Assembly (NCBI RefSeq): GCF_014836885.1
Contig: NZ_JACSPY010000018.1
Location: 1-53,737, forward strand
Length of the DNA stretch: 53,737 nucleotides
Origin: Brevibacterium gallinarum
GTDB taxonomy: Bacteria > Actinomycetota > Actinomycetes > Actinomycetales > Brevibacteriaceae
Direction: 5' to 3'
Shown here piece after piece: positions 1 to 53,737 of the stretch. The notes below the pieces were generated by a model. It was not told the origin of the DNA, searched no databases, and worked only from the letters and a program-made list of their open reading frames with translations. Made by a program: the position numbers and the translations under genes. Each line of letters opens with the position of its first letter. Positions within the stretch are counted from its first letter, which is position 1.

Positions 1-77
1 AGCATCGAGCCCACACCGCTATCGGAGGCCTCACCCCAGCCGACCGCGTTCACAACCTCACGGGGAACTACATCTAG
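1..77 (+). pseudogene. C-terminal fragment of an integrase-type transposase
   Basis: One frame (3-77) encodes about 24 residues ending in a stop. It starts HRAHTAIGG and continues TPADRVHNLTGNYI, the kind of C-terminus seen in IS481/IS3-superfamily DDE transposases (H-x-x-H-T-A-I-G-G). The gene enters from outside the window, so its full state is unknown. Its stop codon lies exactly where the oppositely oriented IS3 remnant breaks off, which suggests one element interrupted the other. Family assignment rests on this short motif only. Confidence 0.55.
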
Positions 78-617
78 CGCCAGGAGCGGCAGGCCGTCGG
101 TGTGGAGGGTTGCAGAGACGGCCCAGCCGACGATTTTGCGGGTGCACACATCAGTGATGAACGCGACGTAGCAGAACCCGGCGAGGATCCGCACGTAGGT
201 GATGTCTGCAACCCACAGACGGTGCGGTCGGTCTGCAGTGAAGCGGCGTTCGACGAGGTCTGGGCGGGCATCGGGCACCTGGGCAGGTCGTGTGGTGACT
301 GGTTTGCGGCCACGCCTCACTCCCTGCAGGTCAGCTGCTCGCATGAGGCGGGCGACCTGGTCACGGCCCACGTCCCAGCCGGCGCGGCGCATCGCGTGGT
401 GCATCTTCGGCACCCCGTAGACGCTGTAGTTCTCACTGTGGGTCCGTCGGATCTCCGGCAGGAGCACTTCATCCCGCAGCGTCCTGGCAGAGGCTGGACG
501 CGCCTTGGCGGCCCGGTAGCCGCGGGAGGTGATGAACCCACATTCTGTCGCGCTGAGCACGCGACAGACGGCCTCGACCCCGAACTGATCACGGTGCTCG
601 TCGATGAACCGGATCAT
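78..617 (-). pseudogene. IS3-family transposase OrfB (DDE integrase), truncated
   Basis: Starting at ATG 617, the minus strand reads MIRFIDEHRDQFGVEAVCRVL, then a helix-turn-helix-like stretch with YSVYGVPKMHHAMRRAG, then the first catalytic aspartate in LWVADITYV. The reading frame stays open to about position 78, where homology stops after LLALD. The region expected to carry the second Asp and the Glu of the DDE triad is gone, so no active transposase can be made. The start overlaps the OrfA stop, as is usual in IS3 elements. Confidence 0.8.
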
Positions 618-895
618 CTCGTCGTGGGGCGGTCGAGTTCCGCGGCGAAAAAGCTGAAGCCTTGCGCAGGATCTCGCTCGCGCGGCGCAGCTCGAGGTTC
701 TCCTTGCGCAGCTTCGTGATCTCCTCGGCCTCAGCGGTGCTGAGTCCTGGGGCTTCGCCACGATCGATACGTCCCACCGAGGGCTTCGCCCACGGCGGTG
801 CAGGCGACCCAACCGGAGCACTGCTCGGTACGGATGCGCTCTTTTGTGAGCTCCAGGGCTCGGGTCTTGAACTCAGGACTGTACTTCTGGGGCAT
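614..895 (-). pseudogene. IS3-family transposase OrfA, frameshifted
   Basis: Translation from ATG 895 gives MPQKYSPEFKTRALELTKE, the usual IS3 OrfA helix-turn-helix start, but this frame ends early after SPRTQHR. The rest of OrfA continues in another frame (APGLSTAEAEEITKLRKENL, the leucine-zipper part). A second shift comes just before the expected FFAAELDR motif. At least two small indels have therefore broken it. The last codons overlap the OrfB start at 617. Confidence 0.75.
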
Positions 896-927
896 GTTCC
901 GATTCTCCTTGAGGAAATAGATCGGAA

Positions 928-946
928 CAAAACCCCGGACGCTTCA
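928..946. repeat. IS3 left terminal inverted repeat
   Basis: The 19 bases that read TGAAGCGTCCGGGGTTTTG on the minus strand resemble the TGAACC(G/C)-rich ends of actinobacterial IS3 elements and lie 33 bases upstream of the OrfA start. The matching right repeat is absent from the window. Confidence 0.6.
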
Positions 947-1015
947 ATTCGGCGAGTTATTTCGTTTGTGTCTCCGCTGCTCTCAGCGCGCAGCTGGGCT
1001 CACTCCTGAATGCAT

Positions 1016-1044
1016 TGACCGGCCGGAGGAATCCCGGCCGGTCA
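1016..1044 (-). terminator. Terminator of the fhaA-pknB operon
   Basis: A perfect 11-bp inverted repeat (TGACCGGCCGG with its complement) around a 7-base loop lies 16 bases beyond the pknB stop codon. Such very GC-rich stems with little or no U-tract are typical of actinobacterial terminators. It separates the kinase operon from the IS remnants. Confidence 0.7.
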
Positions 1045-1059
1045 GTCGTCACGCACAGC

Positions 1060-3012
1060 TCAGCTGGTGAAGCCGAAGCGTCCGCGCATGCGGTTCAGGG
1101 CATCGTCTGCGACCTCGTCGAGCCGGTTGCCCGGGTTGAAGGTGTTGTCCGGCCACGGCCACTCGAGGCCGCCGCCATCGTCATCGTCGTCGGTCGGCTC
1201 CGGTGACGGAGTCGGGGTCTCGGTCGGCTCCGGCGGGGCCTTGGCGATCGTGATGGTGATGGTGGCATGCTGCTCGACCTCCTCACCGGCATCGGCGCTC
1301 TGCCTGAAGACCTTGCCCTCTTCGTGATCGGCGGTCTCCTCTTCCCTGACGTCGCACTCCAACTGGTAGTCCTCGCTTTTGAGCGCGTCGCAGGCCTCCT
1401 GCTCGGTCCTGCCGAGCACATCGGGCACATCGATCCGTCCGGTCGAGAGCACCAGGTCGACGTTGGAGTCCTTGTCGACCTCGGTGCCGGCCTTCGGGCG
1501 CGTCTCGATGACTGTGCCGGCTTCGACGTCCGGTGAGTTCTCGTCGATGTTGTTGCCGGCCTTGAGGTCGGCGTCGTTGATGCGCTGGCGGGCCAGCGAC
1601 TCGGTCTCCCCGGACACGTCGGGCACGGAGACCACGTCGGGGCCGGTGGAGACGTAGACCTTGATCGTGTCGCCGTGTTTGACCTGGGAGCCGGCCGGAG
1701 GATCGGTCTTGACGACGTTGCCCTCCTTGATCTCATCATCGGCGATCGGCTCACGATCAGGTGTGAGGTTCTGGTTGATGAGGTAGCTGTCGGCATCATC
1801 GGCTGAGCGGTCGCGCAGATCCGCCAGCTCGAAGGTCACCGGCTCCCGTTCTTTCGTGGCGTTGTAGACCCACAGGCCGAGCCCGGCGAGCACGACGGCG
1901 ACAAGCGCAGCACCGATCCACATCCAGGTCTTGCGCTTGCGCTCCTTCTCCTCATCGACACCGTCCTCATCCTCCGGCACGGTGGCGACGGCGTTCGTCA
2001 TCGGCGCGGTGTTCATCGCCTGAGTCGGCACACCGGTGGCGTAGGCCGACTGCGGGGTGCCGAGGCCGGCTGCGGCTGCACCGAGCCCGGCACCGGCCAG
2101 GGCGGCCGGCGGGCTGAACATCTGGGTCGCGTCATCGGCATCGCCGTCGAGCGAAGTCGGGCGGCCGTCGCGCACGGCCAGCACGTCCTCGCGGAAGGTG
2201 AAGGCATCCTGGTAGCGGATGTCGCGGTCCTTCTCCAGGGCGTGCATGAGCAGCCGGTCGAGCGCAGGCGGCACCTCGGGGTTGAACTCCGAGGGAGCCT
2301 TCGGTCGCTCGCCGACGTGCTGGTAGGCGACCGCGAGCTGCGAATCGCCCTGGAAAGGCGGCCGGCCGGCGACGAGTTCGTACAGCAGGCAGGCGGTGGA
2401 GTACAGATCCGAGCGGGCGTCGACGATCTCGCCGCGCGCCTGCTCAGGTGAGAGGTACTGGGCGGTGCCGACGACCGACTGGGTCTGGGTCAGGCTGCCG
2501 GTGTCCTCCAGGGCGCGGGCGATGCCGAAGTCCATCACCTTGATGTCGCCCTCAGGGGTGAGCATGACGTTGGCGGGTTTGATGTCGCGGTGGACGATCC
2601 CGTTGCGGTGGCTGTACTCCAGCGGGCCGAGCACACCTGCGGTGACGTCGAGGGCCTCGCGGATCGTCAGGCTGCCATGGGTGGAGATCACCTCGCGCAG
2701 CGTGTGCCCCTCGACGTACTCCATGACGATGAAGGGCACCTGCATGGTCGAGCCGCCGGATTCGGAGAAGACCTCCTCACCGGAGTCGTAGACGGCCACG
2801 ATGCCGGGGTGGTTGAGACCCGCGGCCGCCTGCGCCTCGCGCTTGAGGCGGGCATGGAAGGACGGGTCGCGGGCGAGGTCGGAGCGCAGCAGCTTGATGG
2901 CAACACGACGGCCCAGGCGGGTGTCGAGGCCCTCATGGACCTCGGCCATGCCGCCCCGTCCCAGCAGCCGATGCACTTCGTATCGGCCGGAGAGTATCCG
3001 CGGTTCGCTCAT
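1060..3012 (-). CDS. pknB: Ser/Thr protein kinase PknB with three PASTA repeats
   Basis: This 650-residue transmembrane Hanks-type kinase senses peptidoglycan fragments and phosphorylates cell-wall and division proteins. Visible features: glycine loop GRGGMAEV (18-25), catalytic Lys40, HRD 141-143 in IVHRDIKPANVM, DFG 161-163, and an activation loop with Thr-rich TGSLTQTQ and GTAQYLSPE. A Pro/Ala-rich juxtamembrane region leads to one membrane helix (WIGAALVAVVLAGLGLWV, about 365-385). Outside follow three PASTA domains, each ending in a DTIKVYVSTGP-like strand, then a Pro/Thr/Asp-rich stretch and a C-terminal tail. It is the last gene of the operon, 18 bases after pknA. Domain order and gene order match PknB of mycobacteria. 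Confidence 0.96.
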   Translation of the reverse strand: MSEPRILSGRYEVHRLLGRGGMAEVHEGLDTRLGRRVAIKLLRSDLARDPSFHARLKREAQAAAGLNHPGIVAVYDSGEEVFSESGGSTMQVPFIVMEYVEGHTLREVISTHGSLTIREALDVTAGVLGPLEYSHRNGIVHRDIKPANVMLTPEGDIKVMDFGIARALEDTGSLTQTQSVVGTAQYLSPEQARGEIVDARSDLYSTACLLYELVAGRPPFQGDSQLAVAYQHVGERPKAPSEFNPEVPPALDRLLMHALEKDRDIRYQDAFTFREDVLAVRDGRPTSLDGDADDATQMFSPPAALAGAGLGAAAAGLGTPQSAYATGVPTQAMNTAPMTNAVATVPEDEDGVDEEKERKRKTWMWIGAALVAVVLAGLGLWVYNATKEREPVTFELADLRDRSADDADSYLINQNLTPDREPIADDEIKEGNVVKTDPPAGSQVKHGDTIKVYVSTGPDVVSVPDVSGETESLARQRINDADLKAGNNIDENSPDVEAGTVIETRPKAGTEVDKDSNVDLVLSTGRIDVPDVLGRTEQEACDALKSEDYQLECDVREEETADHEEGKVFRQSADAGEEVEQHATITITIAKAPPEPTETPTPSPEPTDDDDDGGGLEWPWPDNTFNPGNRLDEVADDALNRMRGRFGFTS

Positions 3013-3030
3013 GCTGTTCCTTCTCGTCTG

Positions 3031-4662
3031 TCAGTTTCCGCCGCGGCCGGAGTTCTGTCCCGGTCCGCTGCCGTTGTTGCCACCGCCGTTGCCGTTGCCG
3101 TTGCCGTTGCCGCCGTCACCGCCACCGTCGCCACCATCATCGCCGCCGTCGTCCGGCGGCTGGGTGGGCTCAGGTTCGGGTTCCTGCGTCGGCTGCGGGC
3201 TGCGCGTGGGCTCACGTTCCTGCGTCGGCTCCGGGGCGCGGGTCGGCTCCTGGCGCTGCGGTCCTTCCGACACTTCGATCGTGACGGTGTCACCAGGGGC
3301 AAAAGTGTAGCCGTTGCTGCCCTCGCGGACATCGACGACCGTGCCGGCAGGCTGATCGGAGGTCACCATCGTCGACTTGACCTTCAGCCCCAGCTGCTCG
3401 AGGTTCGAGGTCGCCGAGGCTTCGGAGAGGCCGATGTAGTCGCTGGGCTTGATGGTGATCTCCTCCTGCGTCGGCGTGGCCGTCGCCGTCGGAGCAGGAG
3501 CCGGTTCGTTGTCCTTGGGGCCGAAGAACAGCCAGCCGATCCAGGCGAGACCGGCCAGCAGCAGGATCACCAGGATCGTGACGATGATCGCCGGGGCCTT
3601 CGACTTCTTCTCGTCCTCGTCGGCCTCCGGGTCCTCGGCCAGCTGACGGTCGGACCCGTACGGGGCGACGGCAGCCGCACCGGTATGGCTGCCCGGCTGA
3701 TAGGCGCGGGTCTGCTGGGTGGCCGGCATGACGCGGGTCGAGGAGTCCTCAGGCTGGCTGAACACACGGGTGACCGCCTCGGAAGCGGCTGCGGCAGCCG
3801 CTCCAGCGGCGAGCATCTGCGGGACCGCCGCCTCGGCTGCGGGCACATCGCCGTTCATGAGAGCACGCGCTGCAGTCGCCAGAGCGGCACCGGAGGCCGG
3901 GCGCTTCTCCGGCTGCTTCGACAGCAGCGAGTCGACCAGCCGGCGGACCGGTTCGGAGACCGTCTCCGGCAGCGGCGGGTGCTGGCGGTTGACCTGCGCG
4001 ATGGCGATCTCGACCTGCGAGTCGCCGGTGAACGGGCGGTTTCCGGCCAGCGCCTCGTAGGCGATGATGCCGAGTGAGTACAGGTCCGACTTCGGTGTCG
4101 AGCCCTTGCCGGTCGCTTGCTCTGGGGCCAGGTACTGGGCGGTGCCCATTACCTGGCCGGTCTTCGTCAAAGGCGCCTGGTCAGCGACCCGGGCGATGCC
4201 GAAGTCGGTGATCTTGACCCGGAAGTCCGGGGTGATGAGCAGGTTGCCGGGCTTGACGTCGCGGTGGACGACCCCGGACATGTGCGCTGCATGCAGCGCC
4301 TGCGCGGCCTGCGCGACGATCGAGAGCGTATCGGCCTCGCTCATCGGGCCGCGGTCGAGCAGAGCGGCCAGCGACTCACCGGGCACGAACTCCATGACGA
4401 GGTACGGTGAGCCGTTCTCCTCGCCGTAGTCGTACACACCGGCGATGCCGGGATCGGACACAGCACCCATCGAACGCGCCTCGGCCCGGAAGCGGGCGAG
4501 GAATCCCTGATCGGACAGGTACTCGTCCTTCATGATCTTCGCGGCGACCTCGCGTTCGAGGACGGTGTCGCGTCCGCGCCACACCTCGCCCATGCCGCCG
4601 ACGGCGATCCGGCTGGTGAGCTCGTAACGGCCGCCGAGCAGCGTGCCTGGTTCTGGCCTCAT
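3031..4662 (-). CDS. pknA: Ser/Thr protein kinase PknA-like with one PASTA-like domain and Gly/Asn tail
   Basis: A 543-residue membrane-anchored Ser/Thr kinase. Lys42, HRD 133-135 ([10 protein letters not shown]) and DFG 153-155 are present, as is the GTAQYLAPE segment. An Ala-rich linker and a membrane helix ([20 protein letters not shown]) follow. The outside part holds one PASTA-like domain ([20 protein letters not shown] to TVTIEVSEG). The tail is unusual: several Pro-Thr-Gln-Glu repeats, then a Gly/Asn/Asp-rich end written in tandem 6-base repeats. Mycobacterial PknA lacks a PASTA domain, so this version is longer. The start overlaps the pbpA stop (ATGA), which fixes it. Position in the operon supports the name pknA. 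Confidence 0.93.
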
Positions 4663-6128
4663 GAATCCATCACCGCTTCCATGACTGATTTTGCGATCGG
4701 GCCCGCGACGCGTCCACCGGAGGCCTCATTGCCGGCATTGCCGCCGCTTTCGACGACGACTGCCACGGCGACCTGCGGGTCGTCTGCCGGGGCGAAGGAG
4801 GTGAACCATGCATGCGGTGCCCTGCCCTTCGCGTGCTGTGCCGTGCCGGTCTTCGCTGCGACATCGACACCGGGGATCTTCGCGGCTGTGCCGGTTCCCG
4901 AGTCGACGACGTTGACCATCATGTCCGTCAGCTGACCGGCGGTGTCGCTGCTGATCGGGTTGGAGAAGGTCCGCGGCCGCGGCTCCTCGATGAGATCGAG
5001 GGTGCGGGCATTGCGGATCTGGGAGATGAGCTGGGGCTGCATGAGCTCTCCGTCGTTGGCGATCGCCGAGGCGACCATCGCCATCTGGATGGGGGTGGCG
5101 CGCACCTCGAACTGGCCGAGCGACGACTGGGCGAGCTGCGGTTCGTTGACATCGGAGGGGAACGACGAGGCAGTGACCGCCAGCGGCATGTCGAAGCTCT
5201 CCCCGAACCCGAACTTCTTCGCCTGCTCATTCATCGCATCAGCACCCAGGTCCATGCCCAGCTGCGCGAAGGTCGTGTTGCACGACTTCGTCAGCGCATG
5301 GTCGAGGCTGGCAGTGCTGCCATTGCCGCAGGAGGCACCGCCGGCGTTGCGGATCGTCGCCGAGGTCTGCGGCAGGTCGAGAACGGTCGGCGAGGGCAGC
5401 TCGGAGTCCTTGCTGTACTGCCCGGATTCGATGGCGGCCGCGGCAGTGACGAGCTTGAACGTCGAGCCCGGCGGGTAGAGGTTGCCGCCGATCGCCCGGT
5501 TGTAGGCCGGGTTGGCGTCGTTGTCGATGAGCGAGTTGTACGCATCGAGGGCGGCGTCCCGGTTGTGGGTGGCCAGCGCGTTCGGGTCCCAGCCCGGCGT
5601 CGAGACCATGGCGAGGACCTTGCCGGTCTTCGGGTCGAGGGCGACAGCGGCGCCGCGCTGGCCGCTCAGGCCGTCCCAGGCGGCCTTCTGGGCCTTCGGG
5701 TTGATGGTGAGTTCGACGGCGGCGCCGGCCGGCTGCTGGCCGGTGAGCAGATTGGAGACCTTGTCGTAGAACAGCGCATCGTCGGTGCCGGAGAGCAGTC
5801 CGTTCTCGGTGCGCTCGAGCCCAGAGGTGCCCGAGGTGATGGAGAAGTAGCCGGTGAGGCTGGCGTACATCTCCGCCGACATCCCCTCGGCACCGTATCT
5901 GCGCTGGAACTTGTACGGGTCGTCGACGGGCTCGGAGTAGGCGATCGGGGTGCCGTCGACGAGGATCGGCCCGCGGTCGCGGGAGAGCTCGTCGAGCAGC
6001 GTCCGGTTGTTCAGCGGATTGTCCTTCAGCGACTGCGCGGCGAAGTACTGCACGTAGCTCGTCGAGCCGAACAGTAGCGCGAACATCACGAAGCCGACGA
6101 CGGCCAGATGCTTGAGCGGGTTCTTCAC
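4659..6128 (-). CDS. pbpA: Penicillin-binding protein PbpA (class B transpeptidase)
   Basis: A 489-residue D,D-transpeptidase that cross-links peptidoglycan, paired with the RodA glycosyltransferase encoded next door. One N-terminal membrane anchor ([19 protein letters not shown], about 8-26) precedes the periplasmic part. Active-site motifs are complete: SxxK at Ser222-Lys225 (GSTFKLV), SxN at 282-284 (SCN) and KTG at 426-428 (KTGTAQ). Length is normal for actinobacterial PbpA. It overlaps rodA and pknA by four bases each, so expression is probably translationally coupled. Confidence 0.95.
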
Positions 6129-7755
6129 TGGTTCTCACCTCCGCGCTGGAAGTTCGTCGTCGGGGTGTCATCGGCGTCGATTCCCGCGCCCGAGGCGGGG
6201 GTGGGGTGCTGCTCGCCGGTCGCGTACACCTCGGGAGGGGTCACCGGTGCGTCATCGGGACGGCGGACCTTGCGCTTGGAGCGCAGCCGGCCGAGCGTCG
6301 AAGCGAGCGCCGATTCGTGGGCCTCGTCCTCGTCGACGGGCTTCTGGATGGTGAGCACGCCGGTCTGGAACTCCTCGGCCGGGCGGCGGGCGTTGTCGCT
6401 CATTCGCAGCATCAGGCCGATGATGATCCAGTTCGCGATGAGCGAGGAGCCGCCGTAGGCCAGGAACGGGGTGGTCAGGCCGGTGAGCGGGATGAGCCGG
6501 GTGACGCCGCCGATGACGATGAAGCACTGCAGGGCGATGGTGAAGGACAGGCCGGTGGCCAGCAGGGTGCCGAAGCCGTCGCGCAGCTGCTGGGCGATCT
6601 TCATGCCGCGTTCGAAGAGCACGACGTAGAGCAGCAGGATCGCGAACATGCCCACCAGTCCGAGCTCTTCGCCGAGGGAGGCGTAGATGAAGTCGGATTC
6701 GGCATAGGGCACGATGTGGGGCCGGCCGTTGCCCAGGCCCGCACCGGTCAGTCCGCCCTTGGCCATGCCGAACAGGCCCTGCACGAGCTGGTAGGACCCG
6801 CCGATCTCACGGTTGTACATGTCCGGGTTGAGCGCATCGAGCCAGCCGTCGAGACGCTGCTGGACGTGGCTGAAGATGCGCGAGGCGATGAGCGCACCGG
6901 CGGTGAACATGCCCAGGCCGAGGAAGATCCAGGCCTTCTTGCCGGTGCCGACGTAGAGGACGGCGACGAAGAGGCCGAAGAACAGCAGCGAGGTGCCGAG
7001 GTCGCGCTGCAGGACGAGGATGCCGACGCTGGCGATCCAGGCGATGATGATCGGCCCGAGGTCGCGTGGGCGCGGGAACTGCATGCCGAGGAACTTGGGT
7101 CCGGCGAGCACGAGCTGGTCGCGGAAGCTGACGAGGTAGCCGGCGAAGAAGATCGCCAGGCAGATCTTGGCGATCTCACCGGGCTGGAAGGACATGCCGC
7201 CGATGCCGATCCATATGCGGGCGCCGTTGATGGTCTTGCCGAGGCCGGGCACGAGCGGCAGCATGAGCAGCACGAGGGCGGCTAAGCCGGTGAGGTAGGT
7301 GTAGCGGCGCAGCATCCGGTGATCGCGCAGGAACGCGATGACGAGGGCGCACAGGATGATCCCGAGGGTCATCCAGATGAGCTGGGAGACGGCGGCATTC
7401 GATTCGCGTCCGGCGGCGGTCTTGGCGACGTCGATGCGGTAGATCATCGCCAGGCCGAGTCCGTTGAGCAGCACGGCCAGCGGCACGAGGACCGGGTCGG
7501 CGTAGCGGGCCCGCCACCACACGATGAGGTGCAGGGCGAGGGCGAGGGCTGCCAGCCAGCCGGCGTACTGGTAGACGTTGGCCGGCACGGTCTGTTCGCT
7601 GCCGAGGCCCACGAGTGCGTAGGCCCCGGCGGAGATGACGACGGCCAGCGCGGTCAGCAGCAGCTCGGAGATCCGCAGCGCCTGCGGGCTCCGGTGCCGC
7701 TGGGACGTCGTCCCGGCCGGGGAGAGTGCGGGAGCGTCAGGTGCGTAGCTCATGC

Positions 7756-7759
<4 letters not shown>
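6125..7759 (-). CDS. rodA: RodA/FtsW/SpoVE-family peptidoglycan glycosyltransferase
   Basis: A 544-residue SEDS-family polymerase of lipid II that works with PbpA in elongation or polar growth. The sequence is mostly hydrophobic helices, with SEDS hallmarks such as FQPGEIAKICLAIFFAGYL, the large loop ending in QLVQGLFGMAKGGLTGAGLG, and AESDFIYASLGEELGLVG. A hydrophilic cytosolic tail of about 90 residues follows the last helix. Two Met codons (7759 and 7753) could start it; the first overlaps the pstP stop and is preferred. It overlaps pbpA by ATGA. Confidence 0.94.
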
Positions 7760-9299
<1,540 letters not shown>

Positions 9300-9303
<4 letters not shown>

Positions 9304-9809
9304 GAACGTAGCTCCATGGTGGTGTGGCCGACGGTCACGGCGGTGCCGGGGGAGATGGGGACGGGGCTGGACAGGCGCTGTTCGCCGATGAAGGTGCCGT
9401 TGGTGGAGCCGAGGTCCTCGACGTACCAGCGGCCGCCGGAGGGGACGAACCGGGCGTGGTGGCCGGAGGCGAAGTCGTCGTCGAGGACGACGGTGTTGTC
9501 ATTCGAGCGGCCGAGCGTGATCGGGCCGGTGCCGAGTGCGATGACCATGCCCTGCATGGCTCCGGAGGTGATGACGAGTGAGTGCGGCGGGCTGGCCGCC
9601 GGCGGGTGGCTGGCTGCCGCCGGCTGCGGGGCCGGGCCCGGCGCGGGAGCGGGGGAGGGGCCGCTGCGGCGGCCGCGTTTGGAGGCGCGGTTCCTGCTGC
9701 GGCGCGGGCCGAAGAGGTCTTGGCGCAGGACACCGGCGATGAGGAAGACGAAGAGCCACAGCAGAACGAAGAATGCCAACCGCAGCACCAGGACGGTGAA
9801 CTCGCTCAT
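9300..9809 (-). CDS. fhaB: FHA-domain protein FhaB (FipA-like)
   Basis: A 169-residue membrane-anchored phosphothreonine-binding protein that links the kinases to the division and wall machinery. An N-terminal helix (TVLVLRLAFFVLLWLFVFLI) is followed by an Arg-rich, Pro-rich linker and a C-terminal FHA domain with the expected GRSNDNTVVLDDDFASGHHA and DLGSTNGTFIGE motifs. The start codon overlaps the fhaA stop (TGATG). Length and topology match mycobacterial FhaB. Confidence 0.93.
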
Positions 9810-10753
9810 CAGCCTCCCATTTCCCTGTGCCTGAAGAGCACCTCGGTGTCCCCGGCAGTGATCCGGGCGCCATCGGTGAGTGTGACGGAGGTGATGCGGC
9901 GGCCGTCGAGCAGCGTGCCGTTCGTCGACCCGAGGTCGGTGGCCGTCGCGTGGCCGTCGCGCACGGTGATCTCGAAGTGCCGGCGCGAGACACCGGAGTC
10001 ATCGAGGACGATGTCGGCGCTGTTCGAGGAGCGGCCGAAGACGGTCGTGCCCTCGCCGAGGCGGTAGCTGCGGCCGTTGATCTCGGCGCTGCACTGGATG
10101 TTCGAACCCGGTCGCGGATGACCGGCGGCACTGGAGCCGGCACCGCCCGGAGCCGCGGCACCGGGGCGAGCCGCGCCTCGGGGGCGGCCCATCGCCGGGG
10201 CCGGGGCGCCGGCGTAGGCGGGCGCCTCGTCGTAGCCGGATGCCTGCGGGGCGACCTGCGGGTTGGGGCGCGAGGAGGTGTGCCCGGAGCGCTGCTCCCA
10301 TTCCTCGGCGACGATGGGGTTGGCGCGGCTCTCGGGGTCGTAGCCGCCGCGGTTGGGCGGCTGCGCGGCCGGCGAGCCGTCCGGGCGCAGGGTGTTCGAG
10401 CGCACCCGGTAGATGCCGGTGTCGAGGTCCTCGGCGCGTTCGAAGCCGACGTTGATCGGGCCGACGAAGCTGTAGCCCTGTTCGACGGCGTGGTCGCCGA
10501 CGACCTGGCGCAGGTCGCGGCGCAGCTCGGCCTGGATCGGCTCGAGGCGCTCATAGTCCGAGGCCGAGAGTTCGATGGTGTAGCTGTTGGCCGTCAGCGT
10601 GCGGCCGCGGGAGACGACGGCGGCGCGGTTGTCGGATTCGGTGCGCAGCGCCCCGGCGAGCTCGACGGGCTCGACCTGGGAGCGGAAGGCCTTGGCGAAG
10701 GCACCGTTGACGACGCGTTCGATACGTCTTTCGAAGCGGTCGAGTACGCCCAT
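9809..10753 (-). CDS. fhaA: FHA-domain protein FhaA with DUF3662 N-terminus
   Basis: A 314-residue phosphothreonine reader and the first gene of the operon. The N-terminal DUF3662 domain (MGVLDRFERRIERVVNGAF to about 130) is followed by a disordered Gly/Pro/Ala-rich middle and a C-terminal FHA domain (VFGRSSNSADIVLDDSG, SRRHFEI, DLGSTNGTLLDG). In mycobacteria FhaA binds the lipid II flippase MviN when this is phosphorylated by PknB. The start at ATG 10753 is chosen because GGAGG stands six bases before it; an upstream in-frame Met has no such site. Confidence 0.93.
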   Translation of the reverse strand: MGVLDRFERRIERVVNGAFAKAFRSQVEPVELAGALRTESDNRAAVVSRGRTLTANSYTIELSASDYERLEPIQAELRRDLRQVVGDHAVEQGYSFVGPINVGFERAEDLDTGIYRVRSNTLRPDGSPAAQPPNRGGYDPESRANPIVAEEWEQRSGHTSSRPNPQVAPQASGYDEAPAYAGAPAPAMGRPRGAARPGAAAPGGAGSSAAGHPRPGSNIQCSAEINGRSYRLGEGTTVFGRSSNSADIVLDDSGVSRRHFEITVRDGHATATDLGSTNGTLLDGRRITSVTLTDGARITAGDTEVLFRHREMGG

Positions 10754-10817
10754 CGGTGCCTCCTTCCTGGTGCGCTGCCGAGGCATCTCGGCTGGTGGTA
10801 CAGTCTGTGGCCGTGCG

Positions 10818-10842
10818 CGCACGCTGAGGGGCTCAGCGTGCG
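10818..10842. repeat. Perfect inverted repeat in the fhaA leader
   Basis: An 11-bp arm CGCACGCTGAG and its exact complement flank a GGG loop, 65 bases upstream of the fhaA start. On the minus strand this would form a stable hairpin in the leader of the kinase-operon mRNA, or it could be an operator. There is no T-run after it. I see no convincing sigma-70-type promoter around it, and nothing else recognisable in 10754-11031. Confidence 0.5.
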
Positions 10843-11031
10843 AGCTGTCAACACTCCATGCTAACGCGATCGCTTGTCAATCACATGCCATCGGCTCTGT
10901 ATATCTGCCCAGAAAGGCCTCAGGGTGCCGTGCCTGAGCTTCTGACCTGGGATTTCGCCGGTGGCGCGGGGCGATTGGCGGGGTCAGAGCGCCGTCTCAC
11001 GGGGCCGGCAGATGTGACTCGAGTCGCCGGA

Positions 11032-11060
11032 TTGGAACTGTCGCGTCAGTGGTGTTAGAG
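11032..11060 (+). promoter_or_regulatory. Probable promoter of tRNA-Leu
   Basis: TTGGAA (11032-11037) and TTAGAG (11055-11060) are separated by 17 bases and end 16 bases before the mature tRNA. This spacing fits a vegetative promoter; the -10 box is a weak match. Confidence 0.45.
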
Positions 11061-11076
11061 TTTCCTGGTGCTGCTC

Positions 11077-11160
<84 letters not shown>

Positions 11161-11170
11161 CGTTGTGAAA

Positions 11171-11208
11171 ACAGCCCCTCACCAGGCATGATGCCGGTGA
11201 GGGGCTGT
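11171..11208 (+). terminator. Terminator after tRNA-Leu
   Basis: A 13-bp perfect stem (ACAGCCCCTCACC with its complement) around a loop that is itself nearly self-complementary, followed by TTG. It begins 11 bases after the tRNA. Confidence 0.8.
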
Positions 11209-11278
11209 TGCGTTCCGGGCTGGTCGGCCCGGCGAGCAGTGCGACTGTGGTGCCCGACTCTGGCCCGTGACCCTGGTC

Positions 11279-11350
11279 CGTGCGGCCCAGGTTCGGGTGG
11301 CCCAGGCCTGAGGGGTCCAGATCCGGGCGGCTCAGGGCCTCACGGTTCAG
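11279..11350. repeat. Degenerate GC-rich tandem repeats
   Basis: About four or five imperfect copies, roughly 16 bases long, of a GGCCCAGG-centred motif lie between the tRNA terminator and the broken genes. No gene is visible from 11209 to 11346. The copies vary too much for a firm unit length. Confidence 0.4.
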
Positions 11351-11570
11351 GCTGTCGCGTCCGTCGCCTCTGGCGCGTCGGGCTCCAATAGCGTCGGATC
11401 GGGCTCATCGGCGCCGATCGGCTCCGGCCGGCGGATCCCCAGCGCGACGAGGTAGGCGATGAGACTGCCGAGCATGCCGAACACCGCATACGGCCATGAG
11501 GAACGCCCCGTACAGCGCCAGCAGCCAGACCGGGATGCCGGCGATCGCCGAAGCCCACCAGATGAGCGCC
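11347..11570 (-). pseudogene. C-terminal remnant of a membrane transport protein
   Basis: On the minus strand, two frames joined by one indel give a hydrophobic stretch (ISALIWWASAIAGIPVWLL, then AVFGMLGSLIAYLVALG) and a hydrophilic tail ending at a stop at 11347. This resembles the last one or two membrane helices and tail of a permease. The N-terminal part is absent and the frame is shifted near 11490, so it is a relic. The family cannot be named from so little. Confidence 0.5.
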
Positions 11571-11879
11571 GAGATCGAGGTCATGCCCGACTACCCGGTC
11601 ACCGTCAATGACGCGACCGAGACCGCGTACGCCTGCCGGGTCATCGAGGCGACGTTCGGGGAGGGTGCGTGGACCGAACTGCCCGAACCGCTGACCGGAT
11701 CTGAGGACTTCTCCCATGTGCTCGCCGAGGTCCCGGGCACCTATGCGCTCGTCGGCACCGAACCGTACGGAGACGCCAACGAGACGAACCACTCGCCGCG
11801 CGCCTCCTTCGGCGACACGGCGCTCGACGACGTCGCCGAGTTCCTCGCCAATGCCGCCTGGCTGCGCGGACGGGTGTGA
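11571..11879 (+). pseudogene. C-terminal remnant of an M20-family amidohydrolase
   Basis: The plus strand encodes about 100 residues matching the end of M20/hippurate-hydrolase-type amidohydrolases: PDYPVTVNDATETAYA, then the conserved TGSEDFSHVLAEVPGTYALVG segment with its metal-ligand-region Glu-Asp, then NHSPRASFGD and a final helix. The N-terminal three quarters of the enzyme are missing and the upstream DNA belongs to an unrelated antisense remnant. The joint at about 11571 is a deletion or rearrangement scar. Confidence 0.7.
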
Positions 11880-11918
11880 GCGTTAGCTGCGTTTCAATCC
11901 AGGCCAGCACCGATCGGA

Positions 11919-13286
11919 TCACGCAAGGTGTGGGCTGGGCGCCTCAGAAGCGATTGCGATGGCTGCAGCCGCAGCGGGAATCTTTTCGGCGCTCAGTGCC
12001 CCGACTGTGACACGTATGAATGGTTGTTGCCGTTTGATGCGTGTGAGCTCCGACGAGGTAACCGCGTAGCCGTGCGCCGCGAGCACGAGCTGGGCCCCAG
12101 CGTCATCACGTACCGGTAAAGCCATCACAAGGCCGTCGTGTGAAAGCGGTGTGACGCCGTGCTCAGCTAGGGACTCGACGAGCGCTGCGCGTCGATCTGA
12201 GTAGGCGCGCCGTGCGTAGTCGACTGCTTTGATCGAGTCTTGATCCGTCAGTAAGAAGGCCAGCGCATTCTGTAAGATGCGGCTCACCCACCCCGCTCCA
12301 TAATGCAAAGTGTCGCGAGCCAGCTCTATAGGACGTGGCTTGCAGCTGCCGATGACTCCGATGCGCAAGTCAGGGCCATGCGACTTAGAGAAGCTTCGGA
12401 TGAGGACCGTCATTTCCGGTAGGAGCTCGCCCAAGCTGACGAGCGGTTGTTCTGAAATGTCGCCCGATCCGTCGTCTTCGATGATGAGCGTTTCGTGACG
12501 AGCCAGAACAGTTGCAAGCTCCTGCCTGCGTTCCGGGGTCATGGAAACACCGAGCAACGCGCTGCAGCGAGGCTCGCAAATGAACGCAATAACCCCGCTG
12601 GAAAGTACCTCTGCGGCGGAGGAAGGCAGCGGTCCTCGAGAGTCAGTCGCAACGGGGACTGGCCGAAGCCCACACCGGTCGAGGATGTCGAGGGTGCGGG
12701 GTGAGGCTGGATCCGCGACTGCAACACGGTCGCCTGGTGAAGCGAGGCCTTGCAGTAGGAGTAGAAGGCCCTCGTACCCACCGCTGACGGCTAGCCAATG
12801 TCTTGCTGGGAACGGCCAGAGTTCGAGTAGAGCTTCCCTCAGTGCCGGAGTGATGTCCTGGCGGGAGTAGCTATGTAGGTCGGGATCAGCTTGTGTCGCG
12901 AACGTTAGAGCTGATGACAGATCCGGTAGGAGAGCCGGATCGGGAGTGGCGTAAGTCAGGTCGGCCGTGCCCTTAGGCCAGTAGCCGGAAATGTGGTCAA
13001 ACCGCCTCGGGCCGACGTTTGGCGCAGACGACGAGATCCAGGACCCCTGCCGTCCTGCTCCTTCCACGTAACCGCGAGTTCGGAGCGTCTTCCAAGCGGC
13101 GGAAACAGTCGCGCTACTGACGTGGAGAGCTCTGGCCAGGTCCCGAACTTTTGGCAACCGAGCTCCAGTCGAGACTTCCCCGTTTCGGATCATCTGAGTG
13201 ACGGCTGCGGCGATTCCCGCTGCGGAAGCCTCGCGAGTGCGCGTCATGACCATCTCCACGGTGATCGCAACTGGTTCGGACGCCAT
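11919..13286 (-). CDS. MocR-type GntR regulator with aminotransferase-like domain
   Basis: A 455-residue transcription regulator. The N-terminal winged helix (about 5-75) contains GARLPKVRDLARALHVSSAT and VSAAWKTLRTRGYVEGAGRQG. The rest is a fold-type I PLP domain, with SGGYEGLLLLLQGL near the cofactor site and the likely PLP-binding Lys in RSFSKSHGPDLRIG. MocR proteins sense an amino compound bound to PLP and usually control the gene next door, here the divergent set at 13385-17888. The start at 13286 is chosen because GAGGGG precedes it; ATG 13301 has no binding site and lies beside the operator-like repeats. Base composition is AT-richer than flanking genes. Confidence 0.85.
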   Translation of the reverse strand: MASEPVAITVEMVMTRTREASAAGIAAAVTQMIRNGEVSTGARLPKVRDLARALHVSSATVSAAWKTLRTRGYVEGAGRQGSWISSSAPNVGPRRFDHISGYWPKGTADLTYATPDPALLPDLSSALTFATQADPDLHSYSRQDITPALREALLELWPFPARHWLAVSGGYEGLLLLLQGLASPGDRVAVADPASPRTLDILDRCGLRPVPVATDSRGPLPSSAAEVLSSGVIAFICEPRCSALLGVSMTPERRQELATVLARHETLIIEDDGSGDISEQPLVSLGELLPEMTVLIRSFSKSHGPDLRIGVIGSCKPRPIELARDTLHYGAGWVSRILQNALAFLLTDQDSIKAVDYARRAYSDRRAALVESLAEHGVTPLSHDGLVMALPVRDDAGAQLVLAAHGYAVTSSELTRIKRQQPFIRVTVGALSAEKIPAAAAAIAIASEAPSPHLA

Positions 13287-13302
13287 GGGCCCCTCTTTCA
13301 TT

Positions 13303-13345
13303 GTTCAGAATCAATAGTAGCTATTGTTTCTCAATCATACTGAAC
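13303..13345. promoter_or_regulatory. Nested inverted repeats, probable MocR operator
   Basis: The AT-rich divergent spacer holds CAATAG-TAG-CTATTG (13312-13326) nested inside GTTCAG (13303-13308) and CTGAAC (13340-13345). The position, between a MocR-family gene and its likely target operon, fits the regulator's binding site. No experimental support. Confidence 0.55.
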
Positions 13346-13384
13346 TTAATGTTAACCACACCACATCGTCGAAAGGTCTAAAAG

Positions 13385-14359
13385 TTGTCAGAGCCACTTA
13401 GAGTCGGAACTCGCCAGTGGGACCACGTTTTTCCCATCGCTATGGGGGACGTGGGAAGCCCGTCTGGACGTCAGGTGAACCTCACGAGACTGGATCACAC
13501 CCCTGATCTCTGGACAGACTCGGCCTATGTTGCCGGCGAGACCTCACTGAGCCGTTACATTCGCCGTCGTGTAGCCGGGGATGACTCGGTTATCGCACTT
13601 CCGATATTCCTGATGCGTGGGTTCCGGCACCGGTGCATAATCGTGCCCGAGTCGTCAGAAGCAAGGGCGATTCCCGACCTAGCGCGAGCCAGGATCGGGG
13701 TCACCGGGTGGCCAGACTCGGGCAACACGTGGACCCGAGCTCTACTCACGGAGTCGGGCATCGAGCTGTCTAGCGTCGAGTGGACGGTAGGACGGTTGAC
13801 GCCGCAGCATCCGGTGACCGATCGGTTTGATGGCGTGAGGCCACGGAGCGATCTTTCCGTCCGGACCAGCGACAAACCGATGACCGAGATGCTTGCAGAC
13901 GGTCAGCTTGATGCAGTTTTCAGCCCGTTCCTTCCTCCAGGGTTCCGTGACCCCGATAGCGGGATGCGACTGCTGTTCGACGACGTGACACGTGAAGAAC
14001 AGAAGTTCCTTCAGAAGCACGGTTATGTTCCGGGGATCCACGTTTTGGCTGTCAGAGCCGAAGCCTTGCGTACCGATCCGACTCTCCCCAACGAGCTCGG
14101 GTGCATGTTTCGTCAGTCCGAGCAGGTCGCGGCAGCACGGCATCGCAAGCTGTTGGACGTCACGCCGTGGCTGAACAGTGCATTCGATCTGCTTGACGCT
14201 ACAGGATTTGGAGAGCCCAATCGCGTTGGCGTCGGAGCAAATCGCACTATGCTTCACGACTTCTTAAGGCATATGTCCACTCAAGGTCTCATTTTGGAGT
14301 CGCCGAGCCTGGACCAGTTATTCCCGTACGACTTGACCGAGGAAGGTGAGATGCGATGA
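13385..14359 (+). CDS. Pht5-like (4,5-dihydroxyphthalate decarboxylase family) protein
   Basis: A 324-residue protein of the periplasmic-binding-protein-like fold used by 4,5-dihydroxyphthalate decarboxylase and its relatives. Features seen: an early LRVGTRQWDHVFPIAMGDV strand, the lobe-joining IPDLARARIGVTGWPDSGNT segment, MLADGQLDAVFSPF and a C-terminal HDFLRHMSTQGLI helix. There is no signal peptide, so it is cytosolic. Many members of this family have unknown chemistry; decarboxylation here is not proven. TTG at 13385 is taken as start, with AAAGG upstream. Its end overlaps the amidase gene by four bases, and it is the first gene of a five-gene operon. Confidence 0.7.
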   Translation: MSEPLRVGTRQWDHVFPIAMGDVGSPSGRQVNLTRLDHTPDLWTDSAYVAGETSLSRYIRRRVAGDDSVIALPIFLMRGFRHRCIIVPESSEARAIPDLARARIGVTGWPDSGNTWTRALLTESGIELSSVEWTVGRLTPQHPVTDRFDGVRPRSDLSVRTSDKPMTEMLADGQLDAVFSPFLPPGFRDPDSGMRLLFDDVTREEQKFLQKHGYVPGIHVLAVRAEALRTDPTLPNELGCMFRQSEQVAAARHRKLLDVTPWLNSAFDLLDATGFGEPNRVGVGANRTMLHDFLRHMSTQGLILESPSLDQLFPYDLTEEGEMR

Positions 14360-15183
14360 GCGGAGATCCCAATACAGAGATCAAGGTAGCTGTCGGCCAG
14401 TTCCCCGTCGCTGAAGACTGGCAGACCAATATTGATATGGCGGGGTTCTTGATGGACAGAGCAGAGACTGCGGGGGTAGACCTCCTTGTTCTACCAGAGG
14501 GGATCATGACCCGGTTTATCGACCGCAAGGAACTGATTCGAGACGCCGCTCAGGCACTTGATGGCCCCTTTGTCACAGCAATGCTCGATCTCTCCCGCGA
14601 CCGTCGTGTGACCGTCATCTTCGGTATTCATGAAAGCTCAGCTGAGCCGCGCCCGTTCAACACCCTCGTTGCGATCCAGAATGGGGAAGTGCGAGGGGTC
14701 TATCGGAAGTTGCATCTCTACGATGCTTTTGCGGCGGTCGAATCCGAGAACGTCCGATCTGGTGATGAACGACCGCCGATAATCGATGTTTGTGGCTTCA
14801 ACGTCGGGCTCATGACCTGCTACGACGTTCGATTTCCTGAGCTAGCGCGCGACCTAGCGGACCGGGGCGCTGAAATTGTCGCTTTGCCAGCGGCATGGGC
14901 GGCTGGCAGAACAAAAGAGTTTCAGTGGGCGACCTTGGTATCGGCGCGCGCACTCGATGCAACGGTCTTCGTGGCCGCATCAGGTGAGTCTGGGCCAGCT
15001 TGCGTTGGCGGCTCACGGATCATCGATCCGCTTGGCATGCCGCTCGCGACCTGCACGCAGGAGACCGATCTTGCCACTGCCACGTTGAGCAAGCACCAGT
15101 TGAAAGAAAGTCGCATAAAGCTGCCGGTGCTGCAACACCGTCGGTACGAGTTGTCATTTAAGCCCGAGCACACCGTCGCCTGA
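14356..15183 (+). CDS. Nitrilase-superfamily amidohydrolase
   Basis: A 275-residue carbon-nitrogen hydrolase. The catalytic triad is in place: Glu48 (VLPEGIMTRF), Lys118 (VYRKLHLYDAF) and Cys155 (GLMTCYDVRFPE). The sequence RFPELARDLADRGAEIVALPAAW is characteristic of the omega-amidase and N-carbamoyl/aliphatic amidase branches rather than true nitrilases. It lacks a signal peptide. Being coupled to the Pht5-like gene and followed by an amino-acid importer, it probably releases ammonia or an acid from an imported amide; the substrate cannot be read from sequence. Confidence 0.88.
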   Translation: MSGDPNTEIKVAVGQFPVAEDWQTNIDMAGFLMDRAETAGVDLLVLPEGIMTRFIDRKELIRDAAQALDGPFVTAMLDLSRDRRVTVIFGIHESSAEPRPFNTLVAIQNGEVRGVYRKLHLYDAFAAVESENVRSGDERPPIIDVCGFNVGLMTCYDVRFPELARDLADRGAEIVALPAAWAAGRTKEFQWATLVSARALDATVFVAASGESGPACVGGSRIIDPLGMPLATCTQETDLATATLSKHQLKESRIKLPVLQHRRYELSFKPEHTVA

Positions 15184-15230
15184 TTGCCATTCACAGCCGA
15201 CGCTCCGAAAGTGAAGAGTTAGGAATAGTC

Positions 15231-16163
15231 ATGAACTCCACCATCAAGTCGAAGCCGATCTGGACAGCGATCGCGATGAGCGCCGCGCTCACCTTGACCG
15301 CGGGCTGCACAGTGGATGAGTCCGGTGACAAGGACGAACCCGGAGGCGATTCAATCGAGGTGAAGAAGCAGGAACTCAACCAGAAGCTCCACGATCAGCT
15401 GCCTGACAAGATCAAGGACGCAGGATCCGTGACGTCTGTGAACACCGGTTCATTCCCTCCATACACGATTGTCGACGGAGAGAACAAAGTTACAGGCGCA
15501 AGCGCCGACCTCGCTGAAGCAATGGGTCAGATGCTTGGAGTAGACGTCGAGCATCAAACAATCGATGGCCTGGCCAGCGTGCTGACGGGTATGGAGGCTG
15601 GTCGGTACGACCTCAGTATCGGCCCGACCGGCGACTTCCCGGAACGACAGGAGCAGGCGACGTTCATTGATTGGGTGCAGGAATATGTGGTCTTCGCCGT
15701 CCAAAAGGGTAACCCTCAGGATATCGACGGTCTCGATACGACGTGTGGTCGGAAAATTGCTGTTCAAGCAGGCGGATCCGCCGAATCGGTGATCAAGGAA
15801 CAGTCTTCAACGTGCGAGAACGGGGGCAAAGAGTCAATCGAGGTCCAGTCCTATAAAGACCAGCCGAGTGCCATCCTCTCGGTGCAGTCCGGGAGAGCCG
15901 ACGCGTTCTTTTCCTCGCGGGCACCCCTGACCTATTTCGTCAACGACTCCGGCGGCAAGCTGGAACTTGTAGGCACCGAAGACAAGAACGGCTTCGATGA
16001 CCTCTACCAAGGGATCATGGTGCCTAAAGACTCTGAGATGACTGATGTCCTGTTGGCCTGCCTCGAGGAACTTCACGCTAACGGCACCTACGACGCCATC
16101 ATGGACAAGTGGGATCTAGACGCCAACAAGCTCGACACCCCTGGTATCAACCTGGCGAAATGA
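15231..16163 (+). CDS. Polar amino-acid ABC transporter, substrate-binding lipoprotein
   Basis: A 310-residue family 3 solute-binding protein. The N-terminal signal ends in a lipobox (LTLTAGC, Cys at about 26), so it is anchored outside the membrane. The domain has the typical GSFPPYTIVDGENKVTGAS start, GRYDLSIGPTGDFPERQEQA in the first lobe and GRKIAVQAGGSAE in the second. It supplies the permease and ATPase that follow, overlapping the permease start by four bases. The ligand is probably an amino acid or similar small polar nitrogen compound. Confidence 0.9.
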   Translation: MNSTIKSKPIWTAIAMSAALTLTAGCTVDESGDKDEPGGDSIEVKKQELNQKLHDQLPDKIKDAGSVTSVNTGSFPPYTIVDGENKVTGASADLAEAMGQMLGVDVEHQTIDGLASVLTGMEAGRYDLSIGPTGDFPERQEQATFIDWVQEYVVFAVQKGNPQDIDGLDTTCGRKIAVQAGGSAESVIKEQSSTCENGGKESIEVQSYKDQPSAILSVQSGRADAFFSSRAPLTYFVNDSGGKLELVGTEDKNGFDDLYQGIMVPKDSEMTDVLLACLEELHANGTYDAIMDKWDLDANKLDTPGINLAK

Positions 16164-17089
16164 TGATGACTGAACGCACTGAACACCTGGATATCAGCAA
16201 CGCTCACAGGAAGAGGCACCCGTGGCAGATCGTTGGAGCGGCTGTTGCCCTGCTTCTTGCTGGGCAGGTCGTCTATCTACTTTTCACAACGCCAAACTTT
16301 GGCTGGGATGTAGTCGCGACCTATCTTTTTGAGAAGTCGATCATGCGCGGTTTGGGCATGACGCTTCTCCTGACTGTTATCGCGATGACCATCGGAATCA
16401 TCCTTGGTGTGATCCTTGCGCTTTGCCGTATGTCAGACAACCCGGTACTGAAGCCACTAGCTGCCTTCTACATCTGGTTCTTCCGAGGTACGCCGACGCT
16501 GATCCAGCTGATCTTCTTCTACAACCTCTCAGCGCTGTTTCCAGTTTTGGCGGTTGGTGTTCCCTTCGGTGGGCCGACGTTTGCGGAGGCTCCTACGAAC
16601 CGGATCGTGACAGCCTTCCTGGCAGCGATCCTGTGTTTGGGCCTGAACGAGGCGGCGCTGATGGCTGAAATAATCCGAGGCGGCTTGATGTCGGTAAAGC
16701 GTGGGCAGCGTGAAGCTGCCGCGGCCATCGGAATGTCGCCCTTCAGGAGCTTCCATCGGATCGTGCTCCCTCAGGCTATGAGGTTCATCATTCCTCCGAC
16801 CGGGAACCAGGTGATCTCGATGGTGAAGAGTACAGCGTTGGTGAGTGTTATCGCTTTGGCAGATCTGCTCTACTCGGCCCAGGCAATCTACAACCGAAAC
16901 TTCGAAACCATACCGCTTCTGATAGTCGCTTGTATCTGGTATCTCGTCGTCACGTCACTACTGAATATCGGGCAGCACTTCATCGAACGGCACTACGGAA
17001 AGTCTGACCAACCGACCGGTGGAACGAGCCTCCGCACCAGGCTTTCCAGAATCTTCGCAAGTCAGAAGGAGGTGGCGGCACGTGTCTGA
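16160..17089 (+). CDS. Amino-acid ABC transporter permease (His/Glu type)
   Basis: A permease of about 309 residues with one extra N-terminal membrane helix ([20 protein letters not shown]) before the binding-protein-dependent permease core. The EAA loop appears as [23 protein letters not shown]. Further helices follow to HFIERHYGK. In this family two copies pair in the membrane. The start is set at ATG 16160, overlapping the preceding stop; ATGs at 16163 and 16166 are alternatives. Confidence 0.9.
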
Positions 17090-17888
17090 CCAGCCGAAGA
17101 GGACGATCGAGGCGAAACAGCACACGACGGAGCCGGTTTTGCAGGCAATCGGTGTCGAAAAGCGCTTCGGTGACGCATCGGTGCTGAAGGGAATCGATCT
17201 CGAAGTCGCCGAAGGGGAATCAGTGGTCATCCTCGGGCCCTCCGGATCGGGAAAGTCCACCTTTCTTCGGTGCGTCAACCTTCTGGAACAACCTGACGGT
17301 GGGCGGATCCTTGTGAAAGGCCAGGATGTCGGTTACACAGTGAAACGCGGAAGGCTCCACCAGGTTCCGCCGCGCGAGCTTGCACGGCGTCGAGCCCAGA
17401 TTGGGATGGTGTTCCAGCAGTTCAATCTCTTCTCCCACATGACAGTTCTTGAGAACATCACAGAAGGACCAGTAGGAGTTCTCGGCCGCAAGCGTTCCGA
17501 CGCAAATGGCCGCGCCACTGAGTTGCTCGAATTGGTTGGGCTTGCTGGCCGCGAGAAGGCATATCCAGAGCAGCTATCAGGCGGACAGCAGCAGCGCGTT
17601 GCGATCGCTAGGGCACTCGCAATGGACCCAGCATTGGTTCTCTTCGACGAACCGACGTCTGCGCTCGATCCTGAGCTCGTTGGTGAAGTACTGGCAACGA
17701 TGCGAACACTAGCTGACGGTGGTCTGACAATGGTTGTGGTGACACATGAGATCTCGTTCGCTCGTGAGGCGGCCGACCGAGTCGTATTTATCGATGGCGG
17801 AGTGATTGTGGAAGAGGGCCCGCCAGAGAAGGTTCTAGACAACCCGCAGCACGTCCGAACGCGCGAGTTCCTAGCCAGATTCCTCTGA
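17082..17888 (+). CDS. Amino-acid ABC transporter ATPase (GlnQ/HisP type)
   Basis: A 268-residue ATPase. Walker A is GPSGSGKST, followed by [13 protein letters not shown], the signature [15 protein letters not shown] and Walker [17 protein letters not shown]. The start is GTG 17082, because AGGAGG stands eight bases upstream and the frame then overlaps the permease end by eight bases. An extra 25-residue N-terminal stretch precedes the domain. It completes the importer and is followed by a strong terminator. Confidence 0.92.
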
Positions 17889-17902
17889 TCAAATCAAACC
17901 GA

Positions 17903-17940
17903 CCGAAGACCCGCCGAACGACTGTTCGGCGGGTCTTCGG
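17903..17940. terminator. Strong bidirectional terminator
   Basis: A perfect 17-bp stem (CCGAAGACCCGCCGAAC with its complement) around a GACT loop, followed on the plus strand by CTTTTGG. It closes the importer operon and also lies just past the stop of the oppositely oriented aminotransferase at 17980. Confidence 0.9.
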
Positions 17941-17979
17941 CTTTTGGCGCAGCGACCGTGAGTTAGCCGTGCGCCCCGA

Positions 17980-19362
17980 TCAGATCATCTCCCACGCGTC
18001 GGTGAGCACCGAGCGGATGATCTGCTCCATCTCCTCGAACTCCTCCGGGCCACAGGTGAGCGGCGGGGAAAGCTGGATGACCGGTTCGCCGCGGTCATCG
18101 GCGCGGCAGTACAGGCCGCGCTCGTACAGTGCAGAGGAGACGAAGCCCTTGAGGACGCGCTCGCACTCCTCAGCGGTGAAGGTCTCCTTCGTCGCCTGAT
18201 CCTTGACCAGCTCGATGCCGTAGAAGTAGCCCTCGCCGCGCACGTCGCCGACGATCGGCAGGTCGAGCAGCTTTTCCAGCGTCTTGCGGAACGTCGGTGC
18301 GTTCGTGGCGACCCGGGTGTTGAGCTCTTCGCTTTCGAAGATGTCGAGATTGGCCATCGCGACGTGGCAGGCAACGGGGTGACCGCCGAATGTGTAGCCG
18401 TGGTAGAACGTCTCCCCGCCCTTGCCGAAGGGTTCGAACAGACGATCCGATGCGATCATCGCACCGAGCGGGGCGTAACCGGAGGTGATGCCCTTGGCGC
18501 AGGTGATGATGTCGGGGACGAAGTCGAAGTCGTTGCAGGCGAACATCGAGCCGATGCGGCCGAAGGCGCAGATCGTCTCATCGGAGACGAGCAGCACGTC
18601 ATGCTCATCGCAGATCTCGCGCACCCGCTCGAAATAGCCCGGCGGCGGCGGGAAGCAGCCGCCGGAGTTCTGCACCGGCTCGAGGAACACGGCTGCCACC
18701 GAATCGGCGCCCTCGAATTCGATGGCCTCCTCGATGCGGTCGGCGGCCCACTGGCCGAAGGCCTTCTCATCACCGGCGAAGCGGTCATCGGCCCGGTAGA
18801 AGTTCGTGTTCGGCACCTTGTGGGCACCGGGCACGAGCGGAGCGAACTGATTGCGCAGATCCGGCAGCGAGGTGACGCTCAGCGCACCGTGCGGAGTGCC
18901 GTGGTAGGCGGTGGCGCGGGAGATGACCTTGTGCTTTCCGGGCTTGCCGGTGAGCCGGAAGTAGTTCTTCGCCAGCTTGAGCGCCGACTCGACCGAGTCG
19001 CCGCCGCCGGAGGTGAGGAACACGCGGTTGAGGTCACCGGGGGCGTAGCCGGCCAGGCGCTCGGAGAGCTGGATGGCCGGTTCGTGGGTGTAGGACCACA
19101 GGGGGAAGAAGCCGAGCTTCTTCGTCTGGTTGTAGGCGGCCTGGGCGAGTTCCTCACGGCCATGGCCGACCTGGACGACGAACAGCCCGGCGAGACCGTC
19201 GATGAGCTTTCTGCCGGTGTCGTCGAAGATGTGGTGGCCCTCGCCGTGGGTGATGACCGGGGTGCGGCCGCCCTCGAAGAGGTGCTTGTGATTGGCCATG
19301 TGCATCCATACGTGATCGCGGATGCCGGTTTGAAGGTTGTGCTGTTCCACGTGGTTCTCCAC
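17980..19362 (-). CDS. Class III (omega) aminotransferase, polyamine/GABA type
   Basis: A 460-residue PLP enzyme. The cofactor Lys is probably Lys290 (DIITCAKGITSGYAPLGAM), with Asp261 in LLVSDETICAFGR holding the pyridine nitrogen, and GGGDSVESALKLAKNYF near the phosphate site. It resembles putrescine-, beta-alanine- and GABA-pyruvate transaminases. It is transcribed away from the polyamine importer but sits with it, so putrescine or GABA is the likely amino donor. The Lrp gene starts upstream only three bases before it, so the two form an operon. Exact substrate uncertain. Confidence 0.88.
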   Translation of the reverse strand: MENHVEQHNLQTGIRDHVWMHMANHKHLFEGGRTPVITHGEGHHIFDDTGRKLIDGLAGLFVVQVGHGREELAQAAYNQTKKLGFFPLWSYTHEPAIQLSERLAGYAPGDLNRVFLTSGGGDSVESALKLAKNYFRLTGKPGKHKVISRATAYHGTPHGALSVTSLPDLRNQFAPLVPGAHKVPNTNFYRADDRFAGDEKAFGQWAADRIEEAIEFEGADSVAAVFLEPVQNSGGCFPPPPGYFERVREICDEHDVLLVSDETICAFGRIGSMFACNDFDFVPDIITCAKGITSGYAPLGAMIASDRLFEPFGKGGETFYHGYTFGGHPVACHVAMANLDIFESEELNTRVATNAPTFRKTLEKLLDLPIVGDVRGEGYFYGIELVKDQATKETFTAEECERVLKGFVSSALYERGLYCRADDRGEPVIQLSPPLTCGPEEFEEMEQIIRSVLTDAWEMI

Positions 19363-19365
19363 TTC

Positions 19366-19836
19366 CTAGCGTGTGCCCCAGTTGTACTTCTGGTCCCAGA
19401 GCTTGAGGTACATCATCGTTTCGGTCGATTCGACATGCTCGATCGAGCGCAGCTGCCGCAGCAGGCTCAGCAGTTCATCGTCATCAGCGCAGACGACTTC
19501 GATGAGGATGTCGTAGACCCCAGCGGTGACGACGGTGTAGTCGACCTGCGGCAGCTGGCTGAGGATCTCGGCGGTCTCAGTGATGTCTCCGCTGACCTTC
19601 ACCCCGATCATCGCCTGCCGGTGAAAGCCCAGCTGCAGGGGAGAGGTGACGGCCACGATCTGCATGACCCCGGCTGCGGTGAGCTTGGAAACCCGCTGGC
19701 GCACGGCCGCCTCGGACATGCCGATGTCGCGGCCGATCTCGGCGTAGCTGCGCCTGCCGTCCTGCTGAAGGGCCTCGATGATCGCCTTCGACTTGGCATC
19801 GAGCTCCGTATCCGGCGCAGGGGTCTCAGCGGTCAT
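19366..19836 (-). CDS. Lrp/AsnC-family transcription regulator
   Basis: A 156-residue regulator. The N-terminal helix-turn-helix contains AIIEALQQDGRRSYAEIGRD and MSEAAVRQRVSKLTAAGVMQ. The C-terminal RAM domain has VDYTVVTAGVYDILIEVVCA and ends in a beta strand. Start at ATG 19836 is supported by AGGAGG five bases upstream. It precedes the aminotransferase and faces the aldehyde dehydrogenase/importer operon, so it probably controls both directions in response to an amino acid or amine. Confidence 0.92.
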   Translation of the reverse strand: MTAETPAPDTELDAKSKAIIEALQQDGRRSYAEIGRDIGMSEAAVRQRVSKLTAAGVMQIVAVTSPLQLGFHRQAMIGVKVSGDITETAEILSQLPQVDYTVVTAGVYDILIEVVCADDDELLSLLRQLRSIEHVESTETMMYLKLWDQKYNWGTR

Positions 19837-19869
19837 GACGCCTCCTTCAGAACTCATCATAACAATGTA

Positions 19870-19894
19870 ATCAGTGGTTCTGACCATATCTGAT
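19870..19894. promoter_or_regulatory. Possible Lrp-type operator in the divergent spacer
   Basis: The spacer 19837-20061 holds an AT-rich imperfect inverted repeat with ATCAG and CTGAT ends and inner GGT and ACC. Its place between divergent lrp and aldehyde dehydrogenase genes suits autoregulation. No clear promoter boxes were identified in the rest of the spacer. Confidence 0.35.
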
Positions 19895-20061
19895 TGCGAA
19901 AACAGCTTGCAAGAGTGACCAGAAGTACGAAATCAGTAGACATTGCGGGGAGGTGTCGTTACTCTGGTGAAACGCTGATGTGCCTCGCCTCACACCACGG
20001 CACCACCTGTGCCGGGGCAGGACCCCAGTTCAGCACCACCGACACGGAGGTTCGAAGACCC

Positions 20062-21552
20062 ATGCACGTCATCAACGGGCAGCGCACCCCCGGCACAGGA
20101 CCGGAGTTCGTCCGCTGCTCACCGGCCACCGGCGCAGAGGTCGCCCGCTACCGCCTGGCCAGCCCTGCCGACGTCGACGCAGCGGTCACCGCGGCAGCCG
20201 AGGCCTTCCCCGGCTGGAAGAACACCACACCCGGCGAGCGCTCCGATCTGCTCTTCGCCCTCGCCGCAGGACTCGAGGCCCGCGCCGCCGAACTCGCCGA
20301 GCTCGAATCGGCCCAGACGGGCAAGTCGATCCGCCTGGCCACCGAGTTCGATGTGCCCGGCAGCATCGACAACGCCCGGTTCTTCGCCGGCGCCGCCCGC
20401 CAGCTCACCGGACTGGCCGCAGGCTCCTACTGGCCGAACTCGACGTCGATGACCCGGCGGGAGCCGATCGGCGTCATCGGCTCGATCGCCCCGTGGAACT
20501 ACCCGCTGCAGATGGCGGCCTGGAAGATCTTCCCCGCTGTGGCCGCCGGCAACACCATCGTGCTCAAGACCTCCGAGCTGACACCGGGCACCTCGCTCAT
20601 CCTCGCCGAGGTCGCCGCCGAGGTCGGCTTCCCGCCCGGCGTCATCAATGTCATCGCAGGCGACGGGCAGAGCGCCGGAGAGGCGCTCGTGCGCGACGCG
20701 CGGGTCGTCATGACCTCCTTCACCGGCTCGACGGCTGTCGGCCGGAAGGTCATGGAGATGTGCGCAGCCAAGGGTGCGCGCGTCCACCTCGAGCTCGGCG
20801 GTAAGGCCCCGTTCGTCGTCTTCGACGACGCCGATGTCGAAGCCGCAGCCCGCGGCGCAGTCGCCGGCTCCCTCATCAACGGCGGCCAGGACTGCACCGC
20901 CGCCACCCGCGCGATCGTCCACCGCAGCATCTTCGAGGACTTCTGCACCCGCGTCACCGAGCTCATGAACGGCGTCATCATCGGCGATCCCGACGATGCG
21001 ACCACCGACCTCGGCTCCCTCATCAGCACCGAGCACCGCGACCGGGTCGCAGGAGCCGTCGACCGCGCCCGCGAAGCCGGCGCCCGGATCCGGTGCGGGG
21101 GCACAATCCCAGCCACCGCCTCGGGCGCGGGGGAGAGCGCCTACTACGCACCGACCCTCATCACCGGCATCGGCACCGACGCCGAGGTGTGGCGTGAGGA
21201 GATCTTCGGTCCCGTGCTCGTGGCCATGCCCTTCGACGACGATGACGAGGCGATCGAACTGGCCAACGACACCGTCTATGGGCTGGCCGCCAGCGCCTGG
21301 ACGACCACGACCCGCCGGGCGCTGCGCACGGCAGCCGAGATCGAGGCCGGCTGCGTGTGGATCAACGAGCACATCCCGATCATCTCCGAGATGCCGCACG
21401 GCGGATACAAGGCTTCTGGCTTCGGCAAGGACATGTCGCAGTACTCCTTCGAGGAGTACACGCAGGTCAAACACGTCCTCATCGACGAAAGCCCAGGCGC
21501 CCACCGCGACTGGCAGGACATCATCTTCACCACCGACAAGGAGCGGGCATGA
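20062..21552 (+). CDS. Aldehyde dehydrogenase, probably gamma-aminobutyraldehyde type
   Basis: A 496-residue NAD(P)-dependent dehydrogenase. Seen are the cofactor segment [15 protein letters not shown], the [13 protein letters not shown] helix, the general-base Glu in [13 protein letters not shown], the nucleophile Cys in [12 protein letters not shown] and [15 protein letters not shown]. In context it would oxidise 4-aminobutanal, made from putrescine, to GABA. ATG 20062 is chosen for the GGAGG upstream and because the family begins near this point; an in-frame extension to 19894 has no homology. It overlaps potA by four bases. Confidence 0.87.
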
Positions 21553-22802
21553 GCGCGCACACCGAGACCACCGCCGCACAGCCTCCCGGCACCAGGGCCG
21601 GCACCGCGGGCACCCGCCACAGCGGCGAGGGCCCCGGGCAGCTGGAGATCCGCGGGGTGACCAAGCGCTTCGGCAGCCACACCGCCCTGAGCGAACTCGA
21701 CCTCACCGTCGAGGCCGGGGAGTTCCTGTCCCTGCTCGGGCCCTCCGGCTGCGGCAAGACGACCCTGCTGCGGATGATCGCCGGCTTCGAGGAGCCGACC
21801 ACCGGGCACATCCTGCTCTCCGGCCAGGACCTTGTCGGCGTGCCGGCTCACCGCCGGCCGGTCAACACCGTCTTCCAGTCCTACGCTCTGTTCCCGCACA
21901 TGAGCGTGTCCGACAACGTCGCCTATGGGCTCAAGCAGAAGCGCGTGCCCAAGACCGAGATCCGCGAGCGCGTCATCGAAGCGCTGCGGCTGGTGCAGAT
22001 GGACGGGTTCGCCGACCGCAAGCCCGACCAGCTCTCCGGCGGCCAGCAGCAGCGTGTCGCCCTCGCCCGGGCGCTGGTCAATCGGCCGCAGGTGCTGCTG
22101 CTCGATGAGCCGATGTCGGCACTCGATCGCAAGCTGCGCGAGGAAATGCAGATTGAGCTCAAGCGCCTGCACGCCGAACTCGGTATGACCTTCGTCTTCG
22201 TCACCCACGACCAGGAGGAGGCGCTGGCGATGAGCGACCGGATCGTCGTGCTCAACGCCGGGAAGATCCAGCAGGTCGGCACCGCCGAGGAGATCTACTC
22301 CAGGCCCGCCAACCGGTTCGTCGCAGGCTTCATCGGCAAGCAGAACTTCGTCTCCGCCACCCTCGACTCGATCGACGGCGACACCGCCGTGCTGCGCACC
22401 GCCCGCTCCCTCATCACCGTGCCGGCCGGACTGCTGGGACCAGAGGCGAAGCCCGGCGGATCCGTTGAGGCGGCCGTGCGCCCGGAGATCATCGACGTCA
22501 CCCCGCTCGACGCCGCCGGCAGCGACAGCACGGCCAGCGGTGACAGCAGGGGCGGCAGCGACAGCAGAGCCGGCAGCGGCAGTGCGGCCGGCGGTGACAG
22601 CAGGGAGCTCACCGATGCCGTCGACGGGGAGGTCGTCGGGGTGTCCTTCCTCGGCGACGTCGTGCAGTACATCGTCCGGCTGCGCGACGGTCATGAAGTC
22701 CTCGCCCGCGTCCCGGCACTCACGAGCGACCACCTCGGGCCCGGCGCCCGGGTGCGGCTGTCATGGGGACGCAACCAGGCGCAGGTGTTCTGCGATGGCT
22801 GA
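21549..22802 (+). CDS. potA: Spermidine/putrescine ABC transporter ATPase PotA
   Basis: A 417-residue importer ATPase. Walker [28 protein letters not shown], signature [15 protein letters not shown] and Walker [12 protein letters not shown] are intact. A C-terminal TOBE region follows. Within it, after [13 protein letters not shown], lies an unusual Ser/Gly/Asp-rich insert of about 30 residues encoded by near-repeats around 22517-22605. It overlaps its neighbours on both sides. Confidence 0.93.
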
Positions 22803-23982
22803 GCGCGACCACCGGGTGCGCTTCCTCGCACCCCGCTCCGAGGCCCCGCGCATCCGCCGGCAGCTGCTGAGCGCTGCCGGTCCGAGCCGGCGGGCCTTCC
22901 TCACCGGCGTGGGGCTGGCCGGGCTGGCCGGGCTCAGCGCCTGCGGGCAGACCGGCCGGATGGCCAGCTCCCCGCCGGCCGACGGCGAGATCGAGGCGAA
23001 GCTCAACCTGTACTCATGGGGCGACTACGACGACCCCGAGATCATCAGCGAATTCAGCGACACCGCCGGCGTGCGCGTGCAGGTCGACTCCTACGGCTCG
23101 AACGACGAGCTGATGGCCAAACTCGCCGGCACCCGCGGCACCTCCGGCTACGACATCGTCGTGCCGACCGGCTCACGAGTGCAGCAGATGATCGAACACG
23201 ACCTCATCCAGCCGCTCGACCTGACGCGGATCCCGAACTTTGCGAACATGGACCCGAACTTCACACACCAGGAGTTCGACCCGGAGAACCGGTACTCGAT
23301 CTGCAAGGCCTGGGGCACCACCGGCTACGTCTACGACCGCACCGTCATCGACCGGGAGCTGACCAGCTGGCAGGACTTCATCGACGCCGCCGGCAAGGAG
23401 GCCTCCGGCTCGACCGCGATCCTCGAAGACCCCTGGGAGCTCACCGCGATCGCCCTCGCCTCGATGGGCGAGGACGTCAACACCGTCGACGAGGCGATCC
23501 TGGAGAAAGCCAAGACGATCGTCGTCGACGACATCGCCCCGCATGTGCGCGCCTATATGGGCAACGCCGCCCAGGGCATGACCCAGGGCGGGCTGAGCCT
23601 GCTGCACGCCTTCAACGGCGACGCCCGGCAGGGACTGCTCGAATCCGATGACCCGGACCGCTGGCAGTTCGTCTTCCCGACCCCGGTCGCCAACCTGTGG
23701 ATGGACAACTGGTGCCTGGCCACCGGCGCCCCGCACCCGGATGCCGCCTACGCCTTCATCAACCACATGATCAGCCCTGACGCCGCGCTGCGCAACGTCG
23801 ACTACATCGGCTACCACGTCGGCACCCAGGGCCTGAAGGAGGAAGCCGCCGACTTCGACTTCCCCGACATCATCTTCCCCGAACAGGAGATCCTCGACCG
23901 GCTCGTGCCCTCCGAAGAAGGGGCCGGCATCCAGCCGCGGGTTGAGATCTACACCGCCGCACAGACGAGGAGTTCAGCATGA
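22795..23982 (+). CDS. potD: Polyamine ABC transporter substrate-binding protein PotD-like
   Basis: A 395-residue binding protein. A long basic N-region leads to a twin-arginine-like signal ([20 protein letters not shown]), whose last Cys fits a lipobox, so it is probably a Tat-exported lipoprotein. The mature part has [19 protein letters not shown], the PotD/PotF family opening, then [20 protein letters not shown] and a conserved [20 protein letters not shown] near the end. It begins eight bases inside the potA end and overlaps potB. Confidence 0.92.
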
Positions 23983-24908
23983 AGCGCTTCGCCGCCCGCA
24001 TCCTCGGCCCCGGAGCGCTCGCGTTCCCCACCTGGGCCTACGTCGTGTTCTTCTTCGTCATCCCCGTCGCCCTCGTGCTGTGGTACAGCTTCGGGTACAA
24101 GCCCGACGAATTCACCACCGTGTCGATGGAGCAGCTGAGCTTCGACCGCTACTCCGAAGCGCTGACCTCCTCATCGCTGGCGACCTTCCTCGCCACTTTG
24201 CGGATCTCGATCGTCGGCACCATCATCTGCCTGCTCATCTCCATCCCGTTCGCCTACTGGCTGGCCGTCAAAGTCCGGCCCGAACGGCGCGGACTGCTGC
24301 TGGCGCTGGTGATGGTGCCGTTCTGGACGAACTTCCTCGTGCGCACCCTCGGCTGGCAGATCATGCTCTCCAACGAGGGCTTCGTCTCCAAGACCCTCCA
24401 GGCCATCGGCTTATCCGACGGAGGCCTCGATATCCTCTACACCCGCACCGCCGTGCAGATCGGCGTGGTCTACAACTACCTGCCGCTCATGATCCTGCCG
24501 CTGTTCGTGGCCATGGACGCAGCCGGACGGCACCTGCGCGAAGCCAGCTACGACCTCGGCGCCGGACCCTGGAAGACCTTCTTCACCGTCACCCTGCCGC
24601 TGGCCATGCCTGGCGTGGTCTCCGGCTGTCTGCTCGTGTTCATCCCGCTCAACGGCGACTACGTCACCGCCACCGTGCTCGGCGGGGCGAGCGGCTCGAT
24701 GGCCGGCCAGCTCATCGCCAACCAGTTCAACACCGCCCAGAACTGGGCCCTCGGCGCGGCGATGGCCGTCATCCTCATGCTCGCCACGCTCATCGTCGTC
24801 GCGCTCGGCGGGCTGCTGCTGTGGGCGCTGCGCTCACTGATGGAGAGGCTGAACTCGGTGCGCATCACCCCACCCGAGCCGGCCGTGAGCGAAGGGAGCC
24901 GCGCATGA
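23979..24908 (+). CDS. potB: Polyamine ABC transporter permease PotB-like
   Basis: A 309-residue permease with about six membrane helices. The first follows FPTWAYVVFFFVIPVALVLW. The cytoplasmic EAA loop reads LREASYDLGAGPWKTFFTVT. It pairs with PotC to form the import channel. Start and end overlap potD and potC by four bases, typical of this operon type. Confidence 0.93.
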   Translation: MKRFAARILGPGALAFPTWAYVVFFFVIPVALVLWYSFGYKPDEFTTVSMEQLSFDRYSEALTSSSLATFLATLRISIVGTIICLLISIPFAYWLAVKVRPERRGLLLALVMVPFWTNFLVRTLGWQIMLSNEGFVSKTLQAIGLSDGGLDILYTRTAVQIGVVYNYLPLMILPLFVAMDAAGRHLREASYDLGAGPWKTFFTVTLPLAMPGVVSGCLLVFIPLNGDYVTATVLGGASGSMAGQLIANQFNTAQNWALGAAMAVILMLATLIVVALGGLLLWALRSLMERLNSVRITPPEPAVSEGSRA

Positions 24909-25747
24909 GACGCCAGACCCGCGACCTCGGGTTCACCCTGTGGGGTGTGCTCGTCTTCATCTACCTCTTCGCCCCGATCGCCGTCATCGTCGCCTACTCC
25001 TTCAACACCGGGCGCATCCTCGCCTCCTGGCAGGGATTCGGCTTCGACGCCTACATCTCCGGCATCAACAACGACGTCATCGTCTCCTCGGTCATCACCA
25101 GCCTGCAGGCCGCCGTCGGCTCCGCGCTGCTGGCCACCGTGCTCGGCACCCTCGGCGGCATCGCGCTCGCCCGCGCCAGGCTCGGCACCTGGTGGGCCCT
25201 CGGCCTGACCGGACTGCTGGCGACCACGCTCGTGACCCCGGAGATCGTCGACGGCATCTCGTTCCTGCCGTGGTTCGTCACCCTCGGCGTGGACGCCGAC
25301 CTCACCTGGTTCAACAACGGGCTTGTGCGCCTCATCGTGTCCCATGCGATGTTCTCCGTGGCCGTCGTGACCTTCATCGTCCGCGCCCGCATGGCCGGCG
25401 TCGACACCTCCCTGCAGGAGGCCAGCGCCGATCTCGGCGCGACCCCGTGGACGACCTTCCGCCGGGTCACCCTGCCGATCGCCGCCCCCGGCGTGATGGC
25501 CGGTGCGCTCATGTCGTTCACCCTCAGCCTCGACAATACGATCCTCTCCAGCTTCGTCCAGCAGCCCGGCTACACGCCCTGGCCGGTCTACATCTTCTCC
25601 GCCGTGCGTGTTGCCCTCCGCCCGGAGGTCGCCGCGATCTCGACGGTGATGCTGCTGCTGACCCTGCTCGCCCTCGCCCTCGTCGGCCTCGTGCTGCGCC
25701 GCTCGGGCGAATCATCCACCGACATCGTCAAGACCATCGTGAGGTAG
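24905..25747 (+). CDS. potC: Polyamine ABC transporter permease PotC-like
   Basis: A 280-residue permease, second half of the channel. Six helices can be drawn, beginning GFTLWGVLVFIYLFAPIAVI, with the EAA loop LQEASADLGATPWTTFRRVT. The start at ATG 24905 overlaps potB. It ends two bases before the oxidoreductase gene. Confidence 0.92.
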   Translation: MRRQTRDLGFTLWGVLVFIYLFAPIAVIVAYSFNTGRILASWQGFGFDAYISGINNDVIVSSVITSLQAAVGSALLATVLGTLGGIALARARLGTWWALGLTGLLATTLVTPEIVDGISFLPWFVTLGVDADLTWFNNGLVRLIVSHAMFSVAVVTFIVRARMAGVDTSLQEASADLGATPWTTFRRVTLPIAAPGVMAGALMSFTLSLDNTILSSFVQQPGYTPWPVYIFSAVRVALRPEVAAISTVMLLLTLLALALVGLVLRRSGESSTDIVKTIVR

Positions 25748-25749
25748 CC

Positions 25750-27147
25750 ATGCCCATCACCCCTGAGATGATCTCCGCAAGCCTCGCCGGCGTCTCGCAC
25801 GTCCCGTTCTGGCTCGATGACCCCGCCAGGCCCGAGGCGGTGGACGCCCTGGCAGGCGACCGCAGCTGCGATCTCGCCGTCGTCGGCGGCGGATTCACCG
25901 GCCTGTGGACGGCCCTGCAGGCCAAGGAGCGCGACCCCAGCCGGCATGTCGTCCTCCTCGAAGGCGGCCGCATCGGCTGGGCCGCCTCCGGGCGCAACGG
26001 CGGATTCTGCGAAGCCAGCCTCACCCACGGCCACGAGAACGGCGTCAAGCACCTGCCGGAGGAGAACGACGAGCTCACCCGGCTCGGCTACGAGAACCTC
26101 GACGCGATCGAAGACGCTGTCGCCCACTACGGGCTCGACTGCGACTTCGAGCGCACCGGACTCATCCAGATCGCCACCGAGGACTACCAGATCCCCAGCC
26201 TGCGTCAAGCGCATAACCCGGAAGAAGGCGAGGTCTACCTCGACCGTGAAGCACTGCGCGAGCGCATCGACTCCCCGACCTATCTGGGCGGGCTGCGGCT
26301 CGATCGGGAGTGCGCGATCATCAACCCGGCCAAACTGTGCTGGGAGCTGCTGCGGGTGTGCCGCGAGCTCGGCGTCGAAGTGTACGAGAACACCATCGTG
26401 CGCAGCCTCACCGACAGCGGCGACACCGTCACGCTGACCACCGACGCCGGCACCCTCACCGCCGGGCGCGCAGCACTCGGCACGAACGCGTTCCCCGCAC
26501 TGCTCAAGCGGGTCAAGTGGCACACCGCACCGGTATACGACTACGCGCTCATGACCGAACCGCTCAGCGCTGAGCAGTGGGCGGCGATCGGCTGGGACGG
26601 CCGGGAGGGTCTGGCCGACTCGGCCAGCCGGTTCCACTACTACCGGCGCACCGTCGACGGCCGGATCCTGTTCGGCGGCTGGGATGCCGTGTACTACTAC
26701 GGTCGGCGCGTCTCCAGCAGATTCGACACCCGGCAGGAGACCTTCGAAACCCTCGCCCGGCACTTCTTCGAGACCTTCCCGCAGGCCACCGGCATCCGCT
26801 TCACCCACGCCTGGGGCGGGGCGATCGACACCTGCACCCGGTTCTTCTCCTTCTTCGACACCGCCTACGCGGGCAAGGTCGCCTACGCCGCCGGGTTCAC
26901 CGGCCTCGGCGTCGGGGCCTCCCGGTTCGCCGGCACCGTCATGCTCGATCTGCTCACCGGTGAGCCGACTGAGCTGACCGAACTGGAGATGGTGAAGAAG
27001 AAGCCGCTGCCGTTCCCACCCGAGCCGTTCATGTGGGCCGGCGCGAAGATGACGACCCGCGCACTCATCAAGTCCGATGAGAACGAAGGCAGGCGCGGCC
27101 CGCTGCTCAAGACGCTCGACGCATTCGGAGTCGGCTTTGACTCATAG
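25750..27147 (+). CDS. FAD-dependent amine oxidoreductase (DAO/PuuB-like)
   Basis: A 465-residue flavoprotein. The N-terminal dinucleotide fold is at about residues 41-65 (DLAVVGGGFTGLWTAL), followed by ASGRNGGFCEASLTHG, typical of the PuuB/OrdL group of the DAO family. The C-terminal half ends with GKVAYAAGFTGLGVGASRFAG. Members oxidise gamma-glutamylputrescine or similar amines. Being directly after a polyamine importer, it most likely makes the aldehyde that the dehydrogenase at 20062 oxidises. No glutamate-putrescine ligase is in the window, so free putrescine or another amine may be the substrate. Confidence 0.86.
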   Translation: MPITPEMISASLAGVSHVPFWLDDPARPEAVDALAGDRSCDLAVVGGGFTGLWTALQAKERDPSRHVVLLEGGRIGWAASGRNGGFCEASLTHGHENGVKHLPEENDELTRLGYENLDAIEDAVAHYGLDCDFERTGLIQIATEDYQIPSLRQAHNPEEGEVYLDREALRERIDSPTYLGGLRLDRECAIINPAKLCWELLRVCRELGVEVYENTIVRSLTDSGDTVTLTTDAGTLTAGRAALGTNAFPALLKRVKWHTAPVYDYALMTEPLSAEQWAAIGWDGREGLADSASRFHYYRRTVDGRILFGGWDAVYYYGRRVSSRFDTRQETFETLARHFFETFPQATGIRFTHAWGGAIDTCTRFFSFFDTAYAGKVAYAAGFTGLGVGASRFAGTVMLDLLTGEPTELTELEMVKKKPLPFPPEPFMWAGAKMTTRALIKSDENEGRRGPLLKTLDAFGVGFDS

Positions 27148-27212
27148 CGTCCGCCGGGGCTGTGTCCGCTGGGACTGTGCTCACTGCCAGGTTCTCCTGA
27201 AAGAGTAGGACC

Positions 27213-28658
27213 ATGGCAGTCTTCACGAGTTCGCTGGTCGTTCCGTATCCTCTGCACACCGTCTTCGCATGGCATCGACGGCCCGGGGCGCTGACCCGGC
27301 TGAGCCCGGAATGGGCGATGCAGATCGAACAGGAAGCCGAGCCCTTGACGCCGGGCTCGCAGGCGTCGATGAAGATCACCCTGCCCGGCACGCACGGGCT
27401 CGTGCGCACCCCCTTCTCCGTCGAACACGCCGCCGGGCCGAGTGAGCACTCCTTCATCGACCGGCAGGTGCGGGGTCCGCTGAGCTCCTGGGAGCACACC
27501 CACACCTTCACCGAGGTGACCGGCGCTGAATCCGTCGGCTCGGCCTTCACCCGCATCGACGACCACATCGACTACAGCTTCGCTCCCGGGATCCTGCCCG
27601 GGGCGACCGAGATCGACGCGACCGCGATGGAACCGACACTGCGGGCGATCTTCAGCGCCCGCAGCGAACGGCTGCTCGCCGACCTCGCCTACCAGGATGA
27701 GCTCACCGCGATCGGCGGGCCGCAGCGGAAGAAGATCCTCATCGCCGGTGCCTCAGGCACCGTCGGCTCACAGGTCGCCGCCCTCCTGTCGACCGGCGGA
27801 CACGAGGTGCGCACACTGGTGCGCGACACCCCGCGGAAGGCCTCCGAGATCAAGTGGAATCCCGACCTCGGCATCCTCGACCCCAACGCACTGGCCTGGG
27901 CCGATGTCGTCATCCACTTGGGCGGGGCGACGATCGGCACCCGCTTCTCACCGGCGGCCAAGGACCGGATCATGCGCTCGCGGCGCGATTCGACGAAGCT
28001 CATCGTGCTCACCATGGAGCAGCTGTCGGAGACCCGCCGGCCCGAGGCGTTCATCTGCGCCTCGGCGATCGGCTACTACGGCTACGACCGCGGCGACGAA
28101 GAACTCAGTGAAGACGCCGGTTCCGGCGGCGGGTTCCTCGCCGAGGTGTGCCGCGCCTGGGAAGAGGAAGCCGCCCAAGCCGAAGCGCTCGGCGTGCGCT
28201 GGGTGTCCGTGCGCACCGCCCAGGTGCTCACCGCACTGTCAGGACCGCTGCGCCTGCAGCTGCCGCTGTACCTCTCCGGCCTCGGCGGGCGGATCGGCGA
28301 CGGCCAGCAGTGGATGTCGTGGATCTCGCTCGACGACATCGCCCGCATCTACGCCCGCGCCGCCGTCGACCCGACGATGAGCGGGCCGGTCAACGCCGCA
28401 GCCCCGCAGCCGGTGCGCCAGGCCGAGTTCGCTCAGGCGCTCGCCGGGCTGGCCTCGATGCCGGCATTCGTGCAGACCCCGCGCCTGGGTCCCGAGATGC
28501 TGCTGGGCAAGCAGGCCGCCCAGGAGCTCGTGCTCGCCGACCAGCGGGTGGTGCCCACCCGGCTCGGCGAACTCGGCTACCGGTTCCGGTACCCGGAGAT
28601 CCGGCAGGCGATGGCCGACGCCCTCGGCTTCCCCGACACCGACCACACCGACACCTGA
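27213..28658 (+). CDS. TIGR01777-family epimerase with N-terminal SRPBCC-like domain
   Basis: A 481-residue two-domain protein. Residues 1-150 resemble the START/SRPBCC lipid-binding fold ([40 protein letters not shown]). The rest is a short-chain NAD(P)-dependent epimerase with [18 protein letters not shown] as the nucleotide loop, [10 protein letters not shown], the [15 protein letters not shown] region and the DUF1731 C-terminal helices. This family (YfcH-like) is common but biochemically obscure. It has its own ribosome binding site and 65 bases of spacer, so it may not share the polyamine function. Confidence 0.88.
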
Positions 28659-28733
28659 GACCACCAGTTGAGCCCACCGCCTGAGACCACCAGTTGAGCC
28701 CACCAGCTGAGCCCACTGCCTGAGCCCAGACCA
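28656..28733 (+). repeat. Six tandem 13-bp repeats starting at a stop codon
   Basis: Six units of 13 bases follow each other without gaps, each beginning TGAG and mostly continuing NCCACC (unit 1 TGAGACCACCAGT, unit 2 TGAGCCCACCGCC). The first TGA is the stop codon of the epimerase gene. Because 13 is not a multiple of three, stops recur in every frame. The remaining spacer up to 28795 holds only the gabD ribosome binding site (GAAAGGA). Confidence 0.85.
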
Positions 28734-28795
28734 CCCGACCCCGACAGATCCACGCGCCCACCACCTCGGGCGCGGCCGAACCGAAAGGACACCCC

Positions 28796-30172
28796 ATGAG
28801 CAGCGCAGGATACCGCGTGCAGAACCCCGCCTCCGGCGAGATCGTCGAGACCTTCGACACCGCCAGCCAGGCCGACGTCGATGCCGCCCTCGACCGCGCC
28901 CACACCGCCTACCAGTCGTGGCGGGAGATGACGATCGAAGAGCGCGGCGAGATCGTCTCGCGGGTGGCGAACCTGTTCACCGAACGCAAGGACGCACTCG
29001 CCCAGATCATCGCCGAGGAGATGGGCAAGCCGCTGCCCGAAGGCGAGGAGGAGGCCGAATACTGCACGGCGATCTTCGAGTACTTCGCCGAGCACGGCCC
29101 GAAGCTGGCCGCTGACCAGGAGATCCCGACCTTCTCCGACGGCAAGGCCTACGTCGAACGCCGCCCGATCGGCGTGCTGCTGGGCATCATGCCGTGGAAC
29201 TTCCCCTACTACCAGGTCGCCCGCTTCGCCGCACCCAACCTCATGCTCGGCAACACCATCATCCTCAAGCACGCCGAGATCTGCCCGCGCTCAGCGCAGG
29301 CGATCCAGCAGATCATGGACGACGCCGGCGTGCCGGCCGGGGTGTACAACAACCTCTTCGCCAGCCACGACCAGATCGCCGAGATCATCGCCGACCCACG
29401 CGTGCAGGGCGTCTCGCTCACCGGCTCCGAACGCGCCGGCTCCGTCGTCGGTGCGCTGGCCGGCAAGCACCTGAAGAAGGCCGTGCTCGAACTCGGCGGC
29501 TCCGACCCGTACGTCATCCTCGACACCGATGACGTCAAGGAAGCGGCGCAGACCGCCTGGGAGACCCGGATGTACAACACCGGCCAGGCCTGCAACTCGA
29601 ACAAGCGGATGATCGTCATGGACGACATCTACGACGAGTTCGTCGCCGAGCTCACCCAGCTCGCCGAAGGCATGACCCCCGGCGGGCCGGGTGATGACTA
29701 CGCCACCACGTACACCCCGCTGTCCTCCGCCGAGGCCGCCGACCGCCTCGACGAACAGGTCCAGCAGGCCGTCAAGGACGGCGCGACACTGCGCGCCGGC
29801 GGCACACGCGGCGACGGCGCCTACTACGCTCCGACCGTCATCACCGACGTCACCAGCGACATGGAGGCCTACCGCGAGGAGCTCTTCGGGCCGGTGGCCG
29901 TCGTGTACAAGGTGTCGTCGGATGAGGAGGCGCTCACGCTGGCCAACGACACCGACTTCGGCCTCGGCGGTGCGGTGTTCTCAAAGGACAAAGCCCGGGC
30001 GGAGAAGATCGCCCAGCAGCTCGACGTCGGCATGTCGAACGTCAACACCCCAGCCGGTGAGGGCGCCGAGGTGCCTTTCGGCGGCGTCAAGCGCTCCGGT
30101 TTCGGCCGCGAGCTCGGCCCGCTGGGCATGGACGAGTTCGTCAACAAGCGCATGTACTACGTCGCTGACTGA
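28796..30172 (+). CDS. gabD: Succinate-semialdehyde dehydrogenase
   Basis: A 458-residue aldehyde dehydrogenase. Opening [20 protein letters not shown] and [19 protein letters not shown] are typical of bacterial succinate-semialdehyde dehydrogenases. The general base lies in [12 protein letters not shown] and the nucleophile in [35 protein letters not shown] is near the end. It would take the semialdehyde left after GABA transamination (aminotransferase at 17980) to succinate, completing the polyamine-to-TCA route in this region. Length is normal. Confidence 0.9.
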
Positions 30173-30202
30173 CCTCAGCGGCACAGCACAGAGCTGAGCC
30201 TG

Positions 30203-30234
30203 CGGGGCTCCCCTCCACCGGGAGGGGAGCACCG
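30203..30234. terminator. Convergent terminator between gabD and the RiPP/metallophore operon
   Basis: GCTCCCCTCC (30207-30216) pairs perfectly with GGAGGGGAGC (30221-30230) around an ACCG loop, and after one mismatch three more pairs extend it. It lies between two converging genes and can serve both. The rest of 30173-30267 shows nothing else. Confidence 0.75.
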
Positions 30235-30267
30235 CGGTCGTGCGTTCGCAGCCGATGACGTATGCCG

Positions 30268-31062
30268 TCAGTCGATGATGAGCCGCTGGGCGCCGGCCAC
30301 TTCGATCCACTGCGCGTCGACATCGAAATGCGCGGCAATCACCTCAGGGGTCAGCACCTGCCGCGGCCGGCCGGTCTCCTGCACCTGCCCGCCAGCCAGC
30401 AGCACGACGCGATCGCCGAACTGCGCGGCTGCCGTGAGATCGTGCAGCGCCACGACGACGGTGCGGCCCTCGTCGCGGGCCAGGGCGGTGAGCAGCCGCA
30501 GGATCGTGCGCTGGTGGCCGATGTCGAGGTGATTGGTCGGCTCATCCATGATGATGAGCTCGGTGTGCTGCGCGAGCACCCGCGCCAGGTGCGTGCGCTG
30601 GCGCTCACCGCCCGACAGTGTCGCCAGATCGCGTGCCGCCAGGTGGGTGACTGCCGCCTTCTCCATCGCCTGTGCGACGTGGCGGTCGTCATCGGCACTC
30701 AGCCTGCCGAAGGGCCCCTGCAAGGCAGTGCGGCCGAGCTCCACCGCTTCGCGCGTGCGGGTGCCGAGGGCGGCATCCTGCTCCTGGGTCAGAACGCCGA
30801 TGCGCCTGACTCGCTCGAGTCTGGAGAGCTCCGTGAGGCGGCGACCGCCGAGTCGGATCTCACCAGAGAACGTCCGGGCGCCGAACACGCCGCCGAGCAG
30901 CGTGGATTTCCCTGAGCCGTTCGGACCCACAAGCACGGTCACCTCACCGGGAGCGGCATGGAAGCTGACATCGCGCACGAGGATCGTTCGCCCGACTGAG
31001 ACCGTGACCTGTTCGACGGTGAGTGCCCCGGCGGTGCACTGCGTGCTGTTCGTGTGCTTCAC
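30268..31062 (-). CDS. FecE/FepC-type siderophore ABC importer ATPase
   Basis: A 264-residue ATPase of the iron-siderophore/cobalamin importer class. Walker A GPNGSGKST (about 45-53), signature LSGGERQRTHLARVL and Walker B LIIMDEPTNHLDIGHQ are complete; the last phrase is characteristic of FepC/BtuD-like proteins. It is the last gene of the long minus-strand operon and overlaps the permease by four bases. With the next two genes it forms a full importer for a metal chelate; the ligand may be the peptide made by the upstream enzymes. Confidence 0.92.
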   Translation of the reverse strand: MKHTNSTQCTAGALTVEQVTVSVGRTILVRDVSFHAAPGEVTVLVGPNGSGKSTLLGGVFGARTFSGEIRLGGRRLTELSRLERVRRIGVLTQEQDAALGTRTREAVELGRTALQGPFGRLSADDDRHVAQAMEKAAVTHLAARDLATLSGGERQRTHLARVLAQHTELIIMDEPTNHLDIGHQRTILRLLTALARDEGRTVVVALHDLTAAAQFGDRVVLLAGGQVQETGRPRQVLTPEVIAAHFDVDAQWIEVAGAQRLIID

Positions 31063-32198
31063 AGGGTGCCCCGCATGCGTGTGATCATGAGGACGGCGAA
31101 GACGGTGGAGCCGATGATCGCAGTGATGACGCCCAGCGGGATCTCCGACGGCGGTGTGATGACGCGGGAGACGACGTCAGCCCACGTGAGGAAGGCCGCG
31201 CCGGTGGCTGCGGCGGCCGGCAGCAGCCGGCGATGCGCAGTGCCGACGACCAGGCGCACGGCATGGGGGATGACGAGCGAGACGAAGCCGATGCCGCCGG
31301 CAGCAGCCACGCCGACACCGACGATGAGCGCGCAGATGGTGATGAGCTCTGCGCGCAGCCGGCCCGGGTGCGTGCCGAGCGCATGTGCGGTGTGATCGCC
31401 GAAGGCCAGTGTGTCGAGGCGGCGCGCACGCACCAGCAGATAGGCGATCCCGCACACGAGGACGAAGACCGGCAGCAGCATATCGCCCCACTGCGCACCA
31501 GCGACCGAGCCGAGCTGCCAGAAGATCGCCGAGCGCAGCTTGCGGTCATCACCGGCTGCGATGATGACGAAGTCCGTCAGCGCTGCGAGCAGGAACGACA
31601 CCGCCATGCCTGCGAGCACGAGCTTGAGCGGAGACGCTGCACCGCGTGCCGAAGCGAGCAGGATCGTGAGCGCGAAGCCGACCCCGGCACCTGCGAAGGC
31701 CCCGGTGGGGATCGCAAGGCTCAGGGCTGCGCCCGGGGCCAACGCGATCACCCCGACAGCGCCGAGCGCAGCCCCCGAAGTGCCTCCGAGGATCGACGAA
31801 TCGGCAAGCGGATTGCGCACAACCGCCTGCAGTACACAGCCGACGAGCCCCAGCGACGCCCCGATGATCGCAGCGAGCATCCCGCGCGGCAGCCTCAGCT
31901 CCGCGACGAGCAGATCCCCGTCGGGCACATAGTCCACTCCCCATGCACGCCGGTAGGCGATCCCGAGCACGTCGATGAGGCTCCGCTCACCGGAGCCGAC
32001 CATGCCGGAGGCTCCGAACCCGGCGACGACAAGCGCGAGCATACCGATGACAAGTGCGGCGGTGAGGGCATCGCGCGCGCGATGCCGGCGCGGTGCGCGC
32101 ACCGCACGTGCGGCCTCGGATCTTCCTGCGCCGGTGGATTCGGTCCTGGCGGACTGGGTATCGGCAGGCGTGCCGGCCGCCGGGCGCAGGATCTTCAT
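31059..32198 (-). CDS. FecCD-type siderophore ABC importer permease
   Basis: A 379-residue permease, including an N-terminal Thr/Ala/Arg-rich leader of about 45 residues. Hallmarks of the FecCD family are visible: LRLPRGMLAAIIGASLGLVG, VVRNPLADSSILGGTSGAALG, the coupling segment ARRLDTLAFGDHTAHALG and GGIGFVSLVIPHAVRLVVG. About ten membrane helices are expected. A single permease gene means a homodimer channel. It overlaps both its neighbours (ATGA). Confidence 0.93.
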   Translation of the reverse strand: MKILRPAAGTPADTQSARTESTGAGRSEAARAVRAPRRHRARDALTAALVIGMLALVVAGFGASGMVGSGERSLIDVLGIAYRRAWGVDYVPDGDLLVAELRLPRGMLAAIIGASLGLVGCVLQAVVRNPLADSSILGGTSGAALGAVGVIALAPGAALSLAIPTGAFAGAGVGFALTILLASARGAASPLKLVLAGMAVSFLLAALTDFVIIAAGDDRKLRSAIFWQLGSVAGAQWGDMLLPVFVLVCGIAYLLVRARRLDTLAFGDHTAHALGTHPGRLRAELITICALIVGVGVAAAGGIGFVSLVIPHAVRLVVGTAHRRLLPAAAATGAAFLTWADVVSRVITPPSEIPLGVITAIIGSTVFAVLMITRMRGTL

Positions 32199-33298
32199 TC
32201 GCCCTGCGCACCTCGAGCGGACTCCCCGCCGGCCTGCGCATGCTCCCCGCCGGAGACCTGCGCGGCGGCCTCGGCCATCTGGATGATGCCGTCGATTGCC
32301 TGCGGGCCGGGCACGTTGCGCGAGTAGTCGAGGGTGATCACCCGGCCGTCGGTCTTCACGGCGTTCATCTTCGCCAGTGCCGGGTTCGACTTCAGATGCT
32401 CGAGAAGCCCATCGCGGACCTCATCGCCGCCACCGCCACCGGAGAAGATGATGTCGGGATTGCGGGTCGCGACGTCCTCCCACGATGGAGTGACAAAGGC
32501 CTTCTTCTCATCGGCGTAGGCATTCTCCAGACCGGCGCGGGTGAGCAGCTCGTCGGCGAAGCTGCCGCCGCCGGAGACATAGGGCTTCGAAGGATCCTGG
32601 TTGCCGTTGATGACGGCCGTGGGCGGGGTGCCGGAGGGCTTCTCAACGGCATCGATCGAGGACTTCCACTCATCGGTGAGCTTCTCACCGGCGTCCTTGG
32701 CGCCGATCGCTTCACCGATCGTGCGCACGTCGGTGAGGTAGCCGTCAACCGTGGCGTCGGGCTCGTTCTCGCAGGCCTCGGAGAGGTTGAGGTACGGGAT
32801 CTTCAGCTCGTCGAGGCGCTTGACGAGGGAGCCGCCCTCGTCGTTGAACCCGTAGGCGACGATGAGGTCCGGCTGCAGGTCGAGCACCGCCTCGGCCGAG
32901 GGGAACGGGAAGGTGCCGCCGAGGTTCTCCGTCTTCTTCGCCTCCGCGGCCAGGTTCTCCGGCAGGTCGTCCGGTGCCGCGCCGAAGTACCCGGCGACCT
33001 GGTCACCGGCACCGAGTGCGAAGAGCGTTTCCGCCGCGCCGTCGAAGCCGACGATCTTCTCGGGCTTCTTCTCGATTGTCACGTTCTGGCCGCAGTTCTC
33101 GACGGTAACCGGGAATCCGTCGCCAGCTTCGGTGGAGGCATCCTGTTCGGGCTTGCTCGGTGCACAGCCGGTGAGCAGAGCCGCAGTCAGAGCGGTGGCA
33201 AGCGCCGCCGCCGAGGCGGGTGCCGGTCCTCGCAGCCGGTTGCGCAGGCGTGCGGAACGGTGGATGCGTTCGATGGCGGAGGTGTCATGAGTGTTCAT
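32195..33298 (-). CDS. Siderophore-type ABC substrate-binding lipoprotein
   Basis: A 367-residue class III binding protein. The signal ends in a lipobox (ALLTGC, Cys45). The mature part has the FecB/FepB layout: ENCGQNVTIEKKPEKIVGFD, PSAEAVLDLQPDLIVAYG, a long backbone helix near DEWKSSIDAVE, and NPDIIFSGGGGGDEVRDGLL. Its ligand is a metal chelate by family. It follows the double ABC transporter by 12 bases and overlaps the permease. Placement in a peptide-modification operon suggests it recaptures the loaded product. Confidence 0.9.
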   Translation of the reverse strand: MNTHDTSAIERIHRSARLRNRLRGPAPASAAALATALTAALLTGCAPSKPEQDASTEAGDGFPVTVENCGQNVTIEKKPEKIVGFDGAAETLFALGAGDQVAGYFGAAPDDLPENLAAEAKKTENLGGTFPFPSAEAVLDLQPDLIVAYGFNDEGGSLVKRLDELKIPYLNLSEACENEPDATVDGYLTDVRTIGEAIGAKDAGEKLTDEWKSSIDAVEKPSGTPPTAVINGNQDPSKPYVSGGGSFADELLTRAGLENAYADEKKAFVTPSWEDVATRNPDIIFSGGGGGDEVRDGLLEHLKSNPALAKMNAVKTDGRVITLDYSRNVPGPQAIDGIIQMAEAAAQVSGGEHAQAGGESARGAQGE

Positions 33299-33310
33299 TC
33301 TGGGCCCTTC

Positions 33311-36300
33311 TCATGGGTTGGTTGGGTGATTGGAAGAGAACCGGCGGCCAACGCCTGCAGGCGCCGGTCTGGCGTCGCCGGGAAGCTGCGTGATGGCAGA
33401 CAGCTGTGGGGTGACGAGAGAGCTGTAGGCCGGGCAGCCGCAGAGCAGCTCTGCGTGGGTGCCGGCCCCAGCCAACCTCCCGGCATCGAAGACGAGGATG
33501 TGGTCAGCGAGCAGGACAGAGGACAGCCGGTGCGCGACGAACAGCACGGGGATGCGCTCGGACAGGCCGCGCAGCGCCGCATGCAGGCGGGCTTCCCCAT
33601 CGACGTCGAGTTGGCTGACCGCTTCGTCGAGGATGAGCGTGCGCGGGGCTGCAAGCAGTGCCCGAGCCAGTGCGAGACGCTGTCGCTGCCCGCCGGAGAG
33701 CGTCTGCCCGCCGCCTAGGAGCATCCGGTCGAGTCCCTCGGGGTGATCGGCGATCTCCTCGATCGCCGCTGCCCGCAGCGCTGCCATCAGCTGTTCATCT
33801 GACGGATTGCGCACCCGGCTGAGAGTGAGGTTCGCACGGATCGTGTCGTGGAAGAGCGCCGCATTCTGCGCGACCGTGATGACACCGCCTGCGCGCGGGC
33901 CGCACCCGGCACTGGTGATCAGACGTCCGCCGGCCAATGGCAGATGGCCGGCCAGAGCAGAGACCAGGGTGGACTTCCCGGCTCCTGAGGAGCCGACGAC
34001 TGCGGTGATGCCCTGTGCCGGGACGGTCGCCGTGACATCGCGCAGCGCGCAGGTGTCCGCCTGCGGCCAGCGGACGCTGATGTCGTCAAGATGCATCGCA
34101 GCCGCACGCCGCACATCAGCACCGTCTGCGTCCATGCAGCCCGCGCTGCGCGGCTCGGCGGCGAGCGGCTCAGCGGTGAGCACCGCATCGATCTGCTCGA
34201 CGGCGCTGTTCGTCTCGCTGCTGTGCCGCGTCACGCGGATGAGGTGCTCGACCGGGCCGGTGAGTGCCCACGCGAGTGCGATGAGCGACAGCTGCCAGGC
34301 GCTCGCCGGGAGGCCGAGCGCTGGCTTGGCTGCCAGCTCGGGGAAGAGCGCAAGCCCGGCGGCCGCGCTGAGCGGCACGAGCGCCACCCACGCGGACACT
34401 GCAGCGTCCTCGAGTCCACGCAGACGGCCGATGCGCAGCGCTGCGGCGGCCTGGTCGCGGGAGCAGGCGGCGATCTGTCGGCGCGTCTGCTCGCGTCGAT
34501 CGAAGGCGAGGATCTGGCGAATGGTGCCCAGCACCTCGGCGATGGTGTCCGCGAGCCTCGCACGCGCCTCAGCCACCGCCGCGTTGAGCACGGCTGCGCG
34601 ACGGCGAATGACGAGGGGGATGAGGCCCCCGGCGGCCAGACACGCAGCGAGCAGCACCGCGAAGCCCGGGCTCAGCACAGAGATCGCAGCGACGCCCAGC
34701 AGCGGCACGCCGATTCCGGTGAGCAGGTAGATCGAGGTATGCGCATAGAACACTTCGAGCTTCTCGGCATCTCGCAGCAGCACCGAGGACAGGGCGTGGG
34801 GCGAGCGGCGGCCCAAGCCGTGGGGCAGCAGATGGCACAGCGCCCGCAGCAGGCGGTTGCGCAGATCCGCTGACACGTCGAAGGACAGCAGGTGCGACCA
34901 GTAGTTCTCGAGCCAATGCGCAATCGCAGCGGTGACGACGCCAGCTGCAGCGATCCACAGCAGCACATCTCCCGCCCGGGATCCTGCGGCTGCCGAACCG
35001 GAGACGGTGAAGACGGTCAGCACTGCAGCGACGGCGACCACCTCGGCGATCTGCGCGAGGACACCCGCTCCGGCAGCACCGGCGAAGGCGCGGCCGTGCC
35101 CGCGCAGTGCCCGCAGCAGGCCGCACAGACCACGACCGATGCTGCGCATATCGCGTTCAGGCAGCAGAGGGTCGGTGCTGACCGGCGCCCCTGGCAGGGG
35201 AGTGTCCGGCTGGTCGGCGGAGGGGAGCAGGGGTGGACTGAGCACCCGGTGGACGAACCCTCCTGCCACCATGAGCTCGGGAACCGAGCCGGATTCGATG
35301 ACCTGTCCGGCTGAGAGGACGATGACATGGTCGGCCGCCGCGATCGTCGCCGGTCGATGGGCGACGACGATCGTCGTGCGGCCGCGGCGGCGCAGACGGA
35401 TCTGCTCGAGCAGGCGTGCCTCACTCTCACCGTCGAGCCCTGAGGTCGCCTCATCGAGCAGCAGCAGCGGATGGTCGAGCAGCAGTGCTCGTGCGGTGCT
35501 CACGCGCGCCCGCTGCCCGCCGGACAGCAGCGATCCTCCAGTGCCCACCGGCGTGTCGAGCCCGCGCTCGGCGAGCAGGGGACCGAGTCCCAGCTCAGTG
35601 CACATCTGCGTGATCTGCGCATCGGTGAACCGGGATTCGGGGTCGATGTTCGCCCGCAGTGTGTCGTCGAAGAGCACCGGGCTCTGCTCGACCTCGGCGA
35701 TCGCGCGCGCACAGCTGCTGAGGGGAATGCTGCGCAGTTCGACATCCCGGGCCGCATCAGTGCTGCAGACGATCTCACCGGTGTAGCGGTCGTCGGTGCG
35801 GCGCAGCAGGGAGAGCAGCGTCGATTTGCCCGAGCCTGAAGCACCGATCACTGCAGTGGTGCATCCGGCAGGGATATCGCAGCTGACGGAGCTGAGCACC
35901 GGATCCGGTTGATCCGGATAGCTGAAGGTGAGGTTGCGGAAGCGCAGCTGCGGAACATCGGCGAGCCGGTGGCCGGGCACGGCTGCGTCATCACCGGCGC
36001 AGGGGCGCTGCTCGCTGAGCGCATGCACGGAGCGCGCAGCGATGAGCCCGAAGAACCCTTCGTGCCAGCGGGTGCGCAGCTCCGCGAGCGGGCGGGAGAT
36101 CTCCAGCACGATGAAGGCCGCTGGGAGCAGCAGCTGCGAAGCGGGGCCGGTCAGCCACAGAGCTGCGATCGCACCGACACCGGCGAGTGCGGTCGCGACA
36201 GTGGTGAGGGTCCACGACCCGAGTGAGACTCGCAGGTCGTGCTGAGCCGTCTGGCGCAGGGCCTCGGCACGCGCTCCGAGGCGTTCGACGATCACCCGCG

Positions 36301-36934
36301 TGCCGCCGGTGTCGATGATCGTCGACATCTTCTCCAGCGCTTCGGACACATCGGCGATATAGCGTTCCTGAGCCTGCCACACCGCCTGGCCCGCCCGATT
36401 GGTGACGGCTCTCCAGATCTGCTGTGCGGCGAAGGTCAGGGCGATGCCGGCCAGCACGCAGACGGCGGCAGCCAAGCCGGGCAGCCCGAGCAGCATGAGC
36501 GCAATGAGCCCCGCCGGTACGGAGAGGAGAACGGCCGCGAGCTGGGTGAGGTATTCGGCCGTATAGGCGGAGAGCTTCGCGGTGGCATCGACGACGGTGG
36601 TGACGGCAGCACCGGTGCGGCGCGTGCGGGCATGCACTTCCCCGAGGTCGATGAGCTGGTCCATGAGGCCCTGACGCAGCGCTGTGGTCATCGCTGCGGA
36701 GAAGCGCGAGAGGCACCGACCGGCCGCAGTCGAGGCGAGAAGGCGCACGCCGGTGAAGGCGAAGGCTGCGGTGAGCGCGGTGCTCCAGCCGGCGGGCAGC
36801 GCAATGACCGCGAAGCCGAGTGCCCCGGCTGCGGCGAACCCGGCCAGTGCAGCCAGTGTGCGCAGCAGGGCGGCAGCGACCCACCAGCCGGGGGCCGTGC
36901 CGATGAAGCGAAGGGCGCGCGGATCGAGCAGCAC
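33311..36934 (-). CDS. Double (fused) ABC transporter, two membrane-ATPase halves in one chain
   Basis: A 1207-residue protein with the order membrane domain, ATPase, membrane domain, ATPase. The first ATPase has Walker A GASGSGKSTLL (about residue 365) and LLSGGQRARVSTARALLL; the second has GSSGAGKSTLVSAL (about 983) and TLSGGQRQRLALARALL with ILDEAVSQLD. The exporter-type fold covers both true exporters (CydDC) and the siderophore importers YbtPQ and IrtAB. Next to a FecBCD importer either role is possible. The start is GTG 36934: AGGGGG lies just upstream and the ThiS gene ends two bases before; the same frame stays open further upstream but only inside other genes. Confidence 0.87.
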   Translation of the reverse strand: MLLDPRALRFIGTAPGWWVAAALLRTLAALAGFAAAGALGFAVIALPAGWSTALTAAFAFTGVRLLASTAAGRCLSRFSAAMTTALRQGLMDQLIDLGEVHARTRRTGAAVTTVVDATAKLSAYTAEYLTQLAAVLLSVPAGLIALMLLGLPGLAAAVCVLAGIALTFAAQQIWRAVTNRAGQAVWQAQERYIADVSEALEKMSTIIDTGGTRVIVERLGARAEALRQTAQHDLRVSLGSWTLTTVATALAGVGAIAALWLTGPASQLLLPAAFIVLEISRPLAELRTRWHEGFFGLIAARSVHALSEQRPCAGDDAAVPGHRLADVPQLRFRNLTFSYPDQPDPVLSSVSCDIPAGCTTAVIGASGSGKSTLLSLLRRTDDRYTGEIVCSTDAARDVELRSIPLSSCARAIAEVEQSPVLFDDTLRANIDPESRFTDAQITQMCTELGLGPLLAERGLDTPVGTGGSLLSGGQRARVSTARALLLDHPLLLLDEATSGLDGESEARLLEQIRLRRRGRTTIVVAHRPATIAAADHVIVLSAGQVIESGSVPELMVAGGFVHRVLSPPLLPSADQPDTPLPGAPVSTDPLLPERDMRSIGRGLCGLLRALRGHGRAFAGAAGAGVLAQIAEVVAVAAVLTVFTVSGSAAAGSRAGDVLLWIAAAGVVTAAIAHWLENYWSHLLSFDVSADLRNRLLRALCHLLPHGLGRRSPHALSSVLLRDAEKLEVFYAHTSIYLLTGIGVPLLGVAAISVLSPGFAVLLAACLAAGGLIPLVIRRRAAVLNAAVAEARARLADTIAEVLGTIRQILAFDRREQTRRQIAACSRDQAAAALRIGRLRGLEDAAVSAWVALVPLSAAAGLALFPELAAKPALGLPASAWQLSLIALAWALTGPVEHLIRVTRHSSETNSAVEQIDAVLTAEPLAAEPRSAGCMDADGADVRRAAAMHLDDISVRWPQADTCALRDVTATVPAQGITAVVGSSGAGKSTLVSALAGHLPLAGGRLITSAGCGPRAGGVITVAQNAALFHDTIRANLTLSRVRNPSDEQLMAALRAAAIEEIADHPEGLDRMLLGGGQTLSGGQRQRLALARALLAAPRTLILDEAVSQLDVDGEARLHAALRGLSERIPVLFVAHRLSSVLLADHILVFDAGRLAGAGTHAELLCGCPAYSSLVTPQLSAITQLPGDARPAPAGVGRRFSSNHPTNP

Positions 36935-36936
36935 GT

Positions 36937-37206
36937 CTAGCCCCCTGCAACCGCAGTGAGGAAGCGGATCTGCGCGGCCGTGGCTGTCGGTGCATCCATC
37001 CCTCCCAGATCCTCGGCGGGTTGTCCATCGATGAGCGCGTGGACATAGGGCACGAGCTGTCCCTCGCGCAGCACTGCAGCGCCGAACTGCGGATGATCCG
37101 CGTTGATGGCTGTGATGATGTCCCGCAGGGTCTCGCCGCGTGCGTGCGCATCGGGTGAATCGGCGACGAATCGCCGCAGCGGTGTGGCGAACGCGATCTC
37201 GGTCAT
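36937..37206 (-). CDS. ThiS/MoaD-like sulfur-carrier protein with C-terminal Gly-Gly
   Basis: An 89-residue ubiquitin-like protein. The C-terminus ends FLTAVAGG, the di-glycine tail that a ThiF/MoeB enzyme adenylates and converts to a thiocarboxylate. Internal features also fit: GETLRDIITAINADHPQFGA after the first strands, and VHALIDGQPAEDLGGMDAP before the last strand. It overlaps the ThiF-rhodanese gene by four bases. No thiamin or molybdopterin genes are nearby, so it likely serves the peptide pathway, as QbsE serves thioquinolobactin synthesis. Confidence 0.88.
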   Translation of the reverse strand: MTEIAFATPLRRFVADSPDAHARGETLRDIITAINADHPQFGAAVLREGQLVPYVHALIDGQPAEDLGGMDAPTATAAQIRFLTAVAGG

Positions 37207-38447
37207 GGGGTCTGCTCCTGTTCTTCAGCGATCGGCTCGTGTCCGGCTGGGTCGGCACCGGGAATGCTGCTGTGGCTCGGGTCGGCATGCAGCGGGCGCT
37301 CAGTCGGCAGGCCGGCTGCCTTCCAGGCCGCGATCCCGCCGTGCAGACTGAATGCGGGGATGCCCGCTTCTGTCAGGATGTCTGCTGCCTGCAGGGAGCG
37401 GGCACCGGACTGGCATCCGATGATGAGCTCACGATGGGGCCCGGATGCGAGGCGTTCGCGCAGCGCAGCTGCCTGCGTGCGGTCCTCCATGAGCTCGGCG
37501 AGTGGAAGGTGCACAGCATTCGGATACGCGAGCTCGGCTGTCTCCTCATCGGTGCGGACGTCGACGAGCAGTGCCTGTCCGTTTGACAGCCGGCTGTGCG
37601 CCTCGTGCGGTGTGAGTTCGGCGACTGCGGTCTCGCAGGCTTCGCTGACTGCTTCGAGCTCTGTGATCGGACGGCGGTCTGCACGGCGGCGTACCGGAAC
37701 CTCCTCCGTCCGGCCGGAAAGGGCATCGACGAGGACAAGGCGACCGAGCATCGGTTCTCCCACTCCGGTGATGAGTTTGACGGCTTCGAGCGCCATGGCT
37801 GAGCCGATCACCCCGCACAGCGCACCGAGGACGCCGGCTTCCGCACACGAAGGGGCGAATCCCGGTGGCGGCGGACTCGGATAGGCGTCTCGATAGTCCA
37901 CGCCAAGGCCGTCTGGAGCACTGTCCCAGAACACCGAGTACTGGCCTTCGAAGCGCAGCAGTGAACCCCAGATGCTCGGCCGTCCGGTCAGTGCGCAAGC
38001 GTCGTTGACGAGGTAGCGGGAGGCGAAGTTGTCGCTGCCGTCGATGACGAGGTCCCACTCCCCGATGATCCGGCAGGCGTTGTCGATGTCCAAGCGGACC
38101 GGCAGCTCTTCGATCTGCACGTGCGGGCTCAAGGCAGTGAGCGTCTGCTGGGCCGACGCGGTCTTGGGCCCTCCGACGCGGTCGGCGCGGTGCAGGATCT
38201 GCCGCTGCAGGTTGCTCACCGACACGGTGTCGTCGTCGACGATGCCCAGTGCTCCGACCCCGGCTGCGGCGAGGTAGAGCGCTGCCGGACTTCCGAGACC
38301 TCCGGCGCCGATGATGAGCACCCGGGCAGCGCGCAGGCGACGCTGTGCGGTTTCACCGAACTCCGGCATTCGCAGGTGACGGGAGAACCAGGTGCGCTCT
38401 TCCGCGCTCAGCGGCGCACCAGGGGCGAGAAGCGGTGGCAGAGACAT
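37203..38447 (-). CDS. ThiF/MoeB-type adenylyltransferase fused to a rhodanese domain
   Basis: A 414-residue MoeZ/MoeBR-type enzyme. The ATP site GAGGLG is at 47-52, with GIVDDDTVSVSNLQRQILH next and the adenylation region DLVIDGSDNFASRYLVND. Cys201 in APSCAEAGVLG fits the conserved MoeB cysteine. A C-terminal rhodanese domain (about 275-395) has active Cys345 in IIGCQSGARS. It should activate the Gly-Gly tail of the adjacent carrier and place a persulfide sulfur on it. Its start shares a base with the peptidase stop, so the genes are coupled. Confidence 0.92.
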   Translation of the reverse strand: MSLPPLLAPGAPLSAEERTWFSRHLRMPEFGETAQRRLRAARVLIIGAGGLGSPAALYLAAAGVGALGIVDDDTVSVSNLQRQILHRADRVGGPKTASAQQTLTALSPHVQIEELPVRLDIDNACRIIGEWDLVIDGSDNFASRYLVNDACALTGRPSIWGSLLRFEGQYSVFWDSAPDGLGVDYRDAYPSPPPPGFAPSCAEAGVLGALCGVIGSAMALEAVKLITGVGEPMLGRLVLVDALSGRTEEVPVRRRADRRPITELEAVSEACETAVAELTPHEAHSRLSNGQALLVDVRTDEETAELAYPNAVHLPLAELMEDRTQAAALRERLASGPHRELIIGCQSGARSLQAADILTEAGIPAFSLHGGIAAWKAAGLPTERPLHADPSHSSIPGADPAGHEPIAEEQEQTP

Positions 38448-40444
38448 CAGCGGGCTCCTTTCGCATGATCGTCGAAGCAGGGGGCTGGATCGGATGCAGC
38501 GGTTCGTGCGGGAAGCGGTTCGAGAGCCAGGTGTTCGCTGAGGAAGTCGAGCGCTGCGTTATAGAACCGCATGCGGTTGGAGAAGCGGACGAGCCCGTGC
38601 CCTTCATCGGCGAAGCGGAGGATGCGGGCCGTGAGCCCGCGGTCGCGCAGCGCTTGGCCGATGAGGTCAATATGGGAGGAGGGCACGCGCGGATCGTGTT
38701 CGCCGTGTGCCAACAGCAGCGGTACGGCGAGGTCTCCGATGCAGTTGATCGGCGACACCGCCTCGAGGTCGCGGCGCGAAGCGGGATCCGCCGGGTCGCC
38801 GACCCGGGTCGTGAGAATCGCGCGAAGAGGCTCCCAATAGGCAGGGATTCCCTCGATGAGACCGGGCAGATCCGTCGGCGCCATCGATGCGACCGCGCAG
38901 CAGTACGCGAAATGCCCGGATCGCTGCGCGCGGCAGGCGGCGAGAAGCGCTGCGTAGCCGCCATAGGACGCTCCCATGATCGCCACGCGCTGCGGGTCGA
39001 TGAGGCCGCTGCGCACGAAATGGGCTGCGGCGTCGTCGAGATCCTGTGACATCGCCCTGCCCCATTCGCGATCACCTGCGTGGAGGAATGACGTGCCGAA
39101 CCCTGCCGAGCCGCGGAAGTTCACGCGGATGACCGCACAGCCGGCGGTGGTCAGCGCCGTCACCTCGGGATCGAAGTGCGCTTCATCGCGCTCCCAGGGT
39201 CCGCCGTGGACAAGGACGACTGCCGGAATGGGCTCGGTGCGGGGTCGTGCGGTCGATGTCTCAGCCGCCGGCACCGAAAGATAGCACGGCAGCTGGACGC
39301 CGTCTGCGGCAGGCACGTCGACGGCGACTGTGTGCACGTCCGGCAGCTGCGATACGCCCGGCAGCTGAGGCGGCAGCCAGACGATCCGTTCAGCGGTCGG
39401 CACCCACACGCCGCTCTGCGGGCTGGAGCGGCCGTTGTCCCGGTGCAGTGCCCACGGCACCTGGGGATCACTGCTGCGCCGGTCGATATGGATGTAGTGA
39501 CGGCCGTCGGGCTCAGCGCGCATCCGGTCGATGACAGCCGCGGTGGAGTCGTCGAATGCAGTGATGTGCTGCGTGTGCCGCCCGTATTCGACGGCTGTCG
39601 GTGCGCCCGTCGCCGGGTCAGTCCAGACATCGTCGATGGAGCAGTCGGGGAATGCGGCGAGCACTCTGTGGTCGGTGATCTGCGTGCCGTTGAGGACGCA
39701 TTCCAGCAGCTGAGTATGATCACTGCCGTGACAGGCGGTCATCCACAGACGCTCGGAACCGTCGACTGAGCCGATTCCCACGACGGCGCTGCCGGTTGCT
39801 TCCGAAGGGCTGGACTGCCACCGCAGCGGGCGTGCGAGCTCCTGACCGGAACGGTCCCATCGCAGCTCTGTTTCGACCCCGGCATCGGGCAGCATGCGGG
39901 TGCCGCCCCGCACCTGCCCGGCATGGTCGAGGATCCATGAGTCGTACCCGGGATTCTCGGTATGGAGTCGGGTGGATCCTGAGCGGGTGTCGAGGATGTG
40001 AAGGTCGTGCAGCTGCGGATCACGGTCGTTGAGACCGATGTACACGCTGTGCGGGTGCGTGTGGCGATGCACGTAGAGCCTGCACTGCACGCCCTCTGGG
40101 GTCACCGCCCGGGGCGCTGCCGAACCTCTGCGGTCGAGGAGCACCGCGCGAGTGTTCTCGTCTCCGTGCGGGTCGATGAGGCAGAAGATGTGCGTATTGT
40201 CGTGCAGCAGCGCGTATCCGCGCAACTCCTCTCCGGCGAAGAGCATCTGCGGCTCAGCGCTGGTGCTGCCGGCGCAGTGCGCCGCGATCGTCTCAGCCGC
40301 TGCCGGCCCCGAAGGCAGCGGCAGCCCCATGAGCGCAGGACCCTGCTCGCCGGGGTCGATCCAGGCGAGCATCCGTCCGTCAGGGGAGATCGTGACGGCG
40401 CTGTACTGGCGGTCTCCGAAGATCTCCGGCAGCCATCTCCTCAT
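38447..40444 (-). CDS. S9-family prolyl-oligopeptidase-like serine peptidase
   Basis: A 665-residue cytosolic peptidase with an N-terminal seven-bladed propeller (about 1-370; starts IFGDRQYSAVTISPDGRMLA) and a C-terminal alpha/beta hydrolase. The triad is Ser493 (GASYGGYAAL), Asp584 (GEHDPRVP) and His616 (DEGHGLVR). Similar enzymes cut leader peptides or trim products in several RiPP pathways; the precursor has Pro at 12, 21 and 34. It could alternatively give self-protection by degrading the peptide. Start at ATG 40444 is set by overlap with the MATE gene; an earlier in-frame Met lies inside that gene. Confidence 0.88.
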   Translation of the reverse strand: MRRWLPEIFGDRQYSAVTISPDGRMLAWIDPGEQGPALMGLPLPSGPAAAETIAAHCAGSTSAEPQMLFAGEELRGYALLHDNTHIFCLIDPHGDENTRAVLLDRRGSAAPRAVTPEGVQCRLYVHRHTHPHSVYIGLNDRDPQLHDLHILDTRSGSTRLHTENPGYDSWILDHAGQVRGGTRMLPDAGVETELRWDRSGQELARPLRWQSSPSEATGSAVVGIGSVDGSERLWMTACHGSDHTQLLECVLNGTQITDHRVLAAFPDCSIDDVWTDPATGAPTAVEYGRHTQHITAFDDSTAAVIDRMRAEPDGRHYIHIDRRSSDPQVPWALHRDNGRSSPQSGVWVPTAERIVWLPPQLPGVSQLPDVHTVAVDVPAADGVQLPCYLSVPAAETSTARPRTEPIPAVVLVHGGPWERDEAHFDPEVTALTTAGCAVIRVNFRGSAGFGTSFLHAGDREWGRAMSQDLDDAAAHFVRSGLIDPQRVAIMGASYGGYAALLAACRAQRSGHFAYCCAVASMAPTDLPGLIEGIPAYWEPLRAILTTRVGDPADPASRRDLEAVSPINCIGDLAVPLLLAHGEHDPRVPSSHIDLIGQALRDRGLTARILRFADEGHGLVRFSNRMRFYNAALDFLSEHLALEPLPARTAASDPAPCFDDHAKGAR

Positions 40445-41808
40445 GCGCTCGCCCCCGTCGACAGACGGCGCCAGCGCGGCAGCAGCCGGACGGCGCACAC
40501 GAGCAGCGCGGAAGCCCAGTAGGCAAGGTGAGTGATGAAGACGCCTGTCAGGCCGAGCTCATAATGACGGGTCAGCAGCCAGCCGAGTGGGAGGAACACC
40601 GCATATTCGGCGATGATGGCGGCTGCCATCGGGCCCCGCGTGTCCTTGAGCGAGCGCAGGCCGGCAGTCATCGCCACCTGTACCGCCATGATGAGTGCTT
40701 GAGCGAAGGCCAGCCACACGACGGTCTGTGCCGCTGCAGCGATCTGCGGCTGCGTGATCTGCCGCAGCAGCGGCGGCAGAGCGAAGGGCCCCAGGAGGAC
40801 CGCGAGTGCGCCGATGCCCAGGGTGAAAGCCGTTGTCGAACGCCACACGTGCTTCCACTGGTCTGCGTCTGCCGCACCGGCGGCACGGCCGAGCAGGGTC
40901 GTGGCTGCGGCTCCGACGCTGGAGAGAATCGTGAACACGACCATGACCGAGGCGATCTCGAGGAAGCGCGCGGCTGAGAGCAGAGTGGGGGAGAAGGGCG
41001 ACAGCAGCCAGGTGACGACGAGTCCGGCACCGGCGCTGGCAGCGAAGAAGACAGCCTCCGGCCATCCCAATGCCAGCAGCGAACGCAGTGCGCGCGGGCT
41101 GACGACGAGGAGCATCCGAAGCTGCGGCGGCGGGATCTCCGCACTCGTCGAGCGGCGTACGAGCCAGAGGAAGACTGCTGCCCCGGAGACCGTTCCGATC
41201 AGCGTCCCCAAGGCAACGCCGAAAGGCCCGATGAGGGCGTTGAGCGTCAGGGAGGCGAGAATGTCGACGGCGGCGGAGGCGGCTGAGGCAGCGAACAGGC
41301 CGCGGGTGGCGCCGAGTCCGGAGACACGGGCGCGCAGTGCCGAAGTCAGGCCGATGAACGGAAGCGCCAGCAGGGTGATCTGCAGATACCGGCTGGCGAA
41401 GACAGGGTCGATGGCGGCACCGCCGAGCAGTGAGAGTACCGGCGGTCCGGCAGCGGCGACGACCACGGCAGCCGCAGTGCCGATCCAGACGCCGGCCCAG
41501 ATCGCTGTGCTGCTTGCACGGGCGGCGTGGTCGCGGCGGCCGGCGCCTGCTGCTCGGGCGATGAGGATCTGTGCCGAGGAGACGAGACCGGCGACCGACA
41601 TCGCGAGAATCGACTGCAGGGATGAGGAGGCGACAACGGAGGCGAGCACACTGGCGGACGCGCTGCCGAGCAGTACGGCGTCATTGCTGCTGATGGTGAG
41701 GGTGACGAGGCCGGACAGAGCGATCGGCCAGGCGATCGCGAACAGCTCTCGCCAGGTGCGCAGCAGCTGCTTCGGTCCGGAATCGGTGGTCGGAGTCTCA
41801 CGCGTCAT
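40441..41808 (-). CDS. MATE-family efflux protein
   Basis: A 455-residue membrane protein with about twelve helices in two similar halves: FAIAWPIALSGLVTLTISSN opens the first and LLALGWPEAVFFAASAGAG the second. SSLQSILAMSVAGLVSSAQI and RAAGAGRRDHAARAS match the DinF/NorM MATE fold. It is the best candidate exporter of the modified peptide. Methanobactin operons also use a MATE exporter (MbnM), a useful parallel. Overlaps of four bases tie it to the genes on both sides. Confidence 0.88.
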   Translation of the reverse strand: MTRETPTTDSGPKQLLRTWRELFAIAWPIALSGLVTLTISSNDAVLLGSASASVLASVVASSSLQSILAMSVAGLVSSAQILIARAAGAGRRDHAARASSTAIWAGVWIGTAAAVVVAAAGPPVLSLLGGAAIDPVFASRYLQITLLALPFIGLTSALRARVSGLGATRGLFAASAASAAVDILASLTLNALIGPFGVALGTLIGTVSGAAVFLWLVRRSTSAEIPPPQLRMLLVVSPRALRSLLALGWPEAVFFAASAGAGLVVTWLLSPFSPTLLSAARFLEIASVMVVFTILSSVGAAATTLLGRAAGAADADQWKHVWRSTTAFTLGIGALAVLLGPFALPPLLRQITQPQIAAAAQTVVWLAFAQALIMAVQVAMTAGLRSLKDTRGPMAAAIIAEYAVFLPLGWLLTRHYELGLTGVFITHLAYWASALLVCAVRLLPRWRRLSTGASA

Positions 41809-42941
41809 GTCTGGGCCTCACGACCATCGTCTGCCCGGTCAGCGGCCAGCTGCCGGCCCACGTCCACAGCCAGCAGGTGATCCGGGACGGCTGCTGCCGC
41901 CTCGTCCCCGTAGCGATCCCAGGCCTGCTGGAGCAGCGACTGCACGGTGGCGAAGCGTATGAGGTCGGTGTCGCTCAGATGCCGGCTGCGTGCCCAGGCG
42001 GGAAGCGCATCGGCAGAGATGCCGAGGCTGCCGGCAAGCTCTGCACAGGCCTCTCCTGGGGTGGGTGCAGTGAGATCGGGTGCGGCTCCCTGTGCGAGGA
42101 GAGCGCGGACGAGTCCGGCGCGCAGTGCGTCATAGGGGAGGTCCGGGTCCTGCGGAGTCGTCTGCGGCTGTGAGGCGGCTGAGTGTGCTCGGCTGAGCAG
42201 GGTGTGTCTGAGGCGACGCAGCTGCTGGGTCGGCTGGTTCGGTTCTGCGGGTGGGAACGCAGGGTCAGCTGCTTCAGCCGGTTCGGCCAGCAGCTGCGGA
42301 AGCGCCTGCAGAGCGGATTCGGCGTCGCGGGTCTTGAGTCCGGTGCGTGCCGCGGCGAAGGACCGGAAGGCGCTGCGTGTCGTCACTGGCAGCGGCTGCA
42401 GGATCGCGTTCCAGCTGCGGTCTGCATAGAAGAGGGATTCGGCGGCCTCCACGCAGGCTGCTGCGGCTGCCGGGCTGAGCACTCCGGCGGCGACGGCGGC
42501 CTGCGCATGATCGTCGAGGTCGGCCAGCGGCACGCTCAGCGGCCGATGCTCGTCATCGGAATCGGCATGGGCGAGTGCCACGACATCATCTGCAGCGATG
42601 CGACCTGCGCGATATGCGGCTGCAATGCTGCCGAGGCCGCGTGCGCCCCACGGTTCGGTTTCCACCGCCCGCAGCGCTCCCATGCTCGAGCATCCGAAGA
42701 CCCGCGCACCGGAGGAGAGCAGAGACAGGATCTCTTTGTGCCACACGGCGGGTGCGCCTTCGAAGATGCCGTCGATGATGAGGACATCACAGGCCTGACC
42801 GTGGAGGGCCTCAATGCTGCCGCAGCGCGCAGGCGGATGGAACTCGGCGGGCTGGGAGAGGCGCAGCCGTGCCTGTGCGGCGGTGATCGTGGGGCCGCAG
42901 AAGACGTGCAGCTGCCGCGTTCGGGAATGCGGACCCGTCAT
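41805..42941 (-). CDS. TfuA-like protein, partner of a thioamide-forming YcaO
   Basis: A 378-residue protein. The N-terminal TfuA core (about 10-135) is clear: LHVFCGPTITAAQARL, DVLIIDGIFEGAPAVWHKEI, LLSSGARVFGCSSMGALRAV and AYRAGRIAADDVVALAHAD. About 240 further helical residues (Ala- and Leu-rich, with a Gln/Pro linker) extend it well past a minimal TfuA domain. TfuA proteins work with YcaO enzymes to put thioamides into peptide backbones (thioviridamide group; methyl-coenzyme M reductase). It overlaps the third YcaO gene by four bases, as expected for partners. Confidence 0.9.
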   Translation of the reverse strand: MTGPHSRTRQLHVFCGPTITAAQARLRLSQPAEFHPPARCGSIEALHGQACDVLIIDGIFEGAPAVWHKEILSLLSSGARVFGCSSMGALRAVETEPWGARGLGSIAAAYRAGRIAADDVVALAHADSDDEHRPLSVPLADLDDHAQAAVAAGVLSPAAAAACVEAAESLFYADRSWNAILQPLPVTTRSAFRSFAAARTGLKTRDAESALQALPQLLAEPAEAADPAFPPAEPNQPTQQLRRLRHTLLSRAHSAASQPQTTPQDPDLPYDALRAGLVRALLAQGAAPDLTAPTPGEACAELAGSLGISADALPAWARSRHLSDTDLIRFATVQSLLQQAWDRYGDEAAAAVPDHLLAVDVGRQLAADRADDGREAQT

Positions 42942-44242
42942 GAGCCGGCCTCCTCAGTGATAGCCAGCGCGCGCTTTCCGGGCAGGCAGGGGGTGCCGTA
43001 CTGAGCGCCGGAGCCTTCGAGGCCGGGGGCCCAGACGCGAGTGACGGTGACCTCTGCGCCGGAGGCGCGCAGTGCGCCGAGCTGCAGGCTGAGAACTGGG
43101 TTGCCGGTGAGCGCTGTGATGCGCGCGGCCAGATCCTCCGGCCCCAGTGCGGCGAGCGCCGCTTCCGGCTCCGCTGTCAGCGCTGTCGTGTGCGGTGGTG
43201 GTGCCGAGCACAGTCGCGTGTCGAGGTCGCAGCGTGCTGCCGGGTCGAGGATCCGGTCATACTCAGCCGGCAGCAGGTCGTCACGGGCCCCGGCGATGGT
43301 GATGAGCCGGGATTGCGCGGCCTCGGTCAGCGCGCGAGCGGCGGCTGCGTCGGGGTCCGTATCCGCTGCGGTGCCCATTGTGACGGGCACCGGCCGGAAC
43401 ATATGCGAGTGGGCATCACTGAGCACGGCGGCCATGGCTGGGATCGCCGTATCGGAACGGAGGTCGACGAGGCGGACTCGGGCGCCGTGTGCTTCGAGCT
43501 GGTCTGCAAGTGCGGCTGTGCGTGGGCCGCATGACGCAGCCGTGACAGCCGGTGTGAGCGGGGGCAGCGGTTCCCCGACGGACTGCGCCCGTGCGGAGGC
43601 CACCGCAAGGGCATCGCGTTCGATGAGCTCCAGCAGCGCATGCCGGGCAGCTGCCGACGGTTCGAAGCCGGCACCGAGCCCCGCCGAGTCCTGGACCAGG
43701 CCGAGGGCAGACGGAGGCTGCGTCCAATCGGTGTGAACGGCGTCGAAGGGAACGAGAACCCGTTCGCCGGTGAGCAGCTCCTCGGCCTCGGTCCACCAGG
43801 TCTCGGCGGCAAGCCGGATCGGTGTGCGGTGCGGAAGGAGACGCGGATCCACGATCCGCCGCGAGGCGCGAAGCTGAAGGTATGAACCGTGAATGCACGG
43901 CGGTCGGCAGGTCTCGGCCGTCCATGCTTCGATTGCTTCCATGCTCGCGGACACTGCAGCTGCGGCAGTGGTCTCACCCCGGCCGCTGAACACCGACAGG
44001 GAGCGGGCGGCCGGTCGGATTGCGGAGACAACAGGAATGCCGAAGGTGTCGAGGCCGGTGATCTCAGCCAGCCGCGAGACGCCGATGCGCCCGAAGAGCT
44101 CGCGCAGCTGGGCCACACGTGGGTCGTTGAGCCAGTGCGGTGAGGAGAGCAGGCTGGGAAAGGACGCCGGTTCTGAACCTGTGGTCGGCGTCGTCTCGCC
44201 CGTGGTCGCCGGCGGCGCCGGTGTCGTGTGCTGATCGTTCAT
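42938..44242 (-). CDS. YcaO-domain protein, TfuA-associated (probable thioamide synthetase)
   Basis: A 434-residue YcaO protein. It opens after a Thr/Pro-rich leader with FGRIGVSRLAEITGLDTFGI, the phrase typical of YcaOs that act with TfuA. ATP/Mg-site motifs are SMEAIEAW (100-107) and LLELIERDAL (about 203-212). It lacks the Pro-rich end of azoline-forming YcaOs. Expected chemistry: ATP-dependent activation of a backbone amide oxygen and replacement by sulfur. ATG 44242 is chosen because it overlaps the previous stop; the open frame continues upstream only inside that gene. Confidence 0.9.
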   Translation of the reverse strand: MNDQHTTPAPPATTGETTPTTGSEPASFPSLLSSPHWLNDPRVAQLRELFGRIGVSRLAEITGLDTFGIPVVSAIRPAARSLSVFSGRGETTAAAAVSASMEAIEAWTAETCRPPCIHGSYLQLRASRRIVDPRLLPHRTPIRLAAETWWTEAEELLTGERVLVPFDAVHTDWTQPPSALGLVQDSAGLGAGFEPSAAARHALLELIERDALAVASARAQSVGEPLPPLTPAVTAASCGPRTAALADQLEAHGARVRLVDLRSDTAIPAMAAVLSDAHSHMFRPVPVTMGTAADTDPDAAAARALTEAAQSRLITIAGARDDLLPAEYDRILDPAARCDLDTRLCSAPPPHTTALTAEPEAALAALGPEDLAARITALTGNPVLSLQLGALRASGAEVTVTRVWAPGLEGSGAQYGTPCLPGKRALAITEEAGS

Positions 44243-45390
44243 GCCAGCGGCACCGGAAGCTCGTCGGGGTGTGCGCTGCGCGGCAGCGGAGCGAGGGTCG
44301 TCGGTGAGAGTGCGCGCCACACGGTCGAACCCGTGGCGGCCGTTTCCGGTGAGCGCAGCTGCACCGCCCAGACGCGGTGGCCGGCCGTACAGAGCTGTGA
44401 CAGCGGATCGCACCCGCGTGGGCGCTCAGCTCGCTCCGGAACAGCGAATGCCGGATCGACCGCCTCGGAAAGGTGTGCCGCGATCGCAGCGCTGAAGCGC
44501 ATATCTGCGAGGGCCAGCAGGGTGTGTGCCAGCGAAGTGCACTCGCTCGGCGGGAGGTCGAGGTAGCGGTGCGAGGCATCGGCTGCAACGCCGAGGAGCT
44601 CGGCTGGAGCAGCAGCGAGCCGGTGGAGAGCTGCCAGGCTCACGATCGCCTCCTCAGCCGCCTTGAGGCACGACGCTTCGAGATCCGGCCCGGCGGCTGC
44701 ACCGACGGTGCGCCAGCCGGTTCGCGCGTCGACGGCCTGGGCGAGACAGCAGCAGCTTGTGATGCTGAAGAGCTCGACGCGGCAGGAGGTTCCGGCGGCG
44801 GCTTCGACGGCCGCCGGCGCTGTGAGGCGGACAGCAGGCAGCTCGCCGCGCCACCATCGGGTCACGGCGTCGCGTTCGAGCAGTTCCCACAGTGCGGAGC
44901 CAAGCGTGGGGTCGCCGGCAGGCGCAGACCGGCAGTCTGCAGAATCGCCTGCAGGACCCGAGGCCAGGCCAGCACTGCCGTGAGGGAACCAACCGGTCGT
45001 TCCGAGCAGGACCGCTGCGGCATCGACTGCAGCGGTGGCTGCCCAGCCCTCAGGGCGGAGTTCGCGGACAGCGGTGCGTGCACCGCTGCGCTGAGCTAAG
45101 GGGCCGAACTCCGGCGTGATATCTGTGACGCACCGCCCGGGTGGTGCCACCGGCTCGCCATGCCAGGCGGCTGCACGTTCGACTGCCTCGCCCTGCATCC
45201 GTGAAACGGCTCGAGCCGGACTGAACGCAGCCGCTCCGCTGACGGTATCGGGTGAGCCGAAGAGTGCGCCGGTGCACGTCCAGACTCGGCTTCCGGGCAG
45301 CGCGAGCCGCACCGGGTCGGGAGCGCAGGTTCCACAGCGGCTGTCGGTGATGGCGGCGCGGCCTGAGAGCTGGTCTGGAATTGCTGTCAT
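44239..45390 (-). CDS. YcaO-domain protein, short divergent form
   Basis: A 383-residue YcaO family member. It retains GEAVERAAAW (67-76) and WELLERDAVTRWW (about 168-180), plus KAAEEAIVSLAALH later, so nucleotide-binding residues look present. A CGTC motif (19-22) opens the chain. The end, HPDELPVPLA, is Pro-rich like azoline cyclodehydratases (D-protein type). It is shorter at the N-terminus than the next gene. Start ATG 45390 overlaps the previous stop (TGATG). It may form a complex with the upstream YcaO, or act at another residue class. Confidence 0.85.
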   Translation of the reverse strand: MTAIPDQLSGRAAITDSRCGTCAPDPVRLALPGSRVWTCTGALFGSPDTVSGAAAFSPARAVSRMQGEAVERAAAWHGEPVAPPGRCVTDITPEFGPLAQRSGARTAVRELRPEGWAATAAVDAAAVLLGTTGWFPHGSAGLASGPAGDSADCRSAPAGDPTLGSALWELLERDAVTRWWRGELPAVRLTAPAAVEAAAGTSCRVELFSITSCCCLAQAVDARTGWRTVGAAAGPDLEASCLKAAEEAIVSLAALHRLAAAPAELLGVAADASHRYLDLPPSECTSLAHTLLALADMRFSAAIAAHLSEAVDPAFAVPERAERPRGCDPLSQLCTAGHRVWAVQLRSPETAATGSTVWRALSPTTLAPLPRSAHPDELPVPLA

Positions 45391-46766
45391 CAGGTGTGCG
45401 GCAGGGGGAGAATCGGGGACGTGACGTCCAGCGGTTGTTCGACGAGACCGAGCTGCTGCGGCTCGGTGCACCAGCGGGAGCCTCCGCGCAGGGGGAAGCC
45501 GGCGGCGGCGTTGGAGTAGGTGCCTGGTGCGATGACACGCACGACGGAGTGCCCGGCAGCGGCGACATCCGGAGTGGTGAGGTCGACGGAGACCGGGTCG
45601 TGGCCGAGTTCTGCCAGTCGCTGGCGGTAAGCCTCATGCACATCTCCGGCGACGGGGCGAAGCACAGCCGGCGAAGCCGTCTCCTTCGGGCTGCGCAGAT
45701 GGGCGACCCGCTGTTGTGCGCGGGCGTCGAGATAGTACTGCGAGTTGCAGCACAGATCCGGCATGTCTGCGAAATCGCTGCGGAACGAATCGCAGTAGTG
45801 TCTGTCGCTGCGGAATGGTTTGAGCAGAGACGCACCGAAGAGTCCGAGCTCAACTGCCTTCCAAGGTCCTCCCGCAGGATCGAGCAGCCCCTTGGAGTAC
45901 GAACGCAGGCTGACCGCCTCCGCGGCGGCTTTATAAGCGGCAGAGAGCACTTCAGGGCGTGCAGCAGTGCCGACGGCGAGGATGTCGTACTCGGGGTCGA
46001 ACAGAACGACGGCAACGACCGGGACCTGCCAGCGGTTGGGCACGGCCAGCACTGTGTACTCGAACTGATCGGTCTGCGAGGACAGAGCCGCGCTCAGGCC
46101 CGGCAGCAGCTCCTCCGGCACAGCGCAGGCGCTGCCGCCTGCGCGCCACCAGATCTCCACCGCATCCCGTTCGATGATCTCCTGCATGGCAGCGAGCTCG
46201 GCTTCACGGCGGCTGCGGCCAGCTGCGAGACCGGCGAAGAGCAGCGCATTCGTCCGCGGCTCGCCTGCATAGACGGTCGAGTGGAAGTTCGCGAAAACGA
46301 TCCCGGCAGGAGCCAGCATCGGAGCCTCGCTGCTCATGCTCCGCCCTGCCGCCCACCTGACCCGGAGGTCGGCAGTGAAGGGGACGAAGGGGAACTCCTC
46401 AGTCGCATACTGCTCGTCGCTGTACAGCCGCAGCGAACGCGGATCGATCGCCCTCACCCCTGCGGCGCTGAGCTGAGCGAATGAGGCCTGCGGCAGCCCG
46501 GCGGGCACGAAATTCGCACAGTAGCGTTCGAGGGCCTCTCCGACCGCAGCGCGGGATGCGGCCGCATGCGAGGCGAAGACCATCCCGGTCGACATGCGAT
46601 CAGCAGGCCAGTCTCCGTTGAGATTGGTGTCTGCGACATGTCCGACGGACATCGAGAAGGTGCGCGGCCATTCCGGCGGATTGGCGTAGTGTTCGATCTC
46701 TGTCAGCAGACCGGTACGACGATCGACAGCGGCTGCGGCAGTGGCATCTGTGCTGGTCGGCTTCAT
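45390..46766 (-). CDS. YcaO-domain cyclodehydratase (azoline type)
   Basis: A 458-residue standalone YcaO. The conserved ATP-binding segments are clear: AAVGEALERYCANFVPAGLP (GEALERY at 76-82) and AGLAAGRSRREAELAAMQEI followed by IERDAVEIWW (about 198-207). The end, SPILPLPHT, is Pro-rich as in azoline-forming enzymes, where that tail lines the active site. With the leader-binding protein just upstream it makes a standard C/F plus D pair for Ser/Thr/Cys heterocyclisation; since the precursor lacks Cys, oxazolines would be the product. No flavin dehydrogenase is present, so azoles are not expected. Confidence 0.9.
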   Translation of the reverse strand: MKPTSTDATAAAAVDRRTGLLTEIEHYANPPEWPRTFSMSVGHVADTNLNGDWPADRMSTGMVFASHAAASRAAVGEALERYCANFVPAGLPQASFAQLSAAGVRAIDPRSLRLYSDEQYATEEFPFVPFTADLRVRWAAGRSMSSEAPMLAPAGIVFANFHSTVYAGEPRTNALLFAGLAAGRSRREAELAAMQEIIERDAVEIWWRAGGSACAVPEELLPGLSAALSSQTDQFEYTVLAVPNRWQVPVVAVVLFDPEYDILAVGTAARPEVLSAAYKAAAEAVSLRSYSKGLLDPAGGPWKAVELGLFGASLLKPFRSDRHYCDSFRSDFADMPDLCCNSQYYLDARAQQRVAHLRSPKETASPAVLRPVAGDVHEAYRQRLAELGHDPVSVDLTTPDVAAAGHSVVRVIAPGTYSNAAAGFPLRGGSRWCTEPQQLGLVEQPLDVTSPILPLPHT

Positions 46767-47614
46767 CGCTGAGTGCTTTCAGGCACGGTCAGGATGAGCT
46801 GTTCAGGTCGGGCAGGGTGAGCGCCGTCGGCGCGTGGAACAGGAAGCACGCGGTGATGGCTCAGCTCGCCGGCAGCGCTCACCACGGTCTCCGTGTGGCG
46901 CAGCAGATCCGGGGTGCTGTGCAGAGCCGTGCGCAGCCAGGCCGCTGCCAGCAGGCACGTGTCCTCGGCCGGGTGCGCGAGGCGGGCACCGTCGGGAGGG
47001 AACCACAGCGTGCTGAGCATCTCAGGTGCTGGGTGCGCGGCGAGGCGCCGGTCACGCAGGTCGAAGGAGCTGGGAAGGCCGCCGGGGGCCTCCGGCAGGG
47101 TTCTGAACGGCTGCGGCCACGGGCCGATGACGATCGAGCTTCCCTCAGCGCTGACGGGCAGGGGCACGCAGGAAAGCTCACGGCCGCAGGCCTCGACGTC
47201 GGCAGGGTTGGGGCGCACGGCGGCGAGGACGACGATCTCCTCAGGTGCACCGGGCCAGACCGGGATGGGGCCCTCACTGCAGAGCAGACGTTCGAGAGCG
47301 GAGCGCAGCGGGCCGGTGGAGGCCTCTGTGGTGGCAGAGATGATGCGGATCCGGGACTGTGCCGGCACCTGGGCGGAGACGACATAGCCCTCCGCACGGA
47401 GCGCTGAGAGGGCCTCGGCGGCCTGTGGGGAGATGAGTTCGCCGAAGCGGCCTGCGAGCATCCGCTCGGCATCGTCGACCGGCAGAGTGAGGCGGGCGAA
47501 GGATTCAGCTGCGTTGACGACGATGAGGACACCCGGTTCTGCCTGCCAGACGGAGACGTCTGGTGAGAACACGAGTTCAGGCTGCTCATGGTCGTGGCTG
47601 GGGTGAGTCGTCAT
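46763..47614 (-). CDS. Leader-peptide-binding F-protein / ocin-ThiF-like protein
   Basis: A 283-residue protein. Residues 13-85 look like a PqqD-type RiPP recognition element (LVFSPDVSVWQAEPGVLIVV, LTLPVDDAERMLAGRFGELI, ALSALRAEGYVVSA). The rest follows the ocin-ThiF pattern, with CVPLPVSAEGSSIVIGPWPQ, but shows no ATP loop and no Cys pair, so a binding rather than catalytic role is likely. Start ATG 47614 is preferred: the open frame runs up to GTG 47716, but that codon lies inside a strong hairpin. Its ribosome binding site is poor, which would keep enzyme levels below precursor levels. Confidence 0.72.
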   Translation of the reverse strand: MTTHPSHDHEQPELVFSPDVSVWQAEPGVLIVVNAAESFARLTLPVDDAERMLAGRFGELISPQAAEALSALRAEGYVVSAQVPAQSRIRIISATTEASTGPLRSALERLLCSEGPIPVWPGAPEEIVVLAAVRPNPADVEACGRELSCVPLPVSAEGSSIVIGPWPQPFRTLPEAPGGLPSSFDLRDRRLAAHPAPEMLSTLWFPPDGARLAHPAEDTCLLAAAWLRTALHSTPDLLRHTETVVSAAGELSHHRVLPVPRADGAHPARPEQLILTVPESTQR

Positions 47615-47685
47615 GATGCGGGCTGTGCGATCTGCTTCCGGTGAAAGGGGCTGGGCGATGCGCTGGGCTTCCGGTTCTGAGCGTG

Positions 47686-47716
47686 GTGGTGGCCCAGCAT
47701 GATGCCGGGCCACCAC
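47686..47716 (-). terminator. Attenuator hairpin between precursor and enzyme genes
   Basis: GTGGTGGCCCAGC (47686-47698) pairs with GCCGGGCCACCAC (47704-47716), 12 of 13 positions, around an ATGAT loop. It begins six bases after the precursor stop codon. There is no long T-run. Its place directly after a RiPP precursor is typical of partial terminators or stabilising stems that give high precursor mRNA and lower read-through into enzymes. Confidence 0.78.
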
Positions 47717-47722
47717 GGGGAC

Positions 47723-47848
47723 TCACTTCCACGCCGACAGCGCAATCGGGCTGTTGTGGTTCGACGAGTGCAGTGCAACGCCGGCCGGGCGAACGCCGAT
47801 CTTGCTGAAGGCAGGAGCCTCAGAGTTCTGGTTCTGCTTGTCAGCCAT
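47723..47848 (-). CDS. RiPP precursor peptide, 41 residues, Cys-free
   Basis: A small gene with a near-ideal ribosome binding site (AGGAAGGAGGG, six bases before ATG 47848). The N-terminal part, MADKQNQNSEAPAFSKIG, is polar and fits a leader; the probable core lies in the last 15 to 20 residues, which include HSSNHNSPIALSAWK. Ser is present at 9, 15, 28, 29, 33 and 38; there is no Cys or Thr, and Trp40-Lys41 end the peptide. It is the first gene of the operon and is followed by a hairpin. The cleavage site and modified residues cannot be told from sequence alone. Confidence 0.88.
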   Translation of the reverse strand: MADKQNQNSEAPAFSKIGVRPAGVALHSSNHNSPIALSAWK

Positions 47849-48132
47849 GGTTTCCCTCCTTCCTCTGCTGGGGGAGTGCTCGCGGGTTCGCGAACGTGGT
47901 GGCGAGTCTTCCGGCCCCGTTTTCTTATGGTCAAATGGGGATATCTTGATGGCCGCATATGTGTGTGGGGCGTCGGCTTCGGATCGGTCTTCGGCTCTGC
48001 TCGTCCTTGTCCGTATCGCGGACTCCTCGACGATGCACCGCCTCCTCAGGCCCGCTTCGCACAGGCTCGACTGCATGACTGTTGGCGGCTCGGGCCTCGT
48101 GCGGTGCCAGAACGCACCGCTACTGTGGAGAC
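47849..48132. promoter_or_regulatory. Divergent control region of the RiPP operon
   Basis: No gene is visible here. The stretch 47921-47962 is AT-rich compared with its surroundings and holds short palindromes GATATC and CATATG; the operon promoter is probably there, but I find no good -35/-10 pair. Closer to the precursor, GTTCGCGAAC (47886-47895) is a perfect 10-base palindrome, flanked by CTCGC (47879-47883) and GCGAG (47902-47906). No DtxR/IdeR iron box or Zur box was recognised. Confidence 0.5.
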
Positions 48133-48867
48133 ATGTCACCGCGGATCCTCGTCATCGAACACGAAGCCGGCACTGATGCTTGGCGCTTCGGCGACTGGCT
48201 CGAACGCGCCGGTGCCGAGCTCATCGTCGCCCGCCCCTACCTCGGGCCCGGCCACGCCGACCTCGGCCCGCCGCTGCCGGCCGATGCCGCAGCGCTGCGC
48301 GCAGACTACGACGCCCTCATCGTCCTCGGCGGAGCCGCCGGCCCGCTCGATGACGAGGGCAACCCGTGGTTCCCGCACGTGCGCAGCCTGCTCGCCGCCT
48401 CGGCCGAGGGTGCCTTCCCAAGCTTCAACATCTGCCTGGGCGGCGAGCTGCTCGCCGCCGCCACCGGTGGGCAGCTGCGCCGGCGCCGCGTCCCGCAGGT
48501 CGGGGCGTACATCGTCGCCGCTCGGCCCGAAGCCGCAGGCGACCCGGTGTTCTCGGCGATGCCCGCCTCGGCGCCGGCGGTCTTATGGCACCAGGAGGAG
48601 ATGGGCCTGCCGCCGGGCGCGGTCCACCTCGTCGACGGCACCGACGCACCTGTGCAGGCGTTCCGGATCGGTCAGGCGTGGGGCACCCAGTTCCATCCCG
48701 AGACCACTGGATCGCAGGCGCGCAGCTGGGGGCAGAACGTGTCGATGCCGGTGTGGTGCGGCAAGGCGCACGAGCAGGTGATCGCGGAGATCACGAATGC
48801 CGAACCCGAGGTGGAGGCTGCGATGGCCCCGATCGCGGCGGCTTTCGTGGCGTATCTTCGCAGATGA
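48133..48867 (+). CDS. Class I glutamine-amidotransferase-like protein
   Basis: A 244-residue protein with the GATase fold: ILVIEHEAGTDAWRFGDWLE, DALIVLGGAAGPLDDEGNPW, the nucleophile elbow FNICLGGELLAAATGG with Cys, and the His-Glu pair in GTQFHPETTGS. Close to the GMP-synthase-like/YfeJ stand-alone amidotransferases that occur throughout actinobacteria. ATG 48133 is chosen because the family starts with SPRILVIEH; the upstream extension looks unrelated. It points away from the RiPP operon and is probably not part of it. Confidence 0.85.
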   Translation: MSPRILVIEHEAGTDAWRFGDWLERAGAELIVARPYLGPGHADLGPPLPADAAALRADYDALIVLGGAAGPLDDEGNPWFPHVRSLLAASAEGAFPSFNICLGGELLAAATGGQLRRRRVPQVGAYIVAARPEAAGDPVFSAMPASAPAVLWHQEEMGLPPGAVHLVDGTDAPVQAFRIGQAWGTQFHPETTGSQARSWGQNVSMPVWCGKAHEQVIAEITNAEPEVEAAMAPIAAAFVAYLRR

Positions 48868-49056
48868 GGCACCAGATTCGTCGATCTACCGCGCGGCCTG
48901 CGGGTGGTGGGAAGGTCGGTGCGGCGCGTCACGAAGCGGTGACGTTTTGACTCTGAGCATTGGATTGGCAATGACTGAGTTGTTACTCTGCACACTGGCG
49001 CCGCAGCCGAACCGACCCTTTGGCCGTACGTCTACTCTGCGCCTTGAGGCAACCCT

Positions 49057-50718
49057 ATGAGTGCTCCCCTGTCCTTGTTCGCCGGATCTGTCGACCAGGT
49101 GATCGACGATCTCTTCGCTCCCTTTGCGACGCGACTGTCCAACGTCGTCTTCTACGAGCTCGAACTCTTCGGAGTCGGAATCCCGCTCATCGTCGTGTGG
49201 CTCATGGTCGGCGCGATCTTCCTCACGGTCTTCCTGCGTTTCCAGCCGATCACCGGACTCGGGCACTCCCTCAAAGTCATCCGCGGCAAGTTCACCCGCA
49301 AGACCGACCCCGGTGAGGTCTCGTCCTTCCAGGCGCTGGCCACCGAGCTGTCGGGCACCGTCGGCCTGGGCAACATCGCCGGTGTCGCTGTGGCGATCAC
49401 CATCGGCGGGCCGGGTGCGGCGCTGTGGATCATCATCTTCGGTCTGCTGGCCATGTCGATGAAGATGGCCGAGGCGACCCTGGGCGTGAAGTACCGCCAG
49501 ATCGCCGGTGACGGCACCACCTCGGGCGGTCCGATGTACTACCTGCGCGAAGGTCTGGCCGAAGTCGGCTGGCCGCGCCTGGGCAAGTTCCTAGCCGTCT
49601 TCTACGCCATCACCACCCTCATCGGCGTCTTCGGCGCCGGCAACCTCTTCCAGGCCAACCAGGTCGCAGCCATCATCGTCGACTCCACCGGCGGCGACTC
49701 CAGCTTCCTGGCCGACAAGCTGTGGATCATCGGTCTCGTCATGGCGCTCGTGGCCGGCTTCGTCATCATCGGCGGCATCAAGAAGATCGCCGACTGGACC
49801 TCGGCGATCACCCCTGCGATGGCGATCCTGTACACCGTGTCCGTGCTCATCATCCTTGCGATGAACATCACCAACATCCCGCACGCCTTCTGGCTCATGA
49901 TCGAAGGCGCGTTCACCGGTGAAGGCGTGGCCGGCGGCATCGTCGGCGTGGCGATCGTCGGCATCCAGCGTGCGCTGTTCTCCAACGTCGGCGGTGTCGG
50001 CACCGCCGGCATGGCCCACTCGGCGGTCAAGACCGACGAGCCGGCGACCGAGGGCTACACCGCGATGTGGGAGCCGCTGGTCGACTCCGTCATCATCTGT
50101 ACGCTCACGGCCCTGGCCATCATCACCACCGGCCTGCACGAGGCTGACGCCGGCGACGGCTCGACCGGTGCCGGTGTGGCGCTGACGAGCCAGGCGTTCG
50201 CGACCGTCTCGGCATGGTTCCCGTACCTGCTGACCGTCGCCGTTGTGCTCTTCGGCTTCTCGACAGTGCTCTCCTACGCCTACTACGGCCAGAAGGCCCT
50301 CGGTTACCTGACGAAGAACTCGGCTGTGGCCGACAAGATCTTCCAGTTCGTGTGGGTTGCCGCCGTCGTCGTCGGCTCGGCTGTCTCGCTCGACAGCGTC
50401 GTCGCCTTCTCCGATGCGACCCTGTTCCTCATGGCCGTGCCGAACCTGCTGGGACTGTACTTCCTGTCCAAGCTCGTGCGCCTGGAGATCCTGCGGCACA
50501 AGAAGAAGGCCGTTGTCGGCACCATCCGCGAGGTGCCCGAGGACCTGCAGGTCGGTCTGCGCGACCACGAGCCCACCCCTGAGCAGATCGAGCGGGAGAA
50601 GACCCGCCGCCACAAGGCGCGCGAACACCGCAAGCGGGTGCGCTCCGGCTTCCGCAGCGCCCAGCGCAAGCGCGGTGTCGACGTCGACGCGCTCGAAGAC
50701 CCCGATAAGAAGGTCTGA
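49057..50718 (+). CDS. Alanine/glycine:Na+ symporter (AGCS family)
   Basis: A 553-residue sodium-coupled carrier. Family signatures include SFQALATELSGTVGLGNIAG, followed by VAVAITIGGPGAALWII, ATLGVKYRQIAGDGTTSGG with MYYLREGL, and GIQRALFSNVGGVGTAGMAHS. About eleven helices are expected. A charged Arg/Lys-rich tail of roughly 90 residues after the last helix is longer than in many relatives. The spacer 48868-49056 holds the likely promoter but no box I can name with confidence. Confidence 0.93.
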   Translation: MSAPLSLFAGSVDQVIDDLFAPFATRLSNVVFYELELFGVGIPLIVVWLMVGAIFLTVFLRFQPITGLGHSLKVIRGKFTRKTDPGEVSSFQALATELSGTVGLGNIAGVAVAITIGGPGAALWIIIFGLLAMSMKMAEATLGVKYRQIAGDGTTSGGPMYYLREGLAEVGWPRLGKFLAVFYAITTLIGVFGAGNLFQANQVAAIIVDSTGGDSSFLADKLWIIGLVMALVAGFVIIGGIKKIADWTSAITPAMAILYTVSVLIILAMNITNIPHAFWLMIEGAFTGEGVAGGIVGVAIVGIQRALFSNVGGVGTAGMAHSAVKTDEPATEGYTAMWEPLVDSVIICTLTALAIITTGLHEADAGDGSTGAGVALTSQAFATVSAWFPYLLTVAVVLFGFSTVLSYAYYGQKALGYLTKNSAVADKIFQFVWVAAVVVGSAVSLDSVVAFSDATLFLMAVPNLLGLYFLSKLVRLEILRHKKKAVVGTIREVPEDLQVGLRDHEPTPEQIEREKTRRHKAREHRKRVRSGFRSAQRKRGVDVDALEDPDKKV

Positions 50719-50744
50719 GCCGAGCTCAGCTGAGACCGCACGCG

Positions 50745-50776
50745 AGGCGGGCAGACGAGGGATCGTCTGCCCGCCT
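50745..50776. terminator. Terminator after the alanine symporter
   Basis: AGGCGGGCAGACGA pairs perfectly over 14 bases with its complement around a GGGA loop, 26 bases after the symporter stop. It also faces the converging TauE gene. Confidence 0.85.
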
Positions 50777-50798
50777 TGCGGCATTCACGCACCGGTGT

Positions 50799-50840
50799 CC
50801 ACCGCCCCGGGCACGGTTGCCACCGCCTCGGGCACGGTGG
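50799..50840. repeat. Two direct 21-bp repeats
   Basis: Two adjoining 21-base copies starting CCACCGCC and ending in GGGCACGGT(T/G)G differ at two positions. They fill the spacer just before the TauE stop codon. Confidence 0.7.
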
Positions 50841-50841
50841 G

Positions 50842-51591
50842 TCAGCCGAGCATGAGGATCCCGCGCACGAGCGCGACCGCGGCCCCTGCACCGGCGAGCG
50901 TGATCGCCAGCCTGCGGGCGGCCTCGGCGGTCACGAGCTTCGCGAGCTTCCCGCCGGCGATGATGCCCAGGCCCACGGCTGCGAAGATGACCGGGAAGAG
51001 CCACCACGGCGGCAGCTGGGCGATCGTCATCGCCCCGACTGCGAGCTTCGAGCCGACCGACAGCGCCCCGAAGGTCGCGAACGTCGGCTGCATCGTGGCG
51101 GCGAACGAGCGCTGCGGCCAGCGGGCGAACTTCGCGTAGATGACCATCCCGGGCGCGGCGACGCCGGCGGAGGTGTTGAGGAACGCCCCGGCCGCGCCAC
51201 CGGCGGCGGCGAGCCAGCGGGTGCGGATGTGCGGGACACGCGGGGTGCCGAAGGTCAGGGCCAAGGCGATGAGCACGACGAGGCCGATGACGATGTTGAG
51301 CCAGGCGGCCGAGAGTTCGCGGACGAGCAGGGCGGCCGGGATCGCGCCGAGGATGCCGGCGGGCAGGAAGATGAGGTAGCGGCGCCAGTCGACGTCCTTG
51401 AGCACGGCGAGCATGATGATCGTGCCCGACAGCATCGTCGTCGCATTCGCCATGAACACCCCGAGGGCTGGGCCCATGAGCAGTGCGAGCACCGGGGCGA
51501 CGACGAGGCCGACACCGGTGCCTGAGAGCCGCTGCAGGGTCGCGCCGAGGAAGACGGCTGCGAGGGTGGCTGCCACGATGCCCAAGGTCAT
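50842..51591 (-). CDS. TauE/SafE-family (DUF81) sulfite/anion exporter
   Basis: A 249-residue membrane protein with about eight helices in two halves. It opens LGIVAATLAAVFLGATLQRL and continues SGTGVGLVVAPVLALLMGP, the first TauE repeat; FLNTSAGVAAPGMVIYAKFA is the second. Family members move sulfite, sulfoacetate or other anions; substrate unknown here. The gene is alone between a convergent terminator and the heme oxygenase stop. Confidence 0.9.
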   Translation of the reverse strand: MTLGIVAATLAAVFLGATLQRLSGTGVGLVVAPVLALLMGPALGVFMANATTMLSGTIIMLAVLKDVDWRRYLIFLPAGILGAIPAALLVRELSAAWLNIVIGLVVLIALALTFGTPRVPHIRTRWLAAAGGAAGAFLNTSAGVAAPGMVIYAKFARWPQRSFAATMQPTFATFGALSVGSKLAVGAMTIAQLPPWWLFPVIFAAVGLGIIAGGKLAKLVTAEAARRLAITLAGAGAAVALVRGILMLG

Positions 51592-51642
51592 GCGGCAATC
51601 CTAGCGCCGGCCCCGGGGCCGAGGCGGTGGGCGCGTGCCGGG

Positions 51643-52311
51643 TTAGGCGGCGGCGGTGTGCATGAGGCCGAGTTCGGCGAAGATCGCCTGGTTGAGCCGG
51701 TAGCCGATGGCGGCTTCGTCGATGACCGCGTCCTGCTGGGCTGGGCTCAGCTCGGCGGAATCGAGGAGTGCGCGGTAGCGGTCCTTGAAGACCTTCGGTT
51801 TGGTGATGCCCTCGAAGCGCCACATCGACAGCGCTTCGGGTTCGATGCCGTAGTGGCGGCTGACGAGCCGGCCGATCGCGAGCCCGCCGGAGAGGTCGCC
51901 GAGGTAGCGCAGGTAGTGGTGGGCCAGCAGCCGCTCAGCCGGCAGCTCCGAGTTGATCCGTTTGGCCAGCGCCCGGGTGGCCGGCAGGGCGACTGGCGGC
52001 AGGCGGTCTGGGCCGGCCAGGGCGTTGAGGTCGGCGTTGATCGCCGCGGTCCGGGCCAATCCGGGATGGTCGAAGGCGCTGAGCACCGAGGAGGCGGGCT
52101 GTTCGCGGACGACGACTTCGAGGGTCGGGTAGAGCACGGCGTACTGCTCCAGCAGCGCCTGGTAGGCGCCGCGGTCGAGCCGGCCGGCCATGAGGTCGGC
52201 GATGAAGGGTTCGGATTCGGCTTCGCGGTGCGGGCGCATCGTCTCCTCGCGCAGCCGCTGGGAGAAGGTCAGGGCAGGGGGTGCGTCGGTTTCGTGTGTC
52301 GTCATGGTCAT
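51643..52311 (-). CDS. Biliverdin-producing heme oxygenase (HmuO-like)
   Basis: A 222-residue oxygenase that opens the heme ring and frees iron. The proximal His lies in LREETMRPHREAESEPFIAD, and the distal helix is marked by RYLGDLSGGLAIGRLVSRHY (GDLSGG). Length matches HmuO of corynebacteria. AAGGAG just before ATG 52311 sets the start. It is transcribed after the HtaA protein gene with 94 bases between, so surface heme capture and cytosolic heme breakdown are probably co-expressed under low iron. Confidence 0.94.
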   Translation of the reverse strand: MTMTTHETDAPPALTFSQRLREETMRPHREAESEPFIADLMAGRLDRGAYQALLEQYAVLYPTLEVVVREQPASSVLSAFDHPGLARTAAINADLNALAGPDRLPPVALPATRALAKRINSELPAERLLAHHYLRYLGDLSGGLAIGRLVSRHYGIEPEALSMWRFEGITKPKVFKDRYRALLDSAELSPAQQDAVIDEAAIGYRLNQAIFAELGLMHTAAA

Positions 52312-52405
52312 GGTGTCTCCTTGCGTGAGTGGTCAGTCTGCCAGCGCCGCCGGGAACCAGGGCCGGAAGAGGCTGAGGGGTCGCTGTGGAATCGGGTGCG
52401 CGGGC

Positions 52406-53737
52406 TCAGACCCAGGTGCCGGGATCGAGGCCGATCCGGCGGCGCAGCAGCCAGCCCAGACCCCAGGTGGCGGCCACGGCCGTGCCGGCGACTCCGCCGC
52501 CGAGCGCCCAGCCGCGCCAGCCGATGCCTGCGATGCCGTGGGATTCGCGTGCGTCAGCTGCCGCCGCGGCGAACGCGGTGTTGTCCTCGGTCTGGGCTGC
52601 GGCAGCCGGTGCGGTGTTCGGCCCGGCCGCGTTCGGCCCTCCTGGACCGCTGGCGGACCCGCCGGGTCCGGCTGGTGCGTGCTGCCCGCTGCCGCCGGGG
52701 GTGGTGCCGTCTCCGCCTCCGGTGTTGGCGCTGGTGCTGTAGTCCGATGCCGGCGGCTGGTAGTCCGCACTCAGGGCGATGGTCAGCGGGGCTGCCGGTT
52801 TGCGCGCATCGGCGATGCCGCCGGAGGTGTACCAGTAGGAGTGCTGGCCGGTCTTCTGGTTGAAGTCGACCCAGCTGGGCGGGAACGACCCCCAGCCCTC
52901 GACCGAGCGGTCCTGCGGGGTGCCGGTGCGGGGAGTGGCGTACTTCACCCCTGTGAAGTCCGGGTGGACGGTGAATCCGCCCTCGGCGATCGCCTTCGTG
53001 ACGTCGACGCCGGAGAAGGTCGCCATCGTGATGGTCTCCGGGGTGATCTTCTCCCATTTGCTCAGGTCATCCATATCGGCGCCGAAGCCGGATGCGGTGC
53101 CGACGAGCTCACCGGTGCCGTCGGCGTTGACCTTCAGGTGCGGGTCCGAGATCGACCAGTAGGTCATGCCGGAGTAGAACACGATCGTGAACCCGCCCTT
53201 CCAGCTGGCTTCGATGCCCTTGTCGGTCGCATCGGCGGTGCCCTTGCCGATGGTGACGCGGGATTCATGCTGGGACTTCGGGTCCTTGGTCGTCACCGGT
53301 TTGCCGGTGCGGTCGATGCACTTGTTCTCCCAGGTGGCGGTGTGGAAGGTGCCGGAGGCATCCGGTTTCTCGATCCGCACAGCGCCGTCGGATGGCTTGT
53401 ACAGCTTGCCCGGCTTCGTCCACACGGTCGCCCCGCCGTTGTCCGGGGAGACCCCGGCGGAGAGGAAGTTGCAGGTGCCGGGCGCGAAGCCAGCCGCGCT
53501 CGTCTCGGCGTTGACCGGCCAGTACATCGTGGCCGCGCCCGTGCCCGGGGTGTCTCCCGGGGGCGGCTTCGGTGGTCCGGGCTCCTCCTTGCCGCCATCA
53601 TCGTCGTCCTTGGGCGGGGTGTCATCGTCAGGCGGGATGATAGTGGTGCCATCGAAGCTGACGTTGATGGGTGTGGTGGGTTTGCGGGGGTCAGCAGCCC
53701 CGCCGGAGGTGTACCAGTACTGCTTCTGCCCGGTCTT
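52406..53737 (-). CDS. HtaA-domain cell-surface heme-binding protein (N-terminus outside window)
   Basis: At least 443 residues are visible and the frame runs off the window end. The visible part begins with the end of one HtaA domain (KTGQKQYWYTSGGAADPRKP), then an Asp/Pro/Lys-rich linker, then a full HtaA domain from MYWPVNAETSAAGFAPGTCN to QHSYWYTSGGIADARKPAAP, a Gly/Pro/Ala linker, a membrane helix (ALGGGVAGTAVAATWGLGWLL) and a short basic tail. HtaA domains take heme from hemoglobin and pass it on to a HmuTUV-type importer. Confidence 0.93.
   Translation of the reverse strand, partial: KTGQKQYWYTSGGAADPRKPTTPINVSFDGTTIIPPDDDTPPKDDDDGGKEEPGPPKPPPGDTPGTGAATMYWPVNAETSAAGFAPGTCNFLSAGVSPDNGGATVWTKPGKLYKPSDGAVRIEKPDASGTFHTATWENKCIDRTGKPVTTKDPKSQHESRVTIGKGTADATDKGIEASWKGGFTIVFYSGMTYWSISDPHLKVNADGTGELVGTASGFGADMDDLSKWEKITPETITMATFSGVDVTKAIAEGGFTVHPDFTGVKYATPRTGTPQDRSVEGWGSFPPSWVDFNQKTGQHSYWYTSGGIADARKPAAPLTIALSADYQPPASDYSTSANTGGGDGTTPGGSGQHAPAGPGGSASGPGGPNAAGPNTAPAAAAQTEDNTAFAAAAADARESHGIAGIGWRGWALGGGVAGTAVAATWGLGWLLRRRIGLDPGTWV

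Follow-up and report, generated by a model that had tools for sequence, protein, structure and literature searches.

What kind of peptide product does a compact, minus-strand operon of Brevibacterium gallinarum encode, and is its biosynthetic plan new? The operon spans positions 30268-47848 of the window, by which we mean the whole 53,737-nt stretch that was analysed. Direct reading of its content gave 14 genes: a precursor, an F-protein, three YcaO proteins, TfuA, a MATE exporter, an S9 peptidase, a ThiF-rhodanese, a ThiS-like carrier, a fused double ABC transporter, a substrate-binding protein (SBP), a FecCD permease and an ATPase. By ORF coordinates, 11 of the 13 junctions overlap, although the 58-nt MATE-S9 overlap hinges on the choice of S9 start; the exceptions are the precursor-F (gap of 108 nt) and ABC-SBP (gap of 12 nt) junctions. 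A sequence-only reading had listed 13 genes with nearly all junctions overlapping. Its gene types were all recovered and the overlaps were borne out, but the gene number had to be corrected. Neither a split LanB-type dehydratase nor a [4+2] enzyme, as looked for in thiopeptide clusters, was present in Pfam scans of the operon genes.

The precursor gene (47723-47848) encodes a 41-residue peptide with the core HSSNHNSPIALSAWK and is preceded by a strong Shine-Dalgarno (SD) sequence, GGAAGGAGG. Two homologues, P0015 (76%) and P0016 (66%), were retrieved without any motif pattern. The window has 186 small start-to-stop readings led by an SD sequence, a number that includes nested starts, and the motif HSxNH occurs in none of them but the precursor; its presence there is more than chance. 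ORF 47611-47958, which crosses the precursor in another frame, is most likely spurious as a protein. Twenty related peptides share the His-Ser-x-Asn-His core, and core position 7 is Ser or Thr in 20 of the 21 precursors (14 distinct cores). Cys is missing from all 21, which rules out thiazolines, so that only oxazolines could form. None of the NCBIfam models matches the window precursor. The streptamidine-family models NF040714 and NF040715 gave no match at E<=10 for the precursors of the window, P0015, P0016, L052, L089, L101 and L103, whereas AmiA of Rhodococcus rhodochrous pNit scored 66.5 bits. A scan of genome contigs with the precursor alignment gave no relatives. The literature searches returned no match for five HSxNH strings, no paper joining a YcaO RiPP with siderophore, thioamide and oxazoline, and none on Brachybacterium YcaO RiPPs. 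Within these models and searches, the HSxNH precursor family seems to be undescribed.

To place the operon among its relatives, we used YcaO1, which led to a cluster family in another bacterial family of the class (30 places, 39-46% identity, E < 1e-80). Of the 21 related loci, 20 were picked by YcaO1, one (L052) by TfuA and none by the precursor. A small SD-led ORF with HSxNH was observed at 18 of the 21 and at none of 33 control loci. Because these ORFs were chosen by the pattern HSxNH, the constancy of His1, Ser2, Asn4 and His5 among the 18 is partly built in. When the pattern was widened to H[ST]xNH, HSxxH or a C-terminal [SA][AV]AW[KR], the only ORFs at the expected place were those that also fit HSxNH. 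Elsewhere, the wider pattern picked up one unrelated 62-residue ORF in L103. The related loci carry FecBCD (21/21), a second YcaO (20/21), an F-protein (20/21) and a CocE-type hydrolase (19/21). Most are arranged as HSxNH ORF, F, CocE-type hydrolase, YcaO1, YcaO2 and FecBCD importer, which is the streptamidine (ami) gene order. Within the genus, YcaO1 had matches in four others of 57 genomes (best E 8.3e-18), and the three of these places that were examined held no comparable cluster.

The HSxNH peptide is probably modified twice, by ring formation at Ser2 through F/YcaO1 and by backbone thioamidation through YcaO3-TfuA, a chemistry predicted from the enzyme families. The F-protein (46763-47614) came nowhere close to a cut-off in Pfam, but its predicted model has matches among RRE domains and to LynD/McbB, and a relative gives a sub-cut-off hit to TIGR03882; the fold indicates an RRE plus an Ocin-ThiF-like domain and a likely role as leader-binding partner of YcaO1. 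Among 199 related genomes only its own copy was found, and scans of genome contigs and viral contigs with the F alignment gave no relatives. YcaO1 (45390-46766) is of SagD type (TIGR03604, 229.7 bits; cut-off 219.25) and ends in a Pro-rich C-terminus, PILPLPHT. The combination of an F/E1-like RRE partner and a SagD-type YcaO, characteristic of linear azol(in)e peptides, is therefore present, with the partner recognized by fold, and supports a cyclodehydratase-type assignment for the predicted F/YcaO1 pair. The F-protein would bind the leader and present the core to YcaO1, and the two would close a ring at core Ser2, either an oxazoline or, by analogy with streptamidine, an amidine. YcaO2 (44239-45390) is a shortened YcaO that lies just under the PF02624 cut-off (25.2 versus 25.7 bits, scored on a longer ORF) and retains two ATP-site motifs, GEAVER and ELLERDA; it may assist or add a second ring. 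A plasmid search with YcaO2 gave no match.

The closest characterized relative that we found is the streptamidine cluster, in which a precursor, the TruD-like AmiB, a hydrolase and a YcaO, in this order, are accompanied by FecBCDE and two ABC exporters, and in which deletion of amiB, amiC, amiD or amiF1-F4 abolishes the product (PMC8442711). The ami cluster (Streptomyces albidoflavus J1074, and the copy on Rhodococcus rhodochrous pNit, L017) and the operon share a small precursor, a hydrolase or peptidase, a TruD-like partner without a recognizable domain, a YcaO with a Pro-rich C-terminus, a FecBCD(E) importer and two ABC exporter halves. In contrast, YcaO2, YcaO3-TfuA, ThiF-rhodanese, ThiS and MATE are extras of the operon. 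It has an S9 peptidase, whereas a CocE hydrolase is not in the window and Pfam scans of the 14 genes revealed no dehydrogenase of the AmiE kind; the precursor, unlike the streptamidine family, fails both family models, and window YcaO1 is only 31% identical to pNit AmiD. With streptamidine as the closest relative, an amidine ring is possible in place of an azoline. In such a streptamidine-type pathway, the HSxNH core would acquire an N-terminal six-membered amidine, the thioamide made by YcaO3-TfuA would be only an activated intermediate on the way to the amidine, and the final product would be free of sulfur. The A-B-C-D order of the ami cluster in L052-type and most other relatives is consistent with this, and the streptamidine core HLSATH likewise begins and ends with His. 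pNit AmiD, the one AmiD included, also falls within the 22-row YcaO1 set (96/89), but that placement depends on its long branch, which pairs with L103. Moreover, a tblastn search with the pNit AmiE piece had no match in the 21 related loci, the residue equivalent to streptamidine Ser3 varies (S, N, H or G at position 3), and the ami cluster makes its amidine without TfuA (PMC8442711). We thus consider a sulfur-free amidine product unlikely. The sequence-only reading had assigned azolines to YcaO and thioamides to YcaO with TfuA; both types of enzyme pair are indeed present, but thiazolines drop out and the ring could be an amidine.

For the favored two-modification pathway, the thioamide would come from YcaO3-TfuA, the pair predicted to replace the oxygen of a backbone amide by sulfur. 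YcaO3 (42938-44242; PF02624, 169.8 bits; MJ1094, 2.1e-16) is of the thioamidation type, with a TIGR03266 score of 156.2 bits that is below the cut-off of 365. TfuA (41805-42941; PF07812, 118.1 bits) is the only copy among 57 genomes of the genus, and a viral-contig scan with it gave no match. The two genes overlap by 4 nt (42938-42941), which places the operon with TfuA-YcaO thioamidated RiPPs as defined by adjacent tfuA and ycaO. An adjacent, overlapping YcaO-TfuA pair of the right families is what the operon has in common with the thioviridamide group, the thiovarsolins and McrA thioglycine formation; to the plan of these RiPPs and McrA, the operon adds the F/SagD-type YcaO pair and the HSxNH precursor. 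YcaO3-TfuA is optional across related clusters, being present in 7 of the 21 loci fetched. Descent of all TfuA cassettes of the HSxNH clusters from one source was rejected, since the tree contains three changes, at least two of them forced, with the window TfuA on a long branch and of odd composition. The identical 16-residue core HSSNHATVALAKVAWR occurs in L101, which has TfuA, and in L093 and L097, which have no TfuA within 20 kb, nor apparently genome-wide. Accordingly, the role of the predicted sulfur swap is directly testable: in these natural pairs, one can compare how O-to-S exchange affects export and uptake, the binding of metal, or activity.

These features mark the operon as a YcaO RiPP cluster built like ami and supplemented by a module of the thioamidation type, as its sequence indicates, and extend the streptamidine-type gene plan to a second recurrent precursor family. 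The proposal of a probably new class of thioamide/azoline RiPP thus holds for the gene reading and the seemingly undescribed precursor family, but not for a wholly new kind, given the ami-like plan and the wider family; for the same reasons, the design is not unique, although no described pathway with this exact set had been known to the earlier reading. ThiS-like proteins are named in Santos-Aberturas 2019 (PMC6511847), and ThiS, MoeB, an S9 peptidase and extra ycaO genes beside tfuA in the legends of Figures 4 and 5 of Malit 2021 (PMC8120280). The main text of the latter contains no 'FecCD', 'rhodanese', 'streptamidine' or 'siderophore' and none of the HSxNH strings searched; this very cluster could still be one of the 613 families of that study.

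The source of sulfur is a further question, as both TfuA function and the sulfur source of thioamidation are treated as open in PMC8120280 and PMC5589413, and the latter names TfuA and rhodanese-domain neighbours as possible sulfur delivery. A candidate donor pair is located within the operon: a MoeZ-type ThiF-rhodanese with a CQSGAR loop in its sequence (37203-38447; PF00899, 238.2 bits; PF00581, 47.2 bits) and a ThiS/SAMP-like carrier ending in AGG (36937-37206; SAMP1, 32.1 bits, below cut-off; 4n6e_B, 6.2e-5; PF02597, 21.6 bits, just below cut-off). The pair may be a dedicated sulfur supply here. ThiF would adenylate the C-terminal Gly-Gly of ThiS, and the rhodanese would load it with sulfur to give a thiocarboxylate that feeds YcaO3-TfuA. 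MoeZ-type proteins are multi-purpose, and the two could be mere operon passengers that act in the MoCo, thiamine or cysteine pathways of general sulfur metabolism, as their absence from all seven other TfuA-bearing HSxNH loci would suggest. A general ThiF-TfuA link in the class was rejected, because ThiF occurs at only 3 of 28 other TfuA loci, all of one order and two of the 28 being short contigs (4.9 and 7.7 kb); ThiS is also found at three of the 28 (L009, L011 and L069). Nevertheless, the two genes are embedded in the operon by overlaps, two further ThiF genes exist elsewhere in the genome, and ThiF lies within the 20 kb fetched at each of the three additional TfuA loci from the order, of which two belong to a single genus. 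In PMC5589413, methanogen thiF, moaD and moeB also lie near ycaO-tfuA. The passenger role therefore appears rather improbable. We tentatively suggest a broader interpretation, possible rather than likely: a widespread, undescribed family of RiPP metallophores (HSxNH), in which an optional, repeatedly acquired YcaO-TfuA cassette acts as an O/S switch, fed here by its own E1/ubiquitin-like relay from ThiF-rhodanese to ThiS thiocarboxylate. If true, this would be a thioamide-forming RiPP pathway with a dedicated protein-thiocarboxylate donor.

The remaining genes would serve maturation and transport. The S9 prolyl-oligopeptidase-type peptidase (38447-40498, start uncertain; PF00326, 120.3 bits) likely removes the leader, replacing the CocE-type hydrolase of 19/21 relatives. 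The product could leave through the MATE exporter (40441-41808; PF01554, 99.4 bits), which has a counterpart in L103, and/or the fused double ABC exporter (33311-36940, TTG start; ABC_tran and ABC_membrane, two stretches each), which is collinear with a pair of half-transporters from the ami cluster on pNit. A FecBCD-type importer, composed of a FecB-type substrate-binding protein (32195-33298; PF01497, 109.7 bits), a FecCD permease (31059-32198; PF01032, 270.2 bits) and a Fec-type ATPase (30268-31062; PF00005, 101.1 bits), would bring it back, perhaps carrying a metal on the two His residues of the core. Putative metal binding is the most weakly supported step of the pathway. A search for a DtxR-type iron box with up to three mismatches gave no match in the window. 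Many azoline and thioamide RiPPs act as antibiotics. If the product were a secreted antibiotic, FecBCD would provide self-protection or entry rather than metallophore uptake; exporters of two kinds would fit this role, and thioamidated examples are given in PMC8120280. We regard this as a less probable function, because streptamidine production requires amiF1-F4 and streptamidine showed no antibacterial activity (PMC8442711), and because importer genes accompany the cluster in every one of the 21 relatives.

The operon proposed in the sequence-only reading was confirmed: 14 genes, all on the minus strand, occupy positions 30268-47848 of the window, and 11 of their 13 junctions, computed from the coordinates, overlap. 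In transcription order, the genes encode the precursor (47723-47848), F-protein (46763-47614), YcaO1 (45390-46766), YcaO2 (44239-45390), YcaO3 (42938-44242), TfuA (41805-42941), a MATE transporter (40441-41808), an S9 peptidase (38447-40498), ThiF-rhodanese (37203-38447), a ThiS-like protein (36937-37206), a fused ABC transporter (33311-36940), a substrate-binding protein (SBP, 32195-33298), a FecCD permease (31059-32198) and an ATPase (30268-31062). The whole genome (G000; 3.17 Mb, 39 contigs) yielded three YcaO matches, all within the operon. One relative of the F-protein carries the name Brachybacterium sp. DNPG3.

To place the operon among its relatives, TfuA (PF07812) was counted in 57 genus, 396 order and 394 class genomes and was found in 1, 4 and 24 of them, respectively, with the own genome included each time. 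Stretches of up to 20 kb were taken at each of the 28 TfuA places that the order and class searches gave outside the own genome; only one of these loci, L052, resembled the window (identity of 44% for YcaO1, 39% for YcaO3, 40% for TfuA and 43% for FecCD); it additionally has F, SBP, ATPase and fused ABC genes. YcaO1 matched 200 of 341 genomes of L052's family, including 30 places with E below 1e-80 and 39-46% identity. L052, itself among these 30, and 20 others formed a set of 21 loci, the other nine being omitted, in which genes were counted by tblastn (E<=1e-3). FecBCD-type SBP, permease and ATPase genes were present in all 21 loci, a second YcaO in 20 (exception, L107), F-protein in 20 (L091 is truncated by a contig end) and a CocE-type hydrolase in 19 (exceptions, L103 and L107). 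YcaO3 with TfuA occurred in seven (L052, L095, L096, L099, L101, L102 and L103). Strong ABC-exporter matches (E<1e-40) were found in six of these seven and in one of the 14 others. MATE and S9 each matched in one locus, the TfuA-bearing L103.

The window YcaO2 retains GEAVER and ELLERDA. The second YcaO of most relatives has ERHA where the window has ERDA, and a C-terminal Pro-rich tail much like that of YcaO1. In genomes G776, G777, G778 and G779, several second YcaO matches adjoining the YcaO1 relative contain one in-frame TGA or TAG, which hints at a decaying copy or a frame read beyond its end.

A protein search with the 41-aa precursor returned three candidates, all of which matched: P0014, identical to the query and the window's own entry (3 member sequences, 8 contigs), P0015 (76% identity) and P0016 (66%). 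Conservation in this search spans PAFS..G.RPAGVALHSSNH and ALSAWK. In L052, a small SD-led ORF upstream of F (3683-3778) encodes MKVTKLKVAQVRASVHSNNHSTVTRSSVAWR. Small SD-led ORFs with the core motif HSxNH were found in 18 of the 21 related loci (missing in L091, L106 and L107) and in none of 33 control loci, which contain 1917 SD-led small readings. The window precursor, P0015, P0016 and the 18 ORFs gave 21 precursors with 14 distinct cores; because the ORFs of the 18 loci were picked by the HSxNH pattern itself, the constancy of its four named letters is partly built in among them. The variable third position of the motif is S, N, H or G. Core position 7 is Ser or Thr in 20 of the 21 precursors, 19 end in AWK or AWR, and none contains Cys. 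A different core family may be present at L106 and L107, where YcaO1 relatives stand with FecBCD and F-like proteins and no HSxNH ORF was detected. L103 (genome G859), which has TfuA and an HSxNH precursor, shares MATE and an S9-type match with the window; its precursor ends in AWE, and its SBP matches fall at two distinct sites.

The YcaO3-TfuA cassette is optional in this family. The core HSSNHATVALAKVAWR is identical in L093, L097 and L101; L101 has both TfuA and YcaO3, and neither was found by tblastn in the fetched 20 kb of L093 and L097. The genomes of L093 (G699), L097 (G753), L090 (G740) and L092 (G760) are not among the 24 TfuA positives of the class search and therefore appear to lack TfuA genome-wide, their inclusion among the 394 class genomes being taken from handle numbers. 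Loci with and without TfuA interleave in the YcaO1 tree with starred support: L101 groups with L105, L093 and L097, while L100 and L104 join the L052 group. The eight HSxNH rows require three changes in the TfuA tree, at least two of them forced. We favor repeated gain or loss of the cassette. Because the window TfuA lies on a long branch, where it came from is uncertain.

The ThiF-rhodanese gene overlaps the ThiS-like gene, whose product ends in Gly-Gly, and this pair is a candidate dedicated sulfur donor. Two other ThiF genes lie elsewhere in the genome. Among the other TfuA loci of the same order (L009, L010 and L011, two from one genus), ThiF was present within the fetched 20 kb in all three, with rhodanese in two and ThiS in two. 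Elsewhere in the class sample (25 TfuA loci, two of them short contigs), ThiF was not found and ThiS was found once (L069); the 21 related loci gave no ThiF or ThiS match (tblastn, E<=1e-3). The ThiF/ThiS-TfuA association is not new, since earlier papers record such neighbors: thiF, moaD, moeB and rhodanese-domain genes beside methanogen ycaO-tfuA (PMC5589413) and ThiS-like proteins accompanying actinobacterial tfuA (PMC6511847). Figure legends of PMC8120280 likewise name MoeB, ThiS, S9 peptidase and more than one ycaO.

With YcaO1 as the query, 17 plasmid records matched. In the top two, Streptomyces NBC_00503 (37%, fused YcaO) and NBC_00158 (34%), the gene context is a different one. Ranking third is Rhodococcus rhodochrous pNit (31%), whose annotation lists amiA ('streptamidine family RiPP'), a CocE/NonD hydrolase, YcaO, two ABC genes, FecBCD and an S9 peptidase. 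By tblastn, pNit has matches to the window YcaO1, S9, SBP, FecCD and ATPase and, in collinear order, to both ABC halves, although ABC and Fec proteins belong to common families. The streptamidine (ami) set, as described in PMC8442711, comprises fecBCDE-like amiF1-4, amiA, TruD-like AmiB, hydrolase AmiC, YcaO AmiD, dehydrogenase AmiE and ABC amiT1-T2; the product carries an N-terminal amidine formed from the core HLSATH, and that paper found neither metal binding nor antibiotic activity for it. As in ami, L052-type clusters retain the A-B-C-D gene order, and their hydrolase resembles pNit AmiC (30%, E 7e-8). Several points count against membership in the streptamidine family. Streptamidine precursor models fail on the window precursor, on P0015 and P0016 and on the precursors of L052, L089, L101 and L103, and Ser3 of streptamidine is not conserved in HSxNH precursors. 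An AmiE counterpart was not found in the 21 related loci, and F-protein showed no significant match to AmiB. The placement of pNit AmiD in the tree rests on a long branch. In relation to STREPTAMIDINE, we file the operon as functioning like ami, with a thioamidation module added, rather than as belonging to the streptamidine family. The proposal of a probably new class of thioamide/azoline RiPP is narrowed to a recurrent family of precursors whose genes follow an ami-like plan and for which thioamidation is optional; the family seems undescribed within searches of precursor models and of main-text literature mostly outside subscription journals.

Around the operon, a heme oxygenase gene (PF01126, 146.7 bits; 51643-52311, same minus strand) lies 3.8 kb upstream of the precursor, a possible iron link, and a sodium:alanine symporter gene (PF01235; 49057-50718, plus strand) is divergent from the operon. 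Shortly after tRNA-Leu at 11077, G+C falls to 0.56-0.60 over positions 12000-18000, against about 0.68 around; this stretch, which contains CN_hydrolase and amino-acid ABC transporter genes, was perhaps acquired.
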